Part shown: piece after piece, positions 1 through 41,065 of the stretch
Layout of the letters: each line of letters opens with the position of its first letter
How positions within the stretch are numbered: the first letter of the stretch is position 1
IMG/VR virus record: IMGVR_UViG_3300044814_000065
Span: 1 to 41,065 of that record
Strand: one strand, 5' to 3'
DNA: 41,065 nt
From: a virus
Notes under the pieces: model-generated
Told to the model about the DNA's origin: nothing
The model's input: the letters and a program-made list of their open reading frames with translations, nothing else
Databases searched by the model: none
Made by a program: the position numbers and the translations under genes

Positions 1-70
1 ATGGAAGTTGGCGGCCCTCCAAAGCTGTTTTACGTTGGCAGAAAACGATCTGCGAACAAGAGATACTCAC
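1..70 (-). CDS. Possible 5' fragment of a small leftward gene, cut by window edge
   Basis: A GTG at 70-68 with a plausible upstream GGAAG ribosome binding site opens a frame that stays open to base 1 (23 codons). It contains two cysteines (C5 and C11). It lies just downstream of the ERF stop, in the same direction. Nothing in it is recognisable, and it could be chance. If the window ends are joined, this frame meets a stop at once, so it may be a very small gene or not a gene. Confidence 0.22.
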   Translation of the reverse strand, partial: MSISCSQIVFCQRKTALEGRQLP

Positions 71-88
71 TCGCCGCTTCCATGCAAC

Positions 89-970
89 TCACTGCTCAAC
101 CCACGAAATCAATTCACTCAGCTGCGGAAGTGTCAACTGCTTCAGTGAGGTGACTTTATAGGCTGGGTAAGCATGGGCCTTCAATACCTCCTCAGTCATT
201 CCCGCCTCGCCAGCTACCGCCCAGAGCCGTTTCATGGCTTTCTCCGTCCCTACGCTAGCCGTGAGCGCTGGAGTCAAATCCAGGGGCGTTAAGGCCCATT
301 TCATAGCGTTGTCAAACATGACTTTCAGGATTTTGTCCGTCTCGGTGACTTGGTGCTCGGTTTTCAGGTAGGCAGCCACTTCTTCGTTCGTCTTGCCTCC
401 CTGCTTGACTGCGGACCAAAAGGCCCGGACCTGCGTGGGGTTGATCGTGCGGCCATCTTTCTCCGATGCATCGGTGCTCGAGGACTTGCGGTCTTTCTGG
501 CTGGTCCCAACGGCAGCGTTCCCGTCATCATCCGATTCGCCGGCGATATTTAGAAACGATTGCAGCGAGTAACGGCGTCCGTACGTAATCGCGGAGCCGA
601 GACCCTGCACATCGCTTCTGGATGCAGGGAGTTCGAGGTCTGCCTCAATCCACTGCCCGGAGGCGTGCAGGAGACGGGAGGTGGTCTTTGCCTTGTTGCC
701 AGTCACGATGGGAAACTGGAGAAGGACGAGGCCATGCTTAGCCAGCGCTCCACGGGTAGCCGAGATCATCGACGCCAGGTCTGCGTACTTGCTATTAAAA
801 TAGGGGTTGTTGCTATCCTTATCCACCCGCTCAAATTCAAGCGTAGCCTTCGCGAGAGCGGTGGCCAAGGCGTCCAAATTTGGACTGGTACGGACCTCGG
901 TACCTCCCGCCAAAGGTGTTTCGGACTCAAGTGTCTCTGTCTTCGGTTCAAACAGCGCTGTCGGTTCCAT
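89..970 (-). CDS. erf: ERF-family single-strand annealing protein
   Basis: The 293-residue product matches the ERF (essential recombination function) superfamily, as in phage P22 Erf, which binds single-stranded DNA and anneals complementary strands during phage recombination and genome circularisation. The family core spans about residues 30-150: NPYFNSKYADLASM, then LVLLQFP, SGQWIEADLELP, and the hallmark QGLGSAITYGRRYSLQ followed by the acidic DDDG near residue 150. The C-terminal half is a variable linker and a helical tail. The ATG at 970 has a GAGG box six bases upstream and overlaps the end of the preceding HNH gene by 23 bp, so the two are co-transcribed. Codons 30-34 (SPNLD) carry one copy of the recurrent 14-bp palindrome. 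With RusA at 4602-5057 it forms a lambdoid-type recombination pair. The family call is firm; the annealing role is from family knowledge. Confidence 0.93.
   Translation of the reverse strand: MEPTALFEPKTETLESETPLAGGTEVRTSPNLDALATALAKATLEFERVDKDSNNPYFNSKYADLASMISATRGALAKHGLVLLQFPIVTGNKAKTTSRLLHASGQWIEADLELPASRSDVQGLGSAITYGRRYSLQSFLNIAGESDDDGNAAVGTSQKDRKSSSTDASEKDGRTINPTQVRAFWSAVKQGGKTNEEVAAYLKTEHQVTETDKILKVMFDNAMKWALTPLDLTPALTASVGTEKAMKRLWAVAGEAGMTEEVLKAHAYPAYKVTSLKQLTLPQLSELISWVEQ
872..885. promoter_or_regulatory. Recurrent 14-bp palindrome, copy A
   Basis: GTCCAAATTTGGAC is a perfect palindrome inside the 5' part of the ERF gene. It is one of at least nine close copies in the window and a candidate binding site for a phage regulator. 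Confidence 0.6.
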
Positions 971-1532
971 CGTTTTCCTCTTCCGTCAATTTTTCCGTGG
1001 ATTTTAGTCGCGCTACACCTATCAGAGTCGTGAGTGCTTCTTCGTCGCTCCAGCCAAGCAACAGGCGTTTATGGAGCGATTTAACACTGATGCCGAGGAA
1101 TTTCGCCCATCTCGAAATGCTTTGGCGCACGCCATGCAGTTCAAGGTAATGTGTTGTCCGCTTATTGCAGGCCTGCTCTTCGGTCGTAGCCCATCGACAA
1201 TTTCCTGGTTCGTAGTTGCCGTTGTTGTCGGTTCGCTCAATGGATCGGCCTTGGGGGCGTTCACCCATATCCTCAAGAAAATTGCGGAAATCCATCCAGC
1301 GGCCGCACACCGTAATACCACGGCCACCATAGTTTGGATATTGGATTTGCTTTGGATTCGAGCATCGTTGAATCATGTGATCCCACGTTCGGTATTCGGG
1401 TGATCCGGTTTCCCCATGTTTCCGCTTCCGAGTCTTCCATCTCAATATCGCGGCGCAGGTTTTGGAGCATGATTGACGGGTTGCCTTTCTAGCGCGAAAC
1501 GAGGTGCCACAAACTTCGCAGATATGCGTCAT
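948..1532 (-). CDS. HNH-type homing endonuclease with N-terminal zinc finger
   Basis: The 194-residue protein starts with a CxxC...CxxxC zinc knuckle (residues 5-26). It continues with a block common in free-standing phage HNH proteins: YRTWDHMIQRC, YPNYGGRGITVCGRW, FLEDMGERP, and then the metal/active-site stretch RTDNNGNYEPGNCRWAT at about residues 98-115. The C-terminal 50 residues (HGVRQSISRWAKFLGIS...) look like the helix-turn-helix DNA-binding tail typical of these enzymes. Such proteins are usually selfish endonucleases that spread between phage genomes. It sits between the small ribbon-helix-helix-like gene and ERF and overlaps the ERF start by 23 bp. Whether it cleaves a cognate site or has been recruited for packaging or nicking cannot be told from the sequence. 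Confidence 0.8.
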   Translation of the reverse strand: MTHICEVCGTSFRARKATRQSCSKTCAAILRWKTRKRKHGETGSPEYRTWDHMIQRCSNPKQIQYPNYGGRGITVCGRWMDFRNFLEDMGERPQGRSIERTDNNGNYEPGNCRWATTEEQACNKRTTHYLELHGVRQSISRWAKFLGISVKSLHKRLLLGWSDEEALTTLIGVARLKSTEKLTEEENDGTDSAV

Positions 1533-1559
1533 TTGCTCAATAGAGGATCAGCGGCTAAA

Positions 1560-1700
1560 TCATCGCTTCTTTCCGAGAGCCTGCAACAACAAAGCTCGAA
1601 GCATATACGCCGTCGTTCGGTCATCCTGTTCAGCGCGTTTCCGTACAGCATCCATGGTTTTTCTAGGGATGCGGACTTTTACGACTTCGGTGTCAGTCAT
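1560..1700 (-). CDS. Small ribbon-helix-helix-like DNA-binding protein
   Basis: This 46-residue frame reads MTDTEVVKVRIPRKTM, then a basic helix (DAVRKRAEQDD) and a second hydrophobic helix (TAYMLRALLLQALGKKR). A short alternating beta strand followed by two helices is the Arc/CopG/MetJ ribbon-helix-helix pattern, a fold used by small phage repressors and antitoxins. It is the first gene of the leftward transcript, facing the 1701-2357 control region. That position suits an autoregulator of the divergent early promoters, or a candidate binder of the recurrent palindrome; both are inference. There is no convincing ribosome binding site at the ATG. Confidence 0.62.
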   Translation of the reverse strand: MTDTEVVKVRIPRKTMDAVRKRAEQDDRTTAYMLRALLLQALGKKR

Positions 1701-1836
1701 ACACGGAAGGTAACAGAAGATAACCTAAGTGTGCAAGAGATTTTTCAGGCTTGACGAAATTTCGGTTCGGGTATAGAAGTGTTAACTTCAGTCCAAGCGA
1801 TACCCTTCCCCCAAAAAGGTCTGCGAATGTTTTTGC

Positions 1837-1864
1837 TTGACACCCACTGCCCTCTTCGTCTAAA
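1837..1864 (+). promoter_or_regulatory. Candidate rightward early promoter
   Basis: TTGACA at 1837-1842 is followed, 16 bases on, by TCTAAA at 1859-1864, a fair sigma-70-type pair. The start of transcription would fall near 1871, directly at the left arm of the long inverted repeat, so a regulator bound there would block initiation. This is by eye only. Confidence 0.45.
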
Positions 1865-1872
1865 AGTTGTGC

Positions 1873-1930
1873 AGATATCGCCGGTCCCCTGGGTTTCTTC
1901 TTCGCAGGAGTTCCCAGTCCGGCGATATCT
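1873..1930 (+). promoter_or_regulatory. Long inverted repeat, operator or leader stem-loop
   Basis: AGATATCGCCGG (1873-1884) is perfectly inverted as CCGGCGATATCT (1919-1930). Within the loop, CTGGG (1889-1893) can pair with CCCAG (1913-1917), extending the stem. As DNA it is a split 12-bp dyad next to a promoter; as RNA it is a stable stem at the very 5' end of a long leader. There is no T-tract, so it is not a simple terminator. Confidence 0.55.
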
Positions 1931-2357
1931 AAAAACTTCTGCGAATGACATCTCCAAACAATTTGTCGCCAGCCTTCGCGGGATATCTCCGTCTCGTGAG
2001 AGACGGCGGCAGGACAAGAGGTTATCGAGGCGAAACGGCCCCATCGGGCGTCAGTGCAGCCTCCGTGTTCGCGCTGTAGGCCCACAAGGATGTAGCCGTG
2101 TGCCCAACGAGCTGGGGAACATGACCCAGCGCTATAGCGAACTTGCCCAAACCTGTTTCCACTGTCGTAAGGGGTCCGGTCTCTCGGAGACTCTAACCCA
2201 AGGGGGAAACGCCGGGGATACGACAAAGCTAAAACCGTCAGGCTCCTTTGAACGGAATGCTGAGTTCGGGCCTAGGACAAGGCCCAACTGCGCCTCCCAT
2301 CCCTCCATTACCGGAATCTAAGATGACCCCAAAACTAAAAAGGCAGGAGCATAGGCA

Positions 2358-2666
2358 ATGAGTGGCAAGGGACGCGGCACACCCTACCCGGAAGACTTCC
2401 AACCCAACGATAACAACATGCTGAATGCGCAACGCTGGGGATTGAATTTGATGGATCAAGTGGAAGCGTTCTCGGATTACCATCAAAGCAAGGGCAGCAG
2501 ATTTTTGAAATGGAATTTGGCGTTGAACACGTGGATGCGGAATGCGTATGAACGCCGAGAGTCTAAATTTGGACGGCCAGCGGTTCCAATTCCGCAGGCT
2601 CCTGATCTGAGATATTCACAGGCCCTTGAAAGTTATTTGCTTCGGCCTCCGTTGAGGCGGCAATGA
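2358..2666 (+). CDS. DnaT-like replication organiser domain protein
   Basis: The 102-residue protein contains FSDYHQSKGSRFLKWNLAL followed by NTWMRNAYERR (about residues 36-65). This is the pattern of the small helical DnaT/phage O-type domain (F..YH..KG.....W..A...W..N) found at the C-terminus of phage replication initiators, where it binds single-stranded DNA or hands over the helicase. Here the domain stands nearly alone: the DNA-binding N-terminus usual in O-like proteins is missing. It is the first gene of the rightward early operon, with an AGGAG box ahead of its ATG, and ends in a 4-bp ATGA overlap with the next gene. The role is inferred from the motif and position. Confidence 0.6.
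   Translation: MSGKGRGTPYPEDFQPNDNNMLNAQRWGLNLMDQVEAFSDYHQSKGSRFLKWNLALNTWMRNAYERRESKFGRPAVPIPQAPDLRYSQALESYLLRPPLRRQ
2561..2574. promoter_or_regulatory. Recurrent 14-bp palindrome, copy B (one mismatch)
   Basis: GTCTAAATTTGGAC differs from the perfect palindrome at one base. It lies in the second half of the DnaT-like gene and is read there as ESKFG, a different frame from most coding copies. Confidence 0.45.
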
Positions 2667-2935
2667 GAGCCGATCCGAAATTCGAGGAACATCGGAACAC
2701 GAAGGGCTGGCAGGAAGCAAAGGAACGCATGTTAGATGCCTTCGCTCGGTGGGGTGGAATTCAGCGAAAGCTGTTTGATCCAGTAGACCTCCCGAAGCGC
2801 AGAGCGGAGTTAGCCAAGCAAGCCCGCGAACTGGCAGCCAAGCGGCCGGATTTTGAAGTCAAGATTGCAGAACCGGAACGATCCGAGATTACGGATGATG
2901 ATTTGCCCGATGAATTCTTCGAGATCCCGTTCTGA
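2663..2935 (+). CDS. Hypothetical early protein, charged, 90 residues
   Basis: Unrecognised. The product is highly charged and predicted mostly helical: a basic N-terminal half rich in E/K/R (WQEAKERMLDAFARWGG), an A/K/R helix, and an acidic tail (ITDDDLPDEFFEIPF). The ATG overlaps the stop of the DnaT-like gene (ATGA) and its own stop overlaps the next start (TGATG), so it is translationally coupled within the early operon. Its position next to a replication organiser suggests a replication accessory role, but nothing in the sequence proves it. Confidence 0.72.
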   Translation: MRADPKFEEHRNTKGWQEAKERMLDAFARWGGIQRKLFDPVDLPKRRAELAKQARELAAKRPDFEVKIAEPERSEITDDDLPDEFFEIPF

Positions 2936-3498
2936 TGGCTACTTTCGTTGAAGTCGCAGAACAAGCCCTAGCCATTCAGCGGGCGCAGAACCGCGATCAG
3001 TTCGTTCGAGAGTTTGAACGGCAGTGGGCGGACTGGACGGAAATAGCCAAGTGCTGCATCGACATTGACTTGGATCGTGACTGGGCGCTGCTGGGATTTC
3101 ATTCATTCGAGGCTTGGCTGGTGAATGCGGCTCCACGCAGCCGTTCGTACCTGTATCTCGTAATTGGCCGCTACAAAGAACTCAGTATCGACCTTCCCCC
3201 AGAAGAGTTGGCGCAGATTTCGCTAGGCTCTGCCGGCGTCCTGCGCCAACTGCCCAGTTCCATGCGGCGCGATCCGGAAGTGCAACGCCAGGCGCGGAAG
3301 CAACCCAAAGAATTTCGTGAGTCGCTGCGGGAACGGCACCCAGGACAGCACATCGAAACCATTGTCGAAGTGAAACTGAAGTTCACGGCGTCGGCTTGGA
3401 ACGTTGTGTCTGCGGCGTTTGATGCTTACCGGCTAGTGGATGAGACCGCGAGTATGGCGGATTTTGTGGAGTGGATGTGCTCGGAGCAGAGCGCTTGA
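2935..3498 (+). CDS. Hypothetical early protein, 187 residues
   Basis: Not assigned to a named family. The N-terminal half has a helical block with WALLGFHSFEAWLVNAAP followed by RSRSYLYLVIGRYKEL, which resembles a helix-turn-helix domain: a recognition-like basic helix after a short turn. The middle (EELAQISLGSAGVLRQLP) is a second helical repeat, and the C-terminal part (about residues 135-187) looks like a small alpha/beta domain. It is coupled to the 90-residue gene (TGATG) and overlapped by the HNH gene that follows. A DNA-binding replication or regulatory protein is plausible but unproven. Confidence 0.72.
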   Translation: MATFVEVAEQALAIQRAQNRDQFVREFERQWADWTEIAKCCIDIDLDRDWALLGFHSFEAWLVNAAPRSRSYLYLVIGRYKELSIDLPPEELAQISLGSAGVLRQLPSSMRRDPEVQRQARKQPKEFRESLRERHPGQHIETIVEVKLKFTASAWNVVSAAFDAYRLVDETASMADFVEWMCSEQSA

Positions 3499-3800
3499 TC
3501 ACGCCGGTGATTGACGGGGCTTATAAGCTGTTTCCGGATAAGCGCCAAGTCTGCCTCCCGAATGCTGCTGGGCGGCGTTTATACCGAGCGCGGACGCTAG
3601 AAATGGCCAGCCGTCAGAACTTCATCTGTCCGAGGTGCAGCCAGCGCATGACCCCGGAAATTGGTTTTGTGAATTCGGCCACGTTCGAGCATGGCGATTT
3701 GCGGGGAATGGGCGGAGCACGCAGAAACGACGATCCCAGCGCCCCAGGGAATTGCGCTATGTGCGCCAAGTGCAATTACACCAAGGGCTCTAGGCGCTGA
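3471..3800 (+). CDS. HNH endonuclease, small
   Basis: The 109-residue product has a zinc/HNH layout: ICPRCSQRM (first CxxC), ATFEHGDLRG with the central histidine, then NCAMCAKCNYTKGSRR, giving the second CxxC and the N-x-x-K-G-S tail typical of compact HNH nucleases. The ATG at 3471 overlaps the preceding gene by 28 bp; a TTG at 3495 is an alternative start. Compact HNH proteins in early phage regions act as homing nucleases or general nickases, and a packaging role is known when they neighbour the terminase, which is not the case here. The family is clear, the role open. Confidence 0.75.
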   Translation: MDVLGAERLITPVIDGAYKLFPDKRQVCLPNAAGRRLYRARTLEMASRQNFICPRCSQRMTPEIGFVNSATFEHGDLRGMGGARRNDDPSAPGNCAMCAKCNYTKGSRR

Positions 3801-3931
3801 TAGGTTTCAGTTGCTCCCAGAAGGGTGCAATGTAGCAGAAGCAAATGCAGTAGAACGGCTCAGGTTCCATGCTTCAGGATAAAAACCACAGGCTGGCAGC
3901 GTCTGTACCGTTTTGCACAGGGGGAAATTTA

Positions 3932-4366
3932 ATGACGGAGCAATTGGCAGTCAGTGATTTTGGTTCGCAGGATGTAATTCGGGCATTTGCCCGCACCCAT
4001 CGGCTCAGGACGAAAACCGACGCCTGCGGGGAGCTGATTATTCCCAGCAAGAAACGGCGGTTTACCGGATGCCATATTTATCAGCATTCGATGGACGGCA
4101 AGGTCTTCGGAGCGATTTTTATTGGAGTGGGGTCCGGCAAATTCCCACGATCCTATTGGGACCGCACAAAAGTGGCGCTCCAGGACGCAGGTTGCACGAT
4201 CGCGCAGAATACGGGGGAAGAGGGCACCGTTTTATTTGACCCCTCCAATCGCGTTTCCTCAGGGGCTTGCCTCAAGTTTTGTAAGATCACGCCGAGGCGT
4301 ACGGTTTCACCGGAGGAGCGAGAGATTCTGGTCCAGCGGTTGGCTCAGTCCGGGAGCCCGAAATGA
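3932..4366 (+). CDS. Hypothetical early protein, 144 residues
   Basis: Unrecognised. I chose the ATG at 3932 because a GGGGA box sits about seven bases upstream; an in-frame ATG at 3869 lacks one. The protein looks globular: a helical N-terminus (VIRAFARTHRLRTK), a mixed beta region with CHIYQHSMDGKVFGAIFIG, and a basic C-terminus (KITPRRTVSPEEREILVQR). It is separated from the HNH gene by a 131-bp gap in which I see no gene, and it overlaps the next gene by 4 bp (ATGA). Confidence 0.7.
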   Translation: MTEQLAVSDFGSQDVIRAFARTHRLRTKTDACGELIIPSKKRRFTGCHIYQHSMDGKVFGAIFIGVGSGKFPRSYWDRTKVALQDAGCTIAQNTGEEGTVLFDPSNRVSSGACLKFCKITPRRTVSPEEREILVQRLAQSGSPK

Positions 4367-4605
4367 GTCCAAAATTGGACGTATTCGATGTGCGTTTCTT
4401 GAAAGAACGCTCGACGAGCGCATTGAAGTTTGGGATTTTCCAGCGCTCTCCAGGTACAGCCGAGGGTGGCCGTCTCATCGCTAAATTCGCCTCTGTGGAG
4501 CTGGCGGAGCGTTTTGTGGGGTTTTTACCGTCCCTGCCCCCAAGAATCGTTTCTAGGGGCATCCAGAGGCCAGCAATGACCATTCTACGGGGCGGCAAGG
4601 GGTGA
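4363..4605 (+). CDS. Hypothetical early protein, 80 residues
   Basis: Unrecognised small basic protein coupled to its neighbour by ATGA, with its stop overlapping the GTG start of rusA. The first five codons (MSPKLD) contain copy C of the recurrent 14-bp palindrome directly at the start codon. Binding of a regulator there could block transcription or translation of the rusA end of the operon. The longest recognisable stretch is a helix with SVELAERFVGFLPSL. Confidence 0.6.
   Translation: MSPKLDVFDVRFLKERSTSALKFGIFQRSPGTAEGGRLIAKFASVELAERFVGFLPSLPPRIVSRGIQRPAMTILRGGKG
4367..4380. promoter_or_regulatory. Recurrent 14-bp palindrome, copy C
   Basis: GTCCAAAATTGGAC begins four bases after the A of the start codon of the 80-residue gene. 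It has two 6-bp arms (GTCCAA/TTGGAC) around AA. Confidence 0.65.
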
Positions 4606-5057
4606 AATTTACGGTGCTTGGTCTGCCGCAACCTCAGGGCTCCTCCAGCGCCTTTACTCCCAAGGGCCGGTCCCGTCCGGTTGTGACGAGTGCGAATCCG
4701 AATCTCAAAGCATGGCGCCAGGCGGTGTCTCAATCCGCTGCGCTGGAGATGCGAGGCAGCGAACCAGCGGGCCGAGGGGTGCCGATGCGCTTGATGGCGG
4801 CGTTTTACTTTCCGCGGCCGAAGTCGGTCAAGCCTTTGGCGGAAAAGACTACAGCTCCCGACCTCGACAAGCTCGTGCGGGCGATTGGCGATAGCTTGTC
4901 AGGAATTTGCTACTCGGATGATGCCAGTGTGACGGAGATTTTCGCCACGAAGTGCTACGGTCATCCAGCCCGCGCGGAGATTACGCTAACCGAGTGCTTG
5001 CCGCCAGAGAAGGCGTATGAGCGTCAGCCAATGAAAGATTCCCTGCTTCCGTTCTAG
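4602..5057 (+). CDS. rusA: RusA-like Holliday junction resolvase
   Basis: The 151-residue product fits the RusA family, homodimeric enzymes that cut four-way junctions during phage recombination and prepare DNA for packaging. Visible family features are the N-terminal GLPQPQGSSSAF strand-loop, PRPKSVKP (family 'P.+P....+P' block), and the catalytic acidic patch PDLDKLVRAIGDSL followed by CYSDDASV, which supplies the conserved aspartates (about residues 88-110). The start is GTG, overlapping the upstream stop. It is the last gene of the rightward early operon and converges on the leftward recombinase gene, with a 53-bp gap between them that holds no clear terminator. It pairs functionally with ERF. 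Confidence 0.9.
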   Translation: MKFTVLGLPQPQGSSSAFTPKGRSRPVVTSANPNLKAWRQAVSQSAALEMRGSEPAGRGVPMRLMAAFYFPRPKSVKPLAEKTTAPDLDKLVRAIGDSLSGICYSDDASVTEIFATKCYGHPARAEITLTECLPPEKAYERQPMKDSLLPF

Positions 5058-5110
5058 AGTCTCCGACTTGGCTAGGAGGGCCTTCATGCAATGGTTTCGG
5101 CCTTGGATGG

Positions 5111-5761
5111 TCATGCGGACCTCGTGAGGATCTTGTGAATTGTGGCGCTATGCCATTTGAGCCCATGCCGGGTAGGAGTCTTGGTTTCGTTCAAGCACCA
5201 GGCGATTGCGCTAGGTTTGGTGTGGAGTCTGTGCATTTCCGTGATGCGATAGAGCACATCAGCTTCACCCGGCAGCATTCCGTAGGGCAACCGCCCTTCA
5301 CATCTGCCGGTTTTCGCTTTCTTCCGTTCGCGCGCCGCACGCAGCTTCTGACACGTCATGGCCCGATCCCACTGCGCCAGGGCTCCAAAGATTTGCCGTA
5401 TCAGCACGCGGCTTGGATCGTCGCTGCATAAGTCCGGTTCGCACGTCGAAATGAGCGTGAAGCCTTTCTTTCGTAGGTCGGCAATGATGGCCTCTTGCAC
5501 CATCAGGTCTCTCGCAATGCGGTCCAATTTCTCGCAGATGAGAGTCTTGATGCCATTCTCTTCCAGCGCCGCCAAGAGAGAGGCTAGAGCTGGACGGTTG
5601 TCTAAGTCTTTCGTTCCAGATATGCCATTCTCTCGAAAGACTTCCGCTATCTCGATTTCGTGGATGGCAGCATAGGTTTCACAGGCGAGTAATTGACGGT
5701 CGAAACCATCGCCGGATATTTGCCCGATGCCGGAAACGCGTAGGTACGCGAATGCTTTCAT
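5111..5761 (-). CDS. Serine site-specific recombinase
   Basis: The 216-residue protein has the resolvase/invertase catalytic domain: YLRVSGIGQ with the nucleophile Ser10, a GFDRQ segment, ENGISGTKDL, and LICEKLDRIARD with the family arginines near residues 80-90. The C-terminal 60 residues resemble a shortened 'Recombinase' domain rather than the long zinc-ribbon/coiled-coil region of large serine integrases, so it is smaller than an integrase such as that of phiC31. It may integrate the phage, resolve dimers or invert a segment. I chose the ATG at 5761 because the preceding gene ends there with ATGA. It is the last gene of the leftward operon. No attachment site can be defined from this sequence alone. 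Confidence 0.88.
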   Translation of the reverse strand: MKAFAYLRVSGIGQISGDGFDRQLLACETYAAIHEIEIAEVFRENGISGTKDLDNRPALASLLAALEENGIKTLICEKLDRIARDLMVQEAIIADLRKKGFTLISTCEPDLCSDDPSRVLIRQIFGALAQWDRAMTCQKLRAARERKKAKTGRCEGRLPYGMLPGEADVLYRITEMHRLHTKPSAIAWCLNETKTPTRHGLKWHSATIHKILTRSA

Positions 5762-5853
5762 CGAAACATCCACGCGGCAACCAAGAACGCCACGACAAAG
5801 ACACAAATCACCAACTCCGGCCAGAATTGGAACGCGCGGGGCGATAGCTTCAT
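5758..5853 (-). CDS. 31-residue single-pass membrane peptide
   Basis: A 31-codon frame with start MKLSPRAFQFW and a hydrophobic run (LVICVFVVAFLVAAW) forming one membrane helix. Its ATG overlaps the stop of the upstream 81-residue gene and its stop overlaps the recombinase ATG, both as ATGA, so it is locked into the operon by coupling at both ends. That double coupling is the best evidence that it is a real gene. Function unknown. Confidence 0.6.
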   Translation of the reverse strand: MKLSPRAFQFWPELVICVFVVAFLVAAWMFR

Positions 5854-6095
5854 GGTTCTTGCTCCATTTCCGCTTTCAGTTGGTCGAAGCGTTCGATATC
5901 GCACAGCAGCAAACCTCCAACAAATTTGCCATTCATAATCCCGTGCAAAGCATTACCGGAAACCCCAATCGTCACTTGGGTGCCAGCCTTCACAACTTTC
6001 ATATTGAGAACGTTGGACAGGGGCGCGAGCCGTAGTGCTTGGTCATCGGTTTTGGCCATGCGGAGAAAGACTGCGAAGGCATTGATAGCCTTCAT
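5850..6095 (-). CDS. Hypothetical protein, 81 residues
   Basis: Unrecognised small protein (MKAINAFAVFLRMAKT...). Its beta-rich middle (VLNMKVVKAGTQVTIGVSG) is followed by a helix (ERFDQLKAEMEQEP). It is coupled by ATGA to the upstream micro-ORF and to the downstream membrane peptide, part of the chain leading to the serine recombinase. It could be a recombination directionality factor by position, but its sequence shows no helix-turn-helix, so I do not make that call. Confidence 0.6.
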   Translation of the reverse strand: MKAINAFAVFLRMAKTDDQALRLAPLSNVLNMKVVKAGTQVTIGVSGNALHGIMNGKFVGGLLLCDIERFDQLKAEMEQEP

Positions 6096-6142
6096 GCGAA
6101 CGGCCTCACGAAAAACAAAGCGAACAGCATTACGTATTTCAT
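6092..6142 (-). CDS. 16-residue micro-ORF, leader-like
   Basis: A 16-codon frame (MKYVMLFALFFVRPFA) with a strong GGAGG box seven to eight bases upstream; its stop overlaps the next start as ATGA. The hydrophobic peptide may be functional, or the frame may only serve to bring ribosomes to the weakly initiated downstream gene. Confidence 0.42.
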   Translation of the reverse strand: MKYVMLFALFFVRPFA

Positions 6143-6159
6143 GGGCAGAACCTCCGTGT

Positions 6160-6318
6160 TTAGAATTCAGTACGTTTTGGAAACTTCAGCATCCCAAACC
6201 ACCAAACCAAACCCCAAACCACCACCACTTCGCAGGAATGGCCCAGTAGGCAATCGAGTGCAGTCCAAATGAGCATGAACAGGACCGTGAACAGCCAATT
6301 GAACCATTTTCTAAGCAT
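6160..6318 (-). CDS. 52-residue membrane protein, two helices
   Basis: Start ATG 6318 has a GAGAGG box and lies inside the end of the upstream zinc-protein gene (8-bp overlap). The product has two hydrophobic segments, WFNWLFTVLFMLIWTAL and VVVVWGLVWWFGML, joined by a short loop with one cysteine. It is tryptophan-rich. Unrecognised; membrane location is predicted from hydrophobicity. Confidence 0.6.
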   Translation of the reverse strand: MLRKWFNWLFTVLFMLIWTALDCLLGHSCEVVVVWGLVWWFGMLKFPKRTEF

Positions 6319-6457
6319 GTACGGGCCTCTCTCGGCGTTCTTTGGCGCGAACCGCCTTGCACAATTTACATTCTCTACCGCCATCTTTGCGTTGCAGCAG
6401 GTTTTTGCCTGCCAGGCGATGACCTCGAATGCATTGTTTTCGTCTCGGTGCGCCCAT
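6311..6457 (-). CDS. Small zinc-knuckle protein, 48 residues
   Basis: The product reads as a one-knuckle zinc protein: KQCIRGHRLAGKNLL, then RECKLCKAVRAKERRE. This C-x(3)-H...C-x2-C arrangement with a basic tail is common among tiny phage proteins related to HNH knuckles. The ATG at 6457 has a GGAG box and follows the alanine-rich gene by 2 bp. An overlapping longer frame that runs into the repeat tract upstream is an artefact of the tract being open in many frames. Confidence 0.62.
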   Translation of the reverse strand: MGAPRRKQCIRGHRLAGKNLLQRKDGGRECKLCKAVRAKERRERPVHA

Positions 6458-6459
6458 GA

Positions 6460-7251
6460 TTAATTCTCCGTAGCGGCTATCATGCGCTCGATTAGCAACA
6501 ATGCCGAATCTTGTAACTGTCTGACCGCAAGTGCGAGCTTCGCCCGCGCAGCAGCCCCCGCAGCATCCCACGCAGCATCCCCCGCAGCAGCCCCCGCAGC
6601 ATCCCACGCAGCAGCCCCCGCAGCATCCCACGCAGCAGCCCCCGCAGCATCCCACGCAGCATCCCCCGCAGCAGCCCCCGCAGCATCCCGCGCAGCATCC
6701 CACGCAGCAGCCCCCGCAGCAGCCCCCGCAGCAGCCCACGCAGCAGCCCGCGCAGCATCCCACGCAGCAGCCCGCGCAGCAGCCCACGCAGCATCCCGCG
6801 CTTTGTAGGCATCGTCTCGGACGGCCTCTAGCGGGCCACGAAGGGACGGATACTGAGCCATAGCGGTAATCTCAGGCAAACTCGCTATGCGGTCGGCTTG
6901 CTCATTGAGTCCGGCAAGTCTGAGCCACGCAGGAGTGTGTACCCGGATGAGCCAATCGGTGGCCATGAGAGATCGTTTTTGTTCTAGCGCTGGGTTCCTA
7001 GTCCCCACCAGTTTCGGGATAAGATCCTTGAGCAGGCGGTCGCGGTCGGCATCAGTTGGCAGGCAGTCGTTCCAATTACGCAGGAATGCTGAGATTATCG
7101 GGCACGCGCATTGAGGATGGTCGGACCAAGGTTCCCCTGCAACGTAGGCAACGGCCTCAAGAACACAAAAAGTAGAATCGGGGGAGTGAGCCCCTCTCTT
7201 CAGGGAGATCGTGTTTATAAATGCAAGCCGTTCTTCGATTACAGGTGACAT
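6460..7251 (-). CDS. Alanine-rich repeat protein with globular N-terminus
   Basis: The 263-residue protein has a globular N-terminal part of about 150 residues (MSPVIEERLAFINTIS..., a small Cys pair, WNDCLPTDADRDRLL, TPAWLRLAGLNEQADRIASLP). Then come about 21 tandem four-residue units of the form [W/G/R][D/A]AA (about residues 152-235), and a C-terminal helix (LALAVRQLQDSALLLIERM). Similar alanine/tryptophan/aspartate repeats occur in phage and bacterial proteins of unknown role. A four-residue period on an alanine background should form a long helix with W/G/R on one face. The start has a GGAGG box. The repeat DNA is likely length-variable. Function unknown. Confidence 0.78.
   Translation of the reverse strand: MSPVIEERLAFINTISLKRGAHSPDSTFCVLEAVAYVAGEPWSDHPQCACPIISAFLRNWNDCLPTDADRDRLLKDLIPKLVGTRNPALEQKRSLMATDWLIRVHTPAWLRLAGLNEQADRIASLPEITAMAQYPSLRGPLEAVRDDAYKARDAAWAAARAAAWDAARAAAWAAAGAAAGAAAWDAARDAAGAAAGDAAWDAAGAAAWDAAGAAAWDAAGAAAGDAAWDAAGAAARAKLALAVRQLQDSALLLIERMIAATEN
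6547..6798 (-). repeat. 12-nt coding minisatellite, about 21 units
   Basis: On the + strand, units CAGCAKCCCMCG repeat with little change; on the coding strand each encodes [W/G/R][D/A]AA. Variation is confined to a few positions, mainly codon 1 (TGG, GGG, CGG or CGC-type) and codon 2 (GAT or GCT). The tract has few stop codons, so several other frames stay open across it on both strands; I treat those as artefacts. Confidence 0.85.
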
Positions 7252-7272
7252 TGAATTCCTCCGTGAAATTAA

Positions 7273-7332
7273 GGGCGGGTCCCTAGCCTGTAGTCACTGA
7301 CCTTGCTATTGTGGCCTAGTCCTTCCCCGCCC
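7273..7332 (-). promoter_or_regulatory. Intergenic GC stem-loop, attenuator or terminator candidate
   Basis: GGGCGGG (7273-7279) pairs with CCCGCCC (7326-7332). Inside, CTAGCC (7283-7288) can pair with GGCCTAG (7313-7319) with one bulge. Read leftward, the outer stem is followed by TTAATTT. It separates the 149-residue gene from the repeat-protein gene and could reduce read-through. Confidence 0.45.
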
Positions 7333-7337
7333 AAACT

Positions 7338-7787
7338 CTATCCCAGCATTTTGGAGCCGAGAGCCGTACGAATGTTTCCTGTCTGATGAACAAAGCGCCG
7401 AGTGTTATCATCACCGCCGCGCTCACTTCTATCCCGTGGGTTCTTGCTCACCTTGACAATCTTTGCAGGCGGATTGAGTTGATATTCACCTTCCTCGAAT
7501 CCGCCGCCGCGATCAAAAGAAACGACTTCCCGCGAGACGGACGAAGGCAGGGCATAACGCACTGCTTGATTACCGGTAACCAAGTAGGCCCGGTCGCGGG
7601 AAATTACGACTCCCGTCAAAGCAAATTTGCGTTTGCAGGCCACGGCCATGGCGCAACCTTTGTGATTCTTCACGATGGAAGAGTTGGAGTCTTTTTTGGT
7701 GACGGAGACGCGCACGCTCTTTTTTGCATCTGTCATCAAAGTAACTTCTGGAAAGAACTTCCTTACGATACTCAGTGCTGTTGGCAT
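7338..7787 (-). CDS. Conserved-looking phage protein, 149 residues, unknown function
   Basis: The start ATG 7787 has a GGGGGA box. After a short N-terminus the middle reads like a recurring phage family: HKGCAMAVACKRKF, then VISRDRAYLVTGNQAVRYAL, SVSREVVSFDRGGGF and EEGEYQLNPPAK. This suggests a compact beta-barrel-like domain with conserved 'AYLV' and 'FDRG' blocks. I recognise the pattern from other phages but know no function. A polar tail with RDRSERGGDDNTRR follows. It lies third in the leftward operon, between two copies of regulatory-looking elements. Confidence 0.7.
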   Translation of the reverse strand: MPTALSIVRKFFPEVTLMTDAKKSVRVSVTKKDSNSSIVKNHKGCAMAVACKRKFALTGVVISRDRAYLVTGNQAVRYALPSSVSREVVSFDRGGGFEEGEYQLNPPAKIVKVSKNPRDRSERGGDDNTRRFVHQTGNIRTALGSKMLG

Positions 7788-7821
7788 CGAATTTCCCCCT
7801 TGAACTGCGATTTACTTTTAC

Positions 7822-7835
7822 GTCCAAAATTGGAC
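7822..7835. promoter_or_regulatory. Recurrent 14-bp palindrome, copy D
   Basis: GTCCAAAATTGGAC in the 128-bp gap between the 83-residue and 149-residue genes, about 35 bp ahead of the latter's start. This gap otherwise holds no supportable gene. Confidence 0.65.
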
Positions 7836-7915
7836 TTGGTGAGCCTTGCGTAGCCCACCATGACCGATTACCAATCGGAACGCTTCCCTCCACTCGGAGT
7901 GAGCCGGAAGAAAGA

Positions 7916-8167
7916 TTAGACTTTGGCCTGTACGCTCTTGTGGCAATCTTCGAACTGAGCTGAGCCGTGAAGGATGGGTTGATCGGCCAGCCGGCACTTT
8001 TCGACTGTGACCGTGGTTTTAGTGAGGCGGATGCTGGTGACTTGCTGAAAGTCCCCAGCACGCTCCATGACTTCAGCTTGAGTGGGCTGGTGATTGAAGG
8101 TGAGACTGGTATTGCCTTTGCAGCCTTGCCAAAGGGTTCCGGTGATACGGGCGGTATAGGTTGTCAT
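7916..8167 (-). CDS. Hypothetical protein, 83 residues
   Basis: Unrecognised. The ATG at 8167 has a GGAGAG box. The N-terminal half is beta-rich (TTYTARITGTLWQGC, TSLTFN), the middle has a helix (QAEVMERAGDFQQV), then a strand pair (SIRLTKTTVTVEKC), suggesting a small alpha/beta fold. It is the second gene of the operon after the DUF932 gene and is flanked on both sides by palindrome copies (D and E). Confidence 0.65.
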   Translation of the reverse strand: MTTYTARITGTLWQGCKGNTSLTFNHQPTQAEVMERAGDFQQVTSIRLTKTTVTVEKCRLADQPILHGSAQFEDCHKSVQAKV

Positions 8168-8246
8168 TTTGTTCTCTCCTCCGCTTGGTAAGCGGTTTGT
8201 AATGTAGTGAGTGGACTATCCGAAGGGTTGAGCCCTTCCCACAAAC

Positions 8247-8260
8247 GTCCAATTTTGGAC
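8247..8260. promoter_or_regulatory. Recurrent 14-bp palindrome, copy E
   Basis: GTCCAATTTTGGAC (the inverted form of copy D) lies 16 bp beyond the stop of the DUF932 gene, between it and the next leftward gene. Confidence 0.65.
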
Positions 8261-8275
8261 GCCTGTAGGCTGTGC

Positions 8276-9103
8276 TCAAGCAGCTACGGAAAGGCCTTTC
8301 AGTTCAGCCATTTTCTCCGCCAAGGTCCACAATGCGCGGTTCAATTTCACGTCCTGGTCGATTCCCTTGACTGCACGCGTTGACACGTTGCGCAGGCGGC
8401 CGTTGGACACTTCACGGCCATGCAGTCCGCCCTTGATGACGTTTTCCTGCACGCGGTTCATCGTCTTCCAGAGATCGGAACCGTTATCCTCAGAACGGCG
8501 GGGGCGCAATAACTGCTGGGCAGTAATGGGGGTAGAAATCTTGCCTTCGGCATCGGCAAAGCGCAGTTCCCTGGCAGCCTCTGCAAAGGCGGATTGTTCG
8601 CCGATCGAGAGTTGGAGCTGTCCCCAGATGCGCGAAGTCTCAAGAGCAACGGCGGAATCTTTCACCACGCGGTAAGAGCCTTCAATCACGTTATCCAGGA
8701 TGTTGCCTTTGTGCATGACGGAAACGCTGCCAGTCTCAGACTCCGACACCACCATGCCATTCGAGCAAACCAAGCGGAAGATGCCCGCAATCAGTTTGTA
8801 CGCGCTAGTTCCATCATGCGAGTTAATCAGAACCACTTCAGGAACGGAATCGCCGACATTCACCATGCCGTAATCGGCATGACGGAACCGGATCAAATGT
8901 TTGGTAAATTCCGCTTTACCAGCAATACGGCTACGTGACTGCATCGCCTTGAAGGGCTGAAAGCCTTCTTTCATCATGCCGGCGATAATGTCGGACGTGG
9001 GAATGTAGGTGTAGCGGGCTGAGCGGGATTCGTGCGCGGAAGTGGCGAATGCGGAAGGGACTGCAAGTTGCAACTGATCCATCGTTAACGCTTGGTTGGT
9101 CAT
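8276..9103 (-). CDS. DUF932 phage/plasmid-like protein
   Basis: The 275-residue product matches DUF932 (pfam06067): RYTYIPTSDIIAGMMKEGF, TKHLIRFRHADYG, then the signature PEVVLINSHDGTSAYKLIAG and FRLVCSNGMVV (about residues 95-115), with a helical C-terminal half. DUF932 proteins occur widely in phages and plasmids near replication and recombination genes; their biochemical role is unknown. It is the first gene of the leftward operon, with a GGAGAG box, a sigma-70-type promoter and two dyad operators directly upstream. That suggests early, repressible, strong expression. The family call is firm. Confidence 0.88.
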   Translation of the reverse strand: MTNQALTMDQLQLAVPSAFATSAHESRSARYTYIPTSDIIAGMMKEGFQPFKAMQSRSRIAGKAEFTKHLIRFRHADYGMVNVGDSVPEVVLINSHDGTSAYKLIAGIFRLVCSNGMVVSESETGSVSVMHKGNILDNVIEGSYRVVKDSAVALETSRIWGQLQLSIGEQSAFAEAARELRFADAEGKISTPITAQQLLRPRRSEDNGSDLWKTMNRVQENVIKGGLHGREVSNGRLRNVSTRAVKGIDQDVKLNRALWTLAEKMAELKGLSVAA

Positions 9104-9114
9104 TGTTCTCTCCT

Positions 9115-9131
9115 GTCGATTGGTGATCGAC
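9115..9131. promoter_or_regulatory. Dyad between promoter and start of DUF932 gene
   Basis: GTCGAT TGGTG ATCGAC is a perfect 6-bp inverted repeat with a 5-bp spacer, lying between the proposed transcription start and the ribosome binding site of the DUF932 gene. It could be an operator or a 5'-UTR hairpin. Confidence 0.5.
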
Positions 9132-9138
9132 TAGCGAA

Positions 9139-9167
9139 ATAGTAGCGAATTACTGAGGCGATTGCAA
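9139..9167 (-). promoter_or_regulatory. Leftward promoter of the DUF932 operon
   Basis: On the - strand TTGCAA (9167-9162) is followed after 17 bases by TACTAT (9144-9139), good spacing and four to five matches each to sigma-70 consensus. Transcription would start near 9131, about 28 bp before the ATG. Confidence 0.55.
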
Positions 9168-9184
9168 GAGAAATAATTCGCTAC
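9142..9184. promoter_or_regulatory. Operator iterons overlapping the leftward promoter
   Basis: GTAGCGAATTA (9142-9152) is perfectly inverted as TAATTCGCTAC (9174-9184). A third direct copy, TAGCGAAAT, lies at 9132-9140. Together the three half-sites cover the -10 and flank the -35 box, the classic geometry for a repressor or initiator binding region. Confidence 0.6.
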
Positions 9185-9250
9185 CTGCCAATAAACTTGA
9201 CAGCGTGCCCTATAATCTCCTCAATTGCCTGTTGAAACGATTCACCCCCG

Positions 9251-9287
9251 TGGACGGGGTTCGGGTAAGCCGCTCGAATCCCGTCCA
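9251..9287. repeat. Strong 13-bp hairpin next to palindrome copy F
   Basis: TGGACGGGGTTCG (9251-9263) pairs with CGAATCCCGTCCA (9275-9287) with a single G-T wobble, enclosing an 11-nt loop. Neither strand has a T-tract, so it is not a terminator. It resembles a tRNA T-arm only superficially; no cloverleaf can be formed. It could be a binding or attachment structure. Confidence 0.5.
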
Positions 9288-9296
9288 AAATTGGAC
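9283..9296. promoter_or_regulatory. Recurrent 14-bp palindrome, copy F
   Basis: GTCCAAAATTGGAC overlaps the right arm of the 9251-9287 hairpin in the gene-free control region upstream of the DUF932 promoter. Confidence 0.65.
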
Positions 9297-9341
9297 ATTA
9301 CACCGTGCGCCGGCGGAATCCCGGCAGCAAGTGCCCTCTGA

Positions 9342-9677
9342 ATGCGAATCGCTGTTCTCAGTGACGGACAAGCTTTAGACGAACGGCCGCGAAGCTTCAT
9401 TACCAAGGCCATGCGCGATATCCTCTTGCGCAAAAATGCAGCTGAGTTTATCTCGCACTCGAAGATCCGCCTTAAGCCCATTCGTCAGTTCTTAGCCAAT
9501 CAGCAGCGCCAAGTTCTCATCGTGCCCCAGATCCTTCCGCCCAGACCTGCATTCGGTCTGCTTATCCACTATCCCATTCGGGACCTAACTACAAGCAAAC
9601 ATGAAAGAACTCGACTCACAGCGAAAACGCGTCTGACTCTGAGCTGCAAGGCAAACCACGAGTCAGGGATCAAGTAG
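9342..9677 (+). CDS. Doubtful hypothetical protein, 111 residues
   Basis: A rightward frame with a plausible helical basic N-terminal half (FITKAMRDILLRKNAAEF, KIRLKPIRQFLANQQ) but no ribosome binding site and a low-information C-terminal half. It fills part of the 680-bp gap between the DUF932 gene and the late region. If real, a small DNA-binding regulator would fit. Otherwise the gap is purely regulatory. Confidence 0.3.
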   Translation: MRIAVLSDGQALDERPRSFITKAMRDILLRKNAAEFISHSKIRLKPIRQFLANQQRQVLIVPQILPPRPAFGLLIHYPIRDLTTSKHERTRLTAKTRLTLSCKANHESGIK

Positions 9678-9711
9678 CGGACCTTAGCCTCCCACGCTAC
9701 CATCCACCGAG

Positions 9712-9729
9712 TGTTCAGCATGTTGAACA
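9712..9729. promoter_or_regulatory. Dyad ahead of the late region
   Basis: TGTTCA GCATGT TGAACA is a perfect 6-bp inverted repeat with a 6-bp spacer, 57 bp before the first late gene. It could be an operator for late or packaging genes. It is not the GAAC-N4-GTTC LexA box of Gram-positive bacteria, since the arms are in the opposite order. Confidence 0.4.
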
Positions 9730-9785
9730 GTTTTCCACAGCCTAAGGGAATCTGGTGTTGACTTTGATCTCCTTCCCTCAACCTA

Positions 9786-10307
9786 ATGCCTAAACCAAAC
9801 ACCCGCGCCACCCCAGAGCAACCCCTCAAAGGCAAATACGACGGTCGCAGAATCGGCCCCAACCGCTTCCGCATCCCTCACCGCAAAGGGATTAACTCTT
9901 ATCGTAAACCAGAGTGGATCAAGAACTTAGGCGCGAAACACGCCGCCGACCTTATCACGGAATTCGACGCCGTAATCCCCCCGGCCACCATCTACCAGCA
10001 AGCACTTGACAAAAAAGATTTGCGCCTCTGCTGGGAAATGCGCGAAGCCGTCCTCGAGCGCCTCTTAGGAAAACCTTTTGTTGCCGTGAATCCTGATACT
10101 GAGCCATCAGGCGGTCATATCCTCAACCAGGACAACAGGTTACAGGTAGCGGTCAGTAACCTGATCGTGCAAGCCTCTGATTCTAAAGGTCCCAAGACTC
10201 GCAAGCGCGATCAGCTAGTGCTCGAAGCCTCTAGCGCTCAATCTGGGGATAGAGCACAGAGTGTTGATAACAAAGACTTTATAGGATTTGATGATGTTGT
10301 CTTGTAA
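9786..10307 (+). CDS. Putative small terminase subunit or packaging protein
   Basis: The 173-residue basic protein starts after the second control region, upstream of the large terminase. Its N-terminus is proline/arginine-rich (GKYDGRRIGPNRFRIPHRKG). The middle has WIKNLGAKHAADLITEFD and DKKDLRLCWEMREAVLERLLGKP, a helical block reminiscent of small terminase/DNA-binding proteins with 'E..LGKP' ends. The tail is polar. Position and the helical block support a small terminase role, but no definite helix-turn-helix is visible and no ribosome binding site precedes the ATG. Its codons are C-rich, unlike the G-rich genes that follow. Confidence 0.5.
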   Translation: MPKPNTRATPEQPLKGKYDGRRIGPNRFRIPHRKGINSYRKPEWIKNLGAKHAADLITEFDAVIPPATIYQQALDKKDLRLCWEMREAVLERLLGKPFVAVNPDTEPSGGHILNQDNRLQVAVSNLIVQASDSKGPKTRKRDQLVLEASSAQSGDRAQSVDNKDFIGFDDVVL

Positions 10308-10518
10308 CTCAGAGCTGGAACTCGAAGTACTCAGCATCGAAGCGGCCGAACGAGCCTACCCCCTCTGTAAAAGTATCCTTAGCCCAGAGAATTTCTGCCC
10401 AGTTTCGACTCTGATACATATGTTACATTCGCTACATGAAGTGTTGCATCTGCAAGATGGCGGAAACGGAAGCGTCGAGTCACCATTGCAATCCATGTCA
10501 TCGGGTGTATTTGCGTGA
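10291..10518 (+). CDS. Doubtful small protein, 75 residues
   Basis: A frame starting inside the end of the previous gene reads SELELEVLSIEAAERAYPLC then FCPVSTLIHMLHSLHEVLHL, which looks protein-like for the first 50 residues. The end overlaps the zinc/HNH gene in another frame. It has no clear ribosome binding site, so it is possibly a remnant. Confidence 0.28.
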   Translation: MMLSCNSELELEVLSIEAAERAYPLCKSILSPENFCPVSTLIHMLHSLHEVLHLQDGGNGSVESPLQSMSSGVFA

Positions 10519-10819
10519 GTACCGGAAGAAGCGTCGGCTTGCCGGGAACCCGATCAAGCGCACAGAAGAGCAGCAGGGACGGAAGCGTGGGCGAGAAAGT
10601 GTGGCACGGCTCGGTGATGGGCTTGCGCGGAGGAAGTATCTTGCAGGGCAGGCTGTGTCGTATGCGGTGGAGAAGGGGCGTATGGTCAGGCCGGAGATTT
10701 GCAGCAGGTGTGGGGCAGGGGGAAAGATTCAGGGGCACCACAGGGACTACGATAAACCGCTTGAGGTTGAGTGGTTATGTATCGGCTGTCATGGGGAGGT
10801 GCACCGTGCCGGACTGTAA
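10436..10819 (+). CDS. Zinc/HNH-like protein, 127 residues
   Basis: Two zinc elements are visible. The N-terminal one is CCICKMAE...HHCNPCHRVYLREYRKKRR, a knuckle with a basic helix. The C-terminal block is ICSRCGAGGKIQGHHRDYDKP followed by LEVEWLCIGCHGEVHR, the recurring phage HNH-like motif with CxxC-HH-CxxCH. The helical middle (ARRKYLAGQAVSYAVEKGRM) is also typical of that family. HNH proteins beside terminase genes can be packaging cofactors, as in HK97-type phages, or homing nucleases. It is the first gene of a strongly G-rich stretch. Confidence 0.72.
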   Translation: MKCCICKMAETEASSHHCNPCHRVYLREYRKKRRLAGNPIKRTEEQQGRKRGRESVARLGDGLARRKYLAGQAVSYAVEKGRMVRPEICSRCGAGGKIQGHHRDYDKPLEVEWLCIGCHGEVHRAGL

Positions 10820-11024
10820 CATACGCAACATGGATGTAAGTTTACTGCGGGCGATGAAGATGGCAGCGGCAGGGGATGGGTTGACGTTGCGGGACTGGGC
10901 AATTGTGCAGTTCTCGCGGGGGGTGAAATGGGCTGTGCCTGCCGATCAACCCATGGATCCAGCAGTCCGCAAGCACGCGATTAACTGCTCATGCGGGATG
11001 TGCAGGCCGGGCGAGGTGGGGTAG
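10806..11024 (+). CDS. Hypothetical protein, 72 residues
   Basis: I chose the GTG at 10806 because GGGGAGG lies six bases upstream; an ATG at 10830 is the alternative. The product has a helical core (SLLRAMKMAAAGDGLTL, RDWAIVQFSRGVKWAVP) and a C-terminal CSCGMC metal-knuckle-like end. It overlaps the preceding zinc gene by 14 bp. Unrecognised. Confidence 0.55.
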   Translation: MPDCNIRNMDVSLLRAMKMAAAGDGLTLRDWAIVQFSRGVKWAVPADQPMDPAVRKHAINCSCGMCRPGEVG

Positions 11025-11089
11025 TAGGTGCAAAAGGGTACAGACGAGGAAGTATGGATTGGGTAGGTTGGAGGACGGAGGAAAAAGAC

Positions 11090-11263
11090 ATGCATAAGCC
11101 AGTAGAGAAGCCGGAGTTCACGGAGTTTGAGGCGTTGTATCACGATTTGATGGCGTTGAAGTTGCCGTTACCGAATGCGAAGCGGGTGATGGAGAAGTTG
11201 CATCCTGAGCCTGAGGTTGAGGAGGAGAGATTGCATGAAGTGAAGCGGGGAAAGAGCGCATAG
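11090..11263 (+). CDS. Small acidic protein before terminase, 57 residues
   Basis: The ATG at 11090 is preceded by GGAGG with eight-base spacing. The product (MHKPVEKPEFTEFEALYHDL, then LPLPNAKRVMEKLHPEPE) is helical and charged. It directly abuts the large terminase start (no gap), so it is translated with it. It may be a packaging accessory; no family recognised. Confidence 0.55.
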   Translation: MHKPVEKPEFTEFEALYHDLMALKLPLPNAKRVMEKLHPEPEVEEERLHEVKRGKSA

Positions 11264-12811
11264 TTGGGGATATACAGTGGGGAGCTGACGTTTCATGAGG
11301 CGCTGGAGACGCTCGACCGGATGCCGAAGCAGAAGGAGTTTATTAGCGCGCCGGAGCGGAATGCGGCGTTTGTTGGGGGGGTAGGATCGTCGAAGACGGT
11401 AGGGTTGGTGGTGTCGGCGATCTTGAATATGGCGAATGATCCTGGCGGGTTCAGTTTGATGGGGCGGTTGAATATGAACTCGCTGGAGACTTCGACGATG
11501 AAGACGTTTTTGGAGATGATACCGGAGGAGTACGGGAACAAGGCGGCGGGGGCGAATGGCTGGGCGGACACGAAAAAGACGTACACGATGTCGAATGGGC
11601 ATCAGTTAATTTTCCGGCATTTGGATATTACCGATCCAAAGGTTGCAGGGCACATTAAGTCGATGAATTTGTCGGCGGCGTATGTGGATGAGGCGACGGA
11701 GATCAGTGAGGAGACGTTTTTTTTGCTGGCGGGGAGGTTGCGCAGGAAGACGGCGCCGCGGCATTTGATTCGTCTGAGTTCGAATCCGGCGGGGCATGAC
11801 TGGGTATGGAGACACTTTTTCGATCCGCAGAGGAAGGAGTCTTGGAAGAAGAATAATCGCGGGATCACGGCGAGTTCGATGGATAACCCATTCCTGCCGG
11901 AAGAGTACATTGAGAACCTGGTGAATTTGTATCCTCAGGACTGGGCTGACCGGTTTATTCACGGGCACTTCTCGGATTTCACGGATTTGGTGTACAAGGA
12001 ATTCACCGAGGACTCGCATGTATGGGATGCGCGCCGGTGTCATGCAATTTTTGGCGGGTTGCCGGAGCCGCCCGCGACCTGGCCGGTGATTGTGGGAATG
12101 GATATTGGGTCGGATGTCGATCCTTGGGCTGTGTGCTTGATTGCAGTTGCGCCCAATGGGATGCTGTTTCAGTTTGCCGAGGTTTATGGAACGAGTCTGC
12201 TGATTCGAACGATTGCGGCGGAATTGAAACAGAAATTGGGTGGCAGGAACATCGAAGGGCTTGCGTATGATTACGCCAACCGGCAAGCGGCGCTGGAACT
12301 GGCGGAGTACGACATCAATGGGTACCCTGCGATCAAGGAAGTGCGACCGGGATTGTTCAAGTGCGCGCAGTACATGCACATTGACCCTAGGCTGGAGCAT
12401 CCATTCAATCCGAAAATCAAGGGCGCGCCGCGATTTTATATGTCGAGTGAATGTTTGCATGCGCGGCGGGAGACTTCGGGATACAAGTGGGGCAAGGACC
12501 GCTCGGGAAACCTGAGTGGAGAGCCGAGTCACGAGAATTCGCATAGTCCGGATGGGATTCGTTACGCCATTCACAGCTTTCGGCCACTTCCGGAACGTCT
12601 GGAGACGCCAAAACTCTGGGAAAACCCAGCGTTAGACGCTTTGAGCCGGGAATACTGGCGCGATCAGGAGCGGCTTCGGGATAAGATGGCTACATTCAAG
12701 GGTGGAAACCAGCAGTTAACCATGAAAGAGTGGGCGGAGAAGGCTTCGAGGGGGCCAATCCGGTTCCAAAAGCCTGCGAATTTGAGGTTTCAGCGGGTGG
12801 GAAGGTCGTAA
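11264..12811 (+). CDS. terL: Terminase large subunit
   Basis: The 515-residue packaging motor has both domains. The ATPase has an adenine motif (PKQKEF), a Walker A variant FVGGVGSSKT at residues 37-45 (second Ser in place of the usual Gly), Walker B AAYVDEATE near residue 140, and coupling motif SSNPAGHDW near 172. The nuclease begins with VGMDIGSDVDPW near residue 280, where the first catalytic aspartate lies, and ends in the HSPDGIRYA block near 428. It cuts concatemers and pumps DNA through the portal. The frame opens with a TTG directly after the preceding stop; an ATG at 11321 would give 496 residues and still include all motifs. Codons are G-rich in the first half. Confidence 0.92.
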   Translation: MGIYSGELTFHEALETLDRMPKQKEFISAPERNAAFVGGVGSSKTVGLVVSAILNMANDPGGFSLMGRLNMNSLETSTMKTFLEMIPEEYGNKAAGANGWADTKKTYTMSNGHQLIFRHLDITDPKVAGHIKSMNLSAAYVDEATEISEETFFLLAGRLRRKTAPRHLIRLSSNPAGHDWVWRHFFDPQRKESWKKNNRGITASSMDNPFLPEEYIENLVNLYPQDWADRFIHGHFSDFTDLVYKEFTEDSHVWDARRCHAIFGGLPEPPATWPVIVGMDIGSDVDPWAVCLIAVAPNGMLFQFAEVYGTSLLIRTIAAELKQKLGGRNIEGLAYDYANRQAALELAEYDINGYPAIKEVRPGLFKCAQYMHIDPRLEHPFNPKIKGAPRFYMSSECLHARRETSGYKWGKDRSGNLSGEPSHENSHSPDGIRYAIHSFRPLPERLETPKLWENPALDALSREYWRDQERLRDKMATFKGGNQQLTMKEWAEKASRGPIRFQKPANLRFQRVGRS

Positions 12812-13095
12812 TGCGCGGCGTGCTGGCGGCGGAAGTGCGGAAGATGAAGAAAATGAGCCGCACCGCCCAGCTCGCGGTCAATGTGGGTGGCGTAGCGTTC
12901 GCCTTGGAGTGTTTAGAGCTGTTGCTGATCGACAAAGGGGTCTTGCGGGATAACGAATTGATGGAACGCATCCAATTTGAGACGGAAAAGCGGACCAAGG
13001 AGATGGAACATGGGAACCATGGGCGGATTGACCCGGCCAACCTCGGTTTTGAAGCCAGTCAGCAGCCTGGCGGAGAAGGCGGTCAAAGCCAATAA
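12811..13095 (+). CDS. Hypothetical protein, 94 residues
   Basis: Starts in a TAATG overlap with the terminase stop. It has a helical N-terminus (VRKMKKMSRTAQLAVNV), a hydrophobic helix (VAFALECLELLLIDKGVL) and an amphipathic E/K-rich helix (ELMERIQFETEKRTKEME), then a polar Gly/Gln tail. The last 86 bp are shared with the next gene in another frame. Unrecognised. Confidence 0.6.
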   Translation: MRGVLAAEVRKMKKMSRTAQLAVNVGGVAFALECLELLLIDKGVLRDNELMERIQFETEKRTKEMEHGNHGRIDPANLGFEASQQPGGEGGQSQ

Positions 13096-13183
13096 CGTGA
13101 AGTCGGTGAAATTGAAGATTAAGATGGCCAAGGCGAAGCCATCGGATTTGAAACCTCGGGGATGGAGTCGTCACAATGGCTGA
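13010..13183 (+). CDS. Small basic protein with LAEK-SVK tail, paralogue 1
   Basis: The ATG at 13010 has an AAGGAG box seven bases upstream and lies inside the end of the 94-residue gene in another frame. The 57-residue product ends in LAEKAVKANNVKSVKLKIK, which closely matches the tail of the next gene (LAEKTAKTNKLQSVKQKLK). The shared tail supports both frames being real and suggests duplicated lysine-rich binding peptides. Function unknown. Confidence 0.55.
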   Translation: MGTMGGLTRPTSVLKPVSSLAEKAVKANNVKSVKLKIKMAKAKPSDLKPRGWSRHNG

Positions 13184-13409
13184 AAACAAATTACTGGCCC
13201 GTCAGGTATTTCCGCCTGGACTCGCCGGTGATCTTATGTACAGGGCTTCCCAAATGATACCCCTCAGTCCAATGGGTGCACTTCAGGACGGCCAGATTGC
13301 GCAGAGGAACCCTCAGGAAATGCCTCCCGAGGGCCAGTTTTTGGCCGAGAAAACCGCGAAAACCAATAAGCTGCAATCGGTGAAACAGAAACTGAAGAGA
13401 GTGCAGTGA
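13176..13409 (+). CDS. Small basic protein with LAEK-SVK tail, paralogue 2
   Basis: A 77-residue product overlapping the previous stop by 8 bp and the next GTG start by 4 bp. Its N-terminal half is MAENKLLARQVFPPG and DLMYRASQMIPLSPMG; its C-terminal 22 residues repeat the LAEK...SVK.K.K pattern of the preceding gene. It may bind nucleic acid or a capsid partner through the lysine-rich tail, but that is inference only. Confidence 0.62.
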   Translation: MAENKLLARQVFPPGLAGDLMYRASQMIPLSPMGALQDGQIAQRNPQEMPPEGQFLAEKTAKTNKLQSVKQKLKRVQ

Positions 13410-14014
13410 AGACGGACGGCTTTCTGACGTACAAGCCGAAGAACTTGGATAAGATCAACTCGATTCGCCGGGTGATCTCCGCGCCCGATGCGAAACTGCC
13501 TCCCATCCTGAATAATGGCCAGGTTGCATTCTCCTCTGCCGCCTCCGCTGACAACGAACCCCGGTCCTGCTACAACTGCGTATTCTACAACTACGGACGG
13601 TCATGCCAGTTGATGGCTCCCAGCATTGAAGTGCGCCGGCTCATCTGGCCCAAAACTGCGGATTCGAAACAAGTGGAATACTGGCCGGTGTGCAGTTACT
13701 GGGTCAAGGGCGATCCGCATACGGGCGCGGAAAAGACTTTGGCGCGGCTGAACCCGGAAGATGCGGGGCTATGCTGGATCAACGCTCCTGAAATCGGCCT
13801 CGATTACTCGGGCGCGTGCTGCTCGGGAGCGAATGGCGGGGATGACTGCGACATGTACATGACGCCAGGAGAAGATAAGCGCTCGTTCGAGCAGGGACAT
13901 TGCCGGGTGTTGGGGCGGGACGTGAATGGCATGGACTGCTGCTCGGCATGGCTGGACGATGACCTCGTTTCCTGGAGAACAGCGCAGGAGCGCTTCAAGG
14001 TGAATCGTGGCTGA
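13406..14014 (+). CDS. Cysteine-rich protein, 202 residues
   Basis: Start is GTG, overlapping the upstream stop. The product carries at least ten cysteines in recurring pairs: SCYNCVFYNYGRSCQ near residue 54, WPVCSYW near 94, GLCW near 124, SGACCSG near 138, DCDM, HCRV and MDCCSAW near 178. The spacing with aromatic neighbours suggests metal or iron-sulphur binding, or extensive disulphides if it were outside the cytoplasm; there is no signal peptide. It lies between terminase and portal genes, so a virion or packaging role is possible. No named family is recognised. Confidence 0.68.
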   Translation: MKTDGFLTYKPKNLDKINSIRRVISAPDAKLPPILNNGQVAFSSAASADNEPRSCYNCVFYNYGRSCQLMAPSIEVRRLIWPKTADSKQVEYWPVCSYWVKGDPHTGAEKTLARLNPEDAGLCWINAPEIGLDYSGACCSGANGGDDCDMYMTPGEDKRSFEQGHCRVLGRDVNGMDCCSAWLDDDLVSWRTAQERFKVNRG

Positions 14015-14231
14015 TCCAAAATCCGACTTCCTCGCTGCGCAAGTAGCCGCCGAAAAGAAAGCTCTCGACAATGCTCCCAGGATTCCCATTCAACAACTGA
14101 TGCCGCAGAGCGGAAAGCAAGGCCGCTGCGTGAAGTGCGGCCGGGTCTCGAAGAATCTGGTTTGGATGGATACGGTTCATGGCCAGGAGCGCTGGGTGGG
14201 ACGGGAGTGCTGTGGAGGACGACATGGCTAG
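14007..14231 (+). CDS. Small zinc-ribbon protein, 74 residues
   Basis: GTG start overlapping the Cys-rich gene by 8 bp. It has a helical N-terminus (DFLAAQVAAEKKALDNAP) and a C-terminal ribbon GRCVKCGRVSKNLVWMD...GRECCGG with CxxC and a CC pair. It overlaps the next start (ATG at 14224). Unrecognised beyond the metal-binding pattern. Confidence 0.6.
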   Translation: MADPKSDFLAAQVAAEKKALDNAPRIPIQQLMPQSGKQGRCVKCGRVSKNLVWMDTVHGQERWVGRECCGGRHG

Positions 14232-14436
14232 AGGGGATTTACCTACGGAAAGCCGTTCCAAGTATGGAGTTTTCGATGACGATATCAACCCTGACGACGT
14301 TCATGCTGCTCTTCGCGGTATTGTGCCTGGCGGCAGTCGCAATCCTAAGCCTGATTCTGGTGTTCCAGTTTCAGACACGATTGATGCGAATTTTCTCCGA
14401 GATGCAGGGAGTGAGCGTGGAAAGTATGGAGGGTAA
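14224..14436 (+). CDS. Hypothetical protein, 70 residues, overlapped by a membrane-protein frame
   Basis: The ATG has GGAGG five bases upstream and overlaps the end of the zinc-ribbon gene. The product is polar and acidic (KYGVFDDDINPDDVHAALRG, then SDTIDANFLRDAG). From 14276 on the same DNA also encodes a membrane protein in another frame. Good start signals favour it being real. Unrecognised. Confidence 0.48.
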   Translation: MARGDLPTESRSKYGVFDDDINPDDVHAALRGIVPGGSRNPKPDSGVPVSDTIDANFLRDAGSERGKYGG

Positions 14437-14533
14437 AGTGCCGGAGAAGGAGCCCTTTGTGGCCAAGGCCCGGAAGAAACTGTTCTCCATGCCGGTTCCG
14501 GGAACGGATTGGATTCGGGGTATGAGGAAGTAG
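14276..14533 (+). CDS. Single-pass membrane protein, 85 residues
   Basis: Start MTISTL at 14276 has TGGAG six bases upstream; an ATG at 14264 is possible. Residues 4-32 form a long hydrophobic helix (FMLLFAVLCLAAVAILSLIL), followed by a basic amphipathic segment (QTRLMRIFSEMQ) and a polar tail. It overlaps the 70-residue gene by 161 bp in another frame and abuts the portal gene. It may be an inner-membrane assembly or lysis-related protein; nothing more can be said. Confidence 0.55.
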   Translation: MTISTLTTFMLLFAVLCLAAVAILSLILVFQFQTRLMRIFSEMQGVSVESMEGKVPEKEPFVAKARKKLFSMPVPGTDWIRGMRK

Positions 14534-16915
14534 ATGTCCACCCTCGTTACCGGACTCGGCGGCAAAGTTTCTGATTTCTTCAAGGGCAAAGACAAGGTTC
14601 TCAGCACCAAAACCGAGAAACCCGACCCCGTAGATCTTGCGCGCGGGTATCCAATTACGGAACCGCTGGAGAAGCGGGTTCTGTGGTTGCTGGATTCAGT
14701 TTACCGCGAGGGCTCGTTCGAAAAGATTCAGTTTGCCCGCAAATGGATGCGCAACGCCCTGTTCTACCAGGGCTATCATGAACTCGAATGGTCGGACATC
14801 AACGTTGCCTGGGATGTACTCTCGCAGGATTCTGGAGATTACGCTTTTCCGAACAACTACTACCGGACGCTGGTTCTCTACGGCGTCAAAGCCTACATCC
14901 AGAACGAACCCCTGATTGAGCCCATCCCGTCGAATGACGATGCGGAAGCGCAGGCGGCTACGAAGGCGGCGAAGACAGCTCTCGAAATCATCAAGCAGAC
15001 GGTGAAGTACGACTACCTCAGAGTTCTCGAAGCCATCAATCTGCGCCTGTTCGGGAATTCTTTCCGCTATGCGTATTACTCCAAAGACCCTCGTTACGGC
15101 TATGTGAGCGCGGCGGTCTATGAAGATCGTGACGTTCTGCTTTCGCCCGGTGGAAGCCAGTGTGGTTCCTGCGGCCCGATGGAAGGAACTCACGATCAGT
15201 GTCCCGGCTGTGGCGGCGCGGTTGAAGCAACGCCTCCAGTTACCAGCAGGCTCCCCACTCAAACTGGATCGGTAAAGTATCCGAAGGGCGAGTTGATGAC
15301 GGAAGCGGTCAACCCTCTCGAAATCTATGTCAGGAGCAGTTCGTATGACCTCTGGCACGCGCCTTTTCTTGTTCGGAACCGGGTTGTTGACCGCATGGGT
15401 TTGCAGTCGGCCTACCCGAAGATCCAACTCGCTCCCAAAGGAGATGAAGGCGGCGGAGAAGCTTACTCGACGGGCGGGGACCTTGGTCTCATCTACATGC
15501 AGTCTCTGGCCGATCTGCCTGGGGACCCAACTCAGTATGCGGCCTGGTACGAACGAGCCACCGCGGCTGCAAAAGCTCTTTTGGTCGAAGGTTGGCTGCG
15601 ACCAAGCCTGTATTTCTTCGATAAAGAGATGGCCAAAAAGTTCCCCGACGGACTCTATGGCGCCAAGACCGGAGACACCCTCTTAGAGGCTAGAAATGAC
15701 ACCATCGAAAACCACTGGACCCACTACGTCTTTATCCCGGTCCCCGGCAGAATCTGGGGTGACGGTGATGACGACATCATTCCAGGACAGCTGAAGCTGG
15801 ACGAGACTGACCGCCTCATCGCACGCAATCAAGGCTACAACTCGGCTCCGATTCTCGGAATCGACTCGCAGCGCATCGACAAAAACAACATCATCAACGA
15901 CCCATCGACTCTCATCGAGGTAAAGGCCGCAGGCAAACCCGTCTCCGACGCCTTCCACCAGATTCAGTCCATGCCGTTGTCGAATGAAACCTGGCAGTGG
16001 AGAAGTTCACACATTCAGGACATGCAGTTTCACTCCAAAGTCTCGCCTGCCGCCGTCGGCCAGCACGAAGAAGGAGTGAACACCTGGGGTGGACAGGAAG
16101 CTGCTTCCGCGAAATCGGATTCCGCTCTGTCACCGCAGTTGGCGCTGTGGAAAACCGCAGACGCTCTCTGGGCCCGTCAGACGCTGGTGCTGGCTTCGGA
16201 GAACTGGCTGGACGAGCGCGTGCATTCGGTGTTTGGCATCAATGGCCGCTGGGAGTTTGAAAAGCTGAAAGGCTCAGCCATCGACATGGACCGGATCAAG
16301 ATTGTGACTCGAGTCCTTCCCATTGATCCTGGCCAGCAAGACTCCATGTCGCAAGCCATTGCTTCCGGGATGCTGGACCCGCAGGACCCGAGAGTCAAAG
16401 CGAAGTCAATGGAGCTGTTTCATCTGCCCAGAGAGCTGGATAACCTCTACGGCGACCAGAAAGTGCAGTGGGAAGAGATTGAGCAGATGAAAAACACGAT
16501 GCAGCCTATTCAACCTGAGCTGATCGTGGACAACGACGCCGTGCATATCGACATCTGCCGCCAGTGGCTGAACTCGGATGAGGGCAGAGACCCCCAGAAC
16601 ATGCAAATCCGTCAGGTAATCAAGATGCACATGCAGGCGCACGTAATGAACCAGATTCGCATGCAGCAGATGCAGGCCATGGCGCAGGGGTCAGGTCAGC
16701 AGGCAGGCGATGCGGCGGCTGGTGGAGCTTCTGGAGGCTCTGGCGGGCCATCTGGGAAGCAGCCTGAGGGCAAGCAGGCTGGCAAGCAAGGCGGGCAAAT
16801 TCCAGCCAACCCACAAGTTCGGCAGCAACGCGCGGAAAAAGGTCAGGCGGCACGGCCTCATAAGCCTCAACCGCCTTCCGGCAATGGCGCGGGAGTACGG
16901 AGAATGACACAATGA
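14534..16915 (+). CDS. Portal protein with zinc-ribbon insertion
   Basis: The 793-residue protein directly follows the terminase block and precedes scaffold and capsid genes. It has portal character: a helical stem region (FEKIQFARKWMRNALFYQGYHELEW), the FPNNYYRTLVLYGVKAYIQ segment typical of large podovirus portals, a wing region with a four-cysteine ribbon (CGSC...CPGC, about residues 209-226), and a C-terminal crown rich in Gln/Gly/Lys (last 110 residues, low complexity). The portal forms a dodecameric ring through which DNA passes. The zinc ribbon is uncommon in portals, although inserted ribbons occur in some large ones. The call rests on size, position and general pattern; no single catalytic motif exists. 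Confidence 0.82.
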   Translation: MSTLVTGLGGKVSDFFKGKDKVLSTKTEKPDPVDLARGYPITEPLEKRVLWLLDSVYREGSFEKIQFARKWMRNALFYQGYHELEWSDINVAWDVLSQDSGDYAFPNNYYRTLVLYGVKAYIQNEPLIEPIPSNDDAEAQAATKAAKTALEIIKQTVKYDYLRVLEAINLRLFGNSFRYAYYSKDPRYGYVSAAVYEDRDVLLSPGGSQCGSCGPMEGTHDQCPGCGGAVEATPPVTSRLPTQTGSVKYPKGELMTEAVNPLEIYVRSSSYDLWHAPFLVRNRVVDRMGLQSAYPKIQLAPKGDEGGGEAYSTGGDLGLIYMQSLADLPGDPTQYAAWYERATAAAKALLVEGWLRPSLYFFDKEMAKKFPDGLYGAKTGDTLLEARNDTIENHWTHYVFIPVPGRIWGDGDDDIIPGQLKLDETDRLIARNQGYNSAPILGIDSQRIDKNNIINDPSTLIEVKAAGKPVSDAFHQIQSMPLSNETWQWRSSHIQDMQFHSKVSPAAVGQHEEGVNTWGGQEAASAKSDSALSPQLALWKTADALWARQTLVLASENWLDERVHSVFGINGRWEFEKLKGSAIDMDRIKIVTRVLPIDPGQQDSMSQAIASGMLDPQDPRVKAKSMELFHLPRELDNLYGDQKVQWEEIEQMKNTMQPIQPELIVDNDAVHIDICRQWLNSDEGRDPQNMQIRQVIKMHMQAHVMNQIRMQQMQAMAQGSGQQAGDAAAGGASGGSGGPSGKQPEGKQAGKQGGQIPANPQVRQQRAEKGQAARPHKPQPPSGNGAGVRRMTQ

Positions 16916-18183
16916 AACGGCTAATCTGGTTGCTCTTGCTCGGCAGCGCCTTTGGGCAGGGGTTCTTCTACTCTCTCCCGCAACCTTACCCCAACACCAC
17001 CATTACCGTCTGTCCTCTGGGAGCGGTTCGGCCGTGTCCCAGCCCATCCAGCATCTTCAACGATGCGGCGCTGACTTCGGCAGTCTTGAATCCATCCAAT
17101 ATTGGACCGGGAGGGCAATTTGGGTTCTACGCCGCCTCAGGTCAGTACACGGTGCAAATGGGGAGTCCGACGAATCAGACTTTCAACATTTCTCTGGGCG
17201 GGGGCGGTGCTACGGTTAGCCCGCTGACCACGAAGGGTGATCTTTTTACGTTCTCCACCGTGAACGCGCGCTTCGGTGTGGGCTCGAATGGGCAGTGCTT
17301 GACGGCGCAGAGCGGACAGGCGACGGGGCTGTTGTGGGCAAGTTGCGGCGGCGGTGCGCCTGGCTTCGATACGATCACCAGCGGCACGAATACGGCGGCG
17401 GCGATGCTTTGCGGAACGGGATGTTCGCTCGGGATAACAGGCACTGGTACGAACATCGCCAATAAAACAGCCTATGTCGCTGGGGCCATCGGTACGCCCT
17501 CCGACACGTTTGCGGCGGATGCGACCACGGGGAGATATCTATCGGCCGCTAGTAATTTGAACTGGATTTGGGAAACTGCTGGGACAACTCAGGTCTTAGC
17601 ATACCGCGGTACAAACACCGGAACCATTGCTAAATCCGGGTTGGTTTTAGCCTCTACGTCGTGTTATCAGTTCGGATCATCTGCCACATTGGATGGAGCC
17701 GCAGATGCCGGGGCGGATAGCGCTTTTTGCAGGGCAGGAGCAGCGGGAGTATATCAACTAACTGGCCCGGCTGGCGCATTTGGCCAGGGCGGCCTATCAA
17801 TGGGGACTCTCACTTTGAGTCCATTACAAGGAGGAATTGGAAGTCCGAGATATTCAACAAGTACAGTTTGTCAGGCAGTTGGAACTTCGGCTAATCCTTC
17901 ACTGGTAGCATGTGGGTCCGCTAACTCGGGTTCGTTTTCTTGCGCCACGACTGCATCCACTGGAACGTGTGTGGTCGCAGTATCCAGTGTACAGACTGCT
18001 TCGGTAATAATTGTTGCGCCGAGCGCCGCCGAAGGCGGGAATCTCGGTGTTACCTGCAACACCGCTCCCACCGGCATCCCGACCATTACACTGGCCTCGA
18101 AGACTGCCAACGTTGGTTTCACTATCAATCTGGGCACCATCGCCGTGAATCCCGAATGCTTTGTGTACTGGATCGTGAACTGA
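16912..18183 (+). CDS. Fibre-like virion protein with Sec signal peptide, 423 residues
   Basis: The ATG overlaps the portal stop (ATGA). The N-terminus MKRLIWLLLLGSAFGQGF is a textbook signal peptide: two basic residues, a leucine-rich core, and cleavage probably after FGQ or near it. The rest is Gly/Ser/Thr/Ala-rich beta structure. It includes the fibre motif TTKGDLFTFSTVNARFGVGS, then GQCLTAQSGQATGLLW (about residues 100-150), common in tail fibres and spikes, plus a cysteine-containing C-terminal domain. A signal peptide on a phage structural-type protein is unusual. It may be a periplasmic or surface decoy, an exported adhesin, or a fibre whose N-terminus only mimics a signal. Confidence 0.75.
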   Translation: MKRLIWLLLLGSAFGQGFFYSLPQPYPNTTITVCPLGAVRPCPSPSSIFNDAALTSAVLNPSNIGPGGQFGFYAASGQYTVQMGSPTNQTFNISLGGGGATVSPLTTKGDLFTFSTVNARFGVGSNGQCLTAQSGQATGLLWASCGGGAPGFDTITSGTNTAAAMLCGTGCSLGITGTGTNIANKTAYVAGAIGTPSDTFAADATTGRYLSAASNLNWIWETAGTTQVLAYRGTNTGTIAKSGLVLASTSCYQFGSSATLDGAADAGADSAFCRAGAAGVYQLTGPAGAFGQGGLSMGTLTLSPLQGGIGSPRYSTSTVCQAVGTSANPSLVACGSANSGSFSCATTASTGTCVVAVSSVQTASVIIVAPSAAEGGNLGVTCNTAPTGIPTITLASKTANVGFTINLGTIAVNPECFVYWIVN

Positions 18184-18192
18184 GGAACCCTA

Positions 18193-18633
18193 ATGACACC
18201 TCCAACCTATGAACTTGATGGAACGCTGAACGATTCGGATTTGCTGTCTCTGCACTCAACCCCGGTGAATCTCATCGTGATTCCCTCCCGCTACAAAATT
18301 ATCCCGATGCAGTTGGTGCTTGACTGGAAATTTGGCGGAGTGGCAGTATTCAGCGGTCTTGGTTCCGGCGATCTCCAGGTCCGCGATAGCTTTTCCGGGC
18401 TCACTTACATCGCTGGGAATTCTCTGGGCTTACTCGACAAGACAGTTCAGAGTGTTCAGGTAGTCGGCGCGAACTCCATTCCGAAGAACGTCGGCGCGCA
18501 GGGAGCGCAGTCAATCTTCCTCATCAATTCAGCCGGGAATTACGACGGCGGCGATCCCGATGGCAACTCGAACAGCTTGAAAATCAGAATGATCTACTGC
18601 AAGTACGACGCCCTCAATGGCGTGTTTGTGTAA
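18193..18633 (+). CDS. Putative small virion protein, 146 residues
   Basis: GAGG seven bases before the ATG. The pattern YELDGTLNDSDLLSLHSTPVN, LIVIPSRYKIIPMQLVL, WKFGGVAVFSG, QSIFLIN and LKIRMIYCKYD resembles a family of small beta-rich phage proteins found among capsid and tail genes, with 'L....I..L...P..LVP......I.P......FGG' and a final 'L.VR..Y' strand. Function in that family is unknown; decoration or fibre accessory is likely. Confidence 0.6.
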   Translation: MTPPTYELDGTLNDSDLLSLHSTPVNLIVIPSRYKIIPMQLVLDWKFGGVAVFSGLGSGDLQVRDSFSGLTYIAGNSLGLLDKTVQSVQVVGANSIPKNVGAQGAQSIFLINSAGNYDGGDPDGNSNSLKIRMIYCKYDALNGVFV

Positions 18634-18677
18634 ATGAAATCCTTTCTTGCCGAAGTAGTGATTTTCTGTTCGAAGAC

Positions 18678-18920
18678 ATGACACGCCAACGTCCCAACAC
18701 GGAGAAATGCCGCTACATTCTGAGCGTAGAGGTCTCGAACTACGATTACCTCTGCTTCCGGGCCATGCGGCAGGGTGTTTCCATCGCCTCTTTGGTCAAC
18801 AAGCTCATCGAACGCGCCCGCCTGAGTGATATCACAAATGGCAAATCCACCAATGAAAGGGTAATTGTCAATTCAGATGCCCGAACCGGAAGCAACGCTA
18901 CGCGACACGCTAGTGTCTGA
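18678..18920 (+). CDS. Small ribbon-helix-helix-like protein, 80 residues
   Basis: The segment CRYILSVEVSNYDYLCFRAM followed by RQGVSIASLVNKLIERAR matches the strand-helix-helix plan of ribbon-helix-helix DNA-binding proteins; the 'S...LV..LIE.A' helix is typical. It sits in the head gene block and its last 44 bp overlap the scaffold gene. A regulator of late genes is one option. There is no strong ribosome binding site. Confidence 0.5.
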   Translation: MTRQRPNTEKCRYILSVEVSNYDYLCFRAMRQGVSIASLVNKLIERARLSDITNGKSTNERVIVNSDARTGSNATRHASV

Positions 18921-19737
18921 CGGAACGAACGACGAAAAGCCGATTGAAAAGCTTGAGGAAAAGCCTGTAACCCTCAGTCCAAATTTGGACGCCGCCGAAA
19001 TTGGCCAGATTTTACTGGATTCCGGCTACTCCAAAGATCAGTTGAACGCGTTGATGGAAGCGCCAAAAGCTCTGGCCGCCATCAGAAATCAGATTGAAAC
19101 CGATCCCACCGAATTTGTAAAAATGCTCCAACGCACCGATCCGGCCCTGGGGAACCGCTTCCTGGAGTCGATGTCCGACACCTACCTTGAGCAGAATAAA
19201 CACCTGCTCGACAAGGGTAAGGACTCTGGCAAGCCTTCGGGTGACGCCCAGAACAACGATCTGCTGCGGGAAATGCAAGCGCTCCGCGAAAAGGTCGCAG
19301 CCTCGGAAACACGCGAACAGAGGCGGGAAACTGCCATTGCTTTCGCAGCGGCGCAAAAGCGATACGACTCGCGCGTCGATGACCTTCTTGGACAGAAGGA
19401 CATCAAGGAACTCAACCTTACCAAGGCGGAAACCAAAGCCATCCGCGCCCGCTTAGGGGCGGAACTGTCGAGCGATCAGAACGTGGTTCAGCGAATCTCC
19501 AACGGAAACTTCGTGGACATTCCTCGGACCATGAAAGGAATTCTCGACGAGTGGGCCGGGGACCGGAAAGCAGCTTCGGAATCGGAAAAGACCGCACGGG
19601 AGCGCGCTGAAGGGCGTGGCTTCGCGGAATTCGAATCCGGGCCAAGTGAGTACTTCAAGCCCGCTGCCGACACCTTCGACAGTTGGGACAAAACCGAAGA
19701 CGCTCTTGCCAAAGCCTTGGAACGCAGCGCAAGGTAA
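18877..19737 (+). CDS. Putative capsid scaffolding protein
   Basis: This acidic, highly helical protein of about 286 residues (ATG 18877; a TTG at 18865 closer to AAAGGG is possible) lies directly upstream of the major capsid gene. It has an acidic disordered N-terminus, the helical block AAEIGQILLDSGYSKDQLNAL, a coiled-coil centre (LLREMQALREKVAASETREQ), and a charged C-terminal helix bundle ending in the DTFDSWDKTEDALAKALERS region. That plan and position fit a scaffold, the internal protein that nucleates procapsid assembly and leaves before packaging. Codons 34-38 hold palindrome copy G. Confidence 0.7.
   Translation: MPEPEATLRDTLVSDGTNDEKPIEKLEEKPVTLSPNLDAAEIGQILLDSGYSKDQLNALMEAPKALAAIRNQIETDPTEFVKMLQRTDPALGNRFLESMSDTYLEQNKHLLDKGKDSGKPSGDAQNNDLLREMQALREKVAASETREQRRETAIAFAAAQKRYDSRVDDLLGQKDIKELNLTKAETKAIRARLGAELSSDQNVVQRISNGNFVDIPRTMKGILDEWAGDRKAASESEKTARERAEGRGFAEFESGPSEYFKPAADTFDSWDKTEDALAKALERSAR
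18977..18990. promoter_or_regulatory. Recurrent 14-bp palindrome, copy G
   Basis: GTCCAAATTTGGAC, a perfect palindrome near the start of the scaffold gene, read there as SPNLD exactly as in the ERF gene. Confidence 0.6.
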
Positions 19738-19761
19738 CCATCACGAGAGGAAAACACTATT

Positions 19762-19806
19762 ATGCCAGCGTTCAACTTGACGGCCGCGCAGCCCTTAATG
19801 AAGATT
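19762..19806 (+). CDS. Major capsid protein, exon 1
   Basis: A GAGAGGAAAA box precedes this ATG; the exon encodes MPAFNLTAAQPLMKI, a typical capsid N-terminus. Without splicing the frame stops three codons later (TAG at 19813-19815). The P1 helix of the group I intron pairs GAAGATT (19800-19806) with GGTCTTT (19815-19821), placing the 5' splice site after T19805 or T19806. The choice of 19806 is favoured by a 3-bp P10 pairing of TGC at the 3' exon with GTA at 19812-19814; splicing after 19805 with the 3' exon starting at 20515 is the in-frame alternative. Confidence 0.72.
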
Positions 19807-20512
19807 TCAAAGTAGGTCTTTCGTGCCAGCGATGGCACGTTCTGGGCTAGGCTGCTCCACGGCAAATCTCTAAAATAGAACTCAGACCTGGTTGAGAAGC
19901 TAATTGCTACTTCAACCCGCGGATTAACACAATGGTTCGCGTTAAACTTGGCCATATCGGTGGACACCCAGACCGGGCAATACCGAGGAAAGACTGACTT
20001 GGCATACCAAAGAAAGTACGGTTGGAGCGGTCAACCTCTAGACGCTACCATTGAACCAACAGAGTCCGAGACGATCTGGGCTGCTGGGTTTTATGAAGGC
20101 GAGGGCTGCGTCCAGAATATCAAGGACAAAGCCAAGGGATTGGTCGTTGTAATCGGACAGAAAGACCCAGAACCGCTTCACTGGTTACGTGATCGTTGGG
20201 GAGGTTCAGTTCGCCTCCGTCCAAATCAAGGAGCCAATAAGACGGGTCTGTGGGTTTGGTATGCCTCAGGAGACAGAGGTCGGAGATTCTTGATGGCGAT
20301 TTATCCGTGGCTTTGGTCACGACGCCGCAACAAGATCCGCGAAGTCTTCGCGTCAGAATCCGTAACGACTGAACGCCAAGCCCTGCTTATTCCTGACATG
20401 AAACGGGAGTTTCCGCAGGTGAAGTTACAGTCTGCTCTGCATGGGAACATGCAGAAGTCGGCAGAAATGCCCGACTCGACCGACAAATTGCAGTAGTCGG
20501 TAGGTAACAGAG
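19807..20512 (+). mobile_element. Group I intron interrupting the major capsid gene
   Basis: Core helices can be drawn by eye. P1: exon GAAGAT with GTCTTT (19816-19821), with the conserved U-G at the splice site. P2: CGTGCC/GGCACG (19822-19827/19834-19839). P3: GGGCTAGGC/GCCAAGCCC (19844-19852/20375-20383, one mismatch). P7: GACTG/CAGTC (20367-20371/20428-20432). P8: GAAAC/GTTTC (20400-20404/20409-20413). P9: CTGCATG-GGAA-CATGCAG (20437-20454), closed by a GNRA tetraloop. The P7-P9 segment closely resembles the end of the phage T4 td intron, and P7 differs there by a compensating base pair. The predicted intron ends in G. P4-P6 were not resolved. Confidence 0.85.
19948..20496 (+). CDS. Intron-encoded LAGLIDADG-like homing endonuclease
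   Basis: The frame runs from a TAG at 19876 to 20496 inside the intron; the start is uncertain (TTG 19948 or GTG 19960, no clear ribosome binding site). The product, up to 182 residues, contains IWAAGFYEGEGCV, a LAGLIDADG-type helix with the catalytic acidic residue. It is followed by LVVVIGQKDPEPL, WLRDRWGGSVRLRP, GLWVWYASGDRGRRFL and LWSRRRNKIREV, the usual order of a single-motif, dimeric enzyme. Its 3' end overlaps the catalytic core (P7 to P9) of the intron, as in other phage introns. It would cut intron-less capsid alleles and drive intron homing. Confidence 0.8.
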   Translation: MAISVDTQTGQYRGKTDLAYQRKYGWSGQPLDATIEPTESETIWAAGFYEGEGCVQNIKDKAKGLVVVIGQKDPEPLHWLRDRWGGSVRLRPNQGANKTGLWVWYASGDRGRRFLMAIYPWLWSRRRNKIREVFASESVTTERQALLIPDMKREFPQVKLQSALHGNMQKSAEMPDSTDKLQ

Positions 20513-21733
20513 TGCAGCAAGCAATTCAATACGGCTGCCGTCCTGTGGAACCGCTACATGGACGGCAAAGGCACGCCAATCTCGAATCGCGGGATGGAGA
20601 TTCCGACGCACTTCACGCCCAACGCCAATTTCTCCTGGTATGGAGATGGCGGAACCTTGCCTTCGGGCGGGTCGGAAGCGCTGGCATCTGCCGTAGTCGG
20701 GTTCTTTAGCTTTGTGCTCTCGGTCGGATTCACCGGCGCGGCTCTCGACGCTGCGGGCTCGGATTCCGTTACTTACGCGCGGGCGCTGGCCTTCAATATC
20801 AAGATGGCCACGATCAACGCCATCAAGTACCTGAACATCTACGCCTTCCTCGATGGCACGGGTGTCTTAGGACTTCTGGGCACCATCGTCACAACCTCGA
20901 CCACCGTCAACTCGACGCTGGTGGCTTCCGGGTCAATTGAAGGCACGCACTGGCTCCGTCCAGGCATGATGATTGCCGTTCATGTCGGCGCAACTTCGGT
21001 TGTCCGTGGTACGGGCACGATCATTTCGATGTCGAACCCGATTGAAGACGCCACGGGTACGACCTTCGTCATCGGGCCGACCAATGTGGCTTTCACTACG
21101 GCGGCTGGAGACGCGATCACGATCACCGCCACCACGGGCGCTTCCGACTCGTTCAACAACGTGATTGCCGGGTTGAAGCTGATTATTGACAATGGCACAC
21201 TGTCAGCGACTTTTCAGAACATCAACCGCGTGACGAACCCGCAATACAATGCCGGAGTCATTTCGCTCACGGGGAGTCCGGCGCTGGCTAGGGACCACCT
21301 GCGCAGGATTCTGGCTTCTCCGCAGATTCTGCAAGGCAAGGTCTCGCCTTCGCTGGAACTGATTTCACATCTTTCTCAGCTCCATGCTTACATGGATATG
21401 GGCTGGACCCTGAAACGGTTCAACGACGCCAACAAGAAACTCGATCTCGGCTACACCGCGGTCGAGTGGGAAGGCTTCCCGTGGATCATCGACACCGACT
21501 GCCCCAAGGATCACATCTTTGGCGTGGACCGCGATCTGATGTTCAAGGTTGTAGCCCGCGAACTGAGTTTTGATGACAGAACCGGTTCGATCCTGCGGCA
21601 GAACCCCTCCGCTACGGCGGGACAGTACGCGGATGCGTACACCGCATTCCTGGAAATGCGCGGTAACATCGGCACTTACGTTTGCAATGCACATACCAAG
21701 CTGCTCGGATTATCAGTTCCGAGCGGGTACTAG
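20513..21733 (+). CDS. Major capsid protein, exon 2
   Basis: Joined in frame to exon 1 this gives a 421-residue capsid protein. The exon starts CSKQFNTAAVLWNRYMDGKG and continues with RGMEIPTHFTPNANFSW and YGDGGTLPSGGSE, a block found near the N-terminus of many HK97-fold capsid proteins. A spine-helix region (YARALAFNIKMATINAIKYL), a beta-rich insertion (residues about 130-215) and the C-terminal domain (YTAFLEMRGNIGTYVCNAHT) follow. Starting translation at the ATG 20558 would drop the conserved FNTAAVLWNRY, which supports splicing. The stop is TAG followed at once by TAA. Confidence 0.85.
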   Translation, partial: CSKQFNTAAVLWNRYMDGKGTPISNRGMEIPTHFTPNANFSWYGDGGTLPSGGSEALASAVVGFFSFVLSVGFTGAALDAAGSDSVTYARALAFNIKMATINAIKYLNIYAFLDGTGVLGLLGTIVTTSTTVNSTLVASGSIEGTHWLRPGMMIAVHVGATSVVRGTGTIISMSNPIEDATGTTFVIGPTNVAFTTAAGDAITITATTGASDSFNNVIAGLKLIIDNGTLSATFQNINRVTNPQYNAGVISLTGSPALARDHLRRILASPQILQGKVSPSLELISHLSQLHAYMDMGWTLKRFNDANKKLDLGYTAVEWEGFPWIIDTDCPKDHIFGVDRDLMFKVVARELSFDDRTGSILRQNPSATAGQYADAYTAFLEMRGNIGTYVCNAHTKLLGLSVPSGY

Positions 21734-21757
21734 TAAGTCTGTGATAACATAGGACTT

Positions 21758-22258
21758 ATGGCGACACTAGGGCGGCCACCGAAGCCTCACAGGATCGAAT
21801 GTACTAAGTGTGGAACAGTGAATCCGGGAACGGATAAGTTCTTCCCGAAAGATTCTCGAAAACTCACTGGTTTATCTTCGTGGTGCAGGAAATGTAAGAC
21901 AGCTTCGTTTAAAGAGTGGCGGAAAAGGCATCCTATCCAATATGCCGCGACACAGAAGCGAAACCGCGAAAAGAATGGCCGAACCTACGATCTTCGCAAG
22001 CTCTATGGCATCGACGCCCAGATTTACGATGCCATATTGAATGCCCAAGGTGGGGTATGCGCGATCTGCGGAGTACCAGCACAAAACTCTGCCAAGCGCA
22101 GATTGGCTGTAGATCACAGCCATACCACCGGGAGCAACCGAGGGTTGCTCTGTACGATGTGTAATCACGCTTTGGAACGGATCGAAAACGATCCTGACTG
22201 GGGCAATAAAGCTCTCAACTACCTCGCTCGGTATATCGAGCAGACTGTGAAGGGATAA
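21758..22258 (+). CDS. Recombination endonuclease VII-like nuclease
   Basis: The 166-residue protein has an N-terminal zinc knuckle pair (CTKCGTVNPG... WCRKCKTA) and a C-terminal endonuclease VII core: LRKLYGIDAQIYDAILNAQG, VCAICGVPAQ, LAVDHSHTTGSNRGLLCTMC, NHALERI (about residues 85-155). In T4, endonuclease VII debranches DNA before packaging; small stand-alone versions like this are usually homing nucleases. It lies 24 bp after the capsid gene, so the capsid locus is flanked by one nuclease and invaded by another. The family is clear, the role open. Confidence 0.85.
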   Translation: MATLGRPPKPHRIECTKCGTVNPGTDKFFPKDSRKLTGLSSWCRKCKTASFKEWRKRHPIQYAATQKRNREKNGRTYDLRKLYGIDAQIYDAILNAQGGVCAICGVPAQNSAKRRLAVDHSHTTGSNRGLLCTMCNHALERIENDPDWGNKALNYLARYIEQTVKG

Positions 22259-22259
22259 C

Positions 22260-22424
22260 ATGGGACCAAAATTAGATGAAGACATTTACGGGGGCGATCC
22301 GAAGAACTCCGAAGCGGATTCGGAAGCCACGCGCGCACTCGGCAATCCCGATCCCACGCTGGACGTTCACGGCGAGACCGACTCGCGCGCTGTGAGCGAA
22401 GGCAATCACGGGAAACAGCCTTAA
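22260..22424 (+). CDS. Small acidic protein, 54 residues
   Basis: AAGGG sits five bases before the ATG. The product starts MGPKLDEDIYGGDPKN and is disordered and acidic with repeated GNPDP/GETDSR-type turns. The first codons hold a degenerate copy (GACCAAAATTAGAT, 22264-22277) of the recurrent palindrome. The 85-residue protein encoded at 23084-23341 is similar in composition. Unrecognised. Confidence 0.55.
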   Translation: MGPKLDEDIYGGDPKNSEADSEATRALGNPDPTLDVHGETDSRAVSEGNHGKQP

Positions 22425-22434
22425 GGAGCCCTAG

Positions 22435-22821
22435 ATGGCAGCGACCTTTACCAATCGAGCCTCGATGGTTCCCAGCCAGATCCACACCAACACTGTGCCT
22501 GGATGGTGCCAAGACGACATCGTGGAAGTGACCGCAGGGACCGGAGACTATCTTGCCGGTGGGTACGCCTTTGGCAGCGCCCAATTGCAGACCCTGTATG
22601 GCGCAGCCTTCTCAACCCTGATCTCGGTTGAGGTTGCGGATGACTGGCGCACCGCAGCGGGAGGTGGAGTGATTGCCTTCCTCGCGGTTTGGGATGCGAT
22701 CAATTTCAAAGTGCAAGCCTATGGGCCTTCCGCCTCGGTTGCTACCGGCTTTACCGAAGTTGCGAACGCCAACGCCAACCTGAACGGCTTGCGCTGTTCT
22801 CTGAAAATCAGGTTCAATTAA
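22435..22821 (+). CDS. Hypothetical structural protein, 128 residues
   Basis: AAGGAG lies eight to nine bases ahead of the ATG. The protein is beta-rich (DDIVEVTAGTGDYLAGGYAF, VIAFLAVWDAINFKVQAYG, LRCSLKIRFN), with the small size and position after the capsid gene that fit a decoration or head-completion protein. No defined family recognised. Confidence 0.6.
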   Translation: MAATFTNRASMVPSQIHTNTVPGWCQDDIVEVTAGTGDYLAGGYAFGSAQLQTLYGAAFSTLISVEVADDWRTAAGGGVIAFLAVWDAINFKVQAYGPSASVATGFTEVANANANLNGLRCSLKIRFN

Positions 22822-22844
22822 GAGCCATCCTCAAGGAGCGAATC

Positions 22845-23084
22845 ATGACCATGAACATTCAGGCTGTAACGGTGATCGCCACTAAGATGGCTTCTGGGGC
22901 GGTCCAACTTCTCTTCCAGAACCCCAATGGAGGAATCCGGTTCTGCGTCGCCATCACCAACGCCGACTTCACTTCATTCAACACGACCGTGAACGGCGGA
23001 GCCACAGGGGCTACATTGACACGCACGTATGCGCAGGATTCAGCTCCGAACGATTACCCATTGGAACTGGTGCTCGAAGTCTGA
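22845..23084 (+). CDS. Hypothetical protein, 79 residues
   Basis: I chose the ATG at 22845, which has AAGGAG seven bases upstream. The product is beta-rich (MNIQAVTVIATKMASGAVQL, FCVAITNADFTSFNTTV, YPLELVLEV) and may be a small head protein. It ends in a TGATG overlap with the next gene. Unrecognised. Confidence 0.6.
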   Translation: MTMNIQAVTVIATKMASGAVQLLFQNPNGGIRFCVAITNADFTSFNTTVNGGATGATLTRTYAQDSAPNDYPLELVLEV

Positions 23085-23341
23085 TGCGTGATTCCAACAT
23101 CTACGGCGCGGATGAGAATGCCATGGCCGACATGATTGCCGGAGACGCTCTTGGCGCGCCTGACCCCAACGCGCATTCCGGGAATCCAGTCGATCAGGAA
23201 GCGCGCTCGAAGGGAAACTACCAGCCCACGAGCACGAGTTTGGCCGCGGATGGGGATGGACGCGAGGGCAAGGAAGTGAATGACGAAGTTGTGAAAATCA
23301 GCAACAAGTCAGACTCCCGCGCCAGTTCGAAGGGTAACTAA
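23084..23341 (+). CDS. Hypothetical acidic disordered protein, 85 residues
   Basis: Coupled at both ends (TGATG and TAATG). Composition is Asp/Asn/Ser/Gly-rich (NIYGADENAMADMIAGDALG, then SKGNYQPTSTSLAADGDG), with the triplet SKGN repeated at the middle and the very end. It resembles the 54-residue acidic protein at 22260. Probably a disordered structural or assembly factor; function unknown. Confidence 0.58.
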   Translation: MRDSNIYGADENAMADMIAGDALGAPDPNAHSGNPVDQEARSKGNYQPTSTSLAADGDGREGKEVNDEVVKISNKSDSRASSKGN

Positions 23342-23751
23342 TGCCTTCCGCCACCGTAGACATCCTCACTCCGAGTGGGGTAGCGATTCCCAGTCTGGTC
23401 CTGAAACTCAGCCGGGGTGCGAGTGTCAAGCTCGGTACGTTAGCGGCTGCGAATACCGCGGTAGCGTTCACCATCCCAGAGCCGACGCGCGACAATCACG
23501 GCGTCCTGATTATCCAGGTCACAGGGACTGCGGGAACCGGACCTACTCTCGAAGGCTCGATTGACGGTGGGGCAACTTGGTTCCTAATCCCGATTCTGAC
23601 GACGTTCGCCGTGACCGGGCAGTTGACCGGAGATACCGCAGCGACGGCGGCGTATGCCTACTCGGTGGCGGGGATGGGCGCAGGACTTCAATTCAAGTTT
23701 GGCTACACAGGCGGTTCGCCTACCGCTCCAGTGTGGGCGCTAGTTGGGTAA
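23341..23751 (+). CDS. Hypothetical beta-rich structural protein, 136 residues
   Basis: The sequence alternates strands and turns like a small beta-sandwich: VDILTPSGVAIPSLVLKLS, VAFTIPEPTRDNHGVLIIQV, PTLEGSIDGGATWFLIPI, GLQFKFGYTGG. The 'I..S.DGG.TW' segment recalls proteins with an adhesin- or neck-like fold. Its position among head-completion genes suggests a decoration or head-tail protein. No named family. Confidence 0.6.
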   Translation: MPSATVDILTPSGVAIPSLVLKLSRGASVKLGTLAAANTAVAFTIPEPTRDNHGVLIIQVTGTAGTGPTLEGSIDGGATWFLIPILTTFAVTGQLTGDTAATAAYAYSVAGMGAGLQFKFGYTGGSPTAPVWALVG

Positions 23752-24132
23752 ATGGACCTGCCAGAGAATTGGGGACTTTCGACGGTCAAGCGCGACGATG
23801 GCAAGCTGGATATCCTCGGCAAAGCCGACAATGGCGAACCCTACCGCGTAAGAACGACGGACCACGCCGAAATCACCGAAACCGACATTCAGGAACTGAA
23901 AGCGGCTGACCGGGAGTCGTACTCGAACCGGGAGTCGGGTGTACGGCAGTTTTGCCGGAGTCTGGCTGGGGATGGTGAGTTGAGACGTGCGCGGGAAGAG
24001 AGTCTATTTTTGGACGACATGACTGAAGCGGCAGGCCCGGTGGTACGAGCTGGTTTCGGGCAGGAACGTGCGACGGTCGGAAGCAGCCGGCGCTACCGGC
24101 AGAACTACGATTCTGTGTTTGGAGGCAACTGA
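23752..24132 (+). CDS. Hypothetical protein, 126 residues
   Basis: Directly abuts the preceding gene (no gap) and overlaps the next start (TGATG). The N-terminal 50 residues look like a small beta domain (WGLSTVKRDDGKLDILGKAD, GEPYRVRTTDHAEITE). The rest is a charged, arginine-rich helical tail (DRESYSNRESGVRQFCRSL). Unrecognised. Confidence 0.6.
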   Translation: MDLPENWGLSTVKRDDGKLDILGKADNGEPYRVRTTDHAEITETDIQELKAADRESYSNRESGVRQFCRSLAGDGELRRAREESLFLDDMTEAAGPVVRAGFGQERATVGSSRRYRQNYDSVFGGN

Positions 24133-24764
24133 TGGCATACCACATCTACAGTTCAGAGGCATTGCCCAACCCTAAGTTTCTCGGGAAGCCGCGCTACACC
24201 CCGGATGCTTCCTACATTCGCTGGGGCGGCATTGCTTTGCCCTTCGTGCCGGAGAAGCAGTGGATGAAGCTGGCCGACTCCTTCACCACGGTTCAGCGGA
24301 GCGACTGGAAAGACCGGCAAGGCAAAGAAGTGGAAATCTCGATTCGCAAGTTCATGCCCGTTGTGACTTCACAGTTTGCCGAACTGGGCGTCATCATGCT
24401 CGACCACGAACCGGACGAGAAAGAGAAAGCCGCCCTCGAGCCCGTATCTCGCGATTTGAACCTGAAGTGGCGCAAGAAGCAGATTGAGTTCTTCGAGAGC
24501 CAGAGAGACATGGCGAAGGCCCGCCAGGGCGTCTACGACCCCAGCCCTTACGTCGATGAGTGCTATGAGGTCCTGAAGATGGAAAAACCCTACAGCGTAG
24601 ACGCCTTGCAGGCTCTGCGCGATCCTGGGGCTTCCGCAGCCGACCGGATCGCTACAGCCATCACGGACTCCATGAAGGCGGCACGAAAGGAATCGGCTGA
24701 CCAATTGGCGCATCTGCTGACCCAAAAGACCGAACCACCGAAAGGGGCTCCGGTAAGGACCTAG
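24132..24764 (+). CDS. Hypothetical protein, 210 residues
   Basis: An N-terminal beta region (HIYSSEALPNPKFLGKPRY, SYIRWGGIALPFVPE) is followed by a helical middle (LKWRKKQIEFFESQRDMAKA) and a helical tail (ADRIATAITDSMKAARKESA). It is conserved-looking, with strong coding character. Its position between capsid and tail-adaptor genes suggests a head-completion or virion-internal role, without proof. Confidence 0.6.
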   Translation: MAYHIYSSEALPNPKFLGKPRYTPDASYIRWGGIALPFVPEKQWMKLADSFTTVQRSDWKDRQGKEVEISIRKFMPVVTSQFAELGVIMLDHEPDEKEKAALEPVSRDLNLKWRKKQIEFFESQRDMAKARQGVYDPSPYVDECYEVLKMEKPYSVDALQALRDPGASAADRIATAITDSMKAARKESADQLAHLLTQKTEPPKGAPVRT

Positions 24765-24765
24765 C

Positions 24766-25779
24766 ATGCCAGTTGTTTCGGTGCTCTCGTTGGTGAAGTC
24801 ACCCCCAACGAATGCTTTTGGACTGGTGCAATACCTCTCGCAGAGGCTCCCTGGGTATGATCCCTCGGAGCACCTGCGGGAACTGAATTCCGCCTACATC
24901 CACGTCTGGGAAGAAATCACCAAACTCAAGAACCATTACTTCACCAACATTGTCCGCGTCACAACTGTGACTGCGGCCTACCAGTATGACCTGATGTTCA
25001 ACGCCGATGCCGCTCTTTCGGCTGCCGTCTCTCCCCGCCTCTACCAGGTCACCAAACTCCGCTTCATGGCTCCCGGCTCGACGCAATTTGCGAGTTCGGT
25101 AGCGCTAACCCCGAACCATCCAGACTTCGTGGAGATCAACAGCGCATCGAGTGCGAATCCGTCGCAAAGCGGACCTTATCGCTGGTACCTGAGCGGCCGG
25201 AATCAGTTGAATATGGGCCTCCCCCTTGCGGTCGGGACGGTGATTGAGGTGACGTATACCTTCTGGCCGATTGCTTTGACATTCTTGTCAGATGAAGTTG
25301 TTTCCTCAGTCAGCAACGTGGTGACTGGGGTCTCTACAAACTTCACCAACCTCCTGCAACCGGATTTTCAGGCATACCTGCCGAACGTGCAGGCTCAGGA
25401 AGAGATTCAGGCGGAATTCCTGTGCAATCCAACTGTGCCGCTGGGCGGCCAAATCTATCGTGTCACCAAGATCGTCAGCGACACCGTTCTCAATACGAAA
25501 ACTCCTGTTGCTCCAGTGCTGGCTGCGGGTTCCCCTTACGCCTTGGCGACGTTGCCGGAAATCCCTCGAGAGCATATTCGGGTCATCGCCGCACTCGCTC
25601 TCAAGAACATGTACTCGGTGGCGGGAGACGACCAAAGATCGGGAGAGTGGACCGCGATCTACGAGAAAAACATCCAAATGTGCAAAGACGCTTTAGAACA
25701 GCGGCAAGGCCAAACGCCAGCGCAAAAAATACGTTTCCCTGGGTCACTCGCAAGACGTAATAGGGCTTGGATGAGGTAG
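24766..25779 (+). CDS. Putative head-tail adaptor, tail-tubular-A-like
   Basis: The 337-residue protein has the general pattern of podovirus adaptor proteins: an N-terminal helical part, YLSQRLPGYDPSEHLRELN, then SAYIHVWEEITKLKNHYF, followed by strands (IVRVTTVTAAYQYDL), a beta middle with NTKTPVAPV, and C-terminal helices (EHIRVIAALALKNMYSVAG). It ends in a basic tail. It is immediately followed by the 925-residue nozzle-like protein, the usual A-then-B order of tail tubular genes in T7-like phages. Such adaptors bind the portal and seal the head. Assignment rests on pattern and order, not on a diagnostic motif. Confidence 0.58.
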   Translation: MPVVSVLSLVKSPPTNAFGLVQYLSQRLPGYDPSEHLRELNSAYIHVWEEITKLKNHYFTNIVRVTTVTAAYQYDLMFNADAALSAAVSPRLYQVTKLRFMAPGSTQFASSVALTPNHPDFVEINSASSANPSQSGPYRWYLSGRNQLNMGLPLAVGTVIEVTYTFWPIALTFLSDEVVSSVSNVVTGVSTNFTNLLQPDFQAYLPNVQAQEEIQAEFLCNPTVPLGGQIYRVTKIVSDTVLNTKTPVAPVLAAGSPYALATLPEIPREHIRVIAALALKNMYSVAGDDQRSGEWTAIYEKNIQMCKDALEQRQGQTPAQKIRFPGSLARRNRAWMR

Positions 25780-28557
25780 ATGGGGCAGAAACCGCCTAGC
25801 AAACCCGCTGCGCCTGCCGAAGTCCTCAGCGCTCTTTCGCTCGGTTATAACACCTATACGGATCCAACTCAGACCAATCCAAAGATGTGGGCGGCGGCGA
25901 CGAACGTCTATTCTGGCGCTTTCTCTTTCATCCAGCGTTGCCGGTTCGCTAACGTGGTCGTGCCCAGTCCACTGACGACCACGTTCTTCACCACGCTAAA
26001 GTACTTCGCTCTGCCGCCATTCACGATCTCGACAACCATTGGCACAATTACCTATACGGGAGGGCTTGTCCCGTTCGCCACTGTGGTTGTGAGTTCTACC
26101 TCGGGAATCGGTCCTGCGGGAAACGTCACCATCGTGGACAACAGCAATGTCTTGTTCAATTCCACATTCCCCATCGGGACCATCGTCAACACAACCACGT
26201 TGACCATCGTTTTTTCGCAGGTAGCGGCGGCGAGCGGATCGGGAGGCACGCTGTCTGGCCTGAATTCTGGTGGGGCTTACCTGATTGCCGATATCAACGG
26301 CAAGCTTTATTCCTACGATACTGGGCTGAATTACCTACAGACGCAGCGGCTCAACCCCTATGTGGACCCATCCGGCGTCGGAAACACGCAACTCAATGGT
26401 CCCTGGTCGCGCGAAGCTCTCGTCAACATCCTCTACGAAATGAATGGCCAGGTAAAGATGGCCGGCAGACTGGCGAACGCCGCCACAATCGAAGGCTGGG
26501 GCTTAGACTCTCCCGACGCTACCCCGCAAATCACGTTGAATGCGGGTACGGCTGTGGCTCTAACCAATATCCGGCGGCAGAATGCCGTTGTCACAGCTCA
26601 CGCCGCCGCACTACCCGCGGGAGTGATTGTAGGGTCCACCAACCCCCTTAACATCACGCTCGTCAGCGACCCCAGCTTCAATGGAACGTTCTTGATCACC
26701 GCCAGCGGCGTTGGTCCCTTCACCTTTACGTGGAGTCAGCTTGGCCAGGACACAGTACTCCTCGCGGGTACTGGGAACATTACCAGCCAAGTCACCAAAT
26801 CGGTGGGCAGGTCTTACGCTTATGCCTGGGAGAACGCCAACAAGAGCCACGTCGGAGCTTTGAGTCCAGTCACGCAGTACATCATTCCCATCAACCAGTA
26901 CATGCAGATTGCGTGCCTCGAACCCGGCACAATCTCCTTCAGCAACGCCTCTCCGATTGTCACAGGGGTGGCAACGTTCTTTACAGCGGCGTGGATTGGA
27001 AGACACATCCTCAGCGGCGTCACGGATGGAGACATTGGACGTGTCTTGTCGGTACAGTCTCCTACGCAACTGACTCTCGCCGCGAATTCCCCGACAACCG
27101 ATGCTGCTCAGGTCTTTCAAGTCTTCGATCCCCAAGCCACCCACATCCGGCTCTATGCCACGGCGGATGGTGGAGCGACCTACTTCCTGATCGCGCGGAA
27201 TGTCTTTAGCCCGTTCCTCGGTTCCTACGGTACGAATTTCGCCGGATTGATCTTCCTCGACTTCGCCAACTCCGAGCCTCCAAGTTTCCCTTTCTCGACC
27301 GAGACTGCGCAGCTCAACAACATCCCTCCGCCGGTGGGAGCGTTTGTCAACGAATTTCAAGGAAGGCTTTGCGTCTTTGGCGTTCCGGGAGAGCCACAAG
27401 CTTTCTTCTACTCGAATGTGGAAGCTACGCTGATTGGCCAGCCGCAGGAATCGTTTGCCCCGTTGAATCAGGTTACGTTGCCGATTCAGAACGCTTCCAT
27501 GAACGGCATGATGGAGCTTCCTGGATCCATGATTATCTGGTCCGACAAGCAGGACATGTTTCGCCTGACAGGATTGCTGACCGACAATCTGGTGGGTGCG
27601 ACGGGCACGCAGCAAGGCGCACAGATTTCAAGATTGCCCTACGCTCTCGGCTGTGCAACTCCGTTCGCTGTGGCAGTGACTTCGTTGGGCGGGTTTTGGC
27701 TGACTCCCAACGATGAAGTCTGGCTCTTTACTGACCGGTACGCCCCAAGGAATATTGGGCGGCCCATTCAGGACATTCTTCTGAGCATGGCTCCTGGGGC
27801 TGAGACTTTGGCTAGGATGGTCTACTACCACACCGCCAACCGCAATTGGTTGCTTCTCATCGTGGCGGCCAACGGCTCAACTTACAACAACACAGTCTTG
27901 GTGCTCGACCTCGATTTGCTCGCGTCCAACGGTGAAGCTTCCTACTACGTCTTCGACATGGCGACGAACTCACCGGCGTGGTGGGTGTTTCAACCCGGCA
28001 CGGCTGATCCTGAGACAGGGGATTGGATACCGCGCTGCGATTCCATTGAAGTGGTCTACGAAACCAGCGGGTTGGTCAGACTCATGTGCGGGCAGGTCGA
28101 TTTGATCCAGGACATTGATTTCCTGATGGGCGGGTTTGGAACGGAGATTGAAGTGCCTAACGGCACAGTGACCTTGCATGCTTTCGGGAACGAGAGTCCT
28201 TTCCTCATCAAGCGGCCTACGTTTGTCCGGTTCAACACCAACCGCGATCCCGCCATGCTGGCGACGGATGGCTGGAGTTTCGCTGTGCAGGGAATTGACG
28301 ACGACTTTTACACGTTCTTCAACCCGCTCGTACTCGATCTGGTTCCGGGAGTGAATGACACGTCAGCTCTTTCCGGGAGTCCTGATTTTACGGGAGGGTT
28401 GGCGTTCCGTCACAGTCCTGAGCTGTTCAGAATTGGCGGAGTGAATTTTGTGATGGGGCGTAGACTGAAGTTTCAAATCAATTTTCCCCCAGCGGCAGGA
28501 TCAAACTTCGCATTCAGAGCGATTCAGTTGGCGTTTGGCGCAAATCCACCAAGTTAG
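25780..28557 (+). CDS. Putative tail nozzle, tail-tubular-B-like
   Basis: At 925 residues this is the largest gene. It is nearly all beta. A proline-rich start (MGQKPPSKPAAPAEVL), a conserved early block (TDPTQTNPKMWAAATNVYSG), Ig-like inserts rich in T/V (residues about 80-150 and 260-330), and a C-terminal half with repeated blades (GRLCVFGVPGEPQAFFYS, MMELPGSMIIWSDKQDMF, GFWLTPNDEVWLFTDRYAP, YYHTANRNWLLLIVAANG) suggest a propeller. Such proteins form the short tail nozzle through which DNA is ejected. The call is by length, fold impression and the neighbouring adaptor gene. Confidence 0.62.
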   Translation: MGQKPPSKPAAPAEVLSALSLGYNTYTDPTQTNPKMWAAATNVYSGAFSFIQRCRFANVVVPSPLTTTFFTTLKYFALPPFTISTTIGTITYTGGLVPFATVVVSSTSGIGPAGNVTIVDNSNVLFNSTFPIGTIVNTTTLTIVFSQVAAASGSGGTLSGLNSGGAYLIADINGKLYSYDTGLNYLQTQRLNPYVDPSGVGNTQLNGPWSREALVNILYEMNGQVKMAGRLANAATIEGWGLDSPDATPQITLNAGTAVALTNIRRQNAVVTAHAAALPAGVIVGSTNPLNITLVSDPSFNGTFLITASGVGPFTFTWSQLGQDTVLLAGTGNITSQVTKSVGRSYAYAWENANKSHVGALSPVTQYIIPINQYMQIACLEPGTISFSNASPIVTGVATFFTAAWIGRHILSGVTDGDIGRVLSVQSPTQLTLAANSPTTDAAQVFQVFDPQATHIRLYATADGGATYFLIARNVFSPFLGSYGTNFAGLIFLDFANSEPPSFPFSTETAQLNNIPPPVGAFVNEFQGRLCVFGVPGEPQAFFYSNVEATLIGQPQESFAPLNQVTLPIQNASMNGMMELPGSMIIWSDKQDMFRLTGLLTDNLVGATGTQQGAQISRLPYALGCATPFAVAVTSLGGFWLTPNDEVWLFTDRYAPRNIGRPIQDILLSMAPGAETLARMVYYHTANRNWLLLIVAANGSTYNNTVLVLDLDLLASNGEASYYVFDMATNSPAWWVFQPGTADPETGDWIPRCDSIEVVYETSGLVRLMCGQVDLIQDIDFLMGGFGTEIEVPNGTVTLHAFGNESPFLIKRPTFVRFNTNRDPAMLATDGWSFAVQGIDDDFYTFFNPLVLDLVPGVNDTSALSGSPDFTGGLAFRHSPELFRIGGVNFVMGRRLKFQINFPPAAGSNFAFRAIQLAFGANPPS

Positions 28558-28565
28558 AGGTCTCT

Positions 28566-29123
28566 ATGGCAGCCTTCAATCCAGCTTATAACCCAGGACA
28601 GGTCCTAATGAGGAATCCCGATGCGGGGACGTTTGGCGGGAAACCTTCAGGTCCTTATCTCGGTACAGGTTCTGACAAAGCGCCGGTCGGTGGTCCTAGA
28701 ATGAGTGGTCCAATTTCGCTGAATGGAGACCCGCGACGAACTGCCGATCCTCGTATTCCAAAACCTCTACCGCCAGCACCTGTCGGCAACGTCCTTCAGT
28801 CGGAGACGGTGCGCTCGACTGGGGGAGGGCCGTTCGACTCGGCTTACCGGCAAAATCTAGCAACGTACTCTGGTGGGCAAATGGCGCGGCCCGGAGGAAA
28901 TCTGAGCTTCAATCCTACCTCGAACACTCCGTTCGGCAATCCTACGGGCGGCGGGACAGACCCCATCACCGGAGGGCCCAACAGCTTGACTGCAATGGCG
29001 CTCGGCGGAGAAGGCTTTGGCTACACCGCTCCCAAACCTCCAGCACCAGCCAAGGGCGGAAATATGCAACCTGAGTGGCAGGATTGGCTTTCGAACCGTT
29101 CTCGCTATGGAAGGGGAATTTAA
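28566..29123 (+). CDS. Gly/Pro-rich virion-associated protein, 185 residues
   Basis: GAGG lies five bases before the ATG. The protein is low in hydrophobics and rich in Gly, Pro, Asn and Thr (AGTFGGKPSGPYLGTG, PRIPKPLPPAP, FNPTSNTPFGNPTGGG), and so probably disordered. It ends in a small conserved-looking motif, MQPEWQDWLSNRSRYGRG. TAATG overlap with the next gene. It is probably an internal or tail-interior protein; unrecognised. Confidence 0.58.
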   Translation: MAAFNPAYNPGQVLMRNPDAGTFGGKPSGPYLGTGSDKAPVGGPRMSGPISLNGDPRRTADPRIPKPLPPAPVGNVLQSETVRSTGGGPFDSAYRQNLATYSGGQMARPGGNLSFNPTSNTPFGNPTGGGTDPITGGPNSLTAMALGGEGFGYTAPKPPAPAKGGNMQPEWQDWLSNRSRYGRGI

Positions 29124-29815
29124 TGGCAACCGCAGGAAATCCTCTCACTGGCAGCAGTTGGGGTAATCCCATGCCGGCTACAAATCCCATCACGCTAGAC
29201 CCGAATTACGGTCAGGGCGAGCATGGTTCGTTTGGCGGCGGTCCCGGAGCGAACCCAGGAAACCTTGGAGACTTCGGTTCTACCGGTTCGCTGAACAAGA
29301 ATCTGATGCTGGACAATGTGGTTGCCGGCCAGTTCAAGAACCAACTGGCTCCGCAGTTTGCGAATTTGATGGGGCAATACGGAGGTCAGGCGGCAGACTA
29401 TTACAAGAACCTGATGGATCTCGGTTCGCCTTACTACAAGCAGAAACAGCAAGAGGCTTTCCAGCAAGGCAATCAGCAGAATCAGAACGCGATGGGCATG
29501 GCCAATCAGCAGTTGAATGCTTCAGGGTATGGCGCAGCGCCTTCAGGAGCCCGCGCGGCCATGGTTGGAGGAATGAATCAGCAAGGAGCCCAAAGTCTCG
29601 CAGAGCAATATTTGCAGAATCTCTTCCAGAACGAAAACCTGCAAGCGCAAGGAGCTTCTGGAATGGCTTCGATGGCCAGTTTATTTAACCCCACGCAACT
29701 CTTACAGGGAACGTCGCTAGGCACAACCCCGGCGGCAGGCACCTCGGGGATTCAGGACTTTAAAGACATTGCCAGCGGGATTGGCTCCGTATTCTCGATG
29801 CAGAAAAAAGTCTAG
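29123..29815 (+). CDS. Putative internal virion protein, 230 residues
   Basis: The start is the ATG at 29123 (AAGGGGA box), in TAATG overlap with the upstream stop. A disordered Gly/Asn/Pro start is followed by a Gln/Asn/Ala-rich helical region (FKNQLAPQFANLMGQYGGQA, YYKQKQQEAFQQGNQQNQNA, then a run of A/S/G/Q). It resembles ejection-type or needle-interior proteins that pass down the tail. It shares composition with the next gene. No defined family. Confidence 0.58.
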   Translation: MATAGNPLTGSSWGNPMPATNPITLDPNYGQGEHGSFGGGPGANPGNLGDFGSTGSLNKNLMLDNVVAGQFKNQLAPQFANLMGQYGGQAADYYKNLMDLGSPYYKQKQQEAFQQGNQQNQNAMGMANQQLNASGYGAAPSGARAAMVGGMNQQGAQSLAEQYLQNLFQNENLQAQGASGMASMASLFNPTQLLQGTSLGTTPAAGTSGIQDFKDIASGIGSVFSMQKKV

Positions 29816-29824
29816 GAGACCCCA

Positions 29825-30877
29825 ATGGCGCTCAACCAAATGCAAGACGATCCGATGACCTACGGCGATACCGGCGTAATGCCGCAGACGAATCCTGTAA
29901 CTCCTCCCCCTCCCATGGACCCTATGACTGGCGATCCGATGATGCAATCCATGGTGCAGAACTCGCAGATGGGAGGACAAGCTTTTTCTTCGGACGAAGC
30001 CCGAAGACAGCAACTCGCGCAGCAACTCCAGCAGGCCCGCGGGGAACAGCAAACCATGGCCGACCCCGCAAATCAGCCGAAACGCGGGTTGATGGATGAG
30101 CCTTGGATGAAAATGGCTCCCGTCAAAGGTCAGGGGTTTGGTCACGATGCCGGGAACTTGCTGGGTGATATCGGGAAAGCCCTTTTGATGGGGTTGTCTA
30201 CTTCAGGGATTGGCGAAGGCGTTCAAGAAGCTGTTTACGGTCCTGGAATAGCTCGGCACCGGGAGCAAGCTGGAGCGAAAGCCGCACAGATTGAATCCTT
30301 GCAGAAGCAGTTTGGTGATGAGGGTACGGCGGAAGGCGCTGCTTCGGGGATGGTTTCCAAGCCCATCATGGCGGAGGCGTCACTGACGCGCGCAGCGGCC
30401 TCGACGAAGAATGCGGACACCAACGCCAAGCGGCAGGCTGTGCAGGAAACCCAGGGATTGCAGCGGCTGAAGCAGGGTTGGGACAGGCTCTCTCTTGGTG
30501 AACAGCAGTTGAAGGCTAAACAGTGGTTCGATCAGGCGGTAATTAAGACAGCGCAGGCCAGAATTGACGCTGGGCAGGATGAGAACTCCGCGCGCATTCA
30601 GGGGCAGGAAGACGTTCGTTCCGCGGCGGCGCAAGACGACTGGGTTAAGACACATCCATTTTTGGACTTCATCGGAATCCGGCCCGATATTCAGGCGGCC
30701 GCCGGGGCCCAACCAACAAAATCAGCGGTCAAAGCCGCTCCCCACCAAAATGCTCCACGTGGAGCAAAACCGGTTCCTGCTGGGACGGTGGTCTACGATC
30801 CCGCGGGAAAACCTCATAAAGCAGACGGCAGCGCCCCTCTGCCAAGTGGCTGGTCATTGAGCAAATTGAGCAAATAA
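29825..30877 (+). CDS. Putative internal virion (ejection) protein, 350 residues
   Basis: TAGGAG lies five bases before the ATG. A Met/Pro-rich start (DPMTGDPMMQSMVQNSQMGG), Q/A helices (QQLAQQLQQARGEQQ), a hydrophobic patch (LLGDIGKALLMGLSTSGIG) and long charged helices (RLKQGWDRLSLGEQQLKAKQ) are visible. These mixed helical, Ala/Gln-rich features and the place downstream of the tail nozzle are typical of proteins packed in the head and injected with DNA. The next gene follows with no gap. Confidence 0.58.
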   Translation: MALNQMQDDPMTYGDTGVMPQTNPVTPPPPMDPMTGDPMMQSMVQNSQMGGQAFSSDEARRQQLAQQLQQARGEQQTMADPANQPKRGLMDEPWMKMAPVKGQGFGHDAGNLLGDIGKALLMGLSTSGIGEGVQEAVYGPGIARHREQAGAKAAQIESLQKQFGDEGTAEGAASGMVSKPIMAEASLTRAAASTKNADTNAKRQAVQETQGLQRLKQGWDRLSLGEQQLKAKQWFDQAVIKTAQARIDAGQDENSARIQGQEDVRSAAAQDDWVKTHPFLDFIGIRPDIQAAAGAQPTKSAVKAAPHQNAPRGAKPVPAGTVVYDPAGKPHKADGSAPLPSGWSLSKLSK

Positions 30878-33067
30878 ATGGCTACCCCTGGCTTCACTCC
30901 AGTTGACGAGTCGGCAGGCTTCACGCCGGTAGAGGAAGCTCCGACGACTCCGAAACCCATGGCTGCCCCCATGGCTGACCCAATGACAGGCTCTGTCTCG
31001 AGCATGAGCGCCGCAGAGCCTTCGGCTTGGCAGCGAATTAAATCGGCGTTGCCCATCATCGACCGGGTAGAAACCGGGCTGGGGCAGGCGGGTGCAAGTC
31101 TGGGACTGTCAACGCCCTCCGCCGCCCAAGCCGTAGCCAAACCCCTGCCGGGAATGGACACCCAGCAAGCTATCGCTCCAGAACGGGCTATGACCCCCGC
31201 CGAACGGCAAGCGCATCCAATCGCGACCGGTGCGGGAGAGTTTTTAGGGGGGATGACAACCCCTGAGAACGCAATGCTGACGGGATTGACCGCAGGGCCG
31301 GCCCCTCAAGCGATTGGGCGGGCTCTGGGCGGCGTGTTTAGCGCTCAGGTTCTCAAAGGGGCTTACGACAACTACGCGCCCCTCAGGGAGGCGGCAGACG
31401 CTAAGGATTGGGGAGAAGTCGAGCGGCTTGGAACCCATATGGTTCTTGGCGCGTCAATGGGTCTGCTGGGCATTCGCAGGACCGTTCGCGGCGAGTCGCC
31501 TTATGAGGAACTGTCTCAATCGGGTAGGGAGTTTCAGAGGGTCAAGCAGACCAACCAATCCAAAGAAGCAATTGAGAAGAATGGGGTAGGACTTTACAAC
31601 AAAGTTCGAGATGCGGTCATCACTCACAAAGCAGCTTTGGAAAAACAGGCTTCCGACGCGCTCCAGCCAGTGGTAGACAAAGACAATGCCTCAGGTCAGC
31701 CAGCGATTTCCACAGCCGGAGCCATCAGCGAAGCGGCGAAGACGATTGCGAAGACGGGGTACACGCCGAAGCCTGCTGAAGCAAAACTGCTGAACAAGAT
31801 GCAGGGCGTTTCGGCTGCCGATCAGTATGCGCAAGGCCGAGGGTATAAGAGTTCCGCTGACGCCAAAGCCGATATTGAATCCCAAGCGCCCGGCCGGGGA
31901 ATCTGGGATCAGGAATTGCAGCAGCAAGGGCTGACTGACGATCCGACTACCCATCTTTCGCTCGAGGAAGCCAAGCTTCTGCGCACCGCTGTCGGCCGGG
32001 TAGCCTTTGGCCGTAACGCAGCTCCTGAATCGAAAGCCGTTTTCTCCTCCGCCTACGATCAACTCACGCAGGCGATGAAGGACCGCGTTACCGACCTTGA
32101 AGGCAATTCCAAACGCTTCGACTTCTACAACAACCGGCACAAGATGTCGTTTGAACTCGATAAAGGCGTTGCTGGCGGGATGCTGGACAAACTTCAAGGA
32201 CAGGACCCCAACTCCTCCATTAAGCCGCTGAAAGACTTTTCCTCAGGCAACATCAAAGAAATCCAGCAGCAGATGCGGCAAACCGGAAATCCGCAGCTTG
32301 CCGAGCAACTAGGAAAATCGCAGAAAGACGCTACCGCCTTGACTTCGGCGCACGATGCCGTTAGCGGGAAGTTTGCTGCCGGGGTCTACCGGATGCTTCA
32401 GGCTCATCCGAAGCAAGCGTGGCCAGGACTGGTAACCATGGCCGCTGCGCATGGGGTAGGGTTGCCCTTCCCGTTGCCACAGATCGCTGGCGCTGGAGTA
32501 GCTTCCTGGAATGTAGGCAGGATTGCGAAGGGCGCTGCCGGTGAGATTGGCGGCCGCTTGCAGTCCGAACTCTCGCCGGAGAAGTTCCAGACGCGCACCA
32601 CCCCCATGGGAGACGATTTTGGCCCTGATTCACCCTCAGGAGCCTCCGAGACCCCAAGAGGCCCCTCAGGACCATCCAGCCCTCCGCAAGGCAATACAGC
32701 AGCCGCTGCGGCCTATAGCGGTGGCTTCTACGATCAGGTCAAGGCCGAACATCCTGACTGGACCGTTTCCCAGCAGTTGATGGAAGCCGCCAAGCGCGAG
32801 AACGCTCCAGCCAAGAAATCAGCCGAAGACAGCAATGTGGTTCGGGAACGCGGCGTGGACAACGTAGACCCGAAAGCCGAGAAGGCCGAACGACTCCGCC
32901 AGATCCGCGAGAACCAGCAATACGCGATTGATAATGCCAAAACCACCGGGGAAAGGTCGCAGGCCGTCGCTCGCAGGAGCGGATTCGAGGAGCAGCAGGC
33001 GGGTGGCAAGAGATCCAAAGAACGTAAGGCGGCAGACATTGAGAAGATCAAGACGAGGAAAGGGTGA
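30878..33067 (+). CDS. Putative internal virion (ejection) protein, 729 residues
   Basis: The N-terminus repeats a short phrase: FTPVDESAGFTPVEEAP. A glycine-rich hydrophobic region (GVFSAQVLKGAYDNY, HMVLGASMGLLGIRR) could insert into membrane, followed by long helical stretches with conserved charge and a C-terminal hydrophobic patch near residue 510 (VTMAAAHGVGLPFPLP). The last 100 residues are a charged coiled-coil (DPKAEKAERLRQIRENQQ). Large, helical, partly amphipathic proteins at this position form the ejection apparatus in T7- and P22-like phages. No lytic transglycosylase motif is visible. Confidence 0.58.
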   Translation: MATPGFTPVDESAGFTPVEEAPTTPKPMAAPMADPMTGSVSSMSAAEPSAWQRIKSALPIIDRVETGLGQAGASLGLSTPSAAQAVAKPLPGMDTQQAIAPERAMTPAERQAHPIATGAGEFLGGMTTPENAMLTGLTAGPAPQAIGRALGGVFSAQVLKGAYDNYAPLREAADAKDWGEVERLGTHMVLGASMGLLGIRRTVRGESPYEELSQSGREFQRVKQTNQSKEAIEKNGVGLYNKVRDAVITHKAALEKQASDALQPVVDKDNASGQPAISTAGAISEAAKTIAKTGYTPKPAEAKLLNKMQGVSAADQYAQGRGYKSSADAKADIESQAPGRGIWDQELQQQGLTDDPTTHLSLEEAKLLRTAVGRVAFGRNAAPESKAVFSSAYDQLTQAMKDRVTDLEGNSKRFDFYNNRHKMSFELDKGVAGGMLDKLQGQDPNSSIKPLKDFSSGNIKEIQQQMRQTGNPQLAEQLGKSQKDATALTSAHDAVSGKFAAGVYRMLQAHPKQAWPGLVTMAAAHGVGLPFPLPQIAGAGVASWNVGRIAKGAAGEIGGRLQSELSPEKFQTRTTPMGDDFGPDSPSGASETPRGPSGPSSPPQGNTAAAAAYSGGFYDQVKAEHPDWTVSQQLMEAAKRENAPAKKSAEDSNVVRERGVDNVDPKAEKAERLRQIRENQQYAIDNAKTTGERSQAVARRSGFEEQQAGGKRSKERKAADIEKIKTRKG

Positions 33068-33582
33068 CTCAGCCCATACTGTATTCTGATCGGATGATAG
33101 AAGAATGGCGCGCAGTACTGAACGGATACTACGAGGTATCGAACCTCGGCAGGGTTAGGCGCGACGGTCACGTTTTGAGGAACCGTCCACGAAGCCGTGA
33201 TTGCATTTACCCTTCGGTGCACATATCAATTCACGGCAAAGCTCAACACCAAAACGTCCATCGTCTCGTTGCCGAAGCATTTTTGGGGCCTTGTCCGAAG
33301 CATCATCAAGTAAACCACAAAGATCTCAACAAAGAGAATAACGTTCTCGAAAATCTGGAGTACGTTACCCATGCAGGCAATCAGCAACACGCTATTAGGT
33401 TGCTCGGGAAATGGCACAAGCCGTGGAACGCTAAATTGACACAAGAACAGGTTGGTGAGCTTTGCGAGATGAGATCACGTGGTGCCAGTCTGAGCGTTCT
33501 CGCCTATCACTTCGATGTTAGCGCCGCCGCAATTTATGCTCGTTTACTGAAATCTGGAAACTATCAAAGATTGCCGCATTAA
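33064..33582 (+). CDS. NUMOD4-HNH homing endonuclease
   Basis: Start is a GTG with GAGG upstream, overlapping the previous stop; an ATG at 33094 directly before EEWR is the alternative. The 172-residue product has the NUMOD4 motif EEWRAVLNGYYEVSNLGRVR, a central linker, and the HNH core VHRLVAEAFLGPCPKHHQ, VNHKDLNKENNVLENLEYVT. The C-terminal helix-turn-helix (LTQEQVGELCEMRSRG, LSVLAYHFDVSAAAIYARLL) is the usual DNA-recognition tail. This is a selfish free-standing endonuclease inserted between the ejection gene and the fibre genes. Confidence 0.9.
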   Translation: MTQPILYSDRMIEEWRAVLNGYYEVSNLGRVRRDGHVLRNRPRSRDCIYPSVHISIHGKAQHQNVHRLVAEAFLGPCPKHHQVNHKDLNKENNVLENLEYVTHAGNQQHAIRLLGKWHKPWNAKLTQEQVGELCEMRSRGASLSVLAYHFDVSAAAIYARLLKSGNYQRLPH

Positions 33583-34691
33583 TGGCACCCCCAAGATCAA
33601 AGCCGTGGAGTAAATTTCCAGACGACCCCAACATGAGCGTTGCGGCGAAACAGTGCCTCGATTACATGCTGACCCAGACGAATCAGTTACTTGGCCAAGC
33701 TAACGTTCCACCAGCCTCTAGCGCCTACTCTTTTGGGCCTGACATCATCAATCCCACGACGGCTCAGTTCATCTCGCTTGGGGGCAGGCCAAGCTCAGTC
33801 ACCACGGCTATCACTTACAACGCCGCAGGAACTTCAATCACGTTCTATTGGGACGGGACTAACAGTTCTCAGGAACTCACAATCTACCGCGACGACGATA
33901 CGGTTGTGGGACCGACCATTGTTGGTTCTCCCTTCCTGGTGACGGGCCTCGTCGCAGCAACACGGTACTTCTTTTACCCCTATTGGGACGACATCAACAA
34001 GTTGGTCCGATTTGTCACCATCCCCAATGTTTCTGTGGGAAGTCCTCCTGTAGCATTCACGGCTTATAGCATCAAAGCGCAGCAAATCCAGATCCTGCGA
34101 GAACACATTCCCCTTGCCTCGATTGTAGGGACCTCAGGCATCGTGGCTGGGTCAGGCCCAGGTTCGGCGGGTGGCGGAGGTGGCGGCGGGAGGTCGGGAG
34201 CCACGCCAGGGCCTACAGCTTCAGCTCCAGGAGGAGTCAATGGCGACATTCAATTCAACAATGCGGGAGTGTTTGGCGGAGAAGCTTTAGTCCCACTGGC
34301 GCACGGCGGCACGGATGCCGACCTCTCGCTAACGGGCGGAACGAGTCAGTTTCTTAAGCAGTCCGCCGCCGGGGCGAATGTTAGTGTAGGGCAACCCAGC
34401 GCTTCCGATCTCACCAATGGCACAGTTGGAGTGGGTGCTGTGGTTTTAGCTTCTGCGCTTCCGGCAACCATCAACTTCGCCGACGAGGAGACGCCCGGCG
34501 GCACGATCAATTCCGCCAATCTAATCTTTACGCTGGCGCATTCGCCAAGTCCGGCCACAAGCCTTACCCTCTTCTACAATGGCTTGCTGCAAAAACCCAG
34601 CGGGGCGGACTACACGCTCGCCGGCAGCACAATCACCTTCGTGTCCGCGCCCACAACGGGCTCAACGCTTCTCGCCTGGTACCGCTTCTAG
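33582..34691 (+). CDS. Tail fibre or spike protein, 369 residues
   Basis: Coupled by TAATG to the homing gene. The N-terminal 170 residues (CLDYMLTQTNQLLGQ, TAITYNAAGTSITFYWDG, then fibronectin-like strands) probably attach to the tail. A Gly-rich hinge (GGGGGGGRSG near residue 205) follows. Then comes the fibre repeat LVPLAHGGTDADLSLTGG, TSQFLKQSAAGANVSVG, shared with the next gene and widespread in phage fibres. The end has a beta motif (LTLFYNGLLQKPSGADYTL) like many fibre tips. It probably binds the host receptor. Confidence 0.75.
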   Translation: MAPPRSKPWSKFPDDPNMSVAAKQCLDYMLTQTNQLLGQANVPPASSAYSFGPDIINPTTAQFISLGGRPSSVTTAITYNAAGTSITFYWDGTNSSQELTIYRDDDTVVGPTIVGSPFLVTGLVAATRYFFYPYWDDINKLVRFVTIPNVSVGSPPVAFTAYSIKAQQIQILREHIPLASIVGTSGIVAGSGPGSAGGGGGGGRSGATPGPTASAPGGVNGDIQFNNAGVFGGEALVPLAHGGTDADLSLTGGTSQFLKQSAAGANVSVGQPSASDLTNGTVGVGAVVLASALPATINFADEETPGGTINSANLIFTLAHSPSPATSLTLFYNGLLQKPSGADYTLAGSTITFVSAPTTGSTLLAWYRF

Positions 34692-34692
34692 C

Positions 34693-35865
34693 ATGAAAAA
34701 GTCTCTCCAGTTCGCAGCCGTGCTTTCGGTCGCCATCGTAGCGGCCTTCATCACGCAGATCGATCTCTCGACGCAGGTCCGCGGGCTCTTGCCTCTGGCC
34801 AGCGTGCCCAACCTCCCGGCATCGCAGATCACTAGCGGACAACTCGCCCTGGCGCGCGGCGGAACCAACGCGGACTTATCGGCTACGGGAGGGGCTTCGC
34901 AAGTCGTCCGGCAATCGAGTGCAGGGGCGGCGTTCACGGTGGCGCAGTTGGCATTTACGGATCTCTCCGGATCGGCCTCCGTTGCGCAGATCCCGAACCT
35001 TCCCGCTTCAATCATCACGTCGGGGCAATTGGCTTTAGCCAGGGGCGGGACGAATGCAGATTTGTCGGGCACCGGAGGCGCTTCATTCGTCCTGAAGCAA
35101 ACGAGCGTGGGGGCAGCCGTCACGGCGGCGCAACTAGCCTTTACAGACATCTCCGGCAGCGTGGCGGCTTCCCAGCTTCCGAATCCCACAGCTTCCACAC
35201 TCGGCGGAATTGAAAGCTATGCCGCGGTCTCGAATCAGTGGATCAACGCCATTTCCACTTCAGGCGTACCCAGCTCAACGCAGCCGGATTTCTTAAATTT
35301 GACAAGCGCCCCGTTCCCCTCCGGGGGCGCAGATACCTTTCCGATTCCTGAAGCTTTGGGGCAAGCTGCAAACGTTAACCTCGCTCTCGCCGCCGCAAAC
35401 GCGGGATATTTTGTCAAGGTTCACGTAAACGAGTACATCAACTTCACGAAAGCGACGACCATCCAGCCGAGCGGCACCACGGCGGGAATGAACGTGTTTT
35501 TCGGCTTATACGACCTCAGTCTCAACCGCTTGGTGCAGATCAAATTCACGACCGTCAATCCCGGCGGCGCGACGGTCACGCTGGTTGGAACACTCACCGG
35601 CAACGCCTTCATCAACCCCGGCACCTATTACTGGCTTGTCGCCTGCGACACGGGTTCCACTGTTGGAACCATTCTCGGCGGCCCAACGACCACCTCTTCT
35701 TACATGACCGCGATGAACCTGAACGGTTTCGGTAACGCCTTCAAACTCGGCATCTTGTCCGCCGGAGCGCTGGCGAATCCACTTCCGGCGCTATCGGGTT
35801 TTACGAAGACCACCAGTGGGCAGATGGGAAGCAGCGCCATTGGCGTTGTTTATTTGGAGCCTTGA
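34693..35865 (+). CDS. Fibre-like protein with N-terminal membrane/signal segment, 390 residues
   Basis: ATG 34693, one base after the previous stop, gives a leader-like MKKSLQFAAVLSVAIVAAFI. It has two lysines and a hydrophobic core but no clean cleavage site, so it is a signal peptide or an anchor. Two copies of a fibre repeat follow (ITSGQLALARGGTNADLS..., then IITSGQLALARGGTNADL...), each with LAFTDLSGS or LAFTDISGS, then a beta-rich tip from about residue 180. Together with the genes at 16912 and 35911 it is one of three fibre-like products with export-type N-termini. Confidence 0.68.
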   Translation: MKKSLQFAAVLSVAIVAAFITQIDLSTQVRGLLPLASVPNLPASQITSGQLALARGGTNADLSATGGASQVVRQSSAGAAFTVAQLAFTDLSGSASVAQIPNLPASIITSGQLALARGGTNADLSGTGGASFVLKQTSVGAAVTAAQLAFTDISGSVAASQLPNPTASTLGGIESYAAVSNQWINAISTSGVPSSTQPDFLNLTSAPFPSGGADTFPIPEALGQAANVNLALAAANAGYFVKVHVNEYINFTKATTIQPSGTTAGMNVFFGLYDLSLNRLVQIKFTTVNPGGATVTLVGTLTGNAFINPGTYYWLVACDTGSTVGTILGGPTTTSSYMTAMNLNGFGNAFKLGILSAGALANPLPALSGFTKTTSGQMGSSAIGVVYLEP

Positions 35866-35910
35866 TCCTCTCGAACCCATGACCTTCGAGCGCACCCACC
35901 TAAAGGAAAT

Positions 35911-37347
35911 ATGAAAAAACTGTTGCTCTTGCTGCTTCTCTCTGTCCCGGTATTTGGACAAAATTTACGCTACGATTCCATCGCCATTGGCCCACGTGGG
36001 CCGATTCCCTTCGCGTCTGTCGGGGTGTGCTCACAACCAGCCAATGTGAACTCCGCTCCCTGTTCTCCACTGATTGCTCTCTGTACCAGCTTCACTTCCT
36101 CTTGTACGCTACCGGGAACAACGACTGCGGACAATCTGGGCAATTTCCACTTTTATGCCCCATCGTCAGCTTTCCCGGTGACGGTGCAAATCTACGGAGC
36201 TCAAGTAGCGGCGCCGTTTGCCTTGCGGGATCAGAACGCCCCAGGAGGTTTCTTCTCAAAATCTACGACCGAGGTTTGTATTGGGACTTGCGCGATGGTG
36301 ATTACGGGACAGATTCAGTTGTTCCAAATCACCTTGACCGGCAACACAGTTGCAAATTCTTTTACTTCAACGGTCGGAGCGCCGGCAACACTCTACTTCG
36401 AGATCAGTCAGGATTCGGGAGGCTCGCATACCTGGACATGGCCTGCGAATTCAATTGGCGGCTGCTCCCCGATTAACTTGGCGGCGTTTTCGACGACCAC
36501 GCAAGCCTTTGTCTGGGATGGGACGAATGCCGTTGCCATCGGGCCTTGCGTGATTGGCGCAGGTCCTTCCCTGCTGACAGGCCCTATCGGAGCGCAGGGA
36601 AATATTCAGACTACGACGCAGTTCATTTCCACCATCGCTTCCGGCACCGCCCCCTTGGTTGTCGCTTCGACCACGCAGGTAGCGAACCTGAACAGTTCCC
36701 TGCTCCTCGGCGGCACCTGGGCGACTCCGGGAACGATTGGCTCAACCACGCCTAGCACAGGAGCCTTCTCCACCTTTCAACTGAATGGCGGGACGATCCA
36801 GACAGCGATGCAAGGAACTGACACTCATCTCCTGAGTGCAGGCACAGTCTCAGGTACAGGGTCCGCTCTCTGTACGGATGCGCAGGGCGGAGCAACGACG
36901 GTCAGTTGTACGACCCCAGTCGGCATTGGTACGCCACAAGCGATCTCCCTTGCGGCCCCTGTAAGTCTTACCGCAAACGTTCAAGCCATCGTGCTCAGCA
37001 AATCGGTCACGTTTCCTTCGGCTGCTGGGAATTACCACGCGGATCTGCGTTCTGGGCTTTGGCTCACGGCAGGGCCGAATGCGTGCGCCACGGAAATCGA
37101 AGATGTGACCAACACCAAAGCCTATGCCTCTGGGAACGCGCAGAACGCCAATGGCTCTGGCTTCATCGGCATCGCCGGCGCAGAGATTACTTCGCAGACT
37201 TACACCGCGGGGCAAGTCGTGACCTTTCGCCTGATCGCACTCTGCAACGCCAACTCTACTGCGGTCGTGGACTGGTCGCTGGTCTCTGGAACACTCTCGC
37301 CACAAGAAGAGAGTTTCTTGCAAATCACTCCGATAGCGGGGAATTAA
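35911..37347 (+). CDS. Fibre-like protein with Sec signal peptide, 478 residues
   Basis: AAGGAAAT precedes the ATG. MKKLLLLLLLSVPVFGQN is a classical signal peptide, ending in the same FGQ as the 16912 gene. After it comes a beta domain with several cysteine pairs (VCSQPANVNSAPCSPL, LCTSFTSSCTLPG, VCIGTCAMV). The carbohydrate-module-like stretch SHTWTWPANSIGGCSPINL follows, then fibre-type repeats (TSTIASGTAPLVVASTTQVA, LLGGTWATPGTIGSTTPSTG) common in tail fibres, and a C-terminal beta domain. Cysteine pairs fit an oxidising periplasm. It could be an exported fibre, a surface-modifying protein, or a superinfection decoy. Confidence 0.74.
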   Translation: MKKLLLLLLLSVPVFGQNLRYDSIAIGPRGPIPFASVGVCSQPANVNSAPCSPLIALCTSFTSSCTLPGTTTADNLGNFHFYAPSSAFPVTVQIYGAQVAAPFALRDQNAPGGFFSKSTTEVCIGTCAMVITGQIQLFQITLTGNTVANSFTSTVGAPATLYFEISQDSGGSHTWTWPANSIGGCSPINLAAFSTTTQAFVWDGTNAVAIGPCVIGAGPSLLTGPIGAQGNIQTTTQFISTIASGTAPLVVASTTQVANLNSSLLLGGTWATPGTIGSTTPSTGAFSTFQLNGGTIQTAMQGTDTHLLSAGTVSGTGSALCTDAQGGATTVSCTTPVGIGTPQAISLAAPVSLTANVQAIVLSKSVTFPSAAGNYHADLRSGLWLTAGPNACATEIEDVTNTKAYASGNAQNANGSGFIGIAGAEITSQTYTAGQVVTFRLIALCNANSTAVVDWSLVSGTLSPQEESFLQITPIAGN

Positions 37348-37357
37348 AGAGCCTACG

Positions 37358-37852
37358 ATGAATCCGATTCTGAAACTAACGATCATCCTTTGGGTGCTCT
37401 ATTTCGTCGGAGTTGGTATCCGCATTTTGGGTCGCGCTGGATTCGCCATCCGCAACCCTGTCAACCCAATCAACTCTCGCTGGGCTTTTATCGTAAAGAA
37501 CTACGACACGATTCTTGTACGCACTCTGTTCACGTCGGCAGGTTTCTATTACTGGCTGGGACACCCAACGGCGTTCAGTGACGCGCTTGAATTTCTTCAT
37601 TCGCCCATCAGCTTCAATATTCCGGTGACGGGCGGGACCGCTCCCATGTTCGGATATCTCTCGGACTCGCTGCTTGATTCCGCCATTGCCGCCATTTCTC
37701 ACGTGCCACAATTAGGTTGGCTGGCCTGGGTACTGCGCGGACAAGTCCCTGACTTTCCATCCATCACTCCAGCCGAAAAAGCTCAGGTCATGGAGAAGCT
37801 ATCTGCGAAGGTGGATGAGACGATTCCAACCAAGCCCGAGGTGAAACCATGA
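37358..37852 (+). CDS. Membrane protein, 164 residues, holin candidate
   Basis: A hydrophobic N-terminal helix (LKLTIILWVLYFVGVGIRIL) is followed by weaker hydrophobic segments (VRTLFTSAGFYYWLG, and LDSAIAAISHVPQLGWLAWVL), giving one to three membrane passes, and a charged C-terminal tail (AEKAQVMEKLSAKVDETIP). It directly follows the fibre genes and begins a run of small membrane proteins, where a lysis cassette is expected. Holin is a positional guess. Confidence 0.55.
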   Translation: MNPILKLTIILWVLYFVGVGIRILGRAGFAIRNPVNPINSRWAFIVKNYDTILVRTLFTSAGFYYWLGHPTAFSDALEFLHSPISFNIPVTGGTAPMFGYLSDSLLDSAIAAISHVPQLGWLAWVLRGQVPDFPSITPAEKAQVMEKLSAKVDETIPTKPEVKP

Positions 37853-38037
37853 CCGACTGCGCCCACGAGATGAAGAAGTCCAAAATTGGACATCTCACGG
37901 TTTACCGTTGTATCAAGTGCAAGGAATTGTTTTCGCAGAATCCGAACGGCGCTTACAGACCCTTCAAGATTGTGGTGAGCAAACCTCCCAACGATCCTCC
38001 AGGCAGCCCACGGCGGCGGAGGACTGATCAGAAGTGA
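37849..38037 (+). CDS. Small zinc-binding-like protein, 62 residues
   Basis: ATGA overlap with the membrane gene. The pattern CAHEMKKSKIGHLTVYRCIKCKEL supplies C-x-H and CxxC, a single metal knuckle; the tail is basic and proline-rich (PPNDPPGSPRRRR). The early codons hold palindrome copy H (read as SKIG). Unrecognised. Confidence 0.55.
   Translation: MTDCAHEMKKSKIGHLTVYRCIKCKELFSQNPNGAYRPFKIVVSKPPNDPPGSPRRRRTDQK
37878..37891. promoter_or_regulatory. Recurrent 14-bp palindrome, copy H
   Basis: GTCCAAAATTGGAC about 30 bp inside the 62-residue gene, near the end of the late operon; identical to copies C, D and F. Confidence 0.62.
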
Positions 38038-38216
38038 GCGAAAACATTCAGCCGGTTCCACCGCTGCGCTACAAAAAGTACTGTTTTGTCTGCGGCCATC
38101 CGGTACACGGCCTAGCCCGCTGCAATGCTCCTATTACGATGGATCTCGGGAAGACTCGCGCTTGCGAATGCAAGGGCAAGCCAGGTTTCTGGACAAGGCT
38201 TTTCGGGCGCATGTAG
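38034..38216 (+). CDS. Small cysteine-rich protein, 60 residues
   Basis: GTG start overlapping the previous stop. KYCFVCGHPVHGLARC, then TRACECKG, gives five cysteines and two histidines, fitting two metal knuckles, with a hydrophobic end (FWTRLFGRM). It abuts the next gene. Unrecognised. Confidence 0.52.
   Translation: MSENIQPVPPLRYKKYCFVCGHPVHGLARCNAPITMDLGKTRACECKGKPGFWTRLFGRM

Positions 38217-41065: not shown

Follow-up and report, generated by a model that had tools for sequence, protein, structure and literature searches.

Predicted export signals and disulfide-ready folds in fibre- and tailspike-type proteins of a tailed soil phage probably infecting Acidobacteriota

Introduction

According to the textbook account of tailed phages, all virion parts are built in the reducing cytoplasm. 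Virion proteins bearing signal peptides are familiar from filamentous phages, whose coat proteins are assembled at the membrane; these phages extrude through the envelope, whereas the soil virus considered here is a tailed phage. Its hosts are probably Acidobacteriota, which are among the most abundant soil phyla.

The closest phage counterparts of the two genes of main interest here (A and C; Table 1) are the tailspikes of Pam1 (7EEQ), Pan3 (9VYG), P22-type phages and Sulfitobacter phage phiGT1, in which, as in A and C, an N-terminal beta-sandwich of ~100 residues precedes a fibre or beta-helix body. The gene order of phiGT1 (ejection proteins, fibre, spike, lysis) is also found here; however, the phiGT1 spike has neither a signal peptide nor a VC..PC cysteine pair, whereas in A and C the domain follows a predicted cleavable signal and the pair is conserved. 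WceF of Pantoea stewartii, a secreted enzyme that resembles tailspikes and belongs to the stewartan cluster, shares with A and C an export signal, a P22-like head domain, a body of spike type and a site outside the cytoplasm, the last predicted for A and C, but is a bacterial gene product with a Tat signal, encoded in an exopolysaccharide cluster (PMC7949094). A and C, by contrast, are phage late genes with a Sec-type signal, many paired cysteines and no recognised beta-helix; they lie among virion genes, and a polysaccharide-cluster context of the WceF type is seen only at two Acidobacteriota loci, L039 and L043. Signal peptides obeying a Q-rule are described in Bacteroidetes (PMC5837995), and five genes of unknown function in Porphyromonas gingivalis phages follow it (PMC10367356); these too are phage proteins with signals cut before Gln, but they belong to another phylum, and the cargo here is recognisable as fibre/spike proteins. 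A published report of exported phage tailspikes was not found in the open-access literature searched, the precedents being WceF and the P. gingivalis Q-rule genes; as far as that literature shows, a split assembly line for spikes is not described for tailed phages.

Results

Genes A, B and C

The DNA analyzed (the window) comprises the 41,065 nucleotides of IMG/VR record IMGVR_UViG_3300044814_000065, with the terminase, portal and major head protein of a tailed phage. A preliminary description had proposed three fibre-like proteins with export signals, encoded from positions 16912, 34693 and 35911. All three open reading frames exist at these starts (genes A, B and C), the quoted fibre motifs are present (LTTKGDL in A, GGTNADLS twice in B), and two of the three bodies are indeed cysteine-rich (Table 1). 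The probable ejection proteins gave no family match.

Table 1. Features of the window discussed in the text
Feature	Position	Strand	Remarks
Portal	14534..16915	+	by position, size and relatives; gene A overlaps translationally
Gene A, putative exported fibre/spike-type protein	16912..18183	+	423 aa; 14 mature cysteines
Signal peptide of A (predicted)	16912..16956	+	MKRLIWLLLLGSAFG followed by QGFF; putative cut before Q
Head-binding-type N-domain of A	16957..17205	+	Cys34-Cys42 pair (VC..PC); hhalign, family alignments, profile match
C-terminal tip of A	17911..18180	+	six cysteines retained in G001 and G002, middle part swapped
Probable tail nozzle-type protein	25780..28557	+	weak PHROG tail fibre match; context
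Probable ejection proteins	29825..33067	+	by position as in phage phiGT1; upstream of fibre locus; context
Ordinary signal-less tail fibre	33582..34691	+	~200-aa anchor domain and fibre tip
Gene B, fibre repeat protein (GGTNADLS)	34693..35865	+	390 aa; hydrophobic N-terminus MKKSLQFAAVLSVAIVAAFITQIDLS; 1 cysteine; export doubtful
Gene C, putative exported fibre/spike-type protein	35911..37347	+	478 aa; 12 mature cysteines, conserved in relatives
Signal peptide of C (predicted)	35911..35958	+	MKKLLLLLLLSVPVFG followed by QNLR; putative cut before Q
Head-binding-type N-domain of C	35959..36249	+	AlphaFold pLDDT 94; Foldseek: Pam1 tailspike head-binding domain, Pan3 tail spike
C-terminal tip of C	36931..37344	+	probable TNF/C1q-like jelly roll (pLDDT 78)

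A signal-peptide score (home-made, not SignalP) flags 4 of the 32 plausible genes of the window, namely A, B, C and the membrane protein at 37358; composition-preserving shuffles match the observed score in 29 of 2000 cases for A, 58 of 2000 for B and 4 of 2000 for C. Both A and C show Sec/signal peptidase I features (a positive n-region, a hydrophobic core, and small residues at -3 and -1 near the domain start), and their candidate sites read AFG|Q in A and VFG|Q in C. The start of gene A overlaps the portal stop (ATGA), and the gene stays 3' of the portal in the related viruses G002 and G001; its leader in G001 has different codons and several different residues, with the hydrophobic core and GQ retained. 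All 12 mature cysteines of C are kept in G002 (89% identity) and G001 (76%). Because relatives keep both leader features and cysteines, the signals of A and C are taken to be more than chance. Export of the two proteins by putatively cleavable secretion signals is strongly supported by the link between cysteine pair and signal, the even cysteine counts and the recurrent cleavage motif with Gln at +1. The original proposal is weaker for B: its N-terminus has a hydrophobic core and a weak candidate site (between VAA and FI), is swapped in G002 for another hydrophobic one, MTRKYLIVAVVAALLSVAFITQIDLS, and has no counterpart in G001, which lacks a separate B gene and carries GGT.ADLS repeats inside a signal-less 567-aa fibre. 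Since cleavage-site and disulfide support are lacking, with too few cysteines and no convincing site, B was not counted as exported; it has a hydrophobic N-terminus, its export is doubtful, and it should not be grouped with A and C.

The N-terminal domain and the tips

The N-domains of A and C are related to each other (hhalign, E 2e-5). Foldseek places the model of the C domain on 7EEQ_A (Pam1) and 9VYG (Pan3) with TM 0.60-0.65, probability 0.98-0.99 and E about 0.2, and profile comparison with the same structures gives E 0.012-0.015, these E-values against solved structures being weak on their own. The domain is also carried by the signal-less phiGT1 tailspike (i-E 1e-10), which lies at the same place in the order ejection proteins, fibre, spike, endolysin. 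The modeled domain thus resembles the head-binding domain of the cyanophage Pam1/Pan3 tailspikes, to which it appears related. It heads a fibre/spike body, with fibre motifs and tips in A and C and a beta-helix in the relative L097. PHROGs and Pfam searches gave no match for the N-domain of either protein; Pfam found none elsewhere in A or C, and neither an enzyme domain nor a beta-helix was recognised. A weak match to 'polysaccharide deacetylase' phrog_24355 in 13 of 34 members was not accepted as a function.

Single-protein scans recover close relatives only; two scans with small profiles added a single distant one, L020, from which a general motif was taken. The domain, which has two forms, is common in metagenomic viruses and Acidobacteriota genomes; a DNA pattern blind to the signal gave 11 genome matches, every one in Acidobacteriota, and 4 of 297 sampled Acidobacteriota genomes carry the domain, with the genome copies L040, L042 and L044 adjoining head or adaptor genes of phage type. 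Among isolate phages, matches to A and C are confined to the fibre parts, and one exported form of the N-domain has none. Throughout the family, candidate cleavage sites lie between Ala or Gly and Gln, hydrophobic cores are short (~10 residues), and the domain begins directly after the site, at the point where, in the alignment, signal-less relatives have their initial Met.

The tip model of C (pLDDT 78) matches the tip of Bdellovibrio Bd2734 (8OKW) with E 9.5e-4 and TM 0.46. The modeled fold resembles that of TNF-like adhesins and lectins (8OKW; BC2L-C, 2WQ4; a Photorhabdus lectin, 9IB7), which are cellular proteins and resemble the tip at fold level only (10-14% identity). The middle parts of A/C-type proteins are mosaic among relatives. 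Since mosaic middles and a TNF-like tip, the latter predicted for C, are typical of receptor-binding proteins, A and C are read as such; together with the head-binding-type N-domain and the position of C at a tailspike locus, this upholds the fibre/spike nature first suggested for them.

Cysteine pairing and the signal peptide

The canonical cysteine pair is accompanied by a signal peptide in all 68 distinct sequences that have it, and a signal is present in 3 of the 17 lacking the pair (Fisher p 1.8e-13); the association persists at 80% clustering (34/34 versus 3/16) and at 65% (p 5e-6). In mature proteins with a signal-Q site, cysteine counts are even for 50 of 58 clusters, against 113 of 214 controls (p 8e-9). 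A tree built without regard to the cysteines, which were masked, requires three or more changes of signal state, and the cysteine pair follows in an average of 2.8 of 3 independent pairs and never goes the opposite way; three independent contrasts are too few for significance alone and support the direction. Because the pair tracks the signal and cysteine counts are even, export of the family into an oxidising compartment is well supported by sequence. Signal and disulfide-ready build together therefore imply host-recognition proteins that would mature outside the cytoplasm.

Relatives

Whole operons of such putatively exported fibre/spike proteins occur among relatives, including the cultured Acidobacteriota phages Tunturi 1 and 2, in which gp12, gp13, gp14 and gp17 have predicted signals and 20, 10, 20 and 32/34 mature cysteines; some of the four are annotated as tail fibre, tail spike or virion structural protein. 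The predicted mature chains begin with QTAAYPNG in gp12, QTTGAPLN in gp13 and QTCTQTF in gp17. The host of these phages is Tunturiibacter psychrotolerans X5P2; Tunturi 3, which infects the same strain, has no exported operon. The main text of the Tunturi phage paper does not mention mass spectrometry, signal peptides or tail fibers. In G312, G313, G315 and G321 all large fibre/spike-like proteins bear signals. Of signal-less fibre-type proteins, G312, G313 and G321 have a short anchor, the homologues there of the window's fibre at 33582 (1 cysteine) stopping after that domain, while in G315 none was recognised. In the metagenomic virus G324 a signal-less fibre with a head-binding domain occurs together with a separate run of exported proteins. 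A GDSL esterase and a beta-helix protein are also among the exported relatives, and at L039 and L043 a signal, the same N-domain and a large repeat body lie beside glycosyltransferase and FkbM methyltransferase genes. The position and neighbours of A/C-type genes are conserved across related viruses.

Discussion

The reading preferred here, with a probability of about 0.5, is that A and C bind receptors as proteins of fibre/tailspike type, maturing in the periplasm and docking on virions at lysis. Made with the late virion genes, they would carry a Sec signal peptide that signal peptidase may cut before Gln; folding of the head-binding-type N-domain and the tip, and formation of their disulfide bonds, would then take place in the periplasm, presumably giving ready-made trimers before lysis. 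Once the envelope is broken by holin, endolysin and spanins, these trimers could dock through the N-domain on virions assembled in the cytoplasm. That a group of Acidobacteriota tailed phages matures its whole receptor-binding spike set in this disulfide-bonded form, the virion being completed at envelope breakage, is proposed more tentatively, at a little short of even odds. Several observations speak against the preferred reading: gene A lies between the portal and scaffold genes, away from the tail locus; spikes released at lysis would face dilution; G324 combines its signal-less head-binding-domain fibre with exported proteins; and the fibre at 33582 is signal-less and has a tip, so that A and C need not be the receptor binders of the window virus.

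The same retained fibre is consistent with the main alternative, possible though somewhat doubtful, in which A and C are exported, disulfide-bonded proteins that stay off the virion. Their place of action would be the periplasm, the cell surface or the medium, and they would be lectins or enzymes that trim polysaccharide, serving to release progeny from slime, to hide receptors or to keep out other phages (a WceF-like role, with the decoys first suggested included). WceF, with its Tat signal, beta-helix and exopolysaccharide cluster, keeps a P22-like head domain without a virion (PMC7949094), which also counts against the preferred reading, as do the two Acidobacteriota genomes with such genes beside glycosyltransferases (L039, L043); the exported GDSL esterase and beta-helix relatives, and Tunturi_2 gp79 and gp72, which look like lipoproteins, fit this alternative as well. 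However, it would leave G312, G313 and G321 without a large signal-less receptor-binding protein, the genes sit inside virion operons with overlapping starts, and A and C have no enzyme domain. The head-binding domain, and genomes in which a short anchor is the sole non-exported fibre-type protein, favour virion-borne proteins over pure decoys; among the roles first offered (decoys, surface remodelling, membrane assembly), the sequence does not discriminate.

That the N-termini stay uncleaved, as membrane anchors or hydrophobic ends inserted in the virion, with the proteins remaining in or assembling at the inner membrane, is improbable: it suits B, which has no Q site or cysteine pairs, whose hydrophobic character is kept in G002 and whose score shuffles reach 58 times in 2000, but not A, C and the family, with their shared sites, short cores and domain starting directly after the site where signal-less relatives have their Met. 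Least probable, by a small margin, is recent host-derived or lysogenic-conversion cargo, present in phage genomes by chance. The purely Acidobacteriota genome matches and the copies in cellular polysaccharide loci accord with such an origin; against it stand the rarity of the domain in sampled Acidobacteriota genomes, the phage-type neighbours of L040, L042 and L044, the conserved place and neighbours across viruses, and the operon in the cultured, plaque-forming Tunturi 1 and 2.

Were the preferred reading of periplasm-matured, docking spikes true, it would shift where and when host specificity is added, open to spikes a many-disulfide chemistry that cytoplasmic fibres do not use, and, through two-step assembly, could allow spikes to be shared between co-infecting phages. 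Should the proteins instead stay off virions, they would still amount to a large class of secreted phage proteins acting at surfaces in this abundant soil phylum, one that has gone unrecognised. Since cultured Tunturi 1 and 2 possess the operon and Tunturi 3, which grows on the same strain, lacks it, the question is directly testable.

Cleavage before Gln is common but not general in the probable host phylum: in 400 kb of Acidobacteriota DNA, Gln occupies position +1 at 6 of 39 predicted sites, which does not support a strict Acidobacteriota Q-rule as a general one.

Predicted export signals of the fibre-type genes

The preliminary description had credited three fibre-like genes, here A, B and C, with export signals. 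The three ORFs, with the N-termini and fibre motifs ascribed to them, are all present in the window, a virus record of 41,065 bases. All three were flagged by a custom score for signal peptides, which looks for a positive n-region, an uncharged core of 9 residues and small residues at -3/-1; it was positive in 4 of 32 plausible window genes, the fourth encoding a membrane protein. The mature products contain 14 (A), 12 (C) and 1 (B) cysteines, and that of the ordinary tail fibre gene at 33582 contains 1. For A and C, with their many cysteines, the claim stands: both signals are kept, with synonymous and conservative changes, in the close relatives G002 (IMG/VR 3300019886_000099) and G001 (3300047508_000185), as are 12/12 mature cysteines of C, and the middle parts of both genes are swapped among the three contigs. 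B, however, retains only the hydrophobic character of its N-terminus among relatives, and in G001 its repeats occur within a signal-less fibre; A and C are therefore taken as the finding and B is set apart. L006 and L007, which are related more distantly through the portal, carry no A-like gene behind it.

Features of the window in map order
Feature	Position	Remarks
Terminase large subunit	11264-12811	
Portal-like protein	14534-16915	
A	16912-18183	(+) strand
Major head protein	19762-21733	phrog_14242, E 1e-25; split by two interruptions
Head protein piece MPAFNLTAAQPLMKI	19762-19806	
Head protein piece YFNPRI	19908-19925	
LAGLIDADG-like ORF	19948-20496	in second insert; Pfam E 0.005
Head protein piece SKQFNTAAV..	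from 20516	
Endonuclease VII type	21758-22258	E 4e-20
Tail and ejection proteins (probable)		
HNH_3/NUMOD4 endonuclease	33064-33582	
Tail fibre	33582-34691	phrog_18673, E 4e-7
B	34693-35865	(+) strand
C	35911-37347	(+) strand
Membrane protein	37358	signal score positive
Lysis region (probable)		downstream of C

A shared head-binding-type domain

The domains directly following the cleavage sites of A and C are related (hhalign E 2e-5) and share the pattern VC-(6-9)-PC..P, with GN[FY].F[YW]A.PG.Y further on. A degenerate DNA pattern of this N-domain, from which the signal peptide was left out, matched 16 viral contigs and 11 genomes, and a profile of 15 rows matched 71 viral loci. A Foldseek search with the AlphaFold model of the C domain (pLDDT 94) matched the 'tailspike head-binding domain' of Pam1 and the tail spike of Pan3 (TM 0.60-0.65, prob 0.98-0.99, though at E about 0.2) and, in the viral library, also parts of phage pectate-lyase-type proteins; an independent profile search of PDB sequences returned 7EEQ_A and 9VYG at E 0.012-0.015, ranked behind one unrelated protein (NOMO2). 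The domain also occurs in the signal-less tailspike of the cultured phage phiGT1 (i-E 1e-10), whose gene lies between fibre and endolysin genes much as C lies between fibres and probable lysis genes. A and C look like receptor-binding spikes: besides this domain they have mosaic bodies, and the tip of C is TNF-like, with a fold related to that of lectin and adhesin tips.

Coupling of signal peptide and cysteines

Among 85 distinct N-domain sequences the canonical cysteine pair is present in 68, all 68 preceded by a signal peptide, and 14 of the 17 lacking the pair have no signal (p 1.8e-13 for association). After clustering at 80% the signal is present/absent in 34/0 clusters with the pair and 3/13 without it (p 1.6e-9), and at 65% the association persists (p 5e-6). 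When aligned, exported forms begin their mature part (Q.xRYD) where non-exported ones have the plain Met start (M..xRYD), and one contig (L033/L105, IMGVR_UViG_3300010398_000448) carries neighbouring paralogues, of which one has both signal and cysteines and two have neither. A cysteine-masked tree requires at least 3 changes of signal state; in its 3 contrasts, too few for a p-value, the pair follows the signal in 2.8 on average and does the opposite in 0. Mature proteins whose signal ends in [AGS]|Q have an even cysteine count in 50/58 clusters (p 8e-9), compared with 113/214 control ORFs having at least 4 cysteines, as expected from full pairing into disulfides. These sequence patterns are strong indirect evidence that the exported N-domain proteins fold outside the cytoplasm, with the limits that signals were predicted by a method other than SignalP, that the loci include fragments and that the list of exported ORFs contains a few spurious ones.

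Exported operons and possible host

Near-complete viral contigs with the N-domain encode several large exported proteins, often consecutively (up to six in G313, three each in G315 and G312, two in G321); in these four every large fibre- or spike-like protein bears a signal, one exported protein having a GDSL esterase domain and another a beta-helix. G312, G321 and G313 retain a signal-less, tipless anchor of ~210-235 aa homologous to the N-terminal part of the 33582 product. In G313 the gene directly behind that for the major head protein (L138, 8619-10334) likewise begins with a signal peptide, and its mature product has 8 cysteines; like A, it encodes an exported protein at a head-gene position.

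Among cultured phages, Tunturi 1 and 2 of Acidobacteriota (PMC11924767) share this layout: between tail and endolysin genes lie gp12, gp13, gp14 and gp17, all with predicted N-terminal signal peptides, with 20, 10, 20 and 32 or 34 mature cysteines, respectively; the annotations of some of them read tail fibre, tail spike or virion structural protein, and gp12 contains the N-domain (i-E 8e-8). In Tunturi 3, which was isolated on the host strain of Tunturi 1 and 2, the fibres lack signals and are poor in cysteines, and the trait is thus a property of phage lineages, not of the host. Some phage proteins (L189, Tunturi_2 gp72 and gp79) resemble lipoproteins; gp72 has an N-domain remnant, and gp79, annotated 'tail protein', resembles an SGNH esterase preceded by a lipobox and a Pro-rich linker.

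All 11 genome matches of the pattern are Acidobacteriota, which may be the host of the window virus. Since 4/297 sampled Acidobacteriota genomes contain the domain, it counts as an accessory trait. Predicted Acidobacteriota signal peptides often, but not generally, have Gln at +1 (6/39), and it is commoner in phages (13/31); Porphyromonas gingivalis phage genes obeying the host Q-rule are a published precedent (PMC10367356). Two Acidobacteriota loci (L039, L043) hold a gene for signal plus head-binding domain adjoining glycosyltransferase and FkbM methyltransferase genes.

Possible docking at lysis or a secreted role

If virion-borne, exported spikes would have to meet particles assembled across the inner membrane, and the simplest meeting point would be lysis; we put the probability that they dock on virions at that stage at about 0.50. 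The main alternative, a secreted role without the virion, is a serious, though less probable, contender. Its precedent is Pantoea WceF (PMC7949094), a bacterial protein that is secreted, has a P22-like head domain and cuts exopolysaccharide; the two Acidobacteriota genes beside glycosyltransferases are possible Sec-exported counterparts of it; moreover, the window has a signal-less fibre with a tip, so that A and C could be extra. That the signals serve as uncleaved anchors is improbable, and that the proteins are cargo still more so. Tailspikes, signal peptides and secreted spike-like enzymes are each already known; the open-access literature searched yielded no account of these parts combined in tailed-phage virion operons, and there is a real chance of a new assembly route.

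Interruptions of the major head protein gene

The interruptions of the major head protein gene gave no match in an Rfam search; the G002 copy is uninterrupted, and the two inserts are probably introns.
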